Assembly: GCA_022794015.1 (NCBI GenBank) | Contig: JAAWDZ010000038.1 | Span: 1-60,003 of the forward strand | DNA: 60,003 nt | Reading direction: 5' to 3' | From: Eubacterium sp. | Lineage (GTDB): Bacteria; Bacillota; Clostridia; Lachnospirales; Lachnospiraceae | Shown: one piece after another, positions 1-60,003 of the stretch | Layout: every line of letters starts with the position of its first letter | How positions within the stretch are numbered: the first letter of the stretch is position 1 | Program-made: the position numbers and the translations under genes | Notes under the pieces: generated by a model | Database searches by the model: none | The model's input: only the letters and a program-made list of their open reading frames with translations | Told to the model about the DNA's origin: nothing

Positions 1-1
1 C

Positions 2-97
2 AGAAACCTAGAAACAGAAATTCCTGTAATCCTCGCTGTTCTAAAAGTATTATACGATAACGATATGATGGATGCAATTGACGAACTTGCCAAATAA
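2..97 (+). CDS. C-terminal end of an unidentified protein (5' truncated by window edge)
   Basis: An open frame runs from the window edge to a TAA at 95-97. Its 31 visible residues end in DNDMMDAIDELAK, an acidic and probably helical tail. Too little is present to assign a family. The stop is followed by about 170 bases before crt, which has its own promoter, so this is probably the end of a separate transcription unit. Confidence 0.5.
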   Translation, partial: RNLETEIPVILAVLKVLYDNDMMDAIDELAK

Positions 98-170
98 TGA
101 TATTCTTTGAAGCTGTTTTTTCGTTCGTGCGTTTATTCTGGATTTATAATCTTTGGGGGTATATTTCTAA

Positions 171-199
171 TTGTCAAAGCCTCCCAATAGGTGTATAAT
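171..199 (+). promoter_or_regulatory. sigma-A promoter of crt-proC
   Basis: TTGTCA at 171-176 and TATAAT at 194-199 are separated by 17 bases. Transcription would start near 206, giving a leader of about 65 nt. The crt ribosome binding site AGGAGG lies at 258-263. Confidence 0.8.
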
Positions 200-271
200 A
201 ATCCTGACAAATAAACACAGCCAGATGACCAAAATCATCTGAACATTCAAAAAACACAGGAGGTTTTTCCA

Positions 272-1066
272 ATGAACAATTTAGTTTTAGAAGTTGCTGA
301 TCAGATTGCAGTCTTAAAAATCAGCAGACCGGGGGCACTCAATGCATTAAATTCCGAAACATTAGACGAATTAAACGAAGCTTTAACTGAAATCGAAGCC
401 AGAGACGACGTAAAGGTTGTCATTTTAACTGGCGGCCCGGACAAGAAGGGCAATGAATTCAAATCCTTTGTTGCTGGCGCAGACATTGCAGAAATGGTAA
501 ATTTCTCCGCCGCAGAAGCGCGTGCATTCGGCATGAAGGCTTCCGTTCCGTTCTTCAAATTAATGAATATGCGCCAGGTTACGATTGCTGCTGTAAATGG
601 CTTTGCACTCGGCGGCGGCTGCGAAATCGCTATGGCATGTGATATCCGCATTGCTTCCGACAACGCCACCTTTGCACAGCCGGAAACAGGCCTCGGCATC
701 ATTCCAGGCTTCGGCGGCACACAGAGGCTTGCCCGCTTAGTCGGCATGGGCCGTGCCAAAGAACTGATCTTCACCTGCGACAACATTGATGCCAACGAAG
801 CATACCGCATCGGCCTTGTCAATAAAGTCGTTGCCAAAGAAGAGCTGATGGACACCGCAACCAAGATGGCAAAGAAAATCATCTCCAAAGGAAGCTACGC
901 TGTTTCCATTGCAAAAGCAGCTATCAATAACGGCTATGACATGGATATCCGCAACGCGGTTGAGATGGAAGCCAACTTATTCGGCGTGACCTGCTCTACA
1001 CACGACAAGACAGAGGGAATGACTGCTTTCCTTGAAAGAAGGGCAGCCGACCTCACCGATTTCTAA
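272..1066 (+). CDS. crt: short-chain enoyl-CoA hydratase / 3-hydroxybutyryl-CoA dehydratase (crotonase)
   Basis: A 264-residue crotonase-family protein that reversibly hydrates crotonyl-CoA and similar short enoyl-CoAs in the cytoplasm. The CoA/oxyanion-hole segment SFVAGADIAEM is at about 65-75. The two catalytic glutamates are Glu118 (in GGGCE) and Glu138 (in PETGLG), with the family's usual spacing of 20. Length is normal for the family. The start is fixed by AGGAGG eight bases upstream. In many butyrate producers crt sits with bcd, etfBA, thl and hbd. None of those is adjacent here; the next gene is proC, ten bases downstream, so the role in butyrate formation is inferred from family only. 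Confidence 0.9.
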   Translation: MNNLVLEVADQIAVLKISRPGALNALNSETLDELNEALTEIEARDDVKVVILTGGPDKKGNEFKSFVAGADIAEMVNFSAAEARAFGMKASVPFFKLMNMRQVTIAAVNGFALGGGCEIAMACDIRIASDNATFAQPETGLGIIPGFGGTQRLARLVGMGRAKELIFTCDNIDANEAYRIGLVNKVVAKEELMDTATKMAKKIISKGSYAVSIAKAAINNGYDMDIRNAVEMEANLFGVTCSTHDKTEGMTAFLERRAADLTDF

Positions 1067-1075
1067 AGCAGGACT

Positions 1076-1894
1076 ATGGATAAAAAAATAGGATTTATCG
1101 GCTGCGGCAGTATGGGCAGCGCCATGACAAACGGAATTTTAAGCTCCGGGCTTTGCGCCGCCGACCAGATTACGGCCAGCGCACACTCACAGCCCACCTT
1201 AGACCGCCTGTCAAAAGCCTACGGTATCCGTGTCACAGTCGACAACCGGGAGGTAACCAAAAGCTCCGATATTATTTTTCTTGCGGTAAAGCCACATATG
1301 TACAAAAGCATCATCAAGGAAATACGGAATGATGTGGATGAAGAAAAACTGATTGTAGCAATCGCAGCCGGTATCAGCCACTCCAAACTGGACGACTATT
1401 TCGGCAAGCCCGTCAAAATCATACGCGCGATGCCCAATACGCCTGCCACGGTTTTAGAAGCCATGTCGGCCCTTTCGCCAAACAGGCTTGTAACTGAGGA
1501 GGATCTGAATACCGTCACTGCTGTTTTTGAAAGCTTTGGCAAGGCAGAAGTCGTACCGGAGTCTTTGATGGACGCCGTGACAGGCGTCAGCGGCTCCTCT
1601 CCGGCTTATGTATATCTCTTCATCGAAGCTATGGCAGACGCTGCCGTTGCCGACGGAATGCCACGCGCGCAGGCTTACAAATTTGCTGCGCAGTCCGTAT
1701 ATGGCGCCGCGAAAATGGTAATCGAAACCGGCAAACATCCCGGCGAATTAAAAGACGCCGTCTGTTCCCCTGGCGGCACTACAATCGCCGCTGTTGAGAA
1801 GCTCGAAGAAGCAGGGCTGCGCAATGCAGTGATCAGCGCACAGAGGTGCTGTGTGGAAAAGTCTAAGAAAATGGGGAAAATCAAGAAAAATTAG
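1076..1894 (+). CDS. proC: pyrroline-5-carboxylate reductase
   Basis: A 272-residue protein catalysing the last step of proline synthesis, NAD(P)H-dependent reduction of 1-pyrroline-5-carboxylate. The N-terminal Rossmann motif GFIGCGSMG is at 6-14. The family signature around PGGTTIAAVEKLEEAG lies near residues 227-243. It starts nine bases after the crt stop, with a short GCAGGA site in the gap, so it is co-transcribed with crt. No functional link between the two genes is evident. A strong terminator follows directly. Confidence 0.95.
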   Translation: MDKKIGFIGCGSMGSAMTNGILSSGLCAADQITASAHSQPTLDRLSKAYGIRVTVDNREVTKSSDIIFLAVKPHMYKSIIKEIRNDVDEEKLIVAIAAGISHSKLDDYFGKPVKIIRAMPNTPATVLEAMSALSPNRLVTEEDLNTVTAVFESFGKAEVVPESLMDAVTGVSGSSPAYVYLFIEAMADAAVADGMPRAQAYKFAAQSVYGAAKMVIETGKHPGELKDAVCSPGGTTIAAVEKLEEAGLRNAVISAQRCCVEKSKKMGKIKKN

Positions 1895-1905
1895 TACATG
1901 TAACA

Positions 1906-1955
1906 GGAAAGCAGCATCCCGATTATACAGTCGGATGCTGCTTTCCTATTTCTTT
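1906..1955 (+). terminator. intrinsic terminator of crt-proC
   Basis: GGAAAGCAGCATCC (1906-1919) pairs perfectly with GGATGCTGCTTTCC (1933-1946) across a 13-base loop. A T-rich tract follows. Confidence 0.85.
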
Positions 1956-2021
1956 ATTATCACAAAAAATCCCCCTGTATACATATATATACAGGGGAAT
2001 TCCTTCTCCCACTATGCCGTT

Positions 2022-3215
2022 CTACTTTTTCTTCTTAGGAGATTTCGCCGTGCTAAACGTGCCGTAAACGCGCTTTCCATTTGCATTTGTCACAAAAGCC
2101 CTGACCTTATAATAATAAGTCTTGCCTTCTTTATGTGAAACATTGTATTTCTTTGTAGCGCCCTTTTTAATTGTTTTAACTAGTTTATACTTTCCGTTCT
2201 TTTTCTTGCTGCGGTAAATCTGATAACCCTTTGCCTTGCTAACCTTCTTCCAGGTAATCGTCACTTTAGAGGAATTTTTAAATTTTGCAGTAACACTCTT
2301 TACCTTAGCAGGTGAAACCGTTATCTTTACTTCTGCGCTTTCTGTACTGTAAATCTTCGTTCCGTTCTGTGTCATCTTATATGCACACATTTTGAACCTG
2401 TGGGCAGTAGCGTATGCAAATGATTTGGAATAAGCAGTAATTGCCGGACTTGTTAAATCCTGTATTAATGCAAATGCTTTCGTACTGCTGTTATACTCAT
2501 AAAGTTCATATCCGTCTGCTTCATCTATCTTATTCCAGGTAAACACAACCACTTTTGAGCCTGTTTTCATTTCCGCCTTTAATTCCGGTGTACGGGGAGC
2601 AGCCGGTGTTTGTTCCGGGGGATTGGGATCCGGCGTTTCTGTCGGAGTTTCCGTTGGCTTTTCTGTCGGCTCTTCCGTTGGCGGCTCCGTATTTATCTTT
2701 TTCAAAACAACCGACTCGGCGCCTGACAATAATACAGATATTTCTGATGTGCCATCTCCCTCTACATAGGATACATCCGGCTGTTCACCCTCTGCTTTGA
2801 TTCCCGCAAAGTCAACTTTAATCTGATATTCTTCACTGTCCGGATATACGGACAACGTGCCCAGGTTTACATTTCCTTTACTGTCCACAATCACCTGATC
2901 CTTCTTTCCGGAAAGAATCAAATCGACCAGATAGCCGCCGTTTGCTTCCCGGCTGACGGCAGCGTCTTTTATTGCGCTCTTTATGGCATTTTCAAATTGG
3001 AAAACAGGTTCTTTCATGCTTCCGCGCTCAGGGGTCACCTTAAGCTTTACGCGCAGTGATGTCATTGTCTTCCCCTCCGGGATATTCAATGACACGGCCA
3101 CATCATTTTCTTTTGCTGTAAGCCTGCCGCTGCCGGATCCCGCTGCAAGCGCTGTCACCGATATGGTGGCAACCAAGAGAAATGCCATCAATATAGATTT
3201 CATCCAGTTTTTCAT
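2022..3215 (-). CDS. secreted two-Fn3-domain protein with possible cohesin-like N-terminal domain
   Basis: A 397-residue protein. A signal peptide covers about 1-25 (KSILMAFLLVATISVTALAAG). A beta-rich domain of about 150 residues follows (about 30-175), then a Thr/Pro/Glu linker (about 178-205, repeats of PTE) and two fibronectin type III modules (about 207-302 and 305-395). The second is very lysine-rich and ends in KSPKKKK. The first domain alternates beta strands in the manner of cohesin or carbohydrate-binding modules, but this is a weak fold guess without a diagnostic motif. There is no LPXTG anchor; the basic tail may bind wall polymers. The start is set by GGAGG at 3221-3225. It lies 86 bases downstream of the dockerin-bearing M60 peptidase on the same strand. 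Confidence 0.75.
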   Translation of the reverse strand: MKNWMKSILMAFLLVATISVTALAAGSGSGRLTAKENDVAVSLNIPEGKTMTSLRVKLKVTPERGSMKEPVFQFENAIKSAIKDAAVSREANGGYLVDLILSGKKDQVIVDSKGNVNLGTLSVYPDSEEYQIKVDFAGIKAEGEQPDVSYVEGDGTSEISVLLSGAESVVLKKINTEPPTEEPTEKPTETPTETPDPNPPEQTPAAPRTPELKAEMKTGSKVVVFTWNKIDEADGYELYEYNSSTKAFALIQDLTSPAITAYSKSFAYATAHRFKMCAYKMTQNGTKIYSTESAEVKITVSPAKVKSVTAKFKNSSKVTITWKKVSKAKGYQIYRSKKKNGKYKLVKTIKKGATKKYNVSHKEGKTYYYKVRAFVTNANGKRVYGTFSTAKSPKKKK

Positions 3216-3257
3216 TTATACCTCCATGTAATGCATGCGTACCAATATATGCTTCTT

Positions 3258-3300
3258 TTGAACCGCAGCCAGTTTAGAATCCGGCTGCGGCCGGTTTTAT
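3258..3300. terminator. hairpin between the M60 peptidase and Fn3 protein genes
   Basis: CCGCAGCC (3263-3270) pairs with GGCTGCGG (3283-3290). The T-rich side (GGTTTTATTTTA) is on the plus strand. On the minus strand, where both flanking genes lie, the hairpin has only a weak T tract. It may be a partial terminator or an mRNA-stabilising hairpin between the two genes. Confidence 0.45.
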
Positions 3301-3301
3301 T

Positions 3302-6300
3302 TTATTCGGGTATCTTACCTGTCAGTTCGATCGAAGGCAAACTCTCAGGAATTGTAATCACCAGCGTATCGCTGACAATGCGCTCCCCGGCATTCGTCAG
3401 TGCGTCGTCCACCCGGTACAATTCACCGCGTACGCCCTGGATTTGTTTTAAGGTTTCCTCATCCCATTGTCCCTTTTCTACATAATATACCCAGGTACCG
3501 TTCGAAGTCTCGCCTAACTCTCCATGCTCTGGAACGTCTGCAAAAATGACCTGTCCGGCTGCGACATTTCCATCCTTTGCGCCGATTACATTTCCGTCTG
3601 TATCATAAAGCATTACTACATTATAAGCCGGATTTCCTTTGTAGATACCGGTAAAAATCAGAGATCCTTCCGGTATGACATCCTCCGCTTTGCTGCCATA
3701 CTGATAATCCTTAGACAGTACGCCGATGGCTGGCTGGCCGTTCTCAGCCGTCATAAATTCCAGATTATCGCCTGTCGGGCCGCAAATTTCGATTTCCTGT
3801 ATAGAAATATCCCCTGTTTGCGCCATAGTCAGCCGTACATATCTTGCATCGTACGTACCAATCCAGCTCTCCCGCTCTTCCTCTTTTACAGAATCAAACC
3901 AGATTATCTGTTCGCCTTCTCCGGTCAACTCTGTATAATCTGCTTTCACTGCTGTCCATGTCGTACCATCTGCGCTGACCTCAACCGTAATGCTTCCAAT
4001 AGCATCTCCCTGATATTTCAGGGCAGTTACCTGCTCTGTCCGGTGCATATCCAACGTAATTGTCGCCGTGTTGCCGCTTACGGTACCATGGTAGGTGCCT
4101 GCGTCAGTCCTGTCGTTATCTATAATCCGGTCAATACTGTGCACCTTCTTACCAGCGATATTAATACCGCTGCCGTTATCCGGATCATCTTCATCCGGTG
4201 TGATTTCCACATCATCCTCTGACGTCATTGTCGTTTCTACAGTCCATTCCGTTTTGTCCAGAACGCCGTTTGTCTCAAGCTTTACGGACCCCGCAACGTT
4301 TACCTTCGAGTAGTTCAGATATTTGTCAACGGCGCGCACTTCGTATTCCAGAACGCGGTTATTGATAGAAGCAACAGAATCCACATAAACAGTAGAAGCT
4401 GCCGTATCTATCGGTACAAAGCCGATTACCTTTGTTGTCTTTGTTCCGTTTGAAATCATGCTTCGGCTGATTTCATAGCCTAACATCAAGTCAGCATCCC
4501 GGTCGGTTGCCATCCGGATCTCAACCTGGTTGGAATTCGGCTTCGCCGAAACAGATGCTGTTACCGCATTCTGATCCTTTATTGTTCCCGCTTCATCCGG
4601 ATGACTGATGCGGTATGCCCTGGCATCCTCATTGACATAATAAAGCGCCTTTGTCTCCGCTTCGCCGTACAGTGCAGCATAATTGCGGGTTGCCTCGTCA
4701 GGCACCATGCCCCACCGTTCAAAGAACGGCAGAATATTTTTGTTTGCCGCCGCACATGCCAGACGCATCAGGTTCTGTTCCGCACCTGCATTTACTGCAA
4801 GGCCTGCCTGTGGCGCGTTTTTAGGATTTCTGGAATAAGTATCTACCCTGGCAAAAAAGAGGTTATTAAACTGATCCTCGTAATTATCGTAAATGTGTCT
4901 GTCATCTAACTGATTATCATATGCCAGATGAAGCTGCCAGTACAGCGCCAGCTGCGTAAAGACGTTCGAAGCACGCCCGACTGTCCCTGAGGTAACCTTT
5001 TTATATACATTTTCATAAGTATAACGTTGTTTTCCAGTCAGAAGCTGTGCAAAATAGTTATTTGTCACTTCCGCAACCGCATAGGTTCCCTGGTTGATAT
5101 TGTGTCCAATTTCATGGGCCACACCCCAGCCAAGACCGGACCAGTCATTCGGTGCGCTTGCGAGCGGTGTGGAACCCCATTCAATTCCGATATGGTTTCC
5201 GGACGCATACATAAACGCTCCTGCAAACATCCGCATATACCGGATATTCAAATGCTGGGAAGGCCGTGCGTTATTGCCTCTTGCCGTTCCTGCCAAATCG
5301 CTTAAGCCCTTGTGCTGGTAAAACAGCGTCATCGTATCTTCCATTGCCTTTAGAGCATTATCCAGCTTTGCAACCTTATCCGATGCATTCGCAATTCCTG
5401 CCCATACCTGTGTAGCCGGTACGGAATACATCATCTCATCCATCATAATATCTGTTGCATTTAAAATACAGTTTGTCTGATCATATGGATAATCTACATA
5501 TTGAGTACCTTCATGGACTTCATTGTGGGTTGCCTCAATGGTGCCTACAAAGCTTTCCAGATCATTTACATAGTTTCGAATCGCTTCCGTACGCTTTTCT
5601 CCTGTCTTGTCTTTTACAATCAGCGACGGGATTCTACTTCCCCCCTGAATACGGACTGCGTATTTGTCGGCTGCATCGTTTGCCTGATATTGGATGTAAA
5701 TCTGGCCGCCGTGTTCAAAATCCTTGGAAGAAAGCTGTTTGGTCAGAGTAAACTCGTTACGCCCGACTTTCAAATTGGCTCCATCCAACGGACAGTTTGA
5801 TTCTGCATGATGCTGCGTCATGACAAGTCGCAGATTTGTCATTTCTCCTATTTTCTTCGTATTGTGTCCTACGTAAATCACAAATGTCTCGCCCTGATGC
5901 AATACTCTGCCTAATGGCTGCCATGCATTCAGCCCGCCAAATCCCAGATGCCCGTCTTTCGAAGCCGTGATCGTATTATCCACTTCAAATGCCGGAGAAA
6001 GGTTCAAAGACAAAATATCCCTGGCCGCATTCAAATCCAACTCCAGCTCACTATACAGCGGATGCAATTCTCCACTTGCAGCATCCGGTGTATTTAAACG
6101 CGCTTCCAGTGCATCCAGCGTATCTTTCGTCACGTCATCCCTCAATGTCGTGTGCATTTCATCTGTAAAGAGAGCCATAATGTCTTCTTCTATAGTATCG
6201 TACAGATGGAAATGGATTTCCCCTACCATCATCTTAATTCTTCCGCCATTTTTACCAAGGCTGAGATGAATCCGGTTCGCCGTAATAGGCTGGGCAAATT

Positions 6301-8581
6301 TAACAATGTAATACTGGTTATTATGCTCATCTGTCTTTAACATCAGACTTGCACCTACCCTCTGTACGGATTTCGGATTCTCCGAATTCCAATAATCAAT
6401 TCTTGCCTGTGCTATCTGCGCTTCAGGATTCGCCGCTGCAAACGTAAGATAGCTCATCAGATAATCGTCGTCCAGGGAAATAAACATACCCCTGTCATCT
6501 GCCGGATAACTCACCCCGTCGTCCCAATCTGTTACCGTCCAATAGGAACTGTAGTCGTTGTCTACGATTCCCCATGCACTCCTTGTATTAGGATCTGCGT
6601 CATCCAGAGGACTTGACACCATCGTAGCACCCTGGTGGCCGCCATAAGTCGCCCCAGTAATATGCGCCGTAACCTGCCCTGTTCCGTTTGAAGTATTGAG
6701 CAGCTTATACTCCGGCAGCTGCGGCATCGCCGTACTGATCGTTTGCGCAACAGAATGTAAGGACGGACTTCCCCAGCCCAATTCATTCCAGCCTATCACA
6801 TAAACCGTATAAGATACTTCATCCTCCAGGCCGGAAATCTGGTAGCTTGTGCCGGTTAACCTGCCGGTACCTGCCGGCACCTGCGTAAACCCTTCCACAA
6901 CCGGACGGAACGCACTGTCTGCCTCTTCTGTCTTTTTGTAATAAACCATATAACCGGATGCATCATCCATATCCTTCCAGGATACAGTAACTGCACGGTA
7001 TCCTCCCACCGCATTTACGTTATCCGGCGCCGCCGGACGGCTCTGCGGTTTCGGCGTACCGATCTGCGTGTTCGACCACGGGCTGCTCCAATCGCCGTTT
7101 ACAGAACGCACTTTAATTGTATAATTTGCAAAATTTTTCAGATTCTTATTATTAATTGCAGAAATCTCATGGCTTGTGACGGAAACCGGGATAATCTGCG
7201 TTTCATTTCCCGACTGCCCCTTTACCGGGCCCGAAATATAAATCTCATAACCGGTTACATTCGTCTGCGCATTCCATGACACAGATAACTTCTTATCTCC
7301 GGATACCGGTGTATTCAGAGTTGGAATATCCAGCTTTGGCGCCGGAATCCGATCTTCCATGTTGTTGACAAATTCTACTTTTGAAATATTTACAAGCGGC
7401 TCTGTCTTTTTCGTTCCGGTAATACGGATCAAAACCCGCTTCACCGCAATCTGCGTGCCGAAATCCAACACCAGGGAGCCGTCTGCCTCTACGCTTACGC
7501 TTACGCCCGAAGCCACTGAACGGCCGGACAATGCCCGCATTAACATATACCGGACGCCCTGCTTTGCCTGCGCCGGAACTAAAGATACAGTTTCTTCCTG
7601 CTCCTTGCCATCCCGGTCCACATAGACAATAACTGCATCCCCGTCTGTAATGTCACTGGTTACAGTTCCATCCTCATCCACATCAGCTGAAGCCTGGATG
7701 GTAATACCCCCGATTTCAGGTATGAGTTGCGGATCGGTAACCTCCTCGGACGCCAATACAAACTCCATACCTACAGGATTGGACTTGGAAATCTCTTCTG
7801 CTTCATTTGCCGGCTTTAGCGTAATGGAACCGGATTTATTTAAAAAATCCTCCACATTTCCTTCAATCGTAGTCCCCTCGCTTGCCTGCACATTTTGAAC
7901 CAATGCTTTTTTCTCTACCTGAGACTCCTTGTTCTCACCAAGGCTCTGGACTGCATACTGCAAATCCACCATGTCTGTCCTGCCGTCACCATTTAAATCC
8001 GTCTGTGTATCTGTCGGTTTCTGACGAACTGCGGTCAGAAGCAAATCTGTATCCGCTTCATTTATCTTCCCGTCTCCATTCACATCTCCGGGACGCAACC
8101 AGCCTGCTGCAGATTCACTTCCTGCATCGTCCAGCGCAGAACACACTAAAATCCGATTGCTCCAATTTGCATCCACATGGATATCCTGCGTGTATAAAGC
8201 ATATTTTGGAGCCGCAATTTCTACAGTATAATCGCCCTGTGAAACAGCAAATTTAGCCGACTGAGACGCTGCATGCGAATCGTCAAAATGCAACGTCTCG
8301 GATTTGACAACCGCTTTGCTGCTGTCAAGAATCCTTACTACTACATCGCCTGTAACAGGAGATACTGCCATAGAACGGACTTCGGCCTCTATGCTGCTTC
8401 CTTCTTCAGCCTGGGCGCCGCTTCCGTTTTCCTCATCCGCCAGAGCATCCGTTTCATCCAAGCGGCCGCTTACCGCAGCCGTTTTCGCTGATACTTCTGC
8501 CCCGTAAACAGGCGTAGCAACGCCTATCCAAGCCTGAAACACCAGACTGCCGGTGAGCAATGCTGCCATCAATCTTTTCAT
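3302..8581 (-). CDS. secreted M60 (enhancin/mucinase-type) metallopeptidase with dockerin, Fn3 and F5/8 C-like modules
   Basis: A 1759-residue secreted zinc peptidase. The start is placed at 8581, where AGAAAGGAAAG precedes a signal peptide (MKRLMAALLTGSLVFQAWIG); an in-frame ATG 60 bases upstream lacks a site. A type I dockerin lies at about 160-220, with two Ca-binding loops (DVNGDGKIN and DLNGDGRTD). Two Fn3 modules cover about 410-610 and an F5/8 C-like carbohydrate-binding module about 635-780. The M60 catalytic domain spans about 870-1330, with His1156-Glu1157-x-x-His1160 and Glu1171 matching HExxHx(8-28)E. C-terminal Fn3-like and F5/8 C-like modules complete it. M60 enzymes with such modules cleave mucin-type glycoproteins. 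No sortase signal is present, so attachment may go through the dockerin. Frame is intact throughout. Confidence 0.9.
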   Translation of the reverse strand: MKRLMAALLTGSLVFQAWIGVATPVYGAEVSAKTAAVSGRLDETDALADEENGSGAQAEEGSSIEAEVRSMAVSPVTGDVVVRILDSSKAVVKSETLHFDDSHAASQSAKFAVSQGDYTVEIAAPKYALYTQDIHVDANWSNRILVCSALDDAGSESAAGWLRPGDVNGDGKINEADTDLLLTAVRQKPTDTQTDLNGDGRTDMVDLQYAVQSLGENKESQVEKKALVQNVQASEGTTIEGNVEDFLNKSGSITLKPANEAEEISKSNPVGMEFVLASEEVTDPQLIPEIGGITIQASADVDEDGTVTSDITDGDAVIVYVDRDGKEQEETVSLVPAQAKQGVRYMLMRALSGRSVASGVSVSVEADGSLVLDFGTQIAVKRVLIRITGTKKTEPLVNISKVEFVNNMEDRIPAPKLDIPTLNTPVSGDKKLSVSWNAQTNVTGYEIYISGPVKGQSGNETQIIPVSVTSHEISAINNKNLKNFANYTIKVRSVNGDWSSPWSNTQIGTPKPQSRPAAPDNVNAVGGYRAVTVSWKDMDDASGYMVYYKKTEEADSAFRPVVEGFTQVPAGTGRLTGTSYQISGLEDEVSYTVYVIGWNELGWGSPSLHSVAQTISTAMPQLPEYKLLNTSNGTGQVTAHITGATYGGHQGATMVSSPLDDADPNTRSAWGIVDNDYSSYWTVTDWDDGVSYPADDRGMFISLDDDYLMSYLTFAAANPEAQIAQARIDYWNSENPKSVQRVGASLMLKTDEHNNQYYIVKFAQPITANRIHLSLGKNGGRIKMMVGEIHFHLYDTIEEDIMALFTDEMHTTLRDDVTKDTLDALEARLNTPDAASGELHPLYSELELDLNAARDILSLNLSPAFEVDNTITASKDGHLGFGGLNAWQPLGRVLHQGETFVIYVGHNTKKIGEMTNLRLVMTQHHAESNCPLDGANLKVGRNEFTLTKQLSSKDFEHGGQIYIQYQANDAADKYAVRIQGGSRIPSLIVKDKTGEKRTEAIRNYVNDLESFVGTIEATHNEVHEGTQYVDYPYDQTNCILNATDIMMDEMMYSVPATQVWAGIANASDKVAKLDNALKAMEDTMTLFYQHKGLSDLAGTARGNNARPSQHLNIRYMRMFAGAFMYASGNHIGIEWGSTPLASAPNDWSGLGWGVAHEIGHNINQGTYAVAEVTNNYFAQLLTGKQRYTYENVYKKVTSGTVGRASNVFTQLALYWQLHLAYDNQLDDRHIYDNYEDQFNNLFFARVDTYSRNPKNAPQAGLAVNAGAEQNLMRLACAAANKNILPFFERWGMVPDEATRNYAALYGEAETKALYYVNEDARAYRISHPDEAGTIKDQNAVTASVSAKPNSNQVEIRMATDRDADLMLGYEISRSMISNGTKTTKVIGFVPIDTAASTVYVDSVASINNRVLEYEVRAVDKYLNYSKVNVAGSVKLETNGVLDKTEWTVETTMTSEDDVEITPDEDDPDNGSGINIAGKKVHSIDRIIDNDRTDAGTYHGTVSGNTATITLDMHRTEQVTALKYQGDAIGSITVEVSADGTTWTAVKADYTELTGEGEQIIWFDSVKEEERESWIGTYDARYVRLTMAQTGDISIQEIEICGPTGDNLEFMTAENGQPAIGVLSKDYQYGSKAEDVIPEGSLIFTGIYKGNPAYNVVMLYDTDGNVIGAKDGNVAAGQVIFADVPEHGELGETSNGTWVYYVEKGQWDEETLKQIQGVRGELYRVDDALTNAGERIVSDTLVITIPESLPSIELTGKIPE

Positions 8582-8670
8582 ATTCACTTTCCTTTCTAGT
8601 AATTTGAGGATTGTTTTGGGTATCGCTATGAATATCGGCAAAGGAAATACAATTCTTTACAAATTTTACC

Positions 8671-8706
8671 GAAAAAAAGACAGGGAATTGCAGAACAATT
8701 TCCTGT
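8671..8706 (-). terminator. intrinsic terminator downstream of the tRNA genes (second of two)
   Basis: On the minus strand ACAGGAAATTG (8706-8696) pairs with CAATTCCCTGT (8690-8680) with one mismatch. Seven T (8678-8672) follow. It also insulates the M60 gene from tRNA transcription. Confidence 0.75.
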
Positions 8707-8779
8707 TATGAAAAATCGTGCGCACTGACGCGCATTTGTGCCAGAGCGCGGCCGTGACAACAGCCATATTACCATATTA

Positions 8780-8809
8780 TAAAAACAGACACGTCTTGCT
8801 CACGTGTCT
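8780..8809 (-). terminator. intrinsic terminator directly after tRNA-Leu
   Basis: AGACACG (8809-8803 on the minus strand) pairs with CGTGTCT (8793-8787), followed by GTTTTTATAAT. It lies 22 bases after the tRNA-Leu gene. Confidence 0.7.
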
Positions 8810-8831
8810 TCCACAAATATAACTGCCGTAA

Positions 8832-8915
8832 TGCCCGCGACCGGAATCGAACCGGTACTGTATTGCTACAACAGGATTTTAAGTCCTGCGCGTCTGCCAG
8901 TTCCGCCACGCGGGC
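8832..8915 (-). tRNA. tRNA-Leu (anticodon TAA)
   Basis: An 84-nt gene. Acceptor arms GCCCGCG and CGCGGGC close the cloverleaf, and the T-arm contains GGTTCGATTCC. The anticodon stem CAGGA/TCCTG encloses loop CTTAAAA, giving anticodon TAA, which reads UUA. A long variable arm fits tRNA-Leu. CCA is not encoded. It follows tRNA-Tyr by 31 bases in the same transcript. Confidence 0.95.
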
Positions 8916-8946
8916 GTTATACAACTTATGTCCTGGTAAAATTAAA

Positions 8947-9028
8947 TGGGCAGAGGTGGATTCGAACCACCGAAGCAATTTGCAGCAGATTTACAGTCTG
9001 TCCCCTTTGGCCACTCGGGAATCTGCCC
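8947..9028 (-). tRNA. tRNA-Tyr (anticodon GTA)
   Basis: An 82-nt gene. Acceptor arms are GGGCAGA and TCTGCCC, and the T-arm contains GGTTCGAATCC. The anticodon loop TGTAAAT gives GTA. A long variable arm is present, as expected for bacterial tRNA-Tyr. CCA is not encoded. It is the first gene of a tRNA-Tyr/tRNA-Leu pair. Confidence 0.95.
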
Positions 9029-9067
9029 ATTTCACAGGTAAATCATTTCATACCCTGACAGAAAATT

Positions 9068-9096
9068 ATTCTAACACATCCATTCATTTTTTTCAA
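9068..9096 (-). promoter_or_regulatory. sigma-A promoter of the tRNA pair
   Basis: On the minus strand TTGAAA (9096-9091) and TAGAAT (9073-9068) are 17 bases apart. Transcription would start about 30 bases upstream of tRNA-Tyr. Confidence 0.7.
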
Positions 9097-9124
9097 GAAC
9101 TTTTCATAAAAAAGGAAAAAACCT

Positions 9125-9271
9125 GTTACTGTTCACGGTGCCTTGCACCCTGCTGCAAGGCATCCGGCCAGTAAAGTAGGGGTTGCGCGCATCCAGCCCC
9201 TCGCCGTCAGGTGACTTTTCAATGGGCTGGATGCGTTACAGTTCGCGGCCGGTTAGGCCGTGAATTGTAAC
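9125..9271 (+). repeat. 147-nt structured intergenic element, copy A (GTTAC...GTAAC family)
   Basis: The outer arms GTTACTGTTCACGG (9125-9138) and CCGTGAATTGTAAC (9258-9271) are complementary with two mismatches. Inside are a small hairpin TGCCTTGCA/TGCAAGGCA (9139-9162), a long hairpin GCATCCAGCCC/GGGCTGGATGC (9189-9234) and a terminal hairpin (9235-9271). The right half of the terminal hairpin can also pair with the left outer arm. The architecture and several loop sequences recur at 40515-40659 (reversed) and 52986-53129. It fills the gap between the tRNA pair and the GH13 gene. No coding frame is convincing. Confidence 0.75.
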
Positions 9272-9284
9272 AAAAACCTAATCT

Positions 9285-11399
9285 CTAAACCCTGCGCATA
9301 ATCACCGCCGACTTCTTTTGCATTGTAATATACACACATCCTCTTATTACCTCATAATCCTCTGGCATAAGCGAATAACCGTTTTCCGTCGTAACAATCA
9401 ACCGGCGCAGTCTTGCCTCCAACGGTATCCCCGCAGCCATAACCGGCAGCTCCTTTCCCCGTTCTCTGTCATCATTATTGACAATGACGATAAACTGCTG
9501 ATCCCTGGTAAATCTGGCATAGCATAAAAACTGATCCTCCCCTTCCAAAAAGAGAAAAGAACCTGTGCGGAATGCCTCGTACCGTTTATGAATCTGAATC
9601 AGTTCCCGATGCAGATCGATCAGTTCCTTATTCTCATGTTCCCATGGATAAGTCCTTCTGTTGTCCGGATCTGTAAAACCACACAGCCCCGCTTCATCGC
9701 CATAATATAAAGACGGCGCTCCGGGCCAGGTCATCTGTATCAATACCGCCTCCCGCAAAACGCTGTAATCAATGCCTTCACTGGCGGCAGCTGCACCCAG
9801 ATATTCCACTCTTCCCGCTTTGTGGTTCGTTCTGGTCAGGAATCTGGAATGGTCATGGTTAGAAAGCTGGTTCATAGAACACTGCAGAGACGGTGTCATA
9901 AAACAAGTCATAAAATGACGCATAGTCCCTTCAAATTCATTTATTTTACCAATGCGTTCCGGATAAAACTCGTCACTGTGCTTTTCCATACCTGTCAGAA
10001 AATATGTAACAGGCTCCATAAACGCCGCATAGTTCATAATCGTATCCCACTGATCTCCCATCAGCCATTCTTTGGGATCTCCGTAATGCTCCGCTAAAAT
10101 TACGGCATCGGGATTTGCCTCTTTTACCACATTCCGAAAATCACGCCAGAACTTATGGTTAAACTCCCTGCTGTGTCCCAGATCCTCCGCCACATCCAAA
10201 CGCCATCCGTCACAGCAGTAAGGTTCCGATACCCATTTTCTGGCAATCCGCATAATATCCTGATACAAAATCTCAGAACTTTCAAAATTCAACTTGGGCA
10301 GCGTATCATGCCCCCACCAGCCTTCGTATTCCCGATTATGCTCCCAGGTTTCGTCATTTTCCCTGAACTTAAAATAACTGCGGTACGGGCTTTCCCTCGT
10401 AATGAATGCGCCCGGTCCAAACCCTTCTTTCCCTTCATAAATTCCTTCCCGATCCATCCAGTAATTAAATGACCCGCAGTGGTTGAACACACCGTCCAGA
10501 ATTATTTTCATACCCCGACTGTGCACTTCCTTTACAAAATCTGCAAAAAAAGCATTGCTTGCCTCCAGATTCTTCTGGCTCGTCACCCGACAGCGATAAC
10601 GCGTCGCTTTTCGGTTGTCCTGATCTCCTTCCGGCAAAAGTTCCCCTTCATCCTCTACAATTTTAGCAAAATGCGGATCAATGTGATCGTAATCCTGAAT
10701 ATCGTATTTGTGGTTGGACGGAGATACAAACAGCGGATTAAAATAAATAACTTCCACGCCGAGCCCGGACAGATAATCCAGTTTCTGACGCACACCCTCC
10801 AGATCTCCGCAGTAAAATTCTCCTACGCTGAAATTCTCCGGATATTTATCCCACTGCTCTTTCGGAACTCTGGCGCTTGGCGTGCGGATATAAAAATATT
10901 CCCGATCCAATATATCATTCGATTCATCTCCATTATAAAAACGATCCACCATAATCTGATATATGACCGCTCCTTTTGCCCAGTCCGGCGTGGAAAAGCC
11001 CGGAACAATTTTAAAGAAATACGCCTCGCGTACCTCCTGTGAAACTCCGTAACGATCATAAAAACACTGTACCTGTCCGGATAAAATTTCAAAATAATAA
11101 GAAACCGGCTCCGTTCCCAAAGGAATACGCACGGCATAGTAATCAAATGTACCGTCATTCTCCACAATCTGCATCTGATAACAATTTCCGTTTGCCCACA
11201 GCCATACGATATCTACGTTATATTTTGCAGTCCGGAAACGAATCGTCACATCTTCATGCTCTTTTGGTTCCGGCGGAATCCGATAATCCTTCGTACCGTC
11301 CGAAAATAATGCTTCTTTCCGTAAAACAGGTCTCATTTGCATCATGTATTGATACACTTTATTTAATTCATGCATAGATTTATATTTCATAGTTGTCAT
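9285..11399 (-). CDS. GH13 family alpha-glycosidase (neopullulanase/cyclomaltodextrinase-like)
   Basis: A 704-residue cytoplasmic glycoside hydrolase; no signal peptide is seen. An N-terminal beta domain of about 135 residues (CBM34-like) precedes a GH13 barrel. The catalytic triad is visible: nucleophile Asp402 (GWRLDVAED), acid/base Glu437 (ILAEHYGD) and Asp516 (NHDHSRF). The first barrel strand reads GAVIYQIMVDRFYNGD. Family knowledge suggests hydrolysis of alpha-1,4/1,6 links in imported maltodextrins. The exact specificity cannot be read from the sequence. Two starts are possible, ATG 11399 or ATG 11390, both near AGGAAAAGAGG. It stands alone, downstream of a terminator. Confidence 0.85.
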   Translation of the reverse strand: MTTMKYKSMHELNKVYQYMMQMRPVLRKEALFSDGTKDYRIPPEPKEHEDVTIRFRTAKYNVDIVWLWANGNCYQMQIVENDGTFDYYAVRIPLGTEPVSYYFEILSGQVQCFYDRYGVSQEVREAYFFKIVPGFSTPDWAKGAVIYQIMVDRFYNGDESNDILDREYFYIRTPSARVPKEQWDKYPENFSVGEFYCGDLEGVRQKLDYLSGLGVEVIYFNPLFVSPSNHKYDIQDYDHIDPHFAKIVEDEGELLPEGDQDNRKATRYRCRVTSQKNLEASNAFFADFVKEVHSRGMKIILDGVFNHCGSFNYWMDREGIYEGKEGFGPGAFITRESPYRSYFKFRENDETWEHNREYEGWWGHDTLPKLNFESSEILYQDIMRIARKWVSEPYCCDGWRLDVAEDLGHSREFNHKFWRDFRNVVKEANPDAVILAEHYGDPKEWLMGDQWDTIMNYAAFMEPVTYFLTGMEKHSDEFYPERIGKINEFEGTMRHFMTCFMTPSLQCSMNQLSNHDHSRFLTRTNHKAGRVEYLGAAAASEGIDYSVLREAVLIQMTWPGAPSLYYGDEAGLCGFTDPDNRRTYPWEHENKELIDLHRELIQIHKRYEAFRTGSFLFLEGEDQFLCYARFTRDQQFIVIVNNDDRERGKELPVMAAGIPLEARLRRLIVTTENGYSLMPEDYEVIRGCVYITMQKKSAVIMRRV

Positions 11400-11427
11400 C
11401 CTCTTTTCCTGTTTAAATCAATGCAAA

Positions 11428-11461
11428 GTAAAAAAGACAGCTTCAATCTGCTGTCTTTTTT
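11428..11461. terminator. bidirectional-looking hairpin upstream of the GH13 gene
   Basis: AAAAAGACAGC (11431-11441) pairs with GCTGTCTTTTT (11450-11460), so both strands end in T runs. It lies between ftsH and the GH13 gene and can end ftsH transcription. It lies only about 30 bases upstream of the GH13 start, so it could also attenuate that gene if the GH13 promoter is upstream. Confidence 0.65.
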
Positions 11462-11556
11462 AGGAGAAGGTATTTTTACTATGGGGTGTAGCAAAAACTA
11501 TATATAATGTATTGGGGGTTTTTACGAGTATTATAATAGCACTGCAAGCAAGATAA

Positions 11557-11601
11557 GTGTGCACAAACTTCACAAAATTTGTGTTTTATTTTTGTGCACA
11601 T
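11557..11601. other. nested palindrome after ftsH
   Basis: GTGTGCACAAA (11557-11567) and TTTGTGCACAT (11591-11601) form an outer stem. CACAAAATTTGTG (11571-11583) is an inner palindrome. There is no T run on the minus strand, so it is not a standard terminator. It begins about 17 bases after the ftsH stop. It could be an mRNA 3' structure or a protein-binding palindrome. Confidence 0.4.
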
Positions 11602-11617
11602 TGCATACATTCTGCTG

Positions 11618-13432
11618 TTAACTACTAAAAAGTGCTTCAAACTCTTCCCTGTTGATCTTCTCTTTTTCTAATAAAAGCCCTGCACATCGATTTAACACAT
11701 CTTCATTTTCATATATAATCTTTTTTGCTTTGGCATAACACTCATCAATAATCCGTTTTACTTCTTCATCAATTCTGGTCGCCACACTTTCTCCATATCC
11801 TCTGGTATGGGCCAAATCCCTGCCAATAAATACTTCATTATCGTCGCTGTCATAATTAATAAGCCCTATATTATCCGACATACCATATTTTGTTACCATA
11901 GCCTTTGCAAGCTGGGTCGCCTGCTTAATGTCCTGTGACGCTCCGGTTGTAATATCGTCAAAAATCATCTCCTCCGCCACACGTCCGCCGAGATCTACCA
12001 CAATCTCCTGCAGCATGCGGCCTTTCGTGTTAAACATCTCGTCATTTTCCGAAAGCGGCATCGTATAGCCCGCCGCTCCGGCTCCGGTCGGTATGATAGA
12101 CACGGAATAAACCGGCCCTACGTCCGGCAGCACATGGAATAAAATAGCGTGCCCCGCTTCGTGAAACGCCGTAATCCGCTTCTCTTTTTCGCTGATAATA
12201 CGGCTCTTCTTCTCTGCACCGATTCCAACCTTGACAAAGGATTTGCGTATATCACTCTGTATAATGTAAGCACGGTCTTCCTTAGCGGCATTGATAGCGG
12301 CTTCATTGAGCAGATTCTCCAGATCCGCTCCGGTAAAACCTGCCGTTGTCTGCGCAATCTGTTTTAAATCCACGTCGTCGCCAAGCGGCTTATTTTTTGC
12401 ATGTACATTTAAAATTTCTTCCCTTCCGCCGATATCCGGACGGCCCACATGAATTTTCCGATCGAATCTTCCCGGACGCATAATCGCGGGATCCAGAATA
12501 TCCACACGGTTTGTAGCGGCCATCACAATAATACCCTCGTTTATGCCAAAACCGTCCATTTCCACCAGCATCTGATTCAGCGTCTGTTCACGCTCATCAT
12601 GGCCGCCGCCCATTCCCGTACCTCTGCGCCTTGCCACAGCGTCAATCTCATCAATAAATACGATACACGGCGCATTCCGCTTTGCATCTTCAAACAAATC
12701 CCGAACGCGCGAAGCTCCGACACCAACGAACATCTCCACAAAATCCGATCCGGAAATGCTGAAAAACGGTACGCCCGCTTCCCCTGCAACCGCCTTTGCA
12801 AGCAGCGTCTTACCTGTCCCAGGAGGGCCGACTAACAGCACCCCTTTCGGAATCCTGGCGCCCATACGGCTGTACCTTCTGGGATATTTCAAAAAATCCA
12901 CCAGTTCTTCCAACTCTTCTTTCTCTTCCCGCAGACCGGCAACACTCTGAAAATTCATCTTATTGTCACTCGTAGTCAGTTTCGCACGGCTTTTTCCAAA
13001 ATTCATCATCTTGTTTCCGCCGTTACCTGCCGCTGCCTGATTTGTCATAATCATAAATAAAATAAACATGGTAGCCAGTACAATTAAAAGTGGAAGAAGA
13101 TTTAAAATCCAGCTCTCCGGCGGCACATCCTTCAGATAATAGCCGGTGAATTCTTTCTCCTTCAATATGCCCTGCACCTCATTGACATCAGAAACATATA
13201 ATTTCCTGGCGGATGCATTTTTCAGATGGACTTCTAAAATACCGGTCGGTATTTCTCTGTTCTGTTCTATTTCTATAAAGATTACTTCGTCTTTGTCCAA
13301 TGCGGTTTCAAGCTCTGTTAATGTATATGCGTCTGCCTCGCTTTCTCTGGCATCCAGCATCAGCCAGACAACAACCACTACAACAATAAGCAACACATAA
13401 AATCCAAAGCCCCTGTAACTATGTTTCTTCAA
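11618..13432 (-). CDS. ftsH: ATP-dependent zinc metalloprotease FtsH
   Basis: A 604-residue membrane-anchored AAA+ protease that degrades misfolded membrane and regulatory proteins. Two transmembrane helices (about 9-26 and 107-130) flank an extracytoplasmic domain. The AAA domain has Walker A GPPGTGKT (about 203-210), Walker [10 protein letters not shown] and the second region of homology MRPGRFDRK. The zinc site HEAGH is near residue 425. The start codon is TTG at 13432-13430, preceded by GAAGGAGG with good spacing; no ATG gives the full first helix. It is the last gene of spoIIE-tilS-hpt-ftsH, 35 bases after hpt. Confidence 0.96.
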
Positions 13433-13467
13433 CTGGAATCCTCCTTCTGGCTTAATTCATAATTCGT

Positions 13468-13992
13468 TTAGTCTAATTCTACTACGCCGATATACGGCAG
13501 ATTCCGGTATTTCTGCGCGTAATCAAGCCCATAACCCACTACGAACTCATCCGGTATGTGAAAGCATGTATAATCTACATCCACCGGAACCACACGCCGT
13601 TCCGGTTTATCCAACAATGTACAAAGCCTTAAGCTCTTCGGTTCCCGGTTTCTCAGATACTCAAGCAGATAGCTTAACGTCCTGCCGGAATCTACGATAT
13701 CCTCTACTACAAGCACATCCTTTCCTTTGATGCTCTCATCCAAATCCTTTACAATCCTGACTACACCGCTGGATTTGGTATCCGCCCCATAACTGGATAC
13801 AGACATAAAATCCATGGAAACCGGAACAGTCAGCCTCTTGGAAAGCTCACAGGTAAAAAATACGCCTCCTTTTAATACACAGAGCATATGCACCTGTTTT
13901 CCTTTATAATCCTCACTGATCTGCTTTGCAATTTCTGCAATTTTCTTGTCTACTTCTTCTTCTGACAATAATACACGGACTGTTTCACTCAT
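13468..13992 (-). CDS. hpt: hypoxanthine phosphoribosyltransferase
   Basis: A 174-residue purine salvage enzyme that converts hypoxanthine or guanine plus PRPP to IMP or GMP. The PRPP-binding motif VLVVEDIVDSGRTL lies at about 94-107, and VLKGGVFF near 43-50 is the other conserved loop. The start at 13992 follows GGAGGAAGAAGC; upstream in-frame codons belong to the tilS overlap. The start overlaps the tilS stop by four bases (ATGA), showing translational coupling. The tilS-hpt-ftsH order is conserved in Firmicutes. Confidence 0.95.
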   Translation of the reverse strand: MSETVRVLLSEEEVDKKIAEIAKQISEDYKGKQVHMLCVLKGGVFFTCELSKRLTVPVSMDFMSVSSYGADTKSSGVVRIVKDLDESIKGKDVLVVEDIVDSGRTLSYLLEYLRNREPKSLRLCTLLDKPERRVVPVDVDYTCFHIPDEFVVGYGLDYAQKYRNLPYIGVVELD

Positions 13993-15404
13993 GCTTCTTC
14001 CTCCATCAATTGTACTTCCAACACTCTTTTCGTATGTTCTGTAATTTTGTAATATGCACTGATCCGATAGCCTGCAGCCCATAAAACATGATGTCCGTCT
14101 GCAAGCAGCAATATCTCATCCCGTCTGGACTTAGGAACCTTCTCATTGATCCAGTAATCTTTCAATTTCTGTCTGTGCCCCTCTGAATCCAGTACAAAAT
14201 AGTCTCCAGGCTCCCTTGTTCTCAAATAAAGCCTGTTTTTTATCTTATCATAATCAAACCATTTCGTATACAGGTTTTTGGGAATTTTTACATCTTTTTT
14301 TACAGGCATAGGAAATACACGATACCGCAAAACACTGCCCAAAGCCTGTTTTTCTCCCCAAATCCCCTCTATTGGAATCCGTATGCTTTCCCCTTTCTCA
14401 TCTTTCGCATACGGAAAAAGCAAAAGCAGGCCGTAGCTGTTTTCCGCCGCAATCCCATACGGCAGGGAAATCCTTCTGCCAGTCTGCCCACACGCAAGCG
14501 AAAGTAAAGACACAGCATGTTCTCTTGTGATATCCTTCCTGCTGCCGCAGGCTTTTTCCATAAGCCCAAGCATCACCTGCTTCTGCAGAAAAGACGGGTA
14601 TTCAAAAAAACCTTCCGTTTGAAAACAGAACGTCCTCTCTCCTTTTTTTTCCATACGCTCTTCTAAAACTTTATCCACTTCCCTGCGTAAAAATGCAGAA
14701 ATTTCAAGTAAATCCTGCGCCAGCAGGTTCATATGCGCCGTACTTGCCTCATTTATGGCCGCAAGCTGCGGCATAATACAATTACGGATCCGATTGCGGC
14801 TGTAGCGGATATCAGAATTGGTCGCATCTGTACAGTACTCCTGTTTTTGCTCTTTCAAAAAATACTCAATTTCCTTTCTCGTCACACAAAGCAGCGGCCG
14901 GATAATTGCTCCCCGGACAGGGCGTATCCCTGCAAGCCCGTCCAGCCCGCTGCCTCTGCACAGATGAAACAGCATGGTTTCTGCATTATCGTCCCCATGG
15001 TGCGCGACAGCCGTCTTTACAGCGCCCCCCTGAGTGTTGCAGATAAGGCCAAAGCGTTTTCTTTCCTCCTCAAACGCTTCATAGCGGGCCGCCCTGCCTG
15101 CTTCTTCCACAGAAATTCCCTGTTCCTTTGCCATTTCCTCCACCGGATATGACTTTGAAACAAACAAAACTCCATAGCTTTCTGCCAGTCGTTTTACAAA
15201 GCACATATCGTCAAGGCTTTCCATTCCACGGATTCCATGCTCAATATGTATGACGGACAGAGAAAATCCCATCGTATGACGCAGTTCCTCCAAAACCAGA
15301 AAAAGACAAACAGAATCTGCCCCGCCGGACACGCCCACACATATATGGTCACCCGCTTTTACCATCTGATATTTTTGCATGTATGCCGCAATTTTCTTTA
15401 ACAT
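13989..15404 (-). CDS. tilS: tRNA(Ile)-lysidine synthase
   Basis: A 471-residue enzyme that ligates lysine to C34 of tRNA-Ile(CAU) using ATP, which lets it read AUA. The N-terminal PP-loop is SGGADS at 26-31. The central and C-terminal substrate-binding domains are present (the C-terminal TilS domain includes RQKLKDYWINEKVP). Length matches the Firmicute family. The start follows GGAGGAAATC. It lies 27 bases after spoIIE and overlaps hpt by four bases. Confidence 0.95.
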   Translation of the reverse strand: MLKKIAAYMQKYQMVKAGDHICVGVSGGADSVCLFLVLEELRHTMGFSLSVIHIEHGIRGMESLDDMCFVKRLAESYGVLFVSKSYPVEEMAKEQGISVEEAGRAARYEAFEEERKRFGLICNTQGGAVKTAVAHHGDDNAETMLFHLCRGSGLDGLAGIRPVRGAIIRPLLCVTRKEIEYFLKEQKQEYCTDATNSDIRYSRNRIRNCIMPQLAAINEASTAHMNLLAQDLLEISAFLRREVDKVLEERMEKKGERTFCFQTEGFFEYPSFLQKQVMLGLMEKACGSRKDITREHAVSLLSLACGQTGRRISLPYGIAAENSYGLLLLFPYAKDEKGESIRIPIEGIWGEKQALGSVLRYRVFPMPVKKDVKIPKNLYTKWFDYDKIKNRLYLRTREPGDYFVLDSEGHRQKLKDYWINEKVPKSRRDEILLLADGHHVLWAAGYRISAYYKITEHTKRVLEVQLMEEEA

Positions 15405-15431
15405 GATTTCCTCCGCAGTATCTATCTATCG

Positions 15432-17273
15432 TTAATTCGCCCAAAGAGCTGCTGCAAGCACCGTCATATCGTCTTTCACCTCACCGTTAGTACGAATCAG
15501 CACCTGATCCAAAAGACGCTTTGCCAGAAGTCCCGGATGATTGGTCTGTATCTCTGCTATCATTTCTTCCAGCGTTTCTTCCGGATGATCTGTCTGCAGG
15601 TATTCTAACACACCATCCGTAACCATGACAAGAAAATCTCCGTCCGAAAGATACTTTACCGCCTGCTCAATCTCTATTTCAAAACTGACGCCGACTGGAA
15701 GCGACGTAGAAAGCAGGCACTCTACTCCACCGTCCCTGTGGCGGATAAAAGTGGCGGAAGCGCCTACTTTATAAAATACCGTTTCTCCGGTATACAGGTT
15801 TACCGAACTGATATCTACCGTAGAATACTGCTCGTCCTCTCCATGGATTACCATTGCAGAATTCAACATTTTAATTGCTGTTTCCTTGGCAAACCCGGCC
15901 TCAATAAACCGCTCTAAAAGATCTACAACCAGTTCACTCTCCTTACATGCCCTTTCCCCAAAGCCCATTCCGTCAGACAGACTGAGAACCAGCTCTCCGT
16001 CATCTTTCTCTATACAGGAAAAGTTATCCCCGGAGATTGCAGCGCCGTCCTTTGTCAGCCGCGACACTCCATGTACCGCATGAAACGCCGGCTCCTCCTC
16101 ATAAATTATCTCCGTTTCTTCCTTTCCGATAAAGGTTCTGGCATCCTTATGAGGTTTCATATGTAAATCCAAAGTCCCCTCCACCACCTTTGTCAGATCT
16201 TTCACCGCCACACAATTTCCCCATCTTGAACGCACTTTAAATATTGCCTGGATATGCCCGTCGTTTTTCTGGTACAAGTGCACCTCTTCCACCGTAAGCC
16301 CACATTCTTTAGCCCGATACCGGATTTCAGATAGCTTATTCTTCTCCTCTGCATCCAAAAGACGCGCCTCATTTGCACAGTCCTGCATAATAAATGCCAT
16401 GGCATCCAGCTGCTGCGCAATCACCTCCCGGTTTTCAAGCAGACGATTGTACCACGCTTTATTCACCTGCACCTGTTCGAATACATTGAGCGCCTCCTGC
16501 TCTACGTGCCCGGCATAACAGCAGTGCTCTTCTAATTCCTTTCTGGTTTCTTCATCCGCTTCCCCATTTCGCATCAGGCTATTCACCAGACGGCCAAATA
16601 CGCCATACATTGTATGATTTGTAGGCGCCCAGCAAATAGTACAGGTATCGCAGCCGCTGCATATCCTCCCGGCAATTTCCTGCTGAATCTGCCCCATATC
16701 TTCCTGCTTCATTTCTGTCCGTCTGTCCATAGCCAGAAACGTCTTTGAAAGCCCTTCAAAACTTTTCGCATAATTTAACAGTCTCTGCTCCGTAAGCCCG
16801 CCTGGCGCGCCAGATGGACTATATAATACCTCTCTGTCCTCATAAAACAGATGGACTCCCCTTGCCGCCAGAATACTAAATCCAAAAACGAATACTGCTT
16901 CAAATACCGCTGCAAGCAATGTGACCTGATTTCTTATATCAAAAATACCTCCGAAAACAGAAAGCGCGAAAGTACCTCCGGACGCCGCTATTGCTGCCGC
17001 TGCAGTATAGCAGTGCTTGTCCACCCATTCCGAAAGCCGCACCGTCATTGTAATCACAAACAGCGACATCGCATATTTTGCAATCGCTGTAATGGGAAGA
17101 AACGCTGCCATACCGACAAACATTCCTGCCGGCAAAAGCCATCTTGCCCTCTCCTCCAGATACACTGCCGCATAAAACGCCGGAATCAAAGGATAACATC
17201 CCATAATTGAAATCCGACAGAGCAATGCCCCTGCAATACCGGTTACTAATTGTTTCCATCCTGTTTTTTTCAT
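15432..17273 (-). CDS. spoIIE: stage II sporulation protein E, PP2C-type phosphatase
   Basis: A 613-residue membrane phosphatase that dephosphorylates SpoIIAA and so triggers sigma-F in the forespore. The N-terminal membrane region (about 8-145) has roughly four to five helices, far fewer than the ten of Bacillus subtilis SpoIIE (827 residues). A cysteine cluster (Cys205, 208, 211, 214, then Trp215) follows. The C-terminal PP2C/SpoIIE domain starts near residue 400, with the metal-site motif LSLSDGMGFGE. The start follows GGAGGATGTATCAAC. The promoter upstream has Spo0A-type spacing. It heads spoIIE-tilS-hpt-ftsH. Confidence 0.93.
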   Translation of the reverse strand: MKKTGWKQLVTGIAGALLCRISIMGCYPLIPAFYAAVYLEERARWLLPAGMFVGMAAFLPITAIAKYAMSLFVITMTVRLSEWVDKHCYTAAAAIAASGGTFALSVFGGIFDIRNQVTLLAAVFEAVFVFGFSILAARGVHLFYEDREVLYSPSGAPGGLTEQRLLNYAKSFEGLSKTFLAMDRRTEMKQEDMGQIQQEIAGRICSGCDTCTICWAPTNHTMYGVFGRLVNSLMRNGEADEETRKELEEHCCYAGHVEQEALNVFEQVQVNKAWYNRLLENREVIAQQLDAMAFIMQDCANEARLLDAEEKNKLSEIRYRAKECGLTVEEVHLYQKNDGHIQAIFKVRSRWGNCVAVKDLTKVVEGTLDLHMKPHKDARTFIGKEETEIIYEEEPAFHAVHGVSRLTKDGAAISGDNFSCIEKDDGELVLSLSDGMGFGERACKESELVVDLLERFIEAGFAKETAIKMLNSAMVIHGEDEQYSTVDISSVNLYTGETVFYKVGASATFIRHRDGGVECLLSTSLPVGVSFEIEIEQAVKYLSDGDFLVMVTDGVLEYLQTDHPEETLEEMIAEIQTNHPGLLAKRLLDQVLIRTNGEVKDDMTVLAAALWAN

Positions 17274-17339
17274 GTTGATACATCCTCCTGCCTTTTTGCT
17301 TTTTACGCCCCAAACAAGCGGGCAAATTTTCTAAAAGGC

Positions 17340-17373
17340 ATTATATGCATACTGCTTTGAAATCTTTGTCAAA
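17340..17373 (-). promoter_or_regulatory. spoIIE promoter with 21-bp spacer and overlapping Spo0A box
   Basis: On the minus strand TTGACA (17372-17367) and TATAAT (17345-17340) are consensus hexamers separated by 21 bases. The Spo0A box consensus TTTGTCAAA overlaps the -35 on the plus strand (17365-17373). In B. subtilis the spoIIE and spoIIG promoters have this same wide spacing and are activated by Spo0A bound at the -35. The match in position, spacing and gene is strong, though the inference rests on consensus matching. Confidence 0.75.
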
Positions 17374-17399
17374 CTGTTGAGGTCCAATCAAAAACTTTT

Positions 17400-17438
17400 C
17401 GCCAAAAATGCCCTCGAATTGTAGATTCGAGGGCATTT
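17400..17438 (-). terminator. intrinsic terminator after divIC
   Basis: AAATGCCCTCGAAT (17406-17419) pairs perfectly with ATTCGAGGGCATTT (17425-17438). On the minus strand it is followed by TTGG. It ends the yabP-yabQ-divIC unit just upstream of the spoIIE promoter. Confidence 0.75.
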
Positions 17439-17459
17439 GACCTTTTAAAGAGCTTCGCC

Positions 17460-17750
17460 TTACTGTTCTTTGAAAATCATCTCATTCTCATAGATCAGGC
17501 CCAGCTTGCGTCTGGCCGTATCTTCTATGTATTCGCGGCTTCCCATGTATTCTTCATAATCCGAAAGCTCATCTCTCCGCTCAGTTTCCTCCTGATATAT
17601 CGCATCAAGTTCAGCTTCCCGTTCTCTGTATTCCTGATCCTTCTGATAGAGTATTACTATCTTAACGGATATTATGATAAGTAAAAATACTACAATATAA
17701 GCAATGCCTGCTTTTCCTGCCTGGTTTCTTTTTTTCTTATTTCTGCTCAT
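17460..17750 (-). CDS. divIC: septum formation initiator DivIC/FtsB family
   Basis: A 96-residue single-pass membrane protein of the divisome. It has a basic cytoplasmic N-terminus (1-13), one transmembrane helix (about 15-35), a coiled coil (about 36-62) and the conserved C-terminal box EYIEDTARRKLGLIYENE. FtsB/DivIC pairs with FtsL and DivIB/FtsQ to activate septal peptidoglycan synthesis. It lies 30 bases after yabQ in the order yabP-yabQ-divIC-spoIIE, as in Bacillus. Confidence 0.9.
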   Translation of the reverse strand: MSRNKKKRNQAGKAGIAYIVVFLLIIISVKIVILYQKDQEYREREAELDAIYQEETERRDELSDYEEYMGSREYIEDTARRKLGLIYENEMIFKEQ

Positions 17751-17780
17751 ATAATCTCTTTTCCTGCCACCTCTGTCTGT

Positions 17781-18227
17781 TTATTTCTTACTTAGTCCTA
17801 TCTTAATTGCTTTTTTTATTTTTTTCAATTCTTTTTTTAAAAATAAGAAAAGTTTTTTCCCAGGCTTTTCTACCACACCAAAAATTCTGCCAAAAATCCT
17901 CTGCCAGAACCGTAAGAACCTGACAGAAAGGAGAACCACAAAAGGACTGATAAAGCTGTTTTCAAGCAGCATACCGACTGCCACGCCCCCTAAAACAAAC
18001 CAGCGCAGCAGGCCGTCGTTCTCCTGATAAAGCAGGATAAAAATCCCTATGGCACAAATCAGCCAGTATAAAATATCCTCAACTGCCGTCAGGATCGTTC
18101 CATGTTTTCGCATATGCCTGAAAATACGCAGGACATCATACAGCAGCATCAGAGCTATTCCAAACAGAAAGGAAGCAAATAAAAGACCTGCTTCCCTGAC
18201 AATCGTTCCGCTGACGGCTCCGTTCAT
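17781..18227 (-). CDS. yabQ: spore cortex biosynthesis membrane protein YabQ
   Basis: A 148-residue membrane protein with about four hydrophobic helices in the first 100 residues (for example LLFASFLFGIALMLLYDVL) and a very basic tail ending GLSKK. The YabQ family localises to the forespore membrane and is needed for cortex formation in B. subtilis. Its start overlaps the yabP stop by four bases. Assignment rests on the hydropathy, the DVLRIFRH segment after helix 1, and the gene order. Confidence 0.85.
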   Translation of the reverse strand: MNGAVSGTIVREAGLLFASFLFGIALMLLYDVLRIFRHMRKHGTILTAVEDILYWLICAIGIFILLYQENDGLLRWFVLGGVAVGMLLENSFISPFVVLLSVRFLRFWQRIFGRIFGVVEKPGKKLFLFLKKELKKIKKAIKIGLSKK

Positions 18228-18508
18228 TTAAACAGCCGTCCAAAGAAAGATTCTGCCTGCTTACCATAATCCTTTATCTCCGAATAGGCCAGCGAATCAA
18301 TCCGTCCCTCTATATCAACCTCTCCCTTCTCAAGGCTGAGCCGGTTCACATGAAGATCATGGCCTTTAATTAATAACATTCCCTGTTCTGTTTCCAGAAG
18401 GATCTCAGCGACATCAAAGGAAAGTACGTCTACTACCCCGCTGAAATTCCCCGTCTTACGGTTGCCAAGGAGAACCTTATGTGCTTTATTTCCTGTTTTT
18501 TCATCCAT
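18224..18508 (-). CDS. yabP: sporulation protein YabP
   Basis: A 94-residue soluble protein of the YabP/YqfC family. Typical segments are the LLGNRKTGNFSGVVDVLSFD start, LLETEQGMLLIKGHDLHVNRLSLEKG and the IDSLAY motif near the end. In B. subtilis yabP and yabQ are transcribed by sigma-E in the mother cell. The start follows AGAGGGATAAA. It is translationally coupled to yabQ. A sigma-E-like promoter lies in the 115-base gap upstream. Confidence 0.88.
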   Translation of the reverse strand: MDEKTGNKAHKVLLGNRKTGNFSGVVDVLSFDVAEILLETEQGMLLIKGHDLHVNRLSLEKGEVDIEGRIDSLAYSEIKDYGKQAESFFGRLFK

Positions 18509-18577
18509 TTTATCCCTCTACCTCCTGCCCTACAACCGCCCTTATCCGGAATGGTTGTCTGATTTTTCTTTCTAAAC

Positions 18578-18607
18578 ATTATATTAAGAGGTATGGGGTT
18601 TTATGAC
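18578..18607 (-). promoter_or_regulatory. candidate sigma-E promoter of yabP-yabQ-divIC
   Basis: On the minus strand GTCATAAA (18607-18600) and AATATAAT (18585-18578) are 14 bases apart. This resembles the mother-cell sigma-E pattern (ATA-type -35, CATACAAT-type -10). The -10 also fits a sigma-A TATAAT box, so the assignment leans on the known sigma-E control of yabPQ. Confidence 0.35.
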
Positions 18608-18623
18608 CTAAAATAAAGATAAT

Positions 18624-18863
18624 CTACAGATAACGGAACATCTCTGCCGCATCTTCCTTTCTCACAGATTCTGCGATAGAAAGTACCTCTACCTTCACAG
18701 TCTTCTGTCCAAATGCAATTTCAAGTATATCCCCTGTTTTGACGCTGACACACGCTTTCGCGACTTTTCCATTTACCATCACTCTTCCTGCGTCGCATGC
18801 TTCATTTGCAACAGTGCGTCGTTTGATCAGGCGCGACACTTTTAAAAATTTGTCCAGCCTCAT
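18624..18863 (-). CDS. rqcP: S4-domain RNA-binding protein RqcP (YabO/Hsp15 family)
   Basis: A 79-residue protein that is almost entirely an S4 RNA-binding fold: MRLDKFLKVSRLIKRRT at the start, then GRVMVNGKVAK. RqcP stabilises the P-site tRNA during Ala-tailing of stalled nascent chains in ribosome quality control. The start at 18863 follows AGGAGGAAGAT, and an in-frame ATG 12 codons upstream has no such site. It lies between hup and yabP, the position of yabO in Bacillus. Confidence 0.9.
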   Translation of the reverse strand: MRLDKFLKVSRLIKRRTVANEACDAGRVMVNGKVAKACVSVKTGDILEIAFGQKTVKVEVLSIAESVRKEDAAEMFRYL

Positions 18864-18924
18864 ATCTTCCTCCTGTTCGGGCCAAAAAGTGCGTCTCACT
18901 GACAGGTTTCCCTATCCACACGTA

Positions 18925-18961
18925 CTTATAAAAACACAGAGGGCATACAAACGCCCTCTGT
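18925..18961 (-). terminator. intrinsic terminator after the HU gene
   Basis: ACAGAGGGC (18936-18944) pairs with GCCCTCTGT (18953-18961), followed on the minus strand by GTTTTTATA. The rqcP gene begins about 60 bases further on. No promoter is evident between them, so rqcP may depend on read-through. Confidence 0.8.
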
Positions 18962-18974
18962 AAAAGCTGCTTAT

Positions 18975-19250
18975 TCATTCGTTCATCATATCTTTTAAAG
19001 CCTTGCCTGCTTTAAACTTCGGTGCTTTAGAAGCCGGGATTTTCATCTCGTCACCGGTCTGCGGATTCCTGCCGACACGCTCTGCACGCTCCGACACCTC
19101 AAATGTTCCAAATCCAACCAGCTGGATTTTTTCGCCCTTCTTTAATTCTTCAGCAACTACATCTGTAAAAGCCTTCAATGCCGCTTCAGCATCTTTTTTG
19201 GATAAGTCTGTTTTCTCAGCTATAGCTGCAACTAATTCTGCCTTGTTCAT
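18975..19250 (-). CDS. hup: HU family DNA-binding protein
   Basis: A 91-residue nucleoid protein that bends DNA without sequence specificity. The conserved [21 protein letters not shown] segment (about 47-67) carries the DNA-clasping arm. The N-terminal helices begin [13 protein letters not shown]. Length is standard. AGGAGGAATTTTGA sets the start, and a strong promoter and terminator bracket the gene. Confidence 0.96.
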
Positions 19251-19307
19251 TCAAAATTCCTCCTGTGGATATTCATAATACTTGAGGCCCGATTGCCTAC
19301 ATGATTA

Positions 19308-19336
19308 TTTATACTTGTTTTGCCTATGTTTGTCAA
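19308..19336 (-). promoter_or_regulatory. sigma-A promoter of the HU gene
   Basis: On the minus strand TTGACA (19336-19331) and TATAAA (19313-19308) are 17 bases apart, a near-consensus strong promoter. The leader is about 50 nt. Confidence 0.8.
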
Positions 19337-19360
19337 GAAAAAGTAATCTATTTTCATCAA

Positions 19361-21097
19361 TTAGATCAGCTTTTGCACAATATCAAGCATATTCTGGCCC
19401 AATACCTTTGCTTTTTCCACAGAATCTGTAAGAGAACTGCCCTTTACGCCAATATAAAATTTCACCTTCGGTTCCGTACCGGACGGACGGATGCATACCC
19501 AGGCATCATCCTGCAGCTCATAATATAAAACATTTGATTTCGGAAGGCCGGTCGGTTTCACTTCTTTTGTTTTCAGATCGGTAATCGTATCCTCCTGATA
19601 ATCCCGGACCTTTAATACCTCATAGGAACCGATTGCAGAAAGCGGCTCTGCCCTTAATGTGCCCAATATCTTTTTAATCTTCTCAAGACCTTCGATACCT
19701 TTTAAGGTGATGGATTCCACATGATCCTGATAATAACCGTAGCGTTCATACATGTCTAACATCGCATCCCAAAGCGTCTTGCCCTGTGTTTTATAATATG
19801 CGGCGGCCTCACATAAGAACATGGTGGCGGCAATAGCGTCCTTATCCCTTGCATAGGTGCCCGGCAGACATCCGTAGCTTTCCTCCATGCCAAAAAGATA
19901 GGTCCCTTTGCCTGTTTTTTCGAACTCCAGCATCTTCTGGCCGATAAACTTAAACCCGGTTAAAACTTCTACCAGCTCTACGCCGTAATATTTCGCAACG
20001 GCATCTGCCATATTGGTTGTTACAATGGAACGGATATATGCGCCATCCTGCGGCAGGCTGCCTTTGACCGCTTTTGTCTGTCCAATAATATAATCACCAA
20101 TCAGACAGCCGGACATATTTCCGGTCAGCATATGATATTCACCGGTCTGGCCATCCTTAACGTATACACCGAGGCGGTCTGCATCCGGATCTGTTGCCAG
20201 CACCAGATCCGCGCCTTCCTTTTTCGCAAGCGCAAGCGCAAGCTCATAGGCTGCGGCAGCTTCCGGATTTGGATAGCCGACTGTCGGGAAATCGCCGTCC
20301 GGCAGTTCCTGTTCCTTAACTACAAATACATTGGTAAATCCAAGCTCCTTTAATATAGTACGAACCGGAATATTGCCTGTCCCATGCAGCGGCGTGTAGA
20401 CAATCTTAAGCTCATCTTTTACTGCATCAATGGCATCCTGGTGAAGCACGAGCTTTTTGATCTCGTCCATATAGGCACGGTCAATATCTTCTCCGACTGT
20501 CATATACAATCCGTCTTCTTTTGCTTTGGACTTATCCATGGTAAGCATCGTACTGTAATCTGTAACCGCTTTTACTTCGGCCATAATGCCGGTATCATGC
20601 GGCGGTGTAATCTGCGCGCCGTCTTCCCAGTAAACCTTATATCCATTGTATTCTGCCGGATTGTGGCTTGCCGTGATATTAATACCTGCTATGCAGTTTA
20701 ACTTGCGCACGGCATAAGATAATTCAGGCGTCGGACGAAGCGTTTCAAACACATATGCCTTAATCCCGTTTGCCGCCAGGCAGAGCGCTGCCTCATCCGC
20801 AAATTCCGGCGACATATGTCTTGAATCATAAGCGATTGCCACACCGCGGCTCTCACCCTGCACTTTTTTGATGTAATTAGCAAGTCCCTGTGTCGCTTTG
20901 CGGACAGTATAAATATTCATACGATTTGTTCCTGCGCCGATTACGCCGCGCAGTCCTGCCGTACCAAATTCCAGCTCTGTGTAAAACCGGTCTTCCATTT
21001 CCTTTTCATCATCTGCAATTCCTTTTAACTCAGCCTTTGTTGCTTCGTCAAAATACGGATTTGAAATCCACTCCTGATAAACGTCTCTGTAATTCAT
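19361..21097 (-). CDS. pgcA: phosphoglucomutase / phosphomannomutase family (phospho-sugar mutase)
   Basis: A 578-residue alpha-D-phosphohexomutase interconverting glucose-1-phosphate and glucose-6-phosphate through a phosphoserine. The active serine is Ser144 in TASHNP. The Mg loop is DPDADRLG, the sugar-binding loop MEESYG and the phosphate-binding loop RPSGTEPK near the C-terminus. All four domains are present at the length of Firmicute PgcA. GAGGAGGAATAAT precedes the start. The product feeds glycogen, UDP-glucose and wall polymer synthesis. Confidence 0.93.
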   Translation of the reverse strand: MNYRDVYQEWISNPYFDEATKAELKGIADDEKEMEDRFYTELEFGTAGLRGVIGAGTNRMNIYTVRKATQGLANYIKKVQGESRGVAIAYDSRHMSPEFADEAALCLAANGIKAYVFETLRPTPELSYAVRKLNCIAGINITASHNPAEYNGYKVYWEDGAQITPPHDTGIMAEVKAVTDYSTMLTMDKSKAKEDGLYMTVGEDIDRAYMDEIKKLVLHQDAIDAVKDELKIVYTPLHGTGNIPVRTILKELGFTNVFVVKEQELPDGDFPTVGYPNPEAAAAYELALALAKKEGADLVLATDPDADRLGVYVKDGQTGEYHMLTGNMSGCLIGDYIIGQTKAVKGSLPQDGAYIRSIVTTNMADAVAKYYGVELVEVLTGFKFIGQKMLEFEKTGKGTYLFGMEESYGCLPGTYARDKDAIAATMFLCEAAAYYKTQGKTLWDAMLDMYERYGYYQDHVESITLKGIEGLEKIKKILGTLRAEPLSAIGSYEVLKVRDYQEDTITDLKTKEVKPTGLPKSNVLYYELQDDAWVCIRPSGTEPKVKFYIGVKGSSLTDSVEKAKVLGQNMLDIVQKLI

Positions 21098-21204
21098 ATT
21101 ATTCCTCCTCTTGTTTTTTATTCATGACGACAGTTTCGGGCTGCCGCTATTGAACTATTTAGTGAATGCAAACACCACACTGTATGCTTTTTGCCAAAAC
21201 TGCA

Positions 21205-22623
21205 TCATTCATCTCTTAAATCGTCATAACTGCTGCTGCCTGCATTTGTACCTGCAGTCGTATCCGTACTGTGATTATTGGTACTGTTGCTGTTGTTATT
21301 AATGGATGTCAGCAGATTATATAATGTCGTCAGATAATCGGTCTGTGACGGATTATTATTGTTATTATTATTGTTGTTATTATTACCGTTGTTATTCTGA
21401 TTATTATTATTGCCGTTATTCTGATTATTGTTATTGCCGTTGTTATTCTGGTTATTGTTATTTGTGTTATTGTTGTTTCCCGCGTTATTTTTGCCGGAAT
21501 CTGCATTTGTTCCGCTGTTTTTCCCTGATTTATCTTTATCCTCAGAACTGTCTGCAGAGTTTTTGGAGAGAGCAATTTCGATCTCTGTTTCTGCGGAGTT
21601 GACCACCAGCTTTTTAGTAATGGTGTCGTATCCCTCCGCTTCAACCGCGATGGTATGGATGCCGTAACGCACATCAACCGGTTTGGAATAATCCGCCTTC
21701 TTGCCATCTATATACAAAACGGCCCCTTCCACTCCGACTTTAAAGGTAATCCTGCACATCTTAGGGCCTTCCCCCTTTAGTTCATCTAAATTCAGGCTGA
21801 CTGTCTGATTCCTTGGTATTTCTATCTCTCTGCTGCCGCCGTAACCGTCATTGGCTACCGTAACCAGATATTTGCCCTCCGGTACCTCCACCTGCATATT
21901 CTTAGTCACTTCTCTGAAAATTTTGTCTCCGATACAGATAAAACTGCCTTCAAACAGTTTTGTATCGGAAAGCGCCAGGTAACCGTGGCCTTTGGTCACC
22001 GACAGGGAAATCAGCTCCTTATCCTGCACTACGGCACGCAGCACATCGCTTTCACTTAAATCATCAAACCCTACTGTTTCTTCTCCGGAAAAAATCTCCA
22101 TCTTGGGATTACAGGCATATTTTGTCTTCCCTATCGTAAGCGCGCGGCTGTCTGCATCAAAGGAATAATTCACGATATCCTCGTATACCCATACCCCGGC
22201 CGAACACTGTATGCTAATAAGCTGCTGGGTATGCCCGGATACTACAATCTGTACCACATCCCCCGGTACAAAGGAATCCATTGACTTGCTGTTGCCGTAT
22301 TTGTCCAGGAACCGGGTTCCTGTGCCATATGCATACTGGCACTGCCTGCCATTGGATACCTTCCGGAAAACGGCAAGCTTTCTCTCCATATCAAGCTGTG
22401 AAAGAATATACAAATCCTCTTCCGATACCTCTGACGCCTGGATTTCGGTGCTGGCTACGCTTTCCGCCGCGTCTGCTTCCTGCGCCATAACCTCGTCCGA
22501 TCTGACGCCAGTTCCCCTGCGGCTCTGGATGATACCGCTGTCACGCGTTCCACAGGCGCATAAAGCAAATGCCATAAGCATAAACCCGATTGCTAAAATA
22601 TATTGCTGCTTTTGTATTTTCAT
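21205..22623 (-). CDS. lipoprotein with PEGA domain and Asn-rich low-complexity tail
   Basis: A 472-residue protein. An N-terminal lipoprotein signal (about 1-24, ending ALCAC with lipid-modified Cys24) is followed by roughly 250 residues of beta-rich sequence with no recognised family. A PEGA domain follows at about 290-355 (LYIDGKKADYSKP, GYDTITKKL). The tail (about 356-472) is first Ser/Lys/Asp-rich and then dominated by poly-Asn broken by Gly or Gln. PEGA domains occur on surface proteins, often near S-layer or wall functions. It follows the CotS-like gene by 52 bases on the same strand. A role in the spore or cell surface is inference. Confidence 0.8.
   Translation of the reverse strand: MKIQKQQYILAIGFMLMAFALCACGTRDSGIIQSRRGTGVRSDEVMAQEADAAESVASTEIQASEVSEEDLYILSQLDMERKLAVFRKVSNGRQCQYAYGTGTRFLDKYGNSKSMDSFVPGDVVQIVVSGHTQQLISIQCSAGVWVYEDIVNYSFDADSRALTIGKTKYACNPKMEIFSGEETVGFDDLSESDVLRAVVQDKELISLSVTKGHGYLALSDTKLFEGSFICIGDKIFREVTKNMQVEVPEGKYLVTVANDGYGGSREIEIPRNQTVSLNLDELKGEGPKMCRITFKVGVEGAVLYIDGKKADYSKPVDVRYGIHTIAVEAEGYDTITKKLVVNSAETEIEIALSKNSADSSEDKDKSGKNSGTNADSGKNNAGNNNNTNNNNQNNNGNNNNQNNGNNNNQNNNGNNNNNNNNNNNPSQTDYLTTLYNLLTSINNNSNSTNNHSTDTTAGTNAGSSSYDDLRDE
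21345..21478 (-). repeat. AAT/AAC trinucleotide tract encoding poly-Asn
   Basis: About 130 bases of near-uninterrupted AAT and AAC codons on the minus strand, broken at intervals by GGC/GGT (Gly) and CAG (Gln). They give blocks such as NNNNQNNNGN. Unit changes would alter the tail length by whole residues and keep the frame. Confidence 0.8.
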
Positions 22624-22675
22624 ACTGTTATCTCCTATCCATTTAAAAAACTGGATTTATTATAACACACTCTTT

Positions 22676-23674
22676 TCAACTTGTGAAATAAAATAACATT
22701 TTTAAGAATTGTTTTCTCTGCGGTTCCTGGGCGATAATCTTTTCCAATTTCTCAATATCCCTGCCGGAAATCCAGGATTTCCGGGAGCTGCTGTAGTGAT
22801 TGGCAATTTTCCAGAATTTTTTGGGATAAGCCAGGCGCAGGTAAAGCTGCTCCGATTCCTCCGGCAGAAGCTTTCTCACATTGGTATATTCCGTAATCAT
22901 TTCAATGCCAAGCCCGGTATTCCAATTATATTTTTCCAGAATTTTACGAACAAAATTCGCCAGATCCTGCACCATAATATCATACGTCATCTGTTCAAAA
23001 TTCAAAATCACCCATTCTCCCTGAGACAAAAGGACATTATGCTGGTTATAATCCCCGTGGCAAAGCCCCCGCATCTGTTCTGCCACGCCTGTTTGCAGAT
23101 GCAATGCCTGCTGCTTTAACCGCTCCGTCACCTCATTGGCCTGCTCCCGATAGCTTTCATACACATTCATAAATAACAGCTCAAAACGGTTTTTCTTGTT
23201 CTTGTTGCGGATATAATTTTTCACTTTGTTCAGTTCTCTGTTATGCCTTTCGTATTCCGTTAAAAGGCTGTCCTGATCCGCCTTTAAAAAATCAGGGATT
23301 TCTTTCCTGTAGGACTTTGCCAGACTGTGAAACTGTGCCAGCCTTTTTATGGCCACCATAATATCATCCCTGCTGCGGACGTCACATTCCCTGCCCAAAT
23401 ACCAGTTTTTGAGCAGATAACACGTATTATCAGGTTCATCCTTTACAAGAACCTCGCCGTCCTTTGCCACGACAATTGTTTCTGCCGCAAATCCGTTTTC
23501 CGCCAGAAAACCCAATATATCATATAAAAAAGCAGCCCGTTCCTTTGATCCACGAAACTCCTTTAACAGCATCGTCCCCTGATCCGTGTCACAGCCCAGG
23601 GCTCCGCGTCCTTTTACTGTACTTCTGATTTCCAATTCATACTGTTCCAGAATCTCTTCTTCCCGATTATACAC
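22676..23674 (-). CDS. CotS-family (spore coat) kinase-like protein
   Basis: A 332-residue protein with the aminoglycoside-phosphotransferase fold typical of the CotS/YsxE/CotI coat family. The catalytic-loop motif HGDYNQHN is present at about 210-217. The metal-binding motif that is usually (I/V)DFD here reads LNFE, so its Asp is Asn. Activity may therefore be altered or lost; many CotS relatives deviate here. An N-terminal lobe with LLKEFRG and LLKNWYLG matches the family. It sits between cca and the PEGA lipoprotein. The substrate is unknown. Confidence 0.8.
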   Translation of the reverse strand: MYNREEEILEQYELEIRSTVKGRGALGCDTDQGTMLLKEFRGSKERAAFLYDILGFLAENGFAAETIVVAKDGEVLVKDEPDNTCYLLKNWYLGRECDVRSRDDIMVAIKRLAQFHSLAKSYRKEIPDFLKADQDSLLTEYERHNRELNKVKNYIRNKNKKNRFELLFMNVYESYREQANEVTERLKQQALHLQTGVAEQMRGLCHGDYNQHNVLLSQGEWVILNFEQMTYDIMVQDLANFVRKILEKYNWNTGLGIEMITEYTNVRKLLPEESEQLYLRLAYPKKFWKIANHYSSSRKSWISGRDIEKLEKIIAQEPQRKQFLKMLFYFTS

Positions 23675-23754
23675 AAAAACCCCTCCATACGAATCTGTTC
23701 ACGCAATTTCTCCGTGTCTCTTTAACATATGAAGAGGTTTCTTAAAGTATGCAC

Positions 23755-25089
23755 TTAAATTTTCAGATTATCAGTTGCTTTTTTCAACAGATACTCTTTT
23801 TCATTCTTCAAAGGATCTTCCAGTACAATATCCAAAAGCTGCTTTAACACCTTTCCAAGCCCTGGCCCTGGCTTGATACCCATTGCAATTAAATCTCCCC
23901 CGTTTACTGCAAGCTCTTTTAACGTTAAGCATTGCTTCTGTTCGATAATCTTCCTGTAACAGGCTTCATATCGTTTCAGATACTCCAGCTTTTGTGTACG
24001 CTTATAGCTGCTCTGAGCCAGAATATCTGCCTTCTTTACTGCAAATATATCAGGATAAGCATTCAGCCCCAGACGCACCATTGCTTTTCGGACATTTTTC
24101 TCTGTCAGAATTGGATTATCGTCATGCCCGTTTACCAGACAGCGCACTTTCGCAATCGTTTCATTGTCAAACTTTAACCGGCGCAAAATCTCCCCTGCCA
24201 TTTGGCTGCCAGCCTTTGGATGCCCGTAAAAATGGTGTTTGCCGTCTTTTCCTCTGGTACGGCATACGGGCTTAGCGACGTCATGCAGCAAAACAGCCAG
24301 CCGAAGCACTTTATCCTCCGGCGTATGCAAAAGCGCCGCAATGGTATGCTCTCCTACCGTATACATATGATGCGGATTATCCTGCCCGGTCTGCATCATC
24401 ACATCAAATTCCGGCAGCATCACCCGTGTAATACCCAGTTCATAAAGCGTACGCATCTCCTGTGGATGTGCAGACACCAAAAGCTTTGTCAGTTCTGCCT
24501 GAATACGCTCTGCACTGATATAGCGCAGCGTATCTGAAAGCTCCTTCACAGCTGCTTTTGTTGCCCCGTCAACAGCAAATCCAAGCTGCGCCCCAAAACG
24601 TACTGCACGCATCATACGCAGCGCATCTTCCTGAAATCTCTGATGCGCCTGGCCCACACACCGGACCAGCTTCCTGTCCAAATCTCCCATACCGTCAAAT
24701 GCATCCACAAGCCCTTCTTTCGGATTATATGCCATGGCATTTATGGTAAAGTCCCGCCGTTTTAAGTCCTCAATCAAACTGGGGGTAAACGTAACCTCCT
24801 TCGGATGTCTGAAGTCTTCATATTTACCATCCACACGGTATGTCGTCACTTCAAACCCTTCCCGTCCAAGCATTACCGTTACCGTTCCATGCTCAACCCC
24901 CGTGTCAATTGTTTTGGAAAAAATCGCCTTTACTTCCTGTGGTTTTGCAGATGTAGTGATATCCCAGTCTTCCGGTTTCCTGCCCAGGATGCTGTCACGA
25001 ATACAGCCGCCTACCGCATAGGCTTCGTAACCAGACTGCATCAGAGTATCTATAATATAGTTCACTTTCTCCGGCAATGCAATTTTCAT
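23755..25089 (-). CDS. cca: CCA tRNA nucleotidyltransferase
   Basis: A 444-residue class II nucleotidyltransferase that adds or repairs the 3' CCA of tRNAs; the two tRNA genes in this window lack encoded CCA. The head domain has GGCIRDSILGRKPEDWDI with the metal-binding Asp pair. RRDFTINAMAYN and the RMMRAVRFGAQ segment follow. A C-terminal HD domain contains HTIAALLH and LLHDVAKP. The start at 25089 has GGAAGG upstream and begins one base after the proS stop. The much longer in-frame extension into proS lacks family sequence. It shares the proS transcript. Confidence 0.93.
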   Translation of the reverse strand: MKIALPEKVNYIIDTLMQSGYEAYAVGGCIRDSILGRKPEDWDITTSAKPQEVKAIFSKTIDTGVEHGTVTVMLGREGFEVTTYRVDGKYEDFRHPKEVTFTPSLIEDLKRRDFTINAMAYNPKEGLVDAFDGMGDLDRKLVRCVGQAHQRFQEDALRMMRAVRFGAQLGFAVDGATKAAVKELSDTLRYISAERIQAELTKLLVSAHPQEMRTLYELGITRVMLPEFDVMMQTGQDNPHHMYTVGEHTIAALLHTPEDKVLRLAVLLHDVAKPVCRTRGKDGKHHFYGHPKAGSQMAGEILRRLKFDNETIAKVRCLVNGHDDNPILTEKNVRKAMVRLGLNAYPDIFAVKKADILAQSSYKRTQKLEYLKRYEACYRKIIEQKQCLTLKELAVNGGDLIAMGIKPGPGLGKVLKQLLDIVLEDPLKNEKEYLLKKATDNLKI

Positions 25090-25090
25090 T

Positions 25091-26533
25091 CTAATATGCC
25101 TTCCCCCAGTACACCAGTTTCTTCGCGGGCTTTCCGCAGCAAACGCAGACAGATGATATCTCCTCCTGGTCTGTAAACGGCATACATCTGGACGTTGCCG
25201 CAAAGTCTTCCTTAAATTTATCCTCACACGCCTGTTCTCCGCACCACATCCCGCGGATGAAGCCCGGCCTGTTGGTAATAATTTCCTCAAATTCCTGGAA
25301 ATTATGAGCATCATAAATATGGGCGTCTCTGTGTGCCTTTGCGCAGGCAAACATGTCTGCCTGAATGCTTTCAAGCAGCTCCTGAGCTTTTACCTCAAGC
25401 TGTTCCAGCGCCACCACGATTTTTTCTCTGGTATCGCGGCGTACCAGTACGCACTGGCCTGCTTCTATATCCTTTGGCCCGATTTCAATCCGGATCGGAA
25501 TACCGCGCATTTCCTGCTCAGAGAATTTCCAGCCCGGACTTTTATCGGAATCATCCAGCTTTGTGCGGATACCTGCTGCCACAAGACGCTCTTTTAATTC
25601 GGACGCTTTTTCCAGAATGCCTTCTTTACGCTGCTGTATCGGGATTACCATTACCTGTATCGGAGCAATTTTCGGCGGCAGTACAAGACCGGAGTCATCT
25701 CCGTGCACCATAATAATCGCACCTATGATACGGGTGGACATTCCCCAGGAGGTCTGATGGACATACTGCAGACTGTTGTCTTTATCGGTATACTGGATGC
25801 CGAATGCTCTTGCAAACCCGTCGCCGAAATTGTGGCTGGTACCGGACTGCAGAGCTTTGCCGTCGTGCATAAGCGCTTCGATTGTATACGTAGCGTTTGC
25901 CCCGGCAAATTTTTCTTTCTCCGTCTTTTTCCCACGTACGACAGGAATGGCGAGCACTTCTTCACAGAAGTCGGCGTAAACGTTTAACATCTGGATAGTA
26001 CGCTCTTCGGCTTCTTCTTCGGTTGCATGTGCCGTGTGCCCTTCCTGCCACAAAAATTCCCTGGAACGAAGAAACGGTCTTGTCTCTTTTTCCCATCTTA
26101 CGACGGAACACCACTGGTTATATACCCTGGGCAGATCCCGGTAGGACTGGATATCGTTTTTGTAAAAATCACAGAAAAGCGTTTCGGAGGTCGGGCGGAC
26201 GCAAATCCTCTCCTGCAGCAGGTTTGAACCGCCGTGGGTAACCCAGGCCGCTTCGGGGGCGAAGCCTTCTACATGATCTTTTTCGATATTTAAGAGGCTT
26301 TCCGGGATAAACATGGGCATGTACACGTTTTCTACGCCGGTTTCCTTGAACCTGCGGTCAAGCTCATTCTGGATATTTTCCCAGATAGCGTACCCCGCAG
26401 GCTTGATGATCATACAGCCCTTTACGGAGGAATAGTCGGTCAGCTCCGCTTTTTTTACGACATCTGTGTACCACTGGGCGAAATCCTCGTCCATAGAGGT
26501 AATGGCTTCTACTAATTTCTTTTCTTTTGGCAT
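25091..26533 (-). CDS. proS: prolyl-tRNA synthetase (short, archaeal/eukaryal-type)
   Basis: A 480-residue class II synthetase that charges tRNA-Pro. The short form lacks the bacterial editing insertion. Motif 2 lies around [20 protein letters not shown], the preceding [11 protein letters not shown] is conserved, and the C-terminal zinc-type domain ends KLVYWGKAY with CVCCGKPA just before. The start at 26533 follows AAAGGACG; the upstream in-frame ATG lies inside the leader and has no site. Expression is governed by the T-box leader upstream, and cca is directly coupled downstream. Confidence 0.94.
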
Positions 26534-26699
26534 GGTTTTTCGTCCTTTCTGAATATTATTTTGTATGTTTTTTCCATTCACGGATCAGAAATGTGCATTT
26601 ACTGCACAGGGCCTTCTACATTCCGTTCCGGTCATTGCCAGACAAAGCAGGGGCATTTCGTGAGAATATGATACCTGTTTTTATCATCGGACGTATATA

Positions 26700-26998
26700 C
26701 CGAAAAAACGCCGGAGCATTTCTATCCCGATATACAGGATGCGCCTGTCAGTCTGCACACCCCAGGGACCGAAATATTCCGGCGGTACCACCCTGATTCA
26801 TGTATCCCTTTTATCCATACATGCACTCAAATCCCGTTAACGCCGGGGTTACGCCGTATTTTCATACGAAAGCTCCAAGGCGGGTTCAAACAGCGCCAGG
26901 CAAAGATCTTACAGCCCATCCTGACAGGATGTGATCTTTTCTCTGGGGAATGGCAGCTGGTTTACTGATCCTCTTCATCACTTGTGTTTTGTATTTGC
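26700..26998 (-). promoter_or_regulatory. T-box riboswitch controlling proS-cca
   Basis: On the minus strand the stem I start GATGAAGAGGATCAGTA is followed by a specifier region reading TTTGAACCCGCCTTGGAGC. The likely specifier codon is CCC (26884-26882), proline, matching the downstream gene. The T-box AGGGTGGTACCGCC is at 26794-26781. The competing terminator pairs CGCCGGA (26784-26778) with TCCGGCG (26715-26709), followed by TTTTTT. Uncharged tRNA-Pro should stabilise the antiterminator. The specifier call is by eye and the least certain part. Confidence 0.88.
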
Positions 26999-27004
26999 AG
27001 GTCT

Positions 27005-27034
27005 ATTTTAGACTGCCTGCTTTTACTTTGTCAA
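27005..27034 (-). promoter_or_regulatory. sigma-A promoter of the proS leader
   Basis: On the minus strand TTGACA (27034-27029) and TAAAAT (27010-27005) are 18 bases apart. Transcription starts near 26998, just before T-box stem I. Confidence 0.75.
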
Positions 27035-27145
27035 GAGGGTTGACGGAAGTTTCTTCATTCCGCTTTGTTCGGCTTAAGAGGGCATGCCGCAGATGCAAAA
27101 AATAACCAAATCGTTACAAATTTAAAAACAATTTTACAAAATAAG

Positions 27146-27174
27146 TTGTATTTTCTGTTATTATACGGTATATT
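27146..27174 (+). promoter_or_regulatory. sigma-A promoter of the small orphan gene
   Basis: TTGTAT (27146-27151) and TATATT (27169-27174) have a 17-base spacer. Transcription would begin only about 15 bases before the coding region. Confidence 0.55.
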
Positions 27175-27194
27175 ACAAGTAAGGAGAAAGGACG

Positions 27195-27500
27195 GTGGGT
27201 AATATGAAAAAATATACAAGAAATTCTTTTGAAGTAGAAGCAATTGCATATGAAATCGGCAAGGGCCTTGAAGACGGGTTTATGCCGTGGAATTCGATTG
27301 TGACAACTGGCTGGATCCGGACAGATAAGCTGATTCAGATTACGCGGGAAGACGGCATGGTCGTGTGCCCCTTTATTCAGAACCGGAGGGGGATTATTTT
27401 CCTGCGGGAAGGGGACTATATTATAACGGAATCCGATCAGGAACGGCACGCGTGCGGCGGAGATAAGTTTTTTGACAGATATCATCCGATTGAAAAATAA
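27195..27500 (+). CDS. small protein with a C-terminal GDYII...C...F..(T/R)Y-type domain
   Basis: A 101-residue protein of unknown role, starting GTG at 27195 after AAGGAG (27181-27186). An ATG three codons later is an alternative. The C-terminal half reads LREGDYIITESDQERHACGGDKFFDRYHP. This resembles the short C-terminal motif seen in many phage and mobile-element proteins of the type GD(Y/W)IIxGxxGExYPCxxxxFxxTY. There is no signal peptide or membrane segment. It has its own promoter and terminator and stands alone between divergent proS and convergent btuD. Phage origin is only suggested by the motif; no other phage gene is near. Confidence 0.7.
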   Translation: MGNMKKYTRNSFEVEAIAYEIGKGLEDGFMPWNSIVTTGWIRTDKLIQITREDGMVVCPFIQNRRGIIFLREGDYIITESDQERHACGGDKFFDRYHPIEK

Positions 27501-27539
27501 CAGATTTGTGTCAGCCCCGGCCAGATACAGGTATTACAA

Positions 27540-27575
27540 CAAAGCCCGTCAATTAAGACGGGCTTCTTTTATTGA
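27540..27575 (+). terminator. intrinsic terminator of the small orphan gene
   Basis: AAGCCCGTC (27542-27550) pairs with GACGGGCTT (27557-27565), followed by CTTTTATT. It can also serve the convergent btuD gene. Confidence 0.8.
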
Positions 27576-27606
27576 CGAAAACTCCACATGAGCCTCTTCC
27601 TGTCAG

Positions 27607-28437
27607 TTATTTATTGGACGATGTACTAGGTTCGAAAGCAGAAAAACACGGCGTTATATAAGGCATCTCCCCCTCTCCACGTTCCAAAAACGTAAATTCC
27701 ACCTCATACACCTGCTTCAAATTTTCTTTTGTCAGCACATCCCGCGGCTTTCCTGCCGCAAACACCTTTCCCTGCTTCATCAGAATCATCTCCGTACAAA
27801 ACAAAGCCGCCAGATTCATATCATGCAAAACTGCAATCACTGTCCTTCCCTGTTCCTGCAGCTTTTTGAGCGTCTGCATCAGCTCCATTTGATGCTTCAC
27901 ATCCAGATTGGAAATCGGCTCGTCCAGAAAAATCCAAGGCGTATCCTGTGCTATCGTACGCGCAATCATCACACGCTGCCGCTCGCCGCCGCTTAAGCAG
28001 GAAACCGGCTTCTCCTTTAAATGCGTACAGTTTGCCGCCGCAAGCGCCTGTTCTATAATTTCTCTGTCCTTAGAGCCAGGCCCCAAAAACCTTTTTCGAT
28101 AGGGCTCCCGGCCCATAGCCACTACCTCGTACACCGAAAACTCCACATCTCCCCGGATGGCCTGCGGAAGAAAGGACAGCTGTCTGGCCAGCGCGTCACG
28201 CCGGATCTTACTGACCTTTTGTCCGTCTAAATCTACTGTTCCCTTATTAGGCTTTTGCAGCTTCAAAATCTGCCTGGCAAGCGACGTCTTTCCGGCGCCG
28301 TTCGGCCCTAAAACCCCGTAAAACTCTCCTGCAAAAAGCTCCAGGCAGATATCGTTTAAAATCGGCTTCCTGTCCCGGTCTGGCTGCCAGATGAGATGAT
28401 CCGTCCGGATTTTTTGCACATTTTTTTCCTCCGTCAT
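27607..28437 (-). CDS. btuD: cobalamin ABC transporter ATP-binding protein (BtuD/FecE family)
   Basis: A 276-residue ABC ATPase that powers corrinoid uptake. Walker A GPNGAGKTS is at about 40-48. The signature LSGGERQRV and Walker B WIFLDEP are at about 140-170, followed by the H-loop LHDMNLA. Length is normal. Its start overlaps the permease stop by four bases. The FecE/BtuD family also serves siderophores and haem; the cobalamin riboswitch at the head of the operon is the reason for the corrinoid call. Confidence 0.87.
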   Translation of the reverse strand: MTEEKNVQKIRTDHLIWQPDRDRKPILNDICLELFAGEFYGVLGPNGAGKTSLARQILKLQKPNKGTVDLDGQKVSKIRRDALARQLSFLPQAIRGDVEFSVYEVVAMGREPYRKRFLGPGSKDREIIEQALAAANCTHLKEKPVSCLSGGERQRVMIARTIAQDTPWIFLDEPISNLDVKHQMELMQTLKKLQEQGRTVIAVLHDMNLAALFCTEMILMKQGKVFAAGKPRDVLTKENLKQVYEVEFTFLERGEGEMPYITPCFSAFEPSTSSNK

Positions 28438-29474
28438 CTCTGCCGCCTCCTTTTTTTCAGCAAAAGCGCAATAAAATAAGGCGCTCCAAACAAAGAAGTA
28501 ATCACGCCCACCGGAATCTCTGTAGGCGCCGCAATGGTTCTTGCCGCCGTGTCGCAGATTACCAGAAAAATTGCCCCGGATAATAATCCATACGGCATCA
28601 CCTTACGGTTATCCGGGCCGCACAAAATTCGAACACAGTGCGGCACAATCAGTCCCACAAATCCGATGATCCCGCTGACCGATACGGCAGCCGCTACTAA
28701 AACAGAGCTTGCCAGAATAAAAATCCGCTGCAGGCGTAAAGTATCTACGCCAAGGCATTTCGCCTCCTCCACGCCAAGCAGCATCAGATTGAGCTTTCCT
28801 GCCCCGGCCACAAATACCGCCGCTCCAATCAGAACAAACACACTAAGAAACCCCGCTTTTTCCCAGCTCGCCGCTGAAAAGCTGCCCATTGTCCACAGAT
28901 AAACCTTCGCAATCTGATCGTGATGAAACGTCATGAGCAGCGAAATAGCGGCGCTTAGCATGGTACTGACCGCCGTTCCGGTCAAAAGCATATGCATTGC
29001 GGACATCCCGCTGCCTGTATTTGCAACCGCACAGACCAAAATAACGGTCACCATGGCCCCTCCAAATGCAAATATACCAACGGTTCCCAGGCCCAAAAAA
29101 CGGACAGAAGCTCCTGTCAGCATAGCAATTGTGGCTCCCAGGGCCGCTCCGGAGGAAACGCCCAAAATATGCGGGTCCGCCAGGGAATTTAAAAAAATCC
29201 CCTGGTATGCGGCCCCTACAATGGCAAGGGCTCCGCCTGTCAATGCAGACAGCAGCACTCTTGGCATACGCACTTCCCAGATAATAGTTTCATATACATC
29301 TCCGATATCGGAGATTTCCCATGCTTCCCCGAAAAAGGGGATTTTATGTAATAAAATACGAAGGCCATCCCACATGGACAGCTCTGCGGAACCGACGGAC
29401 ACAGACGCCAGCATCACCAAGCACAGCAGCGTAAGCAGCGCCAGAAAACAAATTCTGGAAAATGGTTTTTTCAT
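28434..29474 (-). CDS. btuC: cobalamin ABC transporter permease (BtuC/FecCD family)
   Basis: A 346-residue inner membrane permease with about ten hydrophobic helices. The family segments GGALAIVGAAYQGIFLNSLADPHILG and GFVGLIVPHCVRILCGPDNR are both clear; the latter is the coupling helix region that contacts the ATPase. It starts two bases after the binding-protein gene and overlaps btuD by four bases. Substrate is assigned from the operon's riboswitch. Confidence 0.88.
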   Translation of the reverse strand: MKKPFSRICFLALLTLLCLVMLASVSVGSAELSMWDGLRILLHKIPFFGEAWEISDIGDVYETIIWEVRMPRVLLSALTGGALAIVGAAYQGIFLNSLADPHILGVSSGAALGATIAMLTGASVRFLGLGTVGIFAFGGAMVTVILVCAVANTGSGMSAMHMLLTGTAVSTMLSAAISLLMTFHHDQIAKVYLWTMGSFSAASWEKAGFLSVFVLIGAAVFVAGAGKLNLMLLGVEEAKCLGVDTLRLQRIFILASSVLVAAAVSVSGIIGFVGLIVPHCVRILCGPDNRKVMPYGLLSGAIFLVICDTAARTIAAPTEIPVGVITSLFGAPYFIALLLKKRRRQR

Positions 29475-29476
29475 CT

Positions 29477-30472
29477 TTATTCAAATGCCTCCGGATGGAA
29501 AATTTCCGCAAGCGTGCGGATCCCTTCTGCATTCCGATAACCCTGGCGATCCAGCAAATTATTATCAATACCGAAAACCTTTCCTTCTTTTACCGCGGTC
29601 AAATCGCTGTAATTTGGGGAGTTCATAAAATCACCCTTCATAGATTCCCCGATGACAATGATGGACGGATCCTTTTCTATTATTTCTTCTAAGGTAATGC
29701 TCCATCCAGTCACCTCTTTTGCAATATTGTCGCCGCCTGCAGCTTCGATCATTTTTCCGGCAAAGGTATCTCCCCCTGCCGTATAATCTCCGTACTCACC
29801 GTAGCCTACGACATAATATACGGTCGGCTTTTCAAGCCCTTTTACCTGTTCCTCTGCTTCTGCCACGGTTTCCTGCATCCGGCTGATGCATGCCTGTGCC
29901 TGCGTGCCGCGGTTTAAAGCCGTACCTAACGTCTCTATCATTTCATAAACGCCATCTATGCTGTCCTCCTCATAGAGCATAAGTACCGGAGTATTCAGCT
30001 CGGTCAGCTTTTTCTTGTTTTCCTCGTCAAAGTGCGTGGAAATCAGTACCAGATCCGGCTCTAAGGAAACCAGCTTCTCAATATCCGGCGTCGTGATTGT
30101 ACCGACAGATTCCACTTCAGATACCTCTTTGGGATAGTCGCAGTAGTCGCTCCTGCCGACCAGCAAATCCCCTGCGCCAAGCTCATAAACAAGCTCGGTC
30201 AGATTCGGCGCAACCGAGACAATTTTCTGCGGCTCGCTTTCCAGTATGACCTCGTCTCCATTGGAATCCATAACCGTAAGCGGATACGCTGCCTGCTGCG
30301 ATGACTCCTCCTGCAGCAAAGCATCCGGGGGCAGCTCCTGCGTTTCTGTGCCGCCTTCCCCGCCCTTGGCTTGCGGCTGTTCCCGTGCTGCTCCGTCTCC
30401 GCAGCCGGGAAACACAAGCGCCACAGAAAGCGCCAGAAGCATTACCAACAGTTTCTTTTTTAAGTTGTTCAT
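29477..30472 (-). CDS. btuF: cobalamin ABC transporter substrate-binding lipoprotein (BtuF-like)
   Basis: A 331-residue lipoprotein. The signal MNNLKKKLLVMLLALSVAL leads to FPGC, which departs from the usual lipobox but keeps Gly-Cys. An acidic linker follows, then a class III periplasmic-binding fold: KIVSVAPNLTELVYELGAGD, DIEKLVSLEPDLVL, a long bridging helix (about 180-215), and a second lobe ending LAEIFHPEAFE. The start at 30472 follows GGAG. It is the first gene after the cobalamin riboswitch. Confidence 0.88.
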   Translation of the reverse strand: MNNLKKKLLVMLLALSVALVFPGCGDGAAREQPQAKGGEGGTETQELPPDALLQEESSQQAAYPLTVMDSNGDEVILESEPQKIVSVAPNLTELVYELGAGDLLVGRSDYCDYPKEVSEVESVGTITTPDIEKLVSLEPDLVLISTHFDEENKKKLTELNTPVLMLYEEDSIDGVYEMIETLGTALNRGTQAQACISRMQETVAEAEEQVKGLEKPTVYYVVGYGEYGDYTAGGDTFAGKMIEAAGGDNIAKEVTGWSITLEEIIEKDPSIIVIGESMKGDFMNSPNYSDLTAVKEGKVFGIDNNLLDRQGYRNAEGIRTLAEIFHPEAFE

Positions 30473-30526
30473 TAGAACTCCATTCCTGCAGCATCTGCCC
30501 CAACAGATCTGCAAATATTTTATTAT

Positions 30527-30680
30527 GGCAGGTCTCCTGGCTTACAGGCTTTTCATTCTCGCCTTCTCAGATTGGATCCAATGGCTTTTTGGAATCAAAA
30601 TATGCCTGATTACAGTAGTAGAGGCTGCTGCGGATTTGCACCACATTCCCTTTTCACTTCCTTTGCGGAAACACCATTGT
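30527..30680 (-). promoter_or_regulatory. cobalamin (AdoCbl) riboswitch
   Basis: On the minus strand the conserved core GGTGCAAATCCGCAGCAGCC follows GGGAATG, and the B12 box GCCAGGAGACCTGCC closes the element at 30541-30527. It lies 54 bases upstream of btuF. No strong terminator follows, so translation control through the btuF start region is likely. Confidence 0.93.
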
Positions 30681-30685
30681 TTACG

Positions 30686-30714
30686 AGTATAGCATCCCAG
30701 ATGAAATTTGTAAA
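30686..30714 (-). promoter_or_regulatory. sigma-A promoter of the btuFCD operon
   Basis: On the minus strand TTTACA (30714-30709) and TATACT (30691-30686) are 17 bases apart, just upstream of the riboswitch. Confidence 0.7.
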
Positions 30715-30842
30715 TATGCGGTCAATTTAAGATGAGGGAAACGGTAACAGTACAGCCTGCAGCTGCGCAGTCAGCATCCGGGAAAGCAGACCCGTCAGGA
30801 ATCCCCCATTGCCAAATGCAAGCTTTAAATAGGACGTATCCC

Positions 30843-31853
30843 TCACCATTCCCTTAAGATACCGAATATCAACAACGCCGACACCGGTCCCAATATAACC
30901 CCGCTGCCCCCATAAAGAGCAATTCCAATATAAATGCTCATCAAAACCGCAAGCGGCGGCACTCCAACCTTTTTTCCCACCAGCTTCGGCTCTAAAAGCT
31001 GCCGGATAAAGCTGCAGACAATATAGATCACCAGAAACCCTGCTGCATTCCGGTAACCGCCAAGCAGCAGCTCCACCAATGCCCACGGCACAAAAACCGT
31101 CCCCGTTCCGATAAACGGCAACGCATCACAAAACCCAATCGCAATCCCAATCCAGACCGCATGTCCAACCCCAAGCAGCAAAAGCCCTGCCACACATACG
31201 CCTGTTACCACGCCCATAATCAAAAGCTGCGCCCGCAGATACGCTCCGAAAGCTCCCTTTAATTCATGCAGCATATGCATGGCATTTTTTCCGATCTGGG
31301 TTTTATTTATGCCCTGCAGAATCCCTTCATAATCCTGCAGAAAAAGAAACGCAGCAATAAACGATACAAATATTTTTGCCAGAAGCCCTATCATATACCA
31401 TCCCGCGTCCTTCGAATAGCTCACGGCGCTCCCGGTAAAGCTCTCTGCCTGCCGGCCTATGGTTTGTTCAATTTCCTCCATGCTGTAACCGGAAATATCC
31501 TCCAGCCGCTTGCAGCAGCTGCCGAACATGCGGTTCGCATTTTCCATAAAACCATCCATATTTTCCAGACAGCTGCTGCCCATCCGATAGCAGAGGTATA
31601 AAACGCCTGCCGCCGCCGCTCCCACGCCTGCCAGAAAAAGAACATATGCCGTGCATCTGGCAAACGATTTCTTCCAGCCCATTCTTTGTTCCAGCCATTT
31701 TGCAAGTGGATACAAAAAACGCGCCAGTACAAAAGCAATTAAAAATGGCAGCACCATTGGGAATAGGAACTTCATTCCGAAATAGACTGCCGCCACTACA
31801 ATAAGTATTTTTGCAATTTTATTTCCATTTTCCCATGTCATTTTCGTTTTCAT
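30843..31853 (-). CDS. AI-2E family transporter (possibly YtvI-like)
   Basis: A 336-residue membrane protein of the AI-2E/PerM family, with about eight hydrophobic helices. A charged soluble stretch lies after the third helix (about 95-145). The family pore motifs FCDALPFIGTGTVFVPWAL and LEPKLVGKKVGVPPL are seen near 225 and 275. The start is taken at 31853; no good ribosome binding site is visible, so ATG 31841 or coupling to rluA (29 bases upstream) is possible. Sporulators carry a related protein, YtvI; the sequence does not settle which branch this is. Confidence 0.8.
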   Translation of the reverse strand: MKTKMTWENGNKIAKILIVVAAVYFGMKFLFPMVLPFLIAFVLARFLYPLAKWLEQRMGWKKSFARCTAYVLFLAGVGAAAAGVLYLCYRMGSSCLENMDGFMENANRMFGSCCKRLEDISGYSMEEIEQTIGRQAESFTGSAVSYSKDAGWYMIGLLAKIFVSFIAAFLFLQDYEGILQGINKTQIGKNAMHMLHELKGAFGAYLRAQLLIMGVVTGVCVAGLLLLGVGHAVWIGIAIGFCDALPFIGTGTVFVPWALVELLLGGYRNAAGFLVIYIVCSFIRQLLEPKLVGKKVGVPPLAVLMSIYIGIALYGGSGVILGPVSALLIFGILREW

Positions 31854-31881
31854 GGGAAAATTATATGTCGTTTTCTGTATC

Positions 31882-32580
31882 CTATGCAGGTTCAAAACCG
31901 CACAATAATTGGAAGGCCGGATTTTCCGGTTCGATCTCGAACTCCATTTTTTTCCTGCTTTTTGGATGCATAAAAACAATTTTTACCGAACAAAGCGCAA
32001 GCGGTGTTTTCATTTCAAAGCCCTCTGCCGCCGCTCCTCTGCCATATTTCAAATCTCCCAAAATCGGAAGAGCGGCGTTTGCCATCTGCACCCGAATCTG
32101 GTGATGTCTGCCGGTGCAAAGCTCAATATACAGCTCTGCCATACTTTTGCAGACCTTCTCCACCTCGTATTTTAATACTGCTTCTTTGGCACCCTCCGTT
32201 CCTTTCTGCACAACTCCAGAGCAGTTTGTCCTGCCATCCTTAAGCAGATAGTCGGTCAATACGCCTTCCTCGCCGACCCGAAGCGGATTTTCTCTATCGT
32301 TACGAACCACCGCGCGGTAGCATTTGTCCAGCCGGTGCGCCGTCAACTGTCCGGTCAGCGCTGCCGCTGCCTCCTTTGTCTTTGCCACAAGCAGCAAACC
32401 CTCCACCGGCTGATCCAGACGATTGATCAGTGCAATATACGGCAGCTCCCGCTTTTTTGCCCTGTAATTTTTTAAAATACTTACGACGTCCTGCTGCCCG
32501 AAACGGCTCGTCTGCACCGCAAGCCCGGACGGCTTATGAAACACAAGCACCTGATCGTCCTCATATATAATCTGCTCCAT
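31882..32580 (-). CDS. RluA family pseudouridine synthase
   Basis: A 232-residue enzyme converting uridine to pseudouridine in rRNA or tRNA. The catalytic Asp lies in INRLDQPVEGLLLVAK (about 57-72); the canonical His before Arg-Leu-Asp is Asn here. The family's C-terminal TGRHHQIRVQMA box (about 168-179) is intact. No N-terminal S4 domain is present, as in the short RluA class. It begins 11 bases after the response regulator and is co-transcribed. The target nucleotide cannot be read from the sequence. Confidence 0.9.
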   Translation of the reverse strand: MEQIIYEDDQVLVFHKPSGLAVQTSRFGQQDVVSILKNYRAKKRELPYIALINRLDQPVEGLLLVAKTKEAAAALTGQLTAHRLDKCYRAVVRNDRENPLRVGEEGVLTDYLLKDGRTNCSGVVQKGTEGAKEAVLKYEVEKVCKSMAELYIELCTGRHHQIRVQMANAALPILGDLKYGRGAAAEGFEMKTPLALCSVKIVFMHPKSRKKMEFEIEPENPAFQLLCGFEPA

Positions 32581-32591
32581 TCCAACGCTCC

Positions 32592-33281
32592 TCAGACCTT
32601 AAACCGATACCCCAGTCCCCATATCGTTTCAATGTACTGCGGCTTGGCGGTGTTGATCTCAATTTTCTCCCTTATCTTCTTAATATGCACCGTAACTGTC
32701 GCAATATCCCCAATGGATTCCATATCCCAGATCTCCCGGAACAGCTCCTCCTTGGTAAAGACATGGTTCGGATTTTCGGCCAGAAAGGACAACAGGTCAA
32801 ATTCCTTTGCCGTAAACTGCTTTTCTTCCTCATTTACCCATACCCGCCGCGCCGTTTTGTCAATTTTGATCCCTCGGATTTCAATCACGTCATTCTCCTG
32901 CTGGCTGCTGCCGATTAATCGCTCATAACGCGCCAGATGCGCCTTAACCCTGGCCACAAGCTCGCTCGGAGAAAACGGCTTCGTAATATAATCGTCCGCG
33001 CCAAGCCCCAGGCCCCTGATTTTATCAATATCGTCCTTCTTGGCGGATACCATCAGAATCGGCGTATTCTTTACCTCCCGAATCCGCTTGCAGATTTCAA
33101 AGCCGTCCACACCCTGCAGCATGATATCCAGAATATACATATCAAAATCCTCCCGCAGCGCACGCTCTAAACCCAAATCCCCGGAATTTTCGATATCCAC
33201 CTCAAATCCGCTTAATTCCAGATAGTCCTTTTCCAAATCCGCAATTGCCACTTCATCCTCAATAATCAACACTTTACTCAT
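32592..33281 (-). CDS. OmpR/PhoB family response regulator
   Basis: A 229-residue regulator. The receiver domain (1-118) has acidic pocket residues Glu8/Asp9, phospho-acceptor Asp52 and the conserved Lys in YITKPF. The winged-helix DNA-binding domain (about 130-229) carries the ELFREIWDMESIGDIATVTVHIKKIREK recognition region. The start overlaps the histidine kinase stop by eight bases, which defines a kinase-first pair. The signal and regulon are unknown. Confidence 0.93.
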   Translation of the reverse strand: MSKVLIIEDEVAIADLEKDYLELSGFEVDIENSGDLGLERALREDFDMYILDIMLQGVDGFEICKRIREVKNTPILMVSAKKDDIDKIRGLGLGADDYITKPFSPSELVARVKAHLARYERLIGSSQQENDVIEIRGIKIDKTARRVWVNEEEKQFTAKEFDLLSFLAENPNHVFTKEELFREIWDMESIGDIATVTVHIKKIREKIEINTAKPQYIETIWGLGYRFKV

Positions 33282-34764
33282 CCGAAATAACCTCCTGATA
33301 TTTGCGTATTACAAAATACATGACTGTACCGACCGATTCCTTGCTGGTCGCCCAGATCTTACCTCCATGATCCTCAATGATTTTCTTTACAATGGAAAGG
33401 CCGATACCACTGCCTCCGGTCGCCGAATTGCGCGAAGCATCCGCCCGGTAAAACCGTTCAAAGACATACGGCAGATCCTTAGCCGCAATACCTCTGCCGT
33501 TGTCCTCAATCTCCACCTGGATAAAATCTCCGACATCCTTAATCCGGATATTAACCAGCCCCTGCTGTTTGTCCAGATATTTGACGGAATTGCCGATAAT
33601 ATTATTCACGCTGCGCTTAAGTTGCTCCGGATCGGCGATAATCATCACATCATTGTCCACATAGTTAAAGTATGCCAGCCCAATTTGCTTTTCCTCCAAA
33701 TCCAGTCCGATTTCCTCCACACAGTCGTTAAAATATTCTGTCACATTGATTTTGTTAAAATTATACGGAATACGGTTTGTGTCAATTTTGGCATACAGCG
33801 TCAGCTCATTTAACAAAGCGTCTATTTCATTCGCCTTGCTGTTGATGATCCGCAGGTATTTCTCCTGCTTCTGCGGTGTATCCGCCACGCCGTCCAAAAG
33901 CCCCTCGGAATATCCCTTCACCGCTGTAATCGGCGTACGCAGATCGTGCGCAATATTGCTAATTAACTCCCGGTTTCCCCGCTCGCTTGCCATCTGCTGC
34001 TCTGAGGACTCCTTTAAACGCCTGCGCATCTCTTCAAAATTCGCACAAAGTTCACTGATTTCATCATTTCCCTCAGCCGGAATCGTAAAATCCAGATTGC
34101 CCTGCTGGATATTTAACGTCGCCATTTCCAGATTCTTAATCGGCCGGATAATGCCCTGGTAAATCCAGATAATCAGCATCGCCGCCGTCAGCATCAGAAT
34201 CACCAGAATCGAAATACATCCGTCCAACAGCAGACTCTGCACCTCCGGCAAAATCCCACGGGAAGCCGTCACAATAAAAACACTCCCCCGATCTCCATCC
34301 GTAAACAGAAAATCAATCTGCTTAATCAGCACATTTTCCTCTTCATCTACATAGGTTCCGGGCGGCTCGTCCGGGTCATCCTCCCGATACCACGGAAGCT
34401 CCTCCACATGCAGATGTGCATCCTCCTGGCCCAAATAGATAAATTCATCCTCCTTGCGCACAATCAGATAGGAATATTTGCTTTCCAGGCGGCGGTTCGC
34501 CTGATCTAAAAATGCAACGTTTAAGAATCTGTCCGGATGACCGGTAGCCTGCTGCAGCAGATATGCATAATCCTCTTTTGTATATTGGTTTAAAAGCTGG
34601 AAAGAATTGATCAGATAATTGTAATCGCCGGTTTCTATTCCATAAGTGCGTTCAATCGTGCGCATCTGGAAATTCTGGAAACCGAAAATGACAAAAACAG
34701 CGAGCAGGATCGGTACGAAAATAATGATACAAAACGATATGGTCAGTCTGGTTTTTAATTTCAT
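33274..34764 (-). CDS. sensor histidine kinase (HAMP-HisKA-HATPase)
   Basis: A 496-residue sensor. A first transmembrane helix (about 9-30), an extracellular domain of about 150 residues with an acidic stretch (DDPDEPP), and a second helix (about 182-203) lead into a HAMP domain (about 204-256). Phospho-acceptor His273 sits in IAHDLRTP, and the HATPase region has N box NIIGNSVKY and G boxes DNGRGIA and GGSGIGLSIV. It heads the HK-RR-rluA-AI-2E unit from the promoter at 34802-34829. Confidence 0.93.
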   Translation of the reverse strand: MKLKTRLTISFCIIIFVPILLAVFVIFGFQNFQMRTIERTYGIETGDYNYLINSFQLLNQYTKEDYAYLLQQATGHPDRFLNVAFLDQANRRLESKYSYLIVRKEDEFIYLGQEDAHLHVEELPWYREDDPDEPPGTYVDEEENVLIKQIDFLFTDGDRGSVFIVTASRGILPEVQSLLLDGCISILVILMLTAAMLIIWIYQGIIRPIKNLEMATLNIQQGNLDFTIPAEGNDEISELCANFEEMRRRLKESSEQQMASERGNRELISNIAHDLRTPITAVKGYSEGLLDGVADTPQKQEKYLRIINSKANEIDALLNELTLYAKIDTNRIPYNFNKINVTEYFNDCVEEIGLDLEEKQIGLAYFNYVDNDVMIIADPEQLKRSVNNIIGNSVKYLDKQQGLVNIRIKDVGDFIQVEIEDNGRGIAAKDLPYVFERFYRADASRNSATGGSGIGLSIVKKIIEDHGGKIWATSKESVGTVMYFVIRKYQEVISDE

Positions 34765-34801
34765 ATCCTGCTCCTTTCAGATAGTAAAAGTCTCATGATG
34801 T

Positions 34802-34829
34802 ATTATAACATGGATTGGGGGAAATTGAA
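34802..34829 (-). promoter_or_regulatory. candidate promoter of the HK-RR operon
   Basis: On the minus strand TTCAAT (34829-34824) and TATAAT (34807-34802) are 16 bases apart. The -10 lies about 38 bases before the kinase start. Confidence 0.5.
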
Positions 34830-34890
34830 TAAAATATATGGAATATATTCTAAACTTTTCATAAATAGAGAGGACAGCACCCATGACGTT

Positions 34891-36180
34891 CTAAAAATTA
34901 GCAACCAGGATAATCCGAAACATGCCGTCGTCCAGATAGCAGCCGACTGTGCCGTTTATTTTTTTGGAGAAAGCCAGAATGCTTTGCATTCCCAGCCCGT
35001 GATTCCCATTTTTTTTGCTTTTTGGCAGTTTGGAGACGGCATCAAACAGGATTTCTCCCTCGTATGCATTTGTTGTCTGAATAAACAGCTGACTGTCCAT
35101 GCAATATATTTTCACTTCAATCGATCTTTTTTCTTTTTGAAAGGTTTTTACACATTGAATGGCATTTTCAAACAGGTTTGCAATTACAAGAGTAAACTCA
35201 TATTCGTCGACCGGCAGCTCCTTTGGAACTCTGGCGTCAAGTTCCACTTCGATATTCAAAAAAAGAGCTTCGGCCATTAAATTAGAAAGAATCGCATTTA
35301 CCAGCAGGTTGCTGCAATATACCTCCGGTTTATTTTCATTTGCCATATGACTGATATGCCCGTTCACATTTTTGATTTCTTTATAATTTTTCTGTTCCAG
35401 TAACGAATCAATGATTTTCGTATAGTGCCGTAAATCATGATGCAGTATTTTCAGGTTTTGTTCCGCACGTTCTACCAGATAATACCGGTTCTTTAACCCC
35501 TGAATATAAGATTCCTGCAGCATATTCTCCCAGTAGATTGCGCTTCGTTTGGATTCGCTCTCCAGATAGCGGAGCACCACAATATACGATACAAACATCG
35601 TTATCACAATAAAGATCACTCCGGGAACATTTTCGGGATGATCAAAAAGAGTATAGGGAAAACATGCGATAAAGGAAAAGCTACAGTAAAAAAATACAGG
35701 TATCAGACAAAGCTCCCACCAGTTTTTTTCCGTTCTCTTTTCCTGGTAATTGAGGCATATTTCCCTGATTTGGGCGCACAAAAACAGCAGGATAGCAAGG
35801 TGTATCGCTGCGCTGGCAACGAGAGCCCATACAAAGCTGTCGGTATATATTTTTATAATTACGGCAAAAATGGAACCTGCAATTACATAGCTTGACGCGC
35901 TCAGTCCGACAAACAGCGCCTGACTGCCTCTTTTTTTGGAAATAAAAAGCACCATAGACTGCGCTAATAGGATCTGGAAAACAGTAGCGAGCACATAACA
36001 AAGGCCGCTGTCCGGGAACAGAATGAGTTTACAGAAGTCGAGAGAGGTTAAGGCGAGAAAAATCAAAATACATATCAGGCCGGTGATTTTTTCGGAAAAG
36101 CGATGGGCTATAAACAGATACATAAACAGCATTAAAAAAATATGACTTATCATATTCGATATGTAGGTAAAGTAATTCAT
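34891..36180 (-). CDS. GHKL-type sensor histidine kinase (AgrC-like)
   Basis: A 429-residue sensor with six or so N-terminal helices (about 1-205), a dimerisation segment with HHDLRHYTK (candidate phospho-acceptor His248), N box NLFENAIQ and G box GNHGLGMQSI. This is the quorum-peptide kinase class (HPK10) that pairs with LytTR regulators. It starts nine bases after the regulator stop, so the two are co-transcribed, regulator first. No AgrB-like processing protease or short peptide gene is adjacent on either side. Confidence 0.9.
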   Translation of the reverse strand: MNYFTYISNMISHIFLMLFMYLFIAHRFSEKITGLICILIFLALTSLDFCKLILFPDSGLCYVLATVFQILLAQSMVLFISKKRGSQALFVGLSASSYVIAGSIFAVIIKIYTDSFVWALVASAAIHLAILLFLCAQIREICLNYQEKRTEKNWWELCLIPVFFYCSFSFIACFPYTLFDHPENVPGVIFIVITMFVSYIVVLRYLESESKRSAIYWENMLQESYIQGLKNRYYLVERAEQNLKILHHDLRHYTKIIDSLLEQKNYKEIKNVNGHISHMANENKPEVYCSNLLVNAILSNLMAEALFLNIEVELDARVPKELPVDEYEFTLVIANLFENAIQCVKTFQKEKRSIEVKIYCMDSQLFIQTTNAYEGEILFDAVSKLPKSKKNGNHGLGMQSILAFSKKINGTVGCYLDDGMFRIILVANF

Positions 36181-36189
36181 GGCGGCTCC

Positions 36190-36924
36190 TTACTTGTATT
36201 GCTCTGAAATAAATAAAAGGTATTCTTTTTTTACGTCTAATAAGCATTTTTTGCTAATCGGAATATTCACGCCGCTCTTCATGGTCACATTGCTTTGGTT
36301 CAGCCTTCTGACGTGATATAAATTCACCAAAAAAGATTTATGGACATAAATAAAGCTTTTGGCATGGATCAGTTCCTTTGTTTCTTCTTCAAATGATTTG
36401 CGGATATAAATGCTTGTTATTTTTTTACCGTCTGCCAGATGGACCTCCAGCTTCCGCGAAGAATTTTCAATGTATTCTATTTCAGCGTAGGGAATAGATT
36501 CCAGGCCCTCCTTTGTTTTGACCAGATAGACGGCTTCCTTTTTTTCTTCTAAATGAGTCAGGGCATAATCCAGGGCTTCAAAAAATTTGCTTTCCCCAAC
36601 AGGCTTTAACAGATATCTGACGGCATGGACTTCATAAGCGTCTAAGGCAAAGCTGTCAGATGAGGTAACATAGATAATGATACTGTTGCTGTTGTGTCTG
36701 CGAATTTCATTCCCCAGATCGATTCCGGTCATACCGGACATGACAATATCCAAGATATAAATGTCTGCCGGTTTTCCTGTCTGTATCTGAGCGGCCAAAA
36801 GGGAAGGATCTGAAAATTTGGTTATATGAAACTGAACGCCAGGAGTAAGCACACTGTATTTTTTCGCCAGCCGTTCAAATTCTGTCAGGTCGTTTAAATT
36901 GTCATCACAAATTACAAGTCGCAT
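36190..36924 (-). CDS. LytTR family response regulator
   Basis: A 244-residue regulator. The receiver domain has phospho-acceptor Asp59 (ILDIVMSG) and acidic Asp7/Asp8. The C-terminal LytTR DNA-binding domain (about 140-240) includes IEYIENSSRKLEVHLADG and FIYVHKSFLVNLYHVRRL. The start at 36924 is set by AAAGGATTCTT; an upstream in-frame ATG would add nine residues. It precedes its GHKL kinase by nine bases. Confidence 0.92.
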   Translation of the reverse strand: MRLVICDDNLNDLTEFERLAKKYSVLTPGVQFHITKFSDPSLLAAQIQTGKPADIYILDIVMSGMTGIDLGNEIRRHNSNSIIIYVTSSDSFALDAYEVHAVRYLLKPVGESKFFEALDYALTHLEEKKEAVYLVKTKEGLESIPYAEIEYIENSSRKLEVHLADGKKITSIYIRKSFEEETKELIHAKSFIYVHKSFLVNLYHVRRLNQSNVTMKSGVNIPISKKCLLDVKKEYLLFISEQYK

Positions 36925-37030
36925 AAGAATCCTTTCAGATGCAGTTGTCATGTTCAGATTTGCTTTGGTTATGCATTATACACGACTTTATGGAAATGTA
37001 AAGGGCGCCTTGCTCACATTCGGCGCTTTA

Positions 37031-37117
37031 GAGCATGTTTGAAAATTGCCTTTTGACAGATATGCAGCCCACTAAATAGGGCGTGCAGATGACGGGAATA
37101 AATTTTCAAACGCACTC
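37031..37117. repeat. 87-nt inverted-repeat element, short copy (GAGCRTGTTTGAAAA family)
   Basis: GAGCATGTTTGAAAATT (37031-37047) and AATTTTCAAACGCACTC (37101-37117) are complementary at 14 of 17 positions. The interior shares GACAGAT near the left end and GCAGATGACGGGAATAA near the right end with the longer copy at 58594-58752. It has no coding capacity. Size, terminal inverted repeats and two dispersed copies suggest a MITE-like or REP-like element. Confidence 0.7.
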
Positions 37118-37186
37118 TGCCAGGACACCCGTGCGAAAAAACAGGTTAAATATGCGTAAAATCAGGCGGGAGAATTCTGTTTCTAT

Positions 37187-37196
37187 TTGGTATAAT
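37187..37196 (+). promoter_or_regulatory. extended -10 promoter of the hemerythrin-REC gene
   Basis: TTGGTATAAT contains the extended -10 TGnTATAAT (37188-37196), with no good -35. Transcription from about 37203 would give a leader of nearly 200 nt that contains the structured element at 37243-37370. Confidence 0.55.
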
Positions 37197-37242
37197 GCAA
37201 GAAGCGTTTTTGGCGGAATAATTCCTTCCAACAGAACATCTG

Positions 37243-37370
37243 GAGTGTAGTGTCTCATTCGCTTTCAGACAAATAACGAGGCGATGCGGCGGCATCGTTG
37301 CGTGAACTCAACGCAGCAGATGAAAACTCAGGCAAGTTATCTGGCAAAATGTGAATGAGATGCCACACTG
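37243..37370 (+). other. structured leader element upstream of the hemerythrin-REC gene
   Basis: AGTGTAGTGTCTCATTCGC (from 37244) pairs with GTGAATGAGATGCCACACT (ending 37369), with four non-identical positions, several of them G-U compatible. Inside are hairpins GCGATGC/GCATCGT and CGTTG/CAACG. It lies within the predicted 5' UTR and ends 30 bases before the start codon. It may be a cis-regulatory RNA or another dispersed hairpin element. Confidence 0.5.
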
Positions 37371-37399
37371 GCATGTAAAAAAGAAAAAGGAGAGAATCT

Positions 37400-38752
37400 A
37401 TGGGAAATCAGTTAGTATGGAATGACCGGTATAACACTGGTGTGAAGATTATTGACAGGGAACATAGAAAGCTGTTCCGAATTCTGAATAAGCTTTTTGA
37501 TTTTGGGCAGCAGGAGAAAAAAAGCCGGTGGGTTTGCCAGGAGGCTGTGAAATATTTTAAGGATCATGCGTTTGCACATTTTCAGGACGAAGAGGACTAT
37601 ATGGTTTCGGTAGATTATGCCGGATTTGAGCTGCATAAGCGCATTCATGATAATTTTCGGGAAATTACGCTCCCGGCTCTGGAGAAGGAACTGGATCAGA
37701 CGGATTATTCACAAAATGCCGTCGAACATTTCCTGGGCGTATGCGCGGGCTGGCTGGTCGGCCATACGTTGACGGAGGATCAGGCGATTGTAAGCGGAGA
37801 AACCATGAAGCAGTGGGAAAATCTCTTGCCGGAGGAAGAACAGGCAGTAATGGGGCAGGCAATTATCAGTCAGCTACACAGTATGTTCCGGCTGGATTCG
37901 CGTCTGATCAGTAATTGTTATGGCGGAGAAAAGTTTGGGGACGGCATTTATTACCGCTTAATATACAGTACTAAAGAAAAGAAGAAATGGGAATTTCTTC
38001 TGGTGTTTGAAGAGCAGCTGCTGGTGAATACGATTGGCAGCGTAATGGAAACAAAGGCCAAAACCGTAAATGTGATGTTAATGAATGTCGCGCGTTATAC
38101 CGCAAGGCAATTTGTAGAGCATATGAAAGGACATTTTCCGGTTCTCACGCAGGCAGACGTTCAGGAGGAACAGCTTCTTACATATGATCAGTTCCAGAAG
38201 GTATTTGAAAAGCGAAGTCCGCAGTTCAGCCTGCTGTTTGATACAGGAAAGGGATACTTCGCCTATTGTATGGCTACGGGCGATATGCTTACAAACGAAA
38301 ACGGCGTTTCTATTATTACAGAAAACGCTATGGCAAAGCTGGAAAAATATCTGAACCAGAATGAGGCCGAAAAAATGTCGGTGAGTAAGAAAAAGAAAGT
38401 TCTTGTCGTGGATGATTCGGATTTTATGCTGGTGGCGATGCGGCAGATTCTGGGCAGTGATTATGAAGTGCTGACGGCTACGTCCGGTCTGTCTGCGTTC
38501 AGAAGCATTACGCTTGACCGGCCAGACTTGGTTTTGCTGGATTATGAGATGCCCGTCTGTAACGGGAACCAGATATTAGAGATGATCCGCTCTGAAAAGG
38601 AATTTTCGGATATTCCGGTTATTTTTCTGACCAGCAGAGTAGATAAGGAGAGCGTCAAAAAAGTGCTGGAATTGAAACCGCAGGGATATTTGTCCAAATC
38701 TCTTTCGCCAGAACTGGTAAAAAAAGAGGTGGATCGGTTTTTTGGGGCTTAA
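37400..38752 (+). CDS. hemerythrin domain - central CheX-like domain - receiver domain fusion
   Basis: A 450-residue three-part protein. Residues 1-132 form a bacteriohemerythrin with all seven iron ligands: His22, His60, Glu64, His79, His83, His122 and Asp127. Such domains bind O2 or nitric oxide at a di-iron site. Residues about 150-320 are an alpha/beta domain that loosely resembles CheX-type phosphatases; this is uncertain. Residues about 330-450 are a CheY-like receiver with phospho-acceptor Asp381 (LLDYEMP) and Lys in YLSKSLSP. There is no DNA-binding output domain and no membrane segment. AAAGGAGAGAATCT sets the start. It has its own promoter and long leader. An oxygen- or NO-responsive signalling role is inferred. 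Confidence 0.85.
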   Translation: MGNQLVWNDRYNTGVKIIDREHRKLFRILNKLFDFGQQEKKSRWVCQEAVKYFKDHAFAHFQDEEDYMVSVDYAGFELHKRIHDNFREITLPALEKELDQTDYSQNAVEHFLGVCAGWLVGHTLTEDQAIVSGETMKQWENLLPEEEQAVMGQAIISQLHSMFRLDSRLISNCYGGEKFGDGIYYRLIYSTKEKKKWEFLLVFEEQLLVNTIGSVMETKAKTVNVMLMNVARYTARQFVEHMKGHFPVLTQADVQEEQLLTYDQFQKVFEKRSPQFSLLFDTGKGYFAYCMATGDMLTNENGVSIITENAMAKLEKYLNQNEAEKMSVSKKKKVLVVDDSDFMLVAMRQILGSDYEVLTATSGLSAFRSITLDRPDLVLLDYEMPVCNGNQILEMIRSEKEFSDIPVIFLTSRVDKESVKKVLELKPQGYLSKSLSPELVKKEVDRFFGA

Positions 38753-38764
38753 TACCCGAAAATG

Positions 38765-38826
38765 CAGACAGAGGACGGGCAGCCGCCGGAAACACAATTC
38801 CGGCAGCGTACCACGTCCTCTGTCTG
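38765..38826. repeat. CAGACAGAGG palindromic element, copy 1
   Basis: CAGACAGAGGACG (38765-38777) pairs perfectly with CGTCCTCTGTCTG (38814-38826). An inner GCCGGAA/TTCCGGC stem strengthens it. It lies just after the hemerythrin-REC stop and can stop transcription from either side, though no T run follows. The arms share CAGACAGAGG with a second element at 48594-48694. Confidence 0.6.
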
Positions 38827-38860
38827 ACAGACAAGCCGTTTACGCCGCTTTATTTTTCAT

Positions 38861-40048
38861 TTATAAATACTTCTTCAAATCTTCCACCTTGTCCAAAGCT
38901 TCCCATGGCAGATTTAAATCCTGCCGTCCAAAATGCCCATAAGCCGCTGTTTCTTTATAAATCGGCCTTCTTAAATTCAGCATTTGAATGATTCCTGCCG
39001 GACGTAAATCGAAGTTCTCGCGGACAATTTCTACCAGCTTATCGTCGGCAATTTTCCCTGTTCCAAATGTATCCACCATAACGGAAGTCGGCTGCGCTAC
39101 TCCGATTGCATACGCAAGCTGAATCTCGCATTTTTCTGCAAGACCTGCAGCCACAATATTTTTCGCCACATACCTCGCCGCATAAGCCGCGGAGCGGTCT
39201 ACCTTTGTACAGTCCTTGCCGGAAAATGCGCCGCCGCCGTGGCGTGCAAAGCCGCCGTATGTATCTACGATAATCTTTCGTCCCGTCAATCCCGCGTCGC
39301 CCTGAGGACCGCCGATCACAAAACGTCCGGTCGGATTGATGAAAATTTTGGTATCCGCATCCACCATATCTGCCGGAAGGACCGGATCCAGAACATATTT
39401 TTTCACATCCTTATGTATTTGCTCCTGTGTAATTTTTTCGTCATGCTGGGAAGAAATAACAACCGCCTCCAGACGACTTGGCTTACCATTTTCATCATAT
39501 TCTACAGAAACCTGGGATTTGCCGTCTGGCCGCAGGTAGCTAAGTGTTCCATCCTTGCGCACCTTGGTAAGCTGCTGTGACAGTTTATGTGCCAGCGCAA
39601 TCGGATACGGCATGAATTCTGCCGTTTCATTGACAGCATAACCAAACATCATGCCCTGATCTCCTGCCCCGATTGCCTCTATTTCGGCGTCTGTCATTTT
39701 ATTCTCTTTTGCCTCCAGCGCCTTGTCTACACCCATGGCAATATCCGGAGACTGTTTATCCAAAGCTACCATTACAGCGCAGGTATTTCCGTCAAATCCC
39801 TTTTCGGAACTGTCATAGCCAATTTCATTTACTGTTTTCCTTACAATTGCCTGAATATCCAGATTTGCCTTTGTGCTAATCTCTCCTGTCACCAATACGA
39901 AACCTGTGCAGGCTGCTGTTTCACAGGCTACGCGGCTCATGGGATCCTGTGCCATGCAGGCGTCTAATATTGCGTCGGAAACCGCATCGCAGATTTTGTC
40001 CGGATGCCCTTCTGTTACTGATTCAGATGTAAATAATCTTTTCTCCAT
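38861..40048 (-). CDS. metK: S-adenosylmethionine synthetase
   Basis: A 396-residue enzyme making SAM from methionine and ATP. Conserved segments are GHPDKICD near the start, [12 protein letters not shown] (about 117-128) and [16 protein letters not shown] (about 260-275). The start at 40048 follows GGAG with eight-base spacing. An in-frame ATG 16 codons upstream lacks family sequence. A SAM-I riboswitch and terminator precede it, giving feedback repression by its product. Confidence 0.97.
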
Positions 40049-40169
40049 CACCAATTCTCCTTTTTGCATTGATATACTCCCGAAATCTCTCAACATCAGA
40101 TCTAGAGAGATTCTAAAAGCACATATTGTAATTTAATCTAAATTCAAACACGGCTTTCTTTTTATGGCG

Positions 40170-40197
40170 AAAAAAAACCGCCTATAAAAATAAGCGG
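40170..40197 (-). terminator. expression-platform terminator of the SAM-I riboswitch
   Basis: On the minus strand CCGCTTAT (40197-40190) pairs with ATAGGCGG (40185-40178) with one G-U, then at least seven T follow. It lies between the aptamer and metK and is the expected OFF structure. Confidence 0.85.
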
Positions 40198-40225
40198 AAA
40201 GATTTTGGCAATTTAAAATCAAATC

Positions 40226-40335
40226 CTCTTATTGTTCGAATACTTCGCTCAGGTTGGCACCTTCCTGCAGGAAAATCCTTAAGGGGTTGCCGTGACTTCA
40301 CAGATCCTATGTATCTCCATCACTCTGAATAAGAG
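40226..40335 (-). promoter_or_regulatory. SAM-I (S-box) riboswitch of metK
   Basis: On the minus strand P1 strands CTCTTATT (40335-40328) and AATAAGAG (40233-40226) enclose the core GAGTGATGGAGAT, GGATCTGTGAAGTCACGGCAACC, and GGTGCCAACCTG. These match the S-box pattern. Upstream TTGACA (40389-40384) and TATAGT (40361-40356) are 22 bases apart, too wide for a standard promoter, so the start site is unsure. Confidence 0.93.
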
Positions 40336-40419
40336 AAAGCTATATGATTGAATTTACTATAGGGTACGTCATTCTTGCACAAATGTCAAGTGGGTATTGC
40401 CATTTTCTATCATTTTCCA

Positions 40420-40450
40420 TAACTGTTCAGCCTTCCGGCTTCACTGTTAC
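40420..40450. repeat. isolated terminal hairpin of the GTTAC...GTAAC element family
   Basis: TAACTGTTCAGCC (40420-40432) and GGCTTCACTGTTA (40437-40449) flank TTCC. Apart from one base it is the reverse complement of the terminal hairpin of the element at 53098-53129. The rest of the element is absent, so this is either a remnant or a stand-alone unit. A full, reversed copy begins 65 bases away at 40515. Confidence 0.7.
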
Positions 40451-40514
40451 CATTTTCTAGCCCCATACAACACGGATTTTTTACCATCTGGTGTGAAATG
40501 TAATACGATTATTG

Positions 40515-40659
40515 GTTACTGTTCACGGCCTGAAAGGCCGCTCACAGTAACGGTTCGGGGCGATATTTAAAGTTTTGCTTCGCAAAAATCGCCCCGAACT
40601 TGTATCATATTCTCACGGAACACGCAGTAAATGCGCGTTCCTGACCCATGAACAGTAAC
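40515..40659 (-). repeat. 145-nt structured intergenic element, copy B (reversed)
   Basis: The outer arms GTTACTGTTCA (40515-40525) and TGAACAGTAAC (40649-40659) pair perfectly. Inside are the terminal hairpin (40515-40551, GGCC/GGCC tip with TGAAA loop), a long hairpin GTTCGGGGCGAT/ATCGCCCCGAAC (40553-40599) and a small hairpin GGAACACGCA/TGCGCGTTCC (40617-40641). Read on the minus strand the order and loop sequences (including GCAAAACTTTAAAT) match copies A and C. It sits in the 600-base gap between metK and the HD-GYP gene. Confidence 0.75.
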
Positions 40660-40941
40660 GATTATTGTACAATAAAAAAAATTTCACAATTACCCATTGC
40701 AGAATTGCCGGGTTCGTTTTATAATTTTAATAATTCCAACATTTTTATGTTAAACTACATAAATGTACTTCTGGAATCTCTTTTTACCTGATTTTGCAGG
40801 ATGATTTATGATCAGATGTGCACAAATTTATGAGGTATACGTGAAGTTGATTCAATTTGTGTTCATATGGCGGTAAATCAGCCACAAAAACAGGCGCCAG
40901 GGAGATTCCCAGAGTACATAAAATCAAAGGGAGTGTTCCAA
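40660..40941 (+). other. AT-rich intergenic region upstream of the HD-GYP gene
   Basis: No gene is seen. It contains A/T runs and TGTGCACAAATTTATGAGG near 40817, with AATTTGTGTTCAT near 40855 forming a loose inverted repeat. This resembles the nested palindrome after ftsH (11557). No confident promoter was found. Confidence 0.4.
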
Positions 40942-42027
40942 ATGCAGATTATTAAAACCGACCAATTAAAAAAGGGTATGGTAACCGCCATTCCCGTTGT
41001 AACCAAACATGGACAGCTCATCGTCAACGAAGGCGTCATCCTGACAGAACCATTGATATCCAAAATTAGTTTTTACAGTATAGACTCTATCCAAATCCAG
41101 GATTATACAGAAGCGGCTTCTTCATCGACAGAAGAAATTTCTGAACCGACATATCTGGAACGGATCAAAGACTACGCCGAATTCCAGAACCTGCAGCATG
41201 ATTATACCCGTGCAATCCAGGGATTGAAATCCATATTGACAGAAGCTTCTGCCGAAAATGGCAGGCTGGATACGGATCTTCTTTACCAAACGGTAGAGCC
41301 GCTGCTTTGTAAGGTATCCACCTCGTTTGAAATGTTCAATATTTTACAAACGATGCGTACTATAGAAGACAGCATATATGCCCATTCCTTAAATGTTGCG
41401 CTGATTGCAAGCGTATTGGGCAGATGGCTGAAAATGTCTGAACGCGATCTGGAAACATTAGCAGTTGCCGCTCTGCTGCATGATATCGGCAAGCTTAGGA
41501 TTCCTGCTGAGATTCTGGACAAACCAGGGAAATACACGGACAATGAGCTTGTACTTGTAAAGAAGTACCCCGCGCACGGATATCTGATGCTGCTGCCATA
41601 CACGCATCTAAACCCACACATCAAAAATGCCGCCCTGATGCACCAGGAACGCTGTGATGGCAGTGGTTATCCGCAGAAGCTAAAAGGAAATGAAATCGAC
41701 CGGTTTGCGCAGGTGATTGCGATTGCAGATGTGTATGATGCCATGACTGCGGCAAGAGCCTACCGCGCCCCGATTTGTCCGTTCCACGTTATTGCAGACT
41801 TTGAAAACGATGGTTTACAAAAGTACAATCCAAAGTTTATTCTGACGTTCTTAGAAGGCATCGCCTATACTTATCAGGGTAGCCGTATTCAGCTTTCTGA
41901 CGGCAGGGCCGCAAATATCATCATGCTGAATAAGCAGTTCTTATCGAAACCAATTGTACAGGTGGCAGACGGTACGTGTATTGATTTATCTCGCACACCG
42001 GATCTGCACATCCAGGCGCTTTTATAA
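40942..42027 (+). CDS. HD-GYP domain protein (probable cyclic-di-GMP phosphodiesterase)
   Basis: A 361-residue protein. The N-terminal third (about 1-100) is a variable domain. The HD-GYP domain (about 130-330) has HSLNVALIA, the metal motif HDIGK (about 190), and HQERCDGSGYP (about 235-245), a close match to the GYP consensus. It would hydrolyse cyclic di-GMP in the cytoplasm; no membrane segment is present. The start at 40942 follows AAAGGGAG with eight-base spacing; a longer reading frame to 40867 has no site. It is monocistronic, ending in a shared terminator with murA. Confidence 0.9.
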   Translation: MQIIKTDQLKKGMVTAIPVVTKHGQLIVNEGVILTEPLISKISFYSIDSIQIQDYTEAASSSTEEISEPTYLERIKDYAEFQNLQHDYTRAIQGLKSILTEASAENGRLDTDLLYQTVEPLLCKVSTSFEMFNILQTMRTIEDSIYAHSLNVALIASVLGRWLKMSERDLETLAVAALLHDIGKLRIPAEILDKPGKYTDNELVLVKKYPAHGYLMLLPYTHLNPHIKNAALMHQERCDGSGYPQKLKGNEIDRFAQVIAIADVYDAMTAARAYRAPICPFHVIADFENDGLQKYNPKFILTFLEGIAYTYQGSRIQLSDGRAANIIMLNKQFLSKPIVQVADGTCIDLSRTPDLHIQALL

Positions 42028-42033
42028 AAAACC

Positions 42034-42063
42034 AAAGAGTCCGGCAAGTCGGACTCTTTATAT
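42034..42063. terminator. bidirectional terminator between the HD-GYP gene and murA
   Basis: AAAGAGTCCG (42034-42043) pairs perfectly with CGGACTCTTT (42050-42059). T-rich sequence lies on both strands. The two flanking genes converge here. Confidence 0.8.
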
Positions 42064-42079
42064 TTTGTTCTGTATATAT

Positions 42080-43372
42080 TTACGAAACTTTCAGCTTAAA
42101 CTTCAGAATTTCTTTCTCTGTAGACACTTTCTCAATCTGTGCGCCAAGCAAAGCCAGTTTTCCATCGAAATTTTCATATCCCCGTTCTATATAATAAATA
42201 TCATCTACAACCGTAATTCCTTCTGCCGCAAGCCCCGCAATGACAAGCGCGGCCCCGGCCCGTAAATCAGGCGCGCTGACTCTTGCACCTGTATATCTGT
42301 CGGCGCCTGAAACAATCGCAATATTGCTCTCTACTTTGATGGAAGCCCCCATACGCGTAAGCTCATCCACATATTTGAAGCGGTTCTCAAATATACTCTC
42401 CGTTACCGTGCTGGTCCCTTCCGCAATACCCAAAAGTACGGACATCTGCGGCTGCATATCTGTTGGGAAGCCCGGATACGGAAGTGTCGTTACCTGTGTA
42501 TGATGCAACGGCTTGGATGCTACAACACGCACTGCATCGTCCAACTCTTCTACTTCACAGCCAATCTCTAACAGCTTTGCCGTCGTAGCTTCCAAATGCT
42601 TGGGAATCACGTTCTTGACCGTAACATCTCCTCTGGTCGCGGCCGCCGCAAACATAAATGTGCCTGCCTCGATCTGATCCGGAATAATGGAATACTCCGT
42701 CCTGTGCAGCCGCTCTACGCCGGAAATACGGATTACATCTGTTCCCGCACCACGGATTCTTGCACCCATGCTGTTTAAACAATTTGCTACATCAACCACA
42801 TGCGGCTCCTTGGCTGCATTTTCAATTGTCGTTTTGCCCTCTGCCAGAGCAGCTGCCATCATAATGTTGATCGTCGCGCCAACGGAAACCTTATCCAGAT
42901 AGATATGCGTCCCCTTTAAATGCTCTGCTTCCGCAGAAATGAGTCCATGCCGGATGTCCACATTTGCACCCAATGCACGAAACCCTTTTAAATGCAGGTC
43001 AATCGGCCTGCTGCCGATATCGCAGCCTCCTGGCAGCGCAACCTCGGCCTTTTTATATTTTCCAAGCAGTGCCCCAAGAAGATAATAGGACGCCCTGATT
43101 TTCTTAATATATTCATAGTCTACGCTCAAATCGCAGATCATGGAACCATTGATCTTTACCGTATGCGCATCTATCCTGTCTATTTTGCCGCCAATTCCCT
43201 TGATTGCGTCAAGCATGACATTGATATCGCATACATTCGGGAGATTCTCAATTGTTACAGTTTCATCTGTCATAATCGCTGTTGCCAATATCGCAAGGGC
43301 CGCATTTTTCGCCCCTCCTATCTCCACTTCACCTACCAGCGGACTACCGCCTTTAATTATATATTGTTCCAT
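42080..43372 (-). CDS. murA: UDP-N-acetylglucosamine 1-carboxyvinyltransferase
   Basis: A 430-residue enzyme of the first committed step of peptidoglycan synthesis, transferring enolpyruvate from PEP to UDP-GlcNAc. The active-site cysteine lies in LPGGCDIGSRPIDLHLKGF (about 114-132), so a fosfomycin target is present. Near the start KNAALAIL is conserved. The start at 43372 follows GAGGTG. Firmicutes often have two murA genes; which paralogue this is cannot be told here. Confidence 0.95.
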   Translation of the reverse strand: MEQYIIKGGSPLVGEVEIGGAKNAALAILATAIMTDETVTIENLPNVCDINVMLDAIKGIGGKIDRIDAHTVKINGSMICDLSVDYEYIKKIRASYYLLGALLGKYKKAEVALPGGCDIGSRPIDLHLKGFRALGANVDIRHGLISAEAEHLKGTHIYLDKVSVGATINIMMAAALAEGKTTIENAAKEPHVVDVANCLNSMGARIRGAGTDVIRISGVERLHRTEYSIIPDQIEAGTFMFAAAATRGDVTVKNVIPKHLEATTAKLLEIGCEVEELDDAVRVVASKPLHHTQVTTLPYPGFPTDMQPQMSVLLGIAEGTSTVTESIFENRFKYVDELTRMGASIKVESNIAIVSGADRYTGARVSAPDLRAGAALVIAGLAAEGITVVDDIYYIERGYENFDGKLALLGAQIEKVSTEKEILKFKLKVS

Positions 43373-43425
43373 ATATCGCACCTCTGTGTTAAAAACTCCA
43401 AAAAAACCCTTACATACAAACATTA

Positions 43426-43455
43426 ATTATACTGACCAATTCTTTCATTTGTCAA
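43426..43455 (-). promoter_or_regulatory. sigma-A promoter of murA
   Basis: On the minus strand TTGACA (43455-43450) and TATAAT (43431-43426) are consensus hexamers with an 18-base spacer. The leader is about 45 nt. Confidence 0.8.
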
Positions 43456-43570
43456 GATTTTTCTGCATATGTAATAAGTGTAATATTTTGGTAATATTTA
43501 GCGAAACCATTTCTTTTCGGGTTCTGCTATCTATATTATATTCTGTTCTTTCTCTTTTGTTACTCTTACC

Positions 43571-43638
43571 GGGCAGTCAGGAACTGTAAAAATGACTTTG
43601 GCATTTTACAGCTCTCTACAGTATCTGCAAAACTGCCC
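43571..43638 (-). terminator. two-level hairpin after the ABC exporter operon
   Basis: GGGCAGT (43571-43577) pairs with ACTGCCC (43632-43638). Inside, CTGTAAAA (43584-43591) pairs with TTTTACAG (43604-43611). It begins five bases after the exporter stop on the minus strand. There is no perfect T run, so termination strength is uncertain. Confidence 0.5.
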
Positions 43639-43642
43639 GATA

Positions 43643-45403
43643 TTATCCACTGATGTCTGCAAACTGACTATTATACAGTGTAGCATAAAATCCGTTTTTG
43701 GCAAGTAAAGTTTCGTGATTCCCCTGTTCTAAAATATGTCCATCTTTCATAACAAGTATAATATCCGCTTCTTTTATGGTAGAAAGACGATGCGCTACAA
43801 TAAAACTGGTACGCCCTTCCATCATTCTGGCAAAAGCATTCTGGATCTTAAGTTCTGTGCGGGTATCAATCGAAGAAGTTGCTTCGTCTAAAATCAGCAT
43901 CGGCGGAAGACTGAGCATCACCCTTGCAATACACAAAAGCTGCTTCTGTCCCTGGGACAATCCCCCTCCCTCCTCGGTAATGAACGTATCATAGCCGGAT
44001 GGCAGACGTTTAATAAAGCTGTGCGCATGGGATGCCTTCGCCGCTTCTATGACTGATTCCCGCTCTGCATCCTGTACACCCATGCAAATATTTTCCAAAA
44101 TCGTTCCTTCGCGCAGCCAGGTTTCCTGCAGCACCATACCATAGGAAGCCCTTAAGCTTTCCCTCGTCATGTGCCGGATATCCGTACCATCCACCCGAAT
44201 TGCTCCGCCGTCCACATCATAAAACCGCATCAAAAGATTAATCAGCGTTGTCTTGCCACAGCCGGTCGGCCCTACAATCGCGACACGCTGTCCCGGTTTT
44301 ACGGACAGGTTAAAATCTTCAATCAAATGCTGCCCTTCTGCATAAGAAAAATCCACATGCTCCAAAGAAACCTGCCCCTTCACATCCCTGGCATATACTG
44401 CGTCTGTATCTTCTGCAGGCTGCGCCTCTTCTTCAATTAATTCTAAAATACGCCCTGCACAGGCAAGTGCATTCTGCAGCTCCGTCACAACACCGGAAAT
44501 TTCGTTAAACGGCTTGGTATATTGATTCGCATAGCTTAAAAAGCTGGCAAGCTGCCCGACACTGATTGCCCCCATAACTGCTGCTATCGCGCCAAAAATT
44601 CCCACTCCTGTATATACCAGACTATTCACAAACCTGGTACAGGGATTGGTCAATGAGGAGAAAAATGTCGCCTTTAAGGAGCATTTTTCCAGTCTTTCGT
44701 TGATTTCGTCAAACTGCATTAACACTTTTTTCTCCCGTCCAAACGCCTGCACAATTTTCTGGTTTGCCACCATCTCTTCAATCAAAGCCGTCTGCTCGCC
44801 CCTCGTTTCTGATTGAAGCCGGAACATAGAAAAGGTACGTTTCGCAATAAACGCCGCTACAAAAAGCGAAACAGGCGTAATACAGATAACCACCAAAGCA
44901 ATTTTAAACTGGATACTCACCATAAACAACAGTGTACCAATAATTGTAATTACGCCTGTAAACAGCTGAGTAAAACCCATCAAAAGTCCGTCCGCCACCT
45001 GATCCGCGTCTGCAATAACACGGCTTACCAGCTCTCCGTGCGAATGGGCATCCAGATATTTCAGCGGCAGTATTTCTATTTTTTCAAATGCATCCATACG
45101 CATATCCCGCACTACCTGATAAGTAATCTGGTTGTTGCAGATATTCATCAGCCACTGCGCCGCAGCCGTCACCAGTACGATACACACCATCCGTCCAAGA
45201 ATCACATAAATCCCTGCAAAATCCACGCTCCCCGGTCCAATAATACAGTCAATCGCCTGCCCTGTCAAAATCGGCACATACAGCGTTAAAACTGCTGATA
45301 CCGCTGCAAACAACAGAGAAAAGACGATAAGCAGCGTATATTTTCTGATATAACCGAGCAGTTTTTTCAAAATCACAATTTGTTTTTCTTTTCCCTCAGA
45401 CAT
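43643..45403 (-). CDS. ABC exporter half-transporter, second subunit
   Basis: A 586-residue protein with an N-terminal six-helix exporter domain (about 15-315) and a C-terminal ATPase. Walker A is GPTGCGKTT (about 374-382), the signature LSQGQKQ replaces LSGGQ, and Walker B is MLILDEATSSID. It pairs with the upstream half-transporter, whose stop it overlaps by eight bases. The two form a heterodimeric lipid, peptide or drug exporter of the MsbA/BmrCD type. The substrate is unknown. Confidence 0.92.
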   Translation of the reverse strand: MSEGKEKQIVILKKLLGYIRKYTLLIVFSLLFAAVSAVLTLYVPILTGQAIDCIIGPGSVDFAGIYVILGRMVCIVLVTAAAQWLMNICNNQITYQVVRDMRMDAFEKIEILPLKYLDAHSHGELVSRVIADADQVADGLLMGFTQLFTGVITIIGTLLFMVSIQFKIALVVICITPVSLFVAAFIAKRTFSMFRLQSETRGEQTALIEEMVANQKIVQAFGREKKVLMQFDEINERLEKCSLKATFFSSLTNPCTRFVNSLVYTGVGIFGAIAAVMGAISVGQLASFLSYANQYTKPFNEISGVVTELQNALACAGRILELIEEEAQPAEDTDAVYARDVKGQVSLEHVDFSYAEGQHLIEDFNLSVKPGQRVAIVGPTGCGKTTLINLLMRFYDVDGGAIRVDGTDIRHMTRESLRASYGMVLQETWLREGTILENICMGVQDAERESVIEAAKASHAHSFIKRLPSGYDTFITEEGGGLSQGQKQLLCIARVMLSLPPMLILDEATSSIDTRTELKIQNAFARMMEGRTSFIVAHRLSTIKEADIILVMKDGHILEQGNHETLLAKNGFYATLYNSQFADISG

Positions 45404-47174
45404 GCTGTGCCGCTCCTTTCTGCCTTATTTTCTCCGGAAACTGGGAGTAATAAATTTCCTGATAAACACTGCAATCCCTTAACAGCTCTTCATGCGTTCC
45501 CATACCCGCCAGTTCCCCGTCGTCCAACACCAGAATCCGATCTGCATATTGAATAGAAGAAGCTCTCTGGGATACAATAAACACCGTCGGCCGCTCTTTT
45601 AAACCCGCAATCGCTTTTCTGAGCGCCGCGTCTGTTGCATAATCAAGTGCAGAAGCGCTGTCGTCCATAATCAAAATCTGCGGCTTTTTAACCAAAGCTC
45701 TTGCAATCGTAAGCCGCTGCCTTTGTCCGCCGGAAAAATTCCTGCCTCCCTGGGCGACCCGCGCGTTTAGCTTTCCTTCCTTTTTTTCCACGACCTCTGC
45801 TGCCTGTGCTGTTTTGATTGCCTCCATCAACTCCTCTTCTGTTGCATCTTCTCTGCCCCAGCAGAGATTTTCACGGATTGTGCCTGCAAACAGCACTGGC
45901 TTTTGCATGACGATACCGACTTTTGCGCGCAGCTCTTCTTTGGAATAAGAGGAAATATCCCTGCCGTCAATGCGTATCTCCCCTGTTGTGTGCGGATAAA
46001 ACCCCGGAATCAAATGTACCAGAGAAGTTTTCCCCGAACCTGTACCCCCAATAATACCAATTGTTTCACCGCGCTTTGCCGTAAAACTGACGTCCGTAAG
46101 CGATTCTGCCCCGGCATTTTCATAAGTCAGCCCCACATGGGAAAAGACGACCATTCCATTTTCCTCCAGAGGGGGACATGCTTTTGATTTGGAAAAGTCA
46201 TCCGCTTTGCCAAAGCCATTTGCCCGTTCTCCTTCCGGTATTTCAAATACCGTCTGAATTCTGTTTGCACACGCCACTGCTTTTGTAATGGTTACGATTA
46301 AATTGGCAAACTTTATCAGTTCTACTAAAATCTGGCTCATATAATTTACCAGAGCAACTACCTCGCCCTGCGTAATTACACCGCTATCTACCTGCAATGC
46401 GCCTGTATAAATCAGATAAGCTGTCATACCGTTGATCAGTACATACGTAACCGGATTCATCAGGCCGGATATTTTTCCCACAAACATCTGCATTGCCGTC
46501 AGATCCTGGTTTCTTACTCCAAATCCTTCCGTTTCCTCATCCTCCAGATGAAATGCACGTATCACACGCACCCCTGTCAGATTTTCCCTCGTATGCAGTG
46601 TCACCGCATCCAGCCTGTTCTGGACCTTTTTATACAAAGGAATACTGGTACGCATCACGCCAAACACCACCAACGACAAAAGCGGAATAATTATTACAAA
46701 CAACAGCGCAGATTTGACATCAATCGTAAATGCCATCACCATCGCGCCAAACACAATAAACGGTGACCGCAAAAACAAACGCAGCACCATATTTACACCA
46801 TTCTGCGCCTGATTGACATCGCTGGTCATTCTTGTAATTAACGTGGACGTACCCACCTGATCCAAGCTGGTAAAGGATAAAGCCTGAATATGGGAAAACA
46901 GGGCGTGACGTACCTGTGTTCCAAAGCCTGCTGCCGCCTTTGCCGAAAAATACTGTGCCGTCACGGAACTGATAAGCCCTACAATGCCAAGCGCAACCAT
47001 TACCAGACACATTTTTATGATATAGGGAATATCATTCCCCGCAATCCCTTTATCTATGACTGCAGCCATAACCAAAGGCACCAGTAACTCAAAAATGGCT
47101 TCTGACATTTTAAATAAAGGGGCTAAAACGCACTCTTTTCTGTAATCCTTTAAATAAATAAACAAATGCTTCAA
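45396..47174 (-). CDS. ABC exporter half-transporter, first subunit (TTG start)
   Basis: A 592-residue protein with a six-helix exporter domain and an ATPase. Walker A is GGTGSGKTS, the signature FSGGQRQRL and Walker B ILIMDDSASALD; the usual catalytic Glu after the Walker B Asp is Asp here, as in the degenerate site of heterodimeric exporters. The start is TTG at 47174-47172 after AAAGGAG. An ATG ten codons upstream lies inside a terminator hairpin and has no site. The start is only about 20 bases after that terminator. Confidence 0.88.
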   Translation of the reverse strand: MKHLFIYLKDYRKECVLAPLFKMSEAIFELLVPLVMAAVIDKGIAGNDIPYIIKMCLVMVALGIVGLISSVTAQYFSAKAAAGFGTQVRHALFSHIQALSFTSLDQVGTSTLITRMTSDVNQAQNGVNMVLRLFLRSPFIVFGAMVMAFTIDVKSALLFVIIIPLLSLVVFGVMRTSIPLYKKVQNRLDAVTLHTRENLTGVRVIRAFHLEDEETEGFGVRNQDLTAMQMFVGKISGLMNPVTYVLINGMTAYLIYTGALQVDSGVITQGEVVALVNYMSQILVELIKFANLIVTITKAVACANRIQTVFEIPEGERANGFGKADDFSKSKACPPLEENGMVVFSHVGLTYENAGAESLTDVSFTAKRGETIGIIGGTGSGKTSLVHLIPGFYPHTTGEIRIDGRDISSYSKEELRAKVGIVMQKPVLFAGTIRENLCWGREDATEEELMEAIKTAQAAEVVEKKEGKLNARVAQGGRNFSGGQRQRLTIARALVKKPQILIMDDSASALDYATDAALRKAIAGLKERPTVFIVSQRASSIQYADRILVLDDGELAGMGTHEELLRDCSVYQEIYYSQFPEKIRQKGAAQHV

Positions 47175-47191
47175 AGCGTTCTCCTTTACTG

Positions 47192-47244
47192 AAAAATGCT
47201 GCAAAACGGGGACAGGTATCTATCTGTCATCCCCGTATGCAGCA
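47192..47244 (-). terminator. strong hairpin terminator between the PrsA-like gene and the exporter
   Basis: On the minus strand TGCTGCATACGGGG (47244-47231) pairs with CCCCGTTTTGCAGCA, with TGACAG/CTGTC extending the stem inward. TTTTT (47196-47192) follows. The exporter ribosome binding site begins within ten bases, so no room is left for a promoter in between. Confidence 0.8.
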
Positions 47245-47305
47245 TAATATAATTCTCATAACAGATCAAAAACCCTCTGTTACATATTCCCTCTATTCCA
47301 AAATC

Positions 47306-48394
47306 CTATTCCTCAGTTGCCTGTACATTCTCAGTATCTGTTGTTTCTACTGATTCTGTTTCACTCTCTGTTTCCACTTCCGGCGCTTTAAACCGATCCT
47401 CAAATACAACCTTGGCCCATTCCTCTTCATTAATGGTAAAAGCGGCATCCTCAGCTTCTTTCCAGCCGTCTAAAATATCATTATAATGATCTTCCTCTTT
47501 CTGGGAAATGAGCTCCTTCCTCTTATTCTCAGTCGCTTCTGCATCATGTTCACTGTCTAACCGCAGCACATAATAGGTTCCATTTACATCAATCGTTTCA
47601 GAAACCTCACCTTCCTTCAGCTTATCTGCCGCTTCTAACACAGAAACGTCAAAACTGCTGCTCTCGTCCGCCGCCGAACCATAAGACGCTGTACTTGCTG
47701 TAAGCCCTGCATCTGTCACAGCCGTGTCAAAGTCCTCTGCTGCGGCAATGGCATCTGCGGTCGCTTTCAGCGCTGTAAGCTCTTCCTCTGAATGCCCTGC
47801 ATCCTCGCCTTCCTCTTCATGCGTATGATCCGCCGCAACCGTGACATAAGTGAATGTCCTCTGCGCCGCCTCCTCATCTGTTACAGTAGTATCTGCATCC
47901 TGAATCATGCGGTCATGCATCTTCTTCTGAATGGTCTGTAAACGAAGCATTTCTTTTACATTTTCTATATTCTCCGCTCCAACCTGCCTGAGAGCTTCCT
48001 TGGAATTGTCCGCAGCAAAATCCTCTGCTGCCTTTGCAATTGCAGATTCTTCCTCATCACTCAAAGAGATCTCATACTCGTCCATGTGCGCCTTTAGTGT
48101 ATATAAATCCTGCAGGGACTCTGCGACGTTCTCCTTCATATCCTCCGTAAGCGTCCTGCCGTTGCCGTACAGATCACTGTTCCACATATCTTCTCCAAAA
48201 TATGCCATATAGTATGAATCATAAACTGCCTGCTGGTATTTTGCGAAAAAATTCGCCACACCCATTGTTATCGTTGTATCTCCAAGTTTTGCAAACTCCG
48301 CTGTGTCCGAAATCGTACTGCCGCAACCACTCATCATCAAACCTGTCAGAACTGTTCCCGTCAGCAGTATCGCCATTACTCTCTTACTTCTCAT
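47306..48394 (-). CDS. PrsA/SurA-like peptidylprolyl isomerase lipoprotein
   Basis: A 362-residue lipoprotein. The signal reads MRSKRVMAILLTGTVLTGLMMSGC, with lipid-modified Cys24. An N-terminal helical SurA/PrsA chaperone region (about 30-165) leads to a degenerate parvulin-like domain (about 170-285), with GSAADESSSFDVSVLEAADKLKEGEVSE matching the parvulin FDxAAxxLxxGEVS core. A His/Glu/Asp-rich insertion (DHTHEEEGEDAGHSEEE, about 188-204) is unusual. The C-terminus is a Glu/Thr-rich tail. It probably helps fold exported proteins on the outer face of the membrane. AGGAGGAACAT sets the start. Confidence 0.85.
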   Translation of the reverse strand: MRSKRVMAILLTGTVLTGLMMSGCGSTISDTAEFAKLGDTTITMGVANFFAKYQQAVYDSYYMAYFGEDMWNSDLYGNGRTLTEDMKENVAESLQDLYTLKAHMDEYEISLSDEEESAIAKAAEDFAADNSKEALRQVGAENIENVKEMLRLQTIQKKMHDRMIQDADTTVTDEEAAQRTFTYVTVAADHTHEEEGEDAGHSEEELTALKATADAIAAAEDFDTAVTDAGLTASTASYGSAADESSSFDVSVLEAADKLKEGEVSETIDVNGTYYVLRLDSEHDAEATENKRKELISQKEEDHYNDILDGWKEAEDAAFTINEEEWAKVVFEDRFKAPEVETESETESVETTDTENVQATEE

Positions 48395-48593
48395 ATGTTC
48401 CTCCTAAAATATCCGGCATATCCTCATTTTGTTTGGCCGGTCGCTCCCACTATTATAGTGCTTTTTTTCAAGTACCGCAAGATTTTTCACTATTTTTTCA
48501 AAACTTTTCGTGATTGTGTCTGGGGAAGAGGCTGTGGGAGGGATGGAGGAAGGTTCCAAACTGAAATCATACCTTAGAGCCTGGAAAACCGTA

Positions 48594-48694
48594 GTCAGAC
48601 AGAGGGCAGGGTATACTCACGGGGTATTGTGACGGAATTTTAGTGGTTCTTAAGTATCCCCAAACTCCCAGCAATGCCCTGCCCTCTGTCTGAC
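48594..48694. repeat. CAGACAGAGG palindromic element, copy 2
   Basis: GTCAGACAGAGGGCAGGG (48594-48611) and CCCTGCCCTCTGTCTGAC (48677-48694) pair perfectly over 18 bases across a 65-base interior. GTATTTTTT follows on the plus strand, where no gene is present. The arms share CAGACAGAGG with the element at 38765-38826. It occupies the 334-base gap between the PrsA-like gene and mfd. The rest of that gap holds nothing recognisable. Confidence 0.7.
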
Positions 48695-48728
48695 GTATTT
48701 TTTACCACACTCTGCGGCAAAGGATATT

Positions 48729-51700
48729 TCACTCCTTCATCACGATATCTCCGGCATCCTTAAGCACCATCTCTATTACTTCCACCGCACTCTCTTTTTG
48801 TCTGGAGTTGATCTTCAGTCCATATACGAAACAAGGCACCTTTTTATCCGGATAAAATTTCATCCGTCCCTCATACCGCCCCACAAATTCCGGTATCTTA
48901 GCCGGATCGATTCTGGCACGCTCAAACAGGGTAAAGCGCACCTCGTCTCCCTTCTGCGCCACATCAGTAAAATAATACCGATGCGCCTGTGCCTTATATT
49001 CTGCCAGCCGCAGGAGATTTCCCACGGATTTCGGCGGATCTCCAAACCGATCAATCAGTTCTTCTAAAATCTCTTCTTTTTCTTCCAGACTTTCAATCCC
49101 GGCAATCCGCTTATACACGTCCAGTTTCTGTGCCTCATTCGGAATATAAGATGCCGGAATAAAAGCGTCAATATCTACATCAATTGCCGTTTCAAAGCTT
49201 TCTTCAGTTTCTATGCCTTTGGCGCGTTTAACGGCCTCGTTTAACATTTTGCAGTATAAATCATAGCCTACTGCCTGCATATGGCCGTGCTGCTCGGCGC
49301 CAAGCAGGTTGCCGGCGCCACGGATTTCCAAATCACGCATGGCGATTTTAAAGCCGCTGCCCAGCTCGGTGTATTCTTTTATGGCGGCCAGGCGTTTTTC
49401 GGCTACTTCTTTTAGCATTTTATCCCGTCGGTACAGTAAAAAAGCATACGCGGTACGGCTGGATCTGCCGACTCTGCCGCGGAGCTGGTACAGCTGGGAA
49501 AGACCCATGTTATCTGCGTCGTGGATAATAATGGTATTAACATTGGGAATATCCAGACCGGTTTCAATAATCGTCGTGGATACCAGTACGTCAATTTCCC
49601 CGTTAATAAACCGATACATAATATTTTCCAGCTCACGTTCCTTCATCTGACCATGGGCAAATTCCACCGCGGCTTCTGGTACAAGGGCCGCTATCTTTGC
49701 AGTAATATCTGCAATCTGATTGACCCGGTTGAATACATAGTAGACCTGGCCTCCTCTGGCAAGTTCTCTGGCAATTGCCTCCCGTACCATTTCCTCGTTG
49801 TACTCCATAACATAAGTCTGGATCGGAAGACGGTCTAAGGGGGGCTCCTCTAATACACTCATGTCCCGGATGCCGATTAAGCTCATATGAAGCGTACGGG
49901 GAATCGGGGTGGCCGTTAAGGTCAGCACATCTACGTTATGCTTTAGCTTTTTGATTTTCTCCTTGTGCGCCACGCCAAACCGCTGTTCCTCGTCAATAAT
50001 TAAAAGTCCCAGATCCTTAAACATGACGTCCCCGGACAGCATCCGGTGCGTGCCGATGACGATATCCACCATACCCCGTTTTAGTTTTTCAATCGTCTTT
50101 TTCTGCTCAGAACTGCTTTTGAAACGGCAAAGCAAATCCACCACGACCGGGAAATCCTTCATACGCTGTACAAAAGTGTTGTAGTGCTGTTGGGCCAGAA
50201 TTGTCGTCGGCACCAGATAAACTACCTGCTTACCCTCCTGCACTGCTTTAAACGCCGCGCGGATGGCAATTTCAGTCTTGCCATAACCGACATCTCCGCA
50301 GATCAGGCGGTCCATGATTTTTTTACTTTCCATATCCCGTTTGGTCGCTTCAATCGCCGCTTCCTGATCCTCAGTTTCCTCAAACGGAAACATTTCTTCA
50401 AACTCCCGCTGCCAGACGGTATCTGCACCGTATGCAAATCCTTCATTTTGCTGCCGCTTAGCATAAAGCTCAACCAAATCCGCCGCAATTTCTCTGACTG
50501 CACCCTGCACCCGGCTCTTAGTCTTATGCCATTCCTGTCCGCCCAGTTTGTTCAGCTTTGGTTTCTTCGCGTCCGCGCTTGCATACTTTTGAATCTGGTC
50601 AAGCTGCGTTGCCAGAATGTAAAGATTCCCTCCCTTATCATACTCTATTTTAATATAATCTTTTACCGTCTTATCGACTTCAATCTTCTCAATTCCGCGG
50701 TAAATCCCCAACCCATGATTTTCATGCACCACATAATCCCCTGCGCTAAGCTCCGCAAAGCTGGCAATTTTCTCCCCTTCATAAGTCCGTTTACGTTTTT
50801 TCTTCTTTTTGATCTCCGCCCCGAAAATATCACTTTCCGAAATCACCGCAAATGACAGAAGCGGATACTCATAACCTTTGCGCGCCTTACCGTAAAGTAC
50901 CATCACCTCACCGGGCTTTGCCGCATGATTGTAGTCCTCTGTAAAAAACGCATTTAACCCTTCCTGCAGTAAATCCTCTGCCAGCCGCTTTGCGCGGGTC
51001 TTCGAACCAGACAGCAAAATCACCGAATAACCCTTTTTCTTATAAAGTTTTAAATCCTTAATTAAGAGCTCAAAGCTGTTGTTATAAGCGCCAATGCTGC
51101 GCGCTTCAATTGCAAAATGTCCTGTAACCGCAAAATCCTTTACCTTCAGATCTAACGCTCCAAGCGCAACGCAGCTTATTCTCCCCAGCTTTGCTGCCGT
51201 TTCCTCACAGGAATACAGCGCCTGCATCTGCCCTGGCAGAATATAACCTTTTTCCAGACGCTGCTTCATGCTTTCGGAAAACTCCTGCTCTGTCATACGT
51301 CCGCGTTCCGCACACCTGGCTGCCTCATCCAGAAAAACAATCGTATCTTTGTGCTCAAAATAATCCAAAAGCGACACCGTAGTTTCATCAAAATACGTCA
51401 GATACGCGTCTATTCCATTTGTCTCCACACCTTCTGTCAGCTGTTCGCAAATTTCCTCCGCCGCATGCTTTATCCTTGCCGCTTCCTCCGTTTTCATCTC
51501 CTTGCGATAACGTGCATACAGCTTATCCGCATCCTGCTGCAGACGTGCCAGCCCTGCTTCTTTTTCCTCCTGTGTCAAAATCAGCTCTACTGCCGGGTAC
51601 AGCTCAATACTCTCCAAATTTTCAATGGAGCGCTGGCTTTCCACATCAAAACTGCGCAATGAGTCAATTTCATCATCCCACAGCTCTATCCGGTATGGAT

Positions 51701-52259
51701 TCTCCTCTGTCAGCGGAAAAATATCAATAATCCCGCCCCTGATAGCAAACTGCCCTGCCACTTCCACCTGATACGCCGCTTCATACCCTGTCTTTACAAG
51801 TTCTTTCTTCAACTGTGTCAAATCCACAATATCGCCTACATGAAAAACCCTTACTGACTCCAGAAAGCGTCCTGGCCCTGGTATCCGGTTCATCAGCGCA
51901 TCGTACGTAGTAACAATTGTCACCTTCCCGCCCTCTGCAATGGTTCTCAGCGCTAAAATCCGTTCCCTTGTCAGCACATTTCCCCGTAAATCCGACTGAT
52001 AAAACAAAATATCCTTCGCCGGATAGTACACCGCTTCTTTCTCAAAGAACCGGTACTCTTCATAAATTTCCCTGGCTTTCTGCTCATTAAAAGTGACAAT
52101 GATTTTATTCTTAAAATCATTGCCCAGTCCATACATCAAATGCGGTTTTTGTGAATCTATACATCCGGAAACCATCCGAATCCCCGGTTCTTTTTTCAAC
52201 TGCGCCCGCAGCCGTTCCATTTCCTCCAATGCGCGCAGCGGTTCTAAAAATGCCCTCAT
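48729..52259 (-). CDS. mfd: transcription-repair coupling factor
   Basis: A 1176-residue DNA translocase that removes stalled RNA polymerase and recruits UvrA to the lesion. The UvrB-like N-terminal domains (about 1-400) precede the RNA polymerase-interacting domain (from about 500, [20 protein letters not shown]). The SF2 motor has Walker [10 protein letters not shown] (about 658-666) and box [10 protein letters not shown], then the TRCF C-terminal domain. The start at 52259 is one base after the pth stop, with GGGAG overlapping the pth end. pth-mfd is a conserved Firmicute pair. Confidence 0.96.
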
Positions 52260-52260
52260 A

Positions 52261-52836
52261 TTACTCCCGTTTCTTTGTATTAAATTCATTCATAGCCTGA
52301 TCTGTATTTCCATTTACCATATAACCGACGGCCGAAATTGCATCTGCGGCCGCTTTATCCACCATCTCACGCTCTCCCTTCGAAAAGTGCCCCAGCACAT
52401 AATCTGCCAGATCCCATCCGTCAGGCTTTTCTCCTACGCCGATCTTGATTCGTGCAAACGCATCCGTCCCGGTTCGTGCAATAATGCTCTTTACCCCATT
52501 ATGCCCCCCGGCGCTTCCCTTCTTACGAATCCGAATATTCCCTGGTGCAAGACTGATATCGTCAAAAACCACAATCAGATTTTTGGCTGCCGAACACTTA
52601 TAAAATGCCAGAACCTCCGCAATACTGTCTCCGCTTAAGTTCATATAGGTCTGCGGCTTCACCAAAAGCACCTTCACGCCTTCCACGATCCCGCTCCCGC
52701 AGACAGCCCTGTGTTTTCTCACATTCATACTGATATTATATTTTCCGGCCAATGCATCAATGACATCAAATCCGACATTATGCCGCGTATTCTCATACTT
52801 TCTTTCCGGATTCCCAAGTCCTGCAATCACATACAT
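52261..52836 (-). CDS. pth: peptidyl-tRNA hydrolase
   Basis: A 191-residue enzyme that releases peptides from prematurely dropped peptidyl-tRNA. The catalytic region is GLGNPERKYENTRHNVGFDV (about 6-25), with catalytic His20. Later conserved segments are LVKPQTYMNLSGDS and VVFDDISLAPG. The start at 52836 follows GGAGG with eight-base spacing; longer in-frame starts add non-family sequence. It is coupled to mfd. Confidence 0.96.
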   Translation of the reverse strand: MYVIAGLGNPERKYENTRHNVGFDVIDALAGKYNISMNVRKHRAVCGSGIVEGVKVLLVKPQTYMNLSGDSIAEVLAFYKCSAAKNLIVVFDDISLAPGNIRIRKKGSAGGHNGVKSIIARTGTDAFARIKIGVGEKPDGWDLADYVLGHFSKGEREMVDKAAADAISAVGYMVNGNTDQAMNEFNTKKRE

Positions 52837-52985
52837 AATCCCATCCTCCGCCATATCTGTCCTTTTCTTCCACAGCACATGCAAAAATCCCATGGTAACG
52901 CCTCCCGTCTTTTGCAAACTGTCCTATATTCTACCGTAAAACCTCCTATTTGTAAATGGGCGAAGATACCCTCCGGTATCCCTTT

Positions 52986-53129
52986 GTAACAGTTCAGCCC
53001 AGGACTTTGCACCTGCTGTAAAGTCCGTGAGTATGCGTAAAGACTGGAGTGGAATCCGCCCCTTTGCCGTATGGCAAACTTTAAATGGGCGGATTCCGTA
53101 ACAGTGAAGCCGGAAGGCTGAACTGTTAC
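52986..53129 (+). repeat. 144-nt structured intergenic element, copy C
   Basis: The outer arms GTAACAGTTCAGCC (52986-52999) and GGCTGAACTGTTAC (53116-53129) pair perfectly over 14 bases. Inside are a small hairpin GGACTTT/AAAGTCC (53002-53026), a long hairpin GGAATCCGCCC/GGGCGGATTCC (53051-53097) and a terminal hairpin (53098-53129). It shares loop sequence with copies A (9125) and B (40515, reversed). It lies between jetC and pth, where a jetD gene would be expected in a complete Wadjet operon. Confidence 0.78.
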
Positions 53130-53184
53130 ATCCCTTTGTCCACTGAGGGTACGTATTGATGGCGCAGCTTTACCTTCGGGCTGG

Positions 53185-56100
53185 TCATCCGACTGGCCGT
53201 ATCCCCTCCAACATTTCGATGTACTCCCCTTTGTCAATATGAATCATAGAGATCTGATTCTTCTCCCTCCGAAACGCATAAACACAATCCACGTTTTGCA
53301 CCAGCGACTGCAGCCGTTCATCCGGCACGCATACCACCAGCTGCAATTCAAGCTGCCTGGCATAATGCAGACACACCTCGCTGCGCTCTTTATCCATTTT
53401 GGAAAACGCCTCATCCAAAAGCACCAGACGTATTTTGGAATCCCGGCTGCTTTGCTGCATATAAAGCATTGCAAATCCAGCAAACAGCGCTACATATTTT
53501 GGATTCTGCCCTTCTCCCCCGGAATCCCTTCCAGCCATATCGTCAACGTAATTCTTCCGGACATTTCCTTTCGCATCCTGTGTCTGTTCGTACATACAAA
53601 ATTTCAGATACGTCCGGTAATCCGCATATCTGGCCATATCCTTCCTGTAACCTGCACGCGCTGCAGGATCCGCATCTCTTGGGGGCATAAACTTATCCGT
53701 AAGACGCCGGATCTGCTGCTCATATTTCTGATAAAACAAATCCTCTCCCAGGCTAAGCTGGCCGTCCGACTGCATATCCGGTATTTTTAAATCCAGCTCT
53801 TCTGCCATCAGCATTTCATAAAACTGCCTGTTTTCATCCTCCGCTGGCAAAATATCAATCTGGTAGATACTGTCAGAAAACCGGATTTTCGCCAACATTG
53901 CATTGATTTCGCGCCGATGCCTCTTTGCCGCTTTGATCTCTCCGTGAATTGCTGCAATTACATTTTCCCGGAGCATTTTATAAATGAGCTTGTACTGGCT
54001 GTCAAATTCCGCTTTGTACTTTGGCTCGAAGTTTGTCCGGCAGCGTGCAAGCAGTGCATCATACAGCGTATTCTCCTTTTCGATACCGCAAAAATCGCTG
54101 GAAGGAAATGCTTTGATAAACTGCATTCTGGCGCTGCCCCGCAGTTCCGTTTCCCTTTCTTCTGTCTGTTTGAACTGTTCCAGAAGATTGGCCTGTTTTT
54201 TCTTAAAAGAGGCTGCCCTGCCTTCCTCTAGCGCCTGTATCACCTGTTTTTGCAGGCTTTGATCCGGCAGAAAGCCTTCCTGCAGGCGTTTTAGGGCTTC
54301 CCTTTTGTCCAGGACCTCTTTTTCTAATTCCCCTTTGACTGTCGCCCAGTGGACACTTTCCTTTTGCAGCATTTCTTTTTTCGCTTCCAACTGTTCTGTT
54401 TCTGCTTCCAGCTGCTGTATCTGGTCTTTTTGTGCTGTAACTAACGTTCCCTGTTCCAGCTCTTTTAATTCCTGTTCCAGCTTTTCTGCCCTGCGGTTAT
54501 ATTTTTTCAGCTGCAGCGCGGAATCTGCCAGCTGGTGCAGCTTACCATATTCATAAGACTGCAGGCGTTCCAGATCGTTTACCCGGCTTAATTCGGAAAT
54601 CTCCTGCTGCAGGGCAATCATCCGCCCGTTTAACCGATAAATGTCTTCTTCCAGTTCACGCATCTGTTTCAGAGAAACTTTCCTGCCGATACTGGGATAA
54701 CAATAGTCCTGTTCCCTTAAATGGCGAAACATATAATTACCATAAGAATAACAATCCTGCGTCACGCCGCGTCCGGCCTCCTGCAATTCTTCTGCTGTGC
54801 CGCATTTTCTGATATACCCCAGATAACGTTTTAAACAGGCGTCCACATATGGGATTTCGGTTGTTACCGCCTCATAGAGGGAATTTGGCTCCGCCCCTGG
54901 CCTGTCCTTTATCATAGCTTCCGTCTGAATCAAATCAATGGATTCATATTCTTTTTTCTTCATCTTTCGGAAAATTTCTGCTGCCATCCTGGCATACTTC
55001 GGCTCTACTGTCAGTCCAAATTTGATTCTGCCCAGGCTTGCTTCCACGGCATTGCGCCATTCTTCATCCGTAACGTCAAATAAATCTGCCAGTATTTCCA
55101 CATGAACTGTTTTTTTGTATCTGGCAGACAATTCCTCCGAAAGCTTTCTTCTTGCTTCTTTGAGCTCCCTGCGGTAATGCTTTTTATCTCTTTTTAAATC
55201 ATCCAGTATTTCTTTTTTCTCCTGACATTCCCCGGTTACAATTCGAAGCTCATCCCTTAAATCATTTATCTCATCCGTAACGGAATCGAACGCTTCTTTT
55301 AATCCGCGCTTTAATTTTAAAACCTCTTCCTCTGTTACTGTCCCGCTAAAGACCTGCTCTAACAGATTTCTTGTCGGATTGCTGACATAATCACTGACGC
55401 CTTCCATTTCGTCCCACTGCTTTAAGCGGTCCGACAGCGCGTTCCAGTCGTCTGCCTCGCGGCCGCACAACCGTATGGTTTCCTGTAACTGTATAAGCTG
55501 CTCTTTTTTCTTCCCAAAATCACTGCCCAAAAGCTCCGCCCGAAGCACATCCAGCACATCCCGTTTTTCCTTTAAGCTGATTTTCTGCTCCCTGTCCTGC
55601 TCCTCCAAAAATGCCAGTTTTCTTTCTGCGTTCCCAAGCTCTTCTTCCCTTGCAGCCAGGTGGGCCTTTCTGTCTTCTATATCCCATATCCTTAATGCTT
55701 CCTCCGCCTTAGCGCTGCCCTGGCGCGCTTCCTTTCGCGCCGCGTCGTGCAAATGGATTTTTTCAAGCAGCGAAATTTCATGCTCCAGATTTTCCACCTG
55801 CTCTTTAATCTCACGGTATGCGGCAAGCTGGTCGCTGATTGCCGCAATCGTGTCCTCCTTGCTGCGGGGAAACATATAATCCTTAATAAACTGCCCTGTG
55901 CCGTTCGCCATACGCAGCGCAATCGCACTCTTCTCCATTGTTTTAAAGCGCCCTGCGTCCACATAACCGAAAATCACATCATTTACCGTATTCAAATATG
56001 CATCCTGCGTCGGATAAATACGGTTAATATTCAATGGAAAACCACTGTTTGACTCCCCCGCCCTCTCCTGTATCAGACGCTGCAGCTGACTGTATGTATA

Positions 56101-56550
56101 AGGCGTCTTTCCTCCCGCCAGATAAAGATCCTCCGGAAATTCTCCGGCATGGCTGAAAAAACAGTATTTATTGACCTCCTGATCGCCCTTTGCCACCTCA
56201 AAAGCGACGCCGATACATGCCACTGCCTGACTGCCCGTATCTTTCATCTCCAATACAATCTGCGAGCAGAAATCCTGATTTTCACGGTTAGCCGTGCCGT
56301 CTTTCTGCGCCCCTCTTAAGTAACTGAGCGCGCTCCTTTTATTTTTGGTATCATCCGCCGCCCTGTTTAAAAAATCATTTCGGATGCTTCCGTACAGGAC
56401 AACCTGCATGGCGTCCATTACGGTTGACTTGCCCGAACCGCTTTTTCCGCTGAACAGATTGACATATTCATGAAACAAAATAACCTGGTGGCTAATCCCG
56501 CCCCAGTTGTTCATAAGCATCCTGGTAAAAATCTTCTTTGGCTGTTTCAT
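53185..56550 (-). CDS. jetC: SMC-like ATPase JetC (MksB/MukB-type)
   Basis: An 1121-residue SMC-type ATPase. The N-terminal Walker A SGKSGSGKST is at about 34-43. Two long coiled-coil arms (about 215-410 and 570-760) flank a hinge-like centre. The C-terminal half-site has signature SGGEGQNP (about 1010) and Walker B LVLLDEAFSKMD (about 1040). In Wadjet and Mks systems this protein extrudes DNA loops with a kleisin (JetA) and a KITE subunit (JetB). The start at 56550 follows GAGGAG and overlaps jetB by 59 bases; ATG 56571 is an alternative. No jetD follows. Confidence 0.88.
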   Translation of the reverse strand: MKQPKKIFTRMLMNNWGGISHQVILFHEYVNLFSGKSGSGKSTVMDAMQVVLYGSIRNDFLNRAADDTKNKRSALSYLRGAQKDGTANRENQDFCSQIVLEMKDTGSQAVACIGVAFEVAKGDQEVNKYCFFSHAGEFPEDLYLAGGKTPYTYSQLQRLIQERAGESNSGFPLNINRIYPTQDAYLNTVNDVIFGYVDAGRFKTMEKSAIALRMANGTGQFIKDYMFPRSKEDTIAAISDQLAAYREIKEQVENLEHEISLLEKIHLHDAARKEARQGSAKAEEALRIWDIEDRKAHLAAREEELGNAERKLAFLEEQDREQKISLKEKRDVLDVLRAELLGSDFGKKKEQLIQLQETIRLCGREADDWNALSDRLKQWDEMEGVSDYVSNPTRNLLEQVFSGTVTEEEVLKLKRGLKEAFDSVTDEINDLRDELRIVTGECQEKKEILDDLKRDKKHYRRELKEARRKLSEELSARYKKTVHVEILADLFDVTDEEWRNAVEASLGRIKFGLTVEPKYARMAAEIFRKMKKKEYESIDLIQTEAMIKDRPGAEPNSLYEAVTTEIPYVDACLKRYLGYIRKCGTAEELQEAGRGVTQDCYSYGNYMFRHLREQDYCYPSIGRKVSLKQMRELEEDIYRLNGRMIALQQEISELSRVNDLERLQSYEYGKLHQLADSALQLKKYNRRAEKLEQELKELEQGTLVTAQKDQIQQLEAETEQLEAKKEMLQKESVHWATVKGELEKEVLDKREALKRLQEGFLPDQSLQKQVIQALEEGRAASFKKKQANLLEQFKQTEERETELRGSARMQFIKAFPSSDFCGIEKENTLYDALLARCRTNFEPKYKAEFDSQYKLIYKMLRENVIAAIHGEIKAAKRHRREINAMLAKIRFSDSIYQIDILPAEDENRQFYEMLMAEELDLKIPDMQSDGQLSLGEDLFYQKYEQQIRRLTDKFMPPRDADPAARAGYRKDMARYADYRTYLKFCMYEQTQDAKGNVRKNYVDDMAGRDSGGEGQNPKYVALFAGFAMLYMQQSSRDSKIRLVLLDEAFSKMDKERSEVCLHYARQLELQLVVCVPDERLQSLVQNVDCVYAFRREKNQISMIHIDKGEYIEMLEGIRPVG

Positions 56551-57145
56551 CTGCGGTATTCTCCTCTCCATATAATTCCGTCAGTTCATTTAACATTGCC
56601 AGACTGCAGTACAGGTTGATCGTTCCGTAAATATAAATTGGCGTTTCGTCGGCGATATCCCGAAGCGCGCCCGGATACTCAATTATCTGATGTCTTTTCA
56701 TCAGGCTAAGCGCCTCCGACCATTCCGCCTCTGTTAATTTCCGATTCAGCAGATTTGTATTTTTCCCATATTCACGGATTTCGCTTAAATTCGTAACAGT
56801 AGCTGCCAGACCGTTTCCCATAATTTTATCCCGATAAATCATTTTTATCAGTAAAATCAGAATTGTCGCTGTTTTGGAAACCTGCTCGCATGGGACCCCC
56901 TCACCCGTCAGCCGGAAAACATGCTCCTGCCCGTCATGTGAAAGTTCGCAGCCCAATACCTCCAGATAAGCCTCTATAAACGCACGGTGCCGCACACAGA
57001 CCTCATACTGCTCATTGTCAGTAGGAACCAGCGTAACCGGATCGTATTTTTCCTGTAAAATACAGGTCTGCCGGAACAGTCCCGCTATCGTTTTCCTCAG
57101 CCTGTCCGCCTCCGTCACGGACAGACCTTCCATATAATTAACCAT
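56492..57145 (-). CDS. jetB: JetB / MksE-like subunit (DUF4194 family)
   Basis: A 217-residue protein, the KITE (winged-helix) partner of the SMC ATPase. Family-like segments are LFRQTCILQEKYD, the MIYRDKIMGNG helix, LNRKLTEAEWSEALSLMKRHQIIEYPG, and the beta hairpin PIYIYGTINLYCS. It overlaps jetA by eight bases and jetC by 59, so the three are translated as a set. Assignment rests on the order jetA-jetB-jetC plus these segments. Confidence 0.82.
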   Translation of the reverse strand: MVNYMEGLSVTEADRLRKTIAGLFRQTCILQEKYDPVTLVPTDNEQYEVCVRHRAFIEAYLEVLGCELSHDGQEHVFRLTGEGVPCEQVSKTATILILLIKMIYRDKIMGNGLAATVTNLSEIREYGKNTNLLNRKLTEAEWSEALSLMKRHQIIEYPGALRDIADETPIYIYGTINLYCSLAMLNELTELYGEENTADETAKEDFYQDAYEQLGRD

Positions 57146-58547
57146 CCTCCCTCTCCTTTCCTATCGAAAATCCGGAATATCGAAAACCCTGTTCTGTCGT
57201 AAATACTTCTCCCGTTTCCACCTCTTTTGCATGGTCCAAAATCTCCGTGGCCTCCTGCCAGACGAACAAAAGCTTCTCTAAATCTTCCACGTTTTGAACG
57301 GTATCTTCGGTTACACGAAATACGCCGTCCGTCTCATTTTTCTTCCGGAATGCATCAAGCTCGGCGCGGGTATAAAGCGGTTTCACCACATAATCTCCAA
57401 AGTCTTCCGCCAAATCCCCCTGCGGCAAAACCTCCTGCGGCACAAATTCACGTTTTGCCACATTCCTTGGACGCGCAAAGCTTTTTTCCCTGATAATCTG
57501 AAACTGCGCCGTCAGTCCAAGCCTGTGCGACAGCTTATCTATCACCTCATCTTTTCTGGGGCTGCTATCCAAAAACCTGAGAAACGATTTCATCGGATCC
57601 TCTTTTGCTTCCCCTTCCGCCAGAATATAATGGATACGCGCAGCCGCCCGCTTTGCAAAAATACGCTTCTGATCAATCAGCTGACGATACCGCCTTTCAA
57701 TCCCGTCAAACTCACGGTTTAGCCGAAACAAAACATCCATTGCCTCTTCACATTCCAAAACTGCTTTTTTCATCTGCCTGTTTGCTGCTGCGTCCTGCTC
57801 TGCGCGTTCCTCGATCAATTTCTGCTTTCTTTTTTCCGTCTGGACCAGAATTTTATCCAGCAATTCCTTTATTTCTTCTTTATATCTATAAAAGCTGTCT
57901 GTCGTTGTTAAAATAGCATATCTTTTGCTGTCGCTGTTATTCATTTCACGAATCAGGACTTCCTGGATGCCGATAAAGGTTTTCTGCCGGGAAAGCTCCT
58001 CAAAATATCCCCGCATACCCTCCTGCATATCCGTAAGCATCTGCTGTAAGGATTTTGACGTCCACAGAGCGCTTTTTAAAATCTCCGTATTTTTTTCCGA
58101 ATCGGAAAAATAGGTAAATAAATGGCTGTAAATCGCCAGTATACTGCCGCGTTCCATACGATCGCCATCTTCCAGCAGATTCCGGAATACCTCAATAAAC
58201 ATCTGGCTGTAATCCGGAATTGAAACTACATATTGATTCAAAACCTCGTCATAATCCCGCCGAAGCCAGCCCCACATCTCAAGGTGGCGCAGCAAAACAG
58301 ACGGCAGGTTTGCGCGTGTGAAAAACTCCCCTTCCTCTTCGTCCTGGCCTAACAGCTGTCCGTCCACATACCCTTCTGTTTTTTCACGGATAATCTCCTG
58401 ACACTCCTCTTCTGTAAAACCCAACAGAGAATACGACTGTCCTGCCTCTTCATAAATGGCAATTAACGCTAACTGATAATATTCTATATATTTGCTGGCA
58501 AACAGCTTATAAAAATCCTTTGGAACTCTGCTTTTGATAACCATCAT
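57138..58547 (-). CDS. jetA: Wadjet JetA-family / MksF-like kleisin
   Basis: A 469-residue protein of the Firmicute JetA family. The N-terminal winged-helix region (about 1-120) includes VPKDFYKLFASKYIEYYQ. A helical and coiled-coil middle (about 190-320) leads to a C-terminal domain (about 370-469) that should bind the ATPase head. No membrane segment is present. It heads the operon; its ATG ATG start has AAAGG directly upstream. The family detects and restrains plasmid-sized circular DNA when JetD nuclease is present. Confidence 0.82.
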   Translation of the reverse strand: MMVIKSRVPKDFYKLFASKYIEYYQLALIAIYEEAGQSYSLLGFTEEECQEIIREKTEGYVDGQLLGQDEEEGEFFTRANLPSVLLRHLEMWGWLRRDYDEVLNQYVVSIPDYSQMFIEVFRNLLEDGDRMERGSILAIYSHLFTYFSDSEKNTEILKSALWTSKSLQQMLTDMQEGMRGYFEELSRQKTFIGIQEVLIREMNNSDSKRYAILTTTDSFYRYKEEIKELLDKILVQTEKRKQKLIEERAEQDAAANRQMKKAVLECEEAMDVLFRLNREFDGIERRYRQLIDQKRIFAKRAAARIHYILAEGEAKEDPMKSFLRFLDSSPRKDEVIDKLSHRLGLTAQFQIIREKSFARPRNVAKREFVPQEVLPQGDLAEDFGDYVVKPLYTRAELDAFRKKNETDGVFRVTEDTVQNVEDLEKLLFVWQEATEILDHAKEVETGEVFTTEQGFRYSGFSIGKEREDG

Positions 58548-58593
58548 CCTTTCTCTCTTTATAATTTCCCCGAAATTTTAGTATACTGTCCTA

Positions 58594-58752
58594 GAGCGTG
58601 TTTGAAAAATGCTTTCCGGCAGATGTATTCCACACTTAGTGGAAGATTTGTGCCAAATGAGGGAGGCGTAGCGGGCTACGTTGACCGAATTAGGCGCAAA
58701 TATCACGCTAAGTGGGGGATGCAGATGGCGGGAATAATTTTTCAAACACGCT
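58594..58752. repeat. 159-nt inverted-repeat element, long copy (GAGCRTGTTTGAAAA family)
   Basis: AGCGTGTTTGAAAAAT (58595-58610) and ATTTTTCAAACACGCT (58737-58752) pair perfectly over 16 bases. The interior also pairs over about 45 positions, with a hairpin tip GCGTAG/CTACGT near 58667-58681. The whole element can form one long hairpin. Its ends match the short copy at 37031-37117. It sits directly upstream of jetA, on the promoter side. Confidence 0.75.
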
Positions 58753-58859
58753 GTAGCGGATACAGAATTCATCGTTATTCATACAACGCTGTAACAGCAA
58801 CAGAAAACGTCCCTGACCATATGTACTGCGTACGGCCTGGAACGTTTTTCTGTGAAATT

Positions 58860-59840
58860 TTATACCCATCTGTCTTTTTTATACGGCTCAGACGCCAGCC
58901 CGCTATGATAACACCGATTCCCCAACGCGCAAAGAGTAAGCCCTATCGCAGCTCGCCATTCTTTGTCTGACCGTTCCCTGGCAAGAAACCGCGCGGCCCC
59001 GTTCAGCATCCCGCTGTACTCCTCCTGCGCTTTCTCAAACAAATCGAAAAAGCTCTCTGTCGACACAATTGTTTCATCCCAGGGGTTTTTCCACGCCGCA
59101 TGCTTCGTGTTACAGGGATCCTGATAAAACAACAGCCTATCGTTTGCAATCAATGGTGAAAGCAGCGGATATCCCGGAACAATGGATTCTATTCTGCGTA
59201 TCAGCGCCTTCTTACGGCCCGTTGGATCATAAAGCAGTCTTGTCCCCACCTGCATCCCATGAATCGCCTGTACAATCCGCTTTCTGGTAGGCCCAAGCTT
59301 CGCATACGTTTTAAAAAAAGCATAATTCAGCAAAGAAGAAACCACTCTTCTCTGGTCCTTTGAAATATCAATTGTTTCATTTTGATGAAATTCACTGGGA
59401 TGACGGCGTTGGTAAAACCACAGCAATGCCGTATCCAAATCTGTTTCCAGACGGATATGACAGCCTATATACCCCTTCTGCTTCTCATTATAACGCGTCA
59501 TAGCATAAACATACGGATGGCAGGCGGTATCCAGCAAATAATGGCCAATATATCCCAAAATATATACCTCTGCAATCCGCTTTTCCTTTATATCCGGAAA
59601 AATCCTGGGACTTTGCAGTAAATACCGCAGAAAGCGACGGGTATCTGCCGTATGTGCAATCGATCCGGGATTTTTATCTGATAAAACCAAAGATAAAATA
59701 TCGTAAAAAAAAATGTCCGGCCCCTGCAGTCCAAGGGAATAAACCGTATGGTATTTTTGTATATTCTGTTTTAAAGCTGATGTGTGCAGCTTCTGGTAGG
59801 TTTGCTGGCCAAATAAATAATGCGTTGTAAAGCCAGGCAT
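58860..59840 (-). CDS. zinc-dependent phospholipase C family protein
   Basis: A 326-residue all-helical protein with the metal-ligand pattern of the zinc PLC/S1-P1 nuclease fold: MPGFTTHYLFG at the start, LQGPDIFFYD (about 37-46), GYIGHYLLDTACHPYVY (about 96-112) and HIRLETDLD. There is no signal peptide, unlike the classical secreted toxins, so a cytoplasmic or membrane-associated role is likely. AGGAGGTCTTCTT sets the start. It faces the same way as jetABC, 312 bases upstream of jetA with the inverted-repeat element between. Related proteins are common and uncharacterised in Clostridia. Confidence 0.85.
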   Translation of the reverse strand: MPGFTTHYLFGQQTYQKLHTSALKQNIQKYHTVYSLGLQGPDIFFYDILSLVLSDKNPGSIAHTADTRRFLRYLLQSPRIFPDIKEKRIAEVYILGYIGHYLLDTACHPYVYAMTRYNEKQKGYIGCHIRLETDLDTALLWFYQRRHPSEFHQNETIDISKDQRRVVSSLLNYAFFKTYAKLGPTRKRIVQAIHGMQVGTRLLYDPTGRKKALIRRIESIVPGYPLLSPLIANDRLLFYQDPCNTKHAAWKNPWDETIVSTESFFDLFEKAQEEYSGMLNGAARFLARERSDKEWRAAIGLTLCALGNRCYHSGLASEPYKKDRWV

Positions 59841-60003
59841 AAGAAGACCTCCTTACTTTACTGAATAACTTCTCGGAATCTTCAGCCCTTATTTCATGGG
59901 GCTTTCAGAACCTATTTTTCAAAAATCACCCACTTTTTTCTCAAAAACACTTGACAAACCAGTCAAAAAATGCGGCGCTTCGCGCCCTTGATCAAAAAGT
60001 ACA
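59841..60003 (-). other. upstream region of the zinc PLC-like gene
   Basis: A palindrome TTGACAAACCAGTCAA (59951-59966) has arms TTGAC and GTCAA. It could be an operator, or supply a -35 on either strand, but no good -10 follows. A small hairpin AGCCC/GGGCT lies at 59884-59903. No gene is seen. Confidence 0.35.

Follow-up and report, generated by a model that had tools for sequence, protein, structure and literature searches.

What kind of element occupies the three intergenic sites, each of about 145 nt, at which the same succession of hairpins recurs in the 60,003-nt stretch of Eubacterium sp. DNA analysed here (the window)? The first-pass annotation, which left the choice between a structured RNA family and a mobile element with folded ends, gave coordinates, strands, lengths, order of parts and loop sequences that we find as described. 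Element A (9125..9271, + strand, 147 bp) consists of the left end (IRL), a small hairpin H1 (9139..9162, loop CCCTGC), a long hairpin H2 (9187..9234, inner hairpin loop GTCA and a 3' bulge that ends CTTTTCAAT) and a terminal hairpin (9235..9271) made of an inner repeat (IRi) and the right end (IRR), all on the + strand. Element B (40515..40659, − strand, 145 bp) has, on the same strand, H1 at 40617..40641 (loop TTTAC), H2 at 40553..40599 (inner loop cGAAg, 3' bulge CTTTAAAT) and the IRi-IRR terminal hairpin at 40515..40551. In element C (52986..53129, + strand, 144 bp) the corresponding + strand parts are H1 at 53002..53026 (loop CCTGC), H2 at 53051..53097 (inner loop cGTATg, 3' bulge CTTTAAAT) and the terminal hairpin at 53098..53129, the last 22 nt of which are identical in sequence to the right terminus of IS66 element L170. 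The three belong to separate subfamilies, designated A, B and C accordingly, and on both strands their folding beats that of dinucleotide shuffles, with z values from −7.2 to −10.0.

Perfect 8-bp direct repeats flank all three elements: AAAAACCT for A (9117..9124 and 9272..9279), CAATAATC, read on the element's strand, for B (40660..40667 on its 5' side and 40507..40514 on its 3' side) and ATCCCTTT for C (52978..52985 and 53130..53137). The element coordinates are the boundaries of transposition. To follow the family further we used a covariance model, R1, built from C, one more C-type copy and eight copies of other genomes, with A and B excluded. In the window R1 matched A with 60.9 bits (E 4.4e-13) and B with 77.3 bits (E 5.7e-17). 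It also matched a decayed copy at 40419..40504 (− strand; 27.9 bits, E 3.1e-5; blast identity to C of 96.8% over 31 nt), the terminal hairpin of which is still recognisable at 40419-40450, and, weakly, a possible heavily decayed copy at 30744..30862 (+ strand; 17.6 bits, E 0.0088), which adjoins a cobalamin riboswitch and retains GTAACAGTACAGCC and CTTTAAAT. These two copies and the 8-bp repeats had gone unremarked in the first-pass annotation.

Beyond the window, a covariance-model search, of the kind proposed at the first pass, revealed many further copies. R1 gave 83 matches among 150 scored candidates in the element's own genome, some of which overlap or are opposite strands of one copy, and, among 150 candidates each, 85 matches in G222, 57 in G250 and 22 in Sporofaciens musculi; elements of a second class, type II, also score about 40-49 bits with R1, so that genome-wide counts mix both classes. 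Among 299 genomes of the family (Lachnospiraceae-type), 62 contain matches and 50 reach an E value of 1e-6, with at most 10 candidates scored per genome and the matches unchecked singly. By blast, the own genome holds 21 matches to B and 40 to C, B and C themselves counted, while the A subfamily comprises, besides A, one full copy (on C15, 97%) and three fragments. B and C each belong to a subfamily whose copies in this genome are mostly 92-99% identical, and there the earlier statement that the pattern is "not simple copying" does not hold.

The copies are non-coding and mostly intergenic (an ORF call overlaps 7 of 77), have a length of 130-149 bp except for deletion forms, and end in GTWACWGTTCA. 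An exact 8-bp duplication is found in 50 of the 77 copies, and 7 or 8 positions match in 61; of 1519 control pairings, two reach 7 and none reaches 8. A mobile element, one of the two options of the first-pass annotation, is established by the high copy number in each genome together with the 8-bp target duplications and the IS66-type ends; short and non-coding, it is a miniature inverted-repeat transposable element (MITE). Transposition as single strands, of the IS200/IS605 or RAYT/REP type, would suit the hairpin ends and the small size, but it is contradicted by the duplications in 50 of the 77 copies and we regard it as highly improbable; the 8-bp duplications and inverted terminal repeats, both common to IS66, point instead to a DDE-type, double-strand mechanism. 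The terminal hairpin also occurs alone, as units of 28-37 bp with 8-bp duplications of their own, such as a 37-bp relative with an exact duplication on contig C79 (L004). Such hairpins might arise if IRi is usable as an end, or by in-place deletion between the direct repeats IRL and IRi.

The same ends are found on IS66 elements that contain a single gene, measure about 1.8 kb and likewise have 8-bp duplications. Among 32 named IS66 loci, 14 (1812-1835 bp) carry the repeat at each end together with an exact 8-bp duplication (six in S. musculi, five in Lachnospiraceae bacterium 3-2 and one in each of three other assemblies), six possess both ends but lack a matching duplication (in one case the locus lies at the edge of a contig), and 12 are cut or lack an end. 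Three TnpC proteins of such loci were scanned, one of them incomplete, and all match PF03050. S. musculi carries IS66 and MITE together: all seven MITE loci read there have 8/8 duplications, and the 14-nt left end of the MITE is that of the resident IS66 in six, with one change in the remaining one. These similarities make TnpC of an IS66 element with matching ends the likely mobiliser: it would act on both IRL and IRR in trans and so move a transposable element of 130-150 bp that is not itself autonomous. No IS66 transposase was found in the own assembly, which has a completeness of 86% and breaks off at these repeats, nor in the 99%-complete G222 with its 85 R1 matches. IS66 is only mildly commoner where the MITE is present, in 20 of 40 MITE-bearing genomes (39 with at least two R1 matches, plus G273) versus 13 of 40 R1-negative genomes (the first 40 by handle). 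When A, B and C were compared with the IS66 loci, only their ends matched, apart from a separate H1-like fragment that lies elsewhere within one locus (G367:C31; L130 and overlapping loci). Since the core is unmatched, the MITE is not a plain internal deletion of IS66.

This core comprises H1, the apical loop of which is conserved, then a linker beginning CGTRAGAA, then H2, which contains a small inner hairpin and, on its 3' side, a CTTTAAAT-like bulge. The compensating stems noted at the first pass are borne out on 46 and 77 aligned copies. In the 46-row alignment (A5), which was fitted to the model and includes seven type II or decayed partial rows, 96.5% of 1562 cells are paired (69.2% when shuffled), and the covariation score is 0.576, against 0.140 for shuffled and at most 0.060 for slid alignments. 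In the covariation test, likewise suggested by that annotation, 33 of 37 pairs change on both sides, versus 23.2 after shuffling. A plain MAFFT alignment of 13 copies gave 18 of the 37 predicted pairs. The claim of conserved loops stands in part: the H1 loop, the start of the linker and the bulge stay fixed across very different stems, but unpaired core columns as a class are on average no better conserved than paired ones (0.94 and 0.92 bits, 77 copies). In 33 non-redundant copies, with the seven type II or decayed rows omitted, the non-Watson-Crick cells are 31 G-T versus 5 A-C, with 32 other mismatches; in the core alone there are 12 G-T, the only wobble among 811 core cells, versus 3 A-C.

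We take the core to be maintained by selection that acts on the fold of its top strand. Arm-to-arm correction is known from quasi-palindromes, and template switching or conversion between hairpin arms could also match the stems in the absence of selection, a process with which the low wobble content is compatible. It leaves unexplained both the three motifs that stay fixed over differing stems and the asymmetry of G-T over A-C, and we consider it rather improbable. Two other candidates were set aside. One was base-pairing between CTTGC, the H1 loop, and the GTAAG that comes after it: inspection by eye showed no joint change across copies, and the linker is probably too short for a pseudoknot. 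The other, intrinsic termination of transcription, we do not favour, as the terminal hairpins are, judged by eye, not followed by a T-run.

The fold that is selected may be one of RNA or of DNA. A family of host sRNAs or UTR elements, whose copies would fold in mRNAs and affect neighbouring transcripts, with mobility secondary, could account for the preference of G-T over A-C on the top strand and for the orientation in tandem gene contexts (sense 34 versus 20, of 77 copies; contexts were taken from a longest-ORF script, not a gene caller). The MITE-like bcr repeats of Bacillus cereus are often found in transcripts (PMC3446304). Orientation relative to replication could be assigned to 100 copies of three genomes, namely those listed matches that lie on contigs for which there was a skew window (16 of 22 in S. 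musculi, 23 of 57 in G250 and 61 of 85 in G222); 76 of these are oriented with the leading strand, which is also the main direction of genes. This reading sits less well with the neighbours of the window copies, which are of no particular type (in the scan, an alpha-amylase, metK, an HD-domain gene, pth and an SbcC-like gene), and with nine congeneric loci of the C site, eight of which contain the sequence on the pth side and none of which matches the element over more than 13 nt. Nor is there an Rfam relative: Rfam 15 has no family over the elements, either at gathering thresholds in the window or at E up to 5 for eight loci. We judge such a host RNA family unlikely.

Several features also fit a folded single-stranded DNA. 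Selection of the core as folded top-strand DNA, for example in transposition or at the replication fork, is consistent with the same 76 of 100 orientations, with the scarcity of wobble pairs and with the loops, parsed in 79 copies forming 32 clusters (again with the seven type II or decayed rows omitted). Among 32 non-redundant copies, 24 have a GNA triloop as the inner loop of H2, one has GTAT, two have AAA, one has AGA and four have another or an unparsed loop; no GNRA or UNCG loop appears in the parsed lists. GNA and GNNA loops give extraordinarily stable DNA mini-hairpins (PMC4686876). The ends of the H1 loop, parsed in 31 of the 32, are C..G in 21 and T..A in 10, and their pairing would leave mostly a 2-nt loop. 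CUUG loops in RNA can, however, also form such a closing pair; in the redundant set one copy has T..G and a dozen are unparsed, and by eye type II elements have no GNA loops. Furthermore, the sense-gene and leading-strand biases could not be told apart: among 40 copies in G222 (13 of 14 "opposite" and 27 of 47 "same" copies), divergent sites divide 3 versus 3, tandem leading-strand sites comprise 20 "same" and 9 "opposite", and one tandem lagging-strand site is "same". On balance, selection as single-stranded DNA is a possibility that we hold tentatively, and for the folded molecule as such we see read-through RNA and single-stranded DNA as nearly evenly matched.

Is it the spreading element that this selection acts on, or each copy by itself? 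Variation within subfamilies, counted with the deletion copy L060 omitted, gives a mixed answer. In 17 C copies, stems changed at 10 of 918 bases and loops plus linker at 40 of 730 (singletons 6 versus 13, p 0.039). This protection of stems counts against purely element-level selection and would suit a regulatory RNA. In nine B copies no such protection is seen, with 13 of 558 versus 6 of 279 (singletons 11 versus 2, p 0.24), which speaks against a regulatory RNA. We favour selection on the spreading element; on this view it would mainly be the element that profits from the fold, in transposing or in being tolerated by its host, and not the host genes next to individual copies. The whole explanation, that A, B and C are MITEs moved in trans by TnpC, with a core selected as a fold mainly serving the element, we hold to be very probable. 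A bolder version, in which these are IS66 satellites across many genera of Lachnospiraceae type, whose top strand is selected for a fold of single-stranded DNA that has GNA mini-loops, a paired 2-nt loop from which a C is extruded and a bulge of 8 nt, and that is recognised in replication-linked transposition, and in which the terminal hairpin of 28-37 bp may be among the smallest mobile units, is speculative and on present evidence doubtful.

One of the closest known systems is the ISBst12 group of the IS66 family, in which we presume the autonomous partner to lie: its member ISDge4 has the ends GTGACTACTCAGCA/GTAACTGCTCAGCA, an 8-bp repeat and a single transposase gene (PMC12898284). The MITE shares the GTAACTGCTCAGCA-like ends and the 8-bp repeat, but has no gene, and its structured core is unmatched in the compared IS66 loci. 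Correia/NEMIS, ERIC, RU and other bacterial MITEs are likewise below 200 bp, with terminal inverted repeats and target duplications, and their transcripts fold stably; they mostly have TA termini and one end-to-end stem (PMC2229807), in contrast to the 8-bp duplications, IS66 ends, inner third repeat and multi-hairpin core covarying across many genera of the present family. CIR of Caulobacter has two hairpin arms with a linker and a conserved loop motif in common with it, and is set apart by its GANTC motif and alpha-proteobacterial hosts (PMC2229807). The bcr repeats are similar in being intergenic, bcr1-bcr3 being MITE-like and bcr10 and bcr18 being reported to have a conserved secondary structure (PMC3446304), and differ in their hosts. 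REP palindromes (PMC3733652) resemble the lone 28-37-bp terminal hairpins in size; unlike REPs, the latter have 8-bp duplications and IS66-type ends. Neither phages nor plasmids gave a match to C, nor did viral contigs searched with two exact patterns. Among the open-access titles and beginnings of abstracts that literature searches listed, with subscription papers outside this scope, none concerned IS66-linked MITEs of Lachnospiraceae.

Three odd hairpins thus turn out to belong to a large mobile-repeat family, present in many Lachnospiraceae-type gut bacteria, for which a likely mobiliser can be named. Their copies break assemblies, 22 contig ends of the own genome falling inside B- or C-type copies, so that a model of the copies is practically useful. 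MITEs are commonly viewed as stripped-down transposons with meaningless interiors. The present MITE has a fold of unusually strong conservation: its interior displays very clear compensatory evolution over many genera, yet is unmatched in the likely partner transposon. The function of a selfish element's fold thereby becomes a directly testable question.

Three intergenic elements of ~145 nt, A (9125-9271, forward strand), B (40515-40659, reverse strand) and C (52986-53129, forward strand), were confirmed in the window sequence with the positions, lengths and parts that the first-pass annotation had given them. Their anatomy, from left to right, comprises a left repeat (IRL), a small hairpin (H1) of ~10 bp, a linker, a long hairpin (H2) of ~11 bp with a small hairpin inside it and a bulge on its 3′ side, and a terminal hairpin in which an inner repeat (IRi) pairs with the right repeat (IRR). 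Both strands of A, B and C fold more stably than shuffled sequences (z −7.2 to −10.0), and no Rfam family matches any of the three. The covariance model R1, trained on 10 sequences (C, a second C-type copy from its own genome and eight from other genomes) with A and B excluded, recovers A (E 4.4e-13) and B (E 5.7e-17) in the window. Hairpins of the H1 type with the conserved loop also occur at loci L070, L072, L078, L081 and L130, where the surroundings are degraded or different; some resemble decayed elements, and some may be separate. B lies just upstream of a SAM riboswitch (40226-40335, reverse strand) that precedes metK (38861-40096). The window also holds a cobalamin riboswitch (30510-30693, reverse strand) and encodes, at 3302-8641 (reverse strand), a protein of 1779 aa that combines M60 peptidase, fibronectin III, dockerin I and F5/8C domains, an architecture known from mucin-degrading proteases.

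The alternative offered in the annotation, a mobile element, is supported by 8-bp target duplications and by multi-copy occurrence. Perfect 8-bp direct repeats flank each of A, B and C, and among 77 copies from many genomes the flanks are equal at 8/8 positions in 50 and at 7 or more in 61, whereas of 1519 mismatched flank pairings, used as a control, two reach 7 matches and none 8. The elements are almost certainly mobile. A nested insertion in the own genome (loci L011/L028, at G000:C4) places a B copy within the end of a C copy, producing a unit of 297 bp that has a duplication of its own; another duplication-flanked unit, of 274 bp (L327), is as long as two elements of 133 bp and a further 8 bp together and, judged by this length, is probably a double insertion. 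At nine congeneric loci of the C site, each with a single flank (the pth side in eight, the other side in one), no element match exceeds 13 nt.

The own genome (2.78 Mb, 81 contigs) contains one further full copy of A and three fragments, while blast matches, query included, number 21 for B and 40 for C; R1 gives 83 matches, some overlapping, among 150 scored candidates. Such a high-copy repeat should interrupt assembly, and B- or C-type copies indeed contain 22 contig termini, 14 at contig starts and 8 at contig ends. Across the family, where no more than 10 candidates per genome were scored, R1 matches 62 of 299 genomes at E ≤0.001, own included, and 50 of 299 at E 1e-6, counts that mix two classes because R1 also catches the type II elements described below. 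A search with the C sequence found matches in 32 of 397 genomes, own included; phages and plasmids gave no element match, nor did viral contigs searched with two exact patterns. None of the 10 candidates scored in a 98%-complete congener (G143) matches R1, against 83 of 150 in the own genome, a strong copy-number difference inside one genus.

The element ends, GTAACAGTTCAGCC/GTTACTGTTCA, led to IS66, since three IS66 loci in two relatives terminate in exactly this repeat. A scan of named genomes with the TnpC transposase from those loci yielded 32 loci, of which 14, of 1812-1835 bp, carry the repeat at either end and are flanked by an exact 8-bp duplication (six in Sporofaciens musculi, five in Lachnospiraceae bacterium 3-2, and one each at L166, L170 and the Blautia MAG locus L176); six carry both ends but no matching duplication, and 12 are cut or lack one end. 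Three TnpC sequences of such elements were scanned (one incomplete) and match PF03050 (E 2e-20 to 6e-19). The right end in L170 is GTTAGTTCAGCCGGAAGGCTGAACTGTTAC, its last 22 nt identical to the end of C, and in S. musculi a 14-nt end common to the short non-coding mobile element (MITE) and the IS is exact in 6 of 7 loci. ISDge4, a published single-gene IS66 of the ISBst12 group, has ends closely similar to those of the MITE and likewise an 8-bp repeat (PMC12898284). Counted against the link, IS66 occurs in 20 of the 40 MITE-bearing genomes and in 13 of the 40 R1-negative ones; the own assembly has no PF03050 match. The link to IS66, which is strong, is drawn from the ends, the length of the duplication and the joint presence of both elements in one named genome, and the family very probably uses an IS66 transposase, which would act on the MITE in trans. 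At least one perfect DnaA box (TTATNCACA) lies no more than 200 bp from the left end in 9/9 IS66 elements (L163, L168-L171, L176, L178, L179, L186), not all independent, with a chance expectation, by arithmetic, of ~0.06 per element; six of the nine have an inverted pair ~50-65 bp apart.

Across the 2.37 Mb of sequence fetched, in which some loci overlap, units with exact 8-bp duplications cluster at 121-149, 156-164 and 1812-1835 bp, and besides the 274- and 297-bp units there are two, of 1984 bp (L149) and 2358 bp (L138), that surround other IS66-type genes. The 156-164-bp class and some 140-146-bp units share the ends and have a different core (type II). This second IS66-ended MITE class, of ~140-164 bp and with another folded core, is seen at L074, L076, L080, L086, L268, L272, L277, L281 and L285 (L074, L080 and L268 exemplify the 140-146-bp units); its core motifs are CCGCGAG... 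and, in several, GCGCCA-stem-TGTGTGC. Exact 8-bp duplications also flank lone terminal hairpins, two facing inverted repeats, of 28 bp (L209 2571-2598), 32 bp (L077 1501-1532) and 37 bp (L004 1504-1540), as well as a 55-bp deletion form (L010 2518-2572). These are either mobile mini-units or in-place deletions; for the lone hairpins, either IRi is usable as an end or the deletion occurred between the direct repeats IRL and IRi.

The compensating stems that had been claimed are borne out in 46 copies, in an alignment fitted to the model and including 7 type II or decayed rows: 96.5% of 1562 cells are paired, both-side changes occur in 33 of 37 pairs (23.2 when shuffled). Covariation scores 0.576, and shuffling lowers this to 0.140 and sliding to ≤0.060. 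When 13 copies are aligned plainly with MAFFT, 18 of the 37 predicted pairs show double changes. The claim of conserved loops holds for the H1 loop, the linker start CGTRAGAA and a CTTTAAAT-like bulge, but unpaired positions as a class are no more conserved than paired ones (0.94 vs 0.92 bits).

The core (H1, linker and H2) may fold as RNA or as single-stranded DNA. An excess of G-T over A-C (31 vs 5 in 33 non-redundant copies; 12 vs 3 in the core alone) favours folding of the top strand, for RNA and DNA alike. RNA is favoured by the tandem gene contexts, sense in 34 and antisense in 20 of 77 copies (divergent 14, convergent 2). Assignable copies are oriented with the leading strand in 13 of 16 cases in S. 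musculi (p 0.021), 16 of 23 in genome G250 (p 0.093) and 47 of 61 in G222 (p 2.7e-5); genes run with the leading strand too, and 40 G222 contexts did not split the two effects. DNA is favoured by wobble pairs in only 12 of 811 core cells and by the H1 loop, whose outer bases pair C-G (21) or T-A (10) in the 31 copies, of 32, that a script parsed with a pattern that also allowed T..G and C..A; the redundant set has one T..G and a dozen unparsed copies. Comparable loops are the CNNG class in DNA and, in RNA, the CUUG loop, which can form such a pair too. Also on the side of DNA, GNA triloops occur in 24 of 32 non-redundant copies, with no GNRA or UNCG loop among those parsed; GNA and GNNA loops form extra-stable DNA mini-hairpins (PMC4686876).

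That stems vary less than loops proved true of one subfamily: in 17 C copies they do (10/918 vs 40/730 loop and linker bases; singletons 6 vs 13, p 0.039), part of the difference being variants shared between sublineages, whereas in 9 B copies they do not (13/558 vs 6/279; singletons 11 vs 2, p 0.24). This mixed result lends slight weight to a host RNA as the selected function. Selection at the level of the element is nevertheless likelier, because the sites have no other visible common feature and widely different genomes have retained the core. The elements are a real, large family of folded MITEs.
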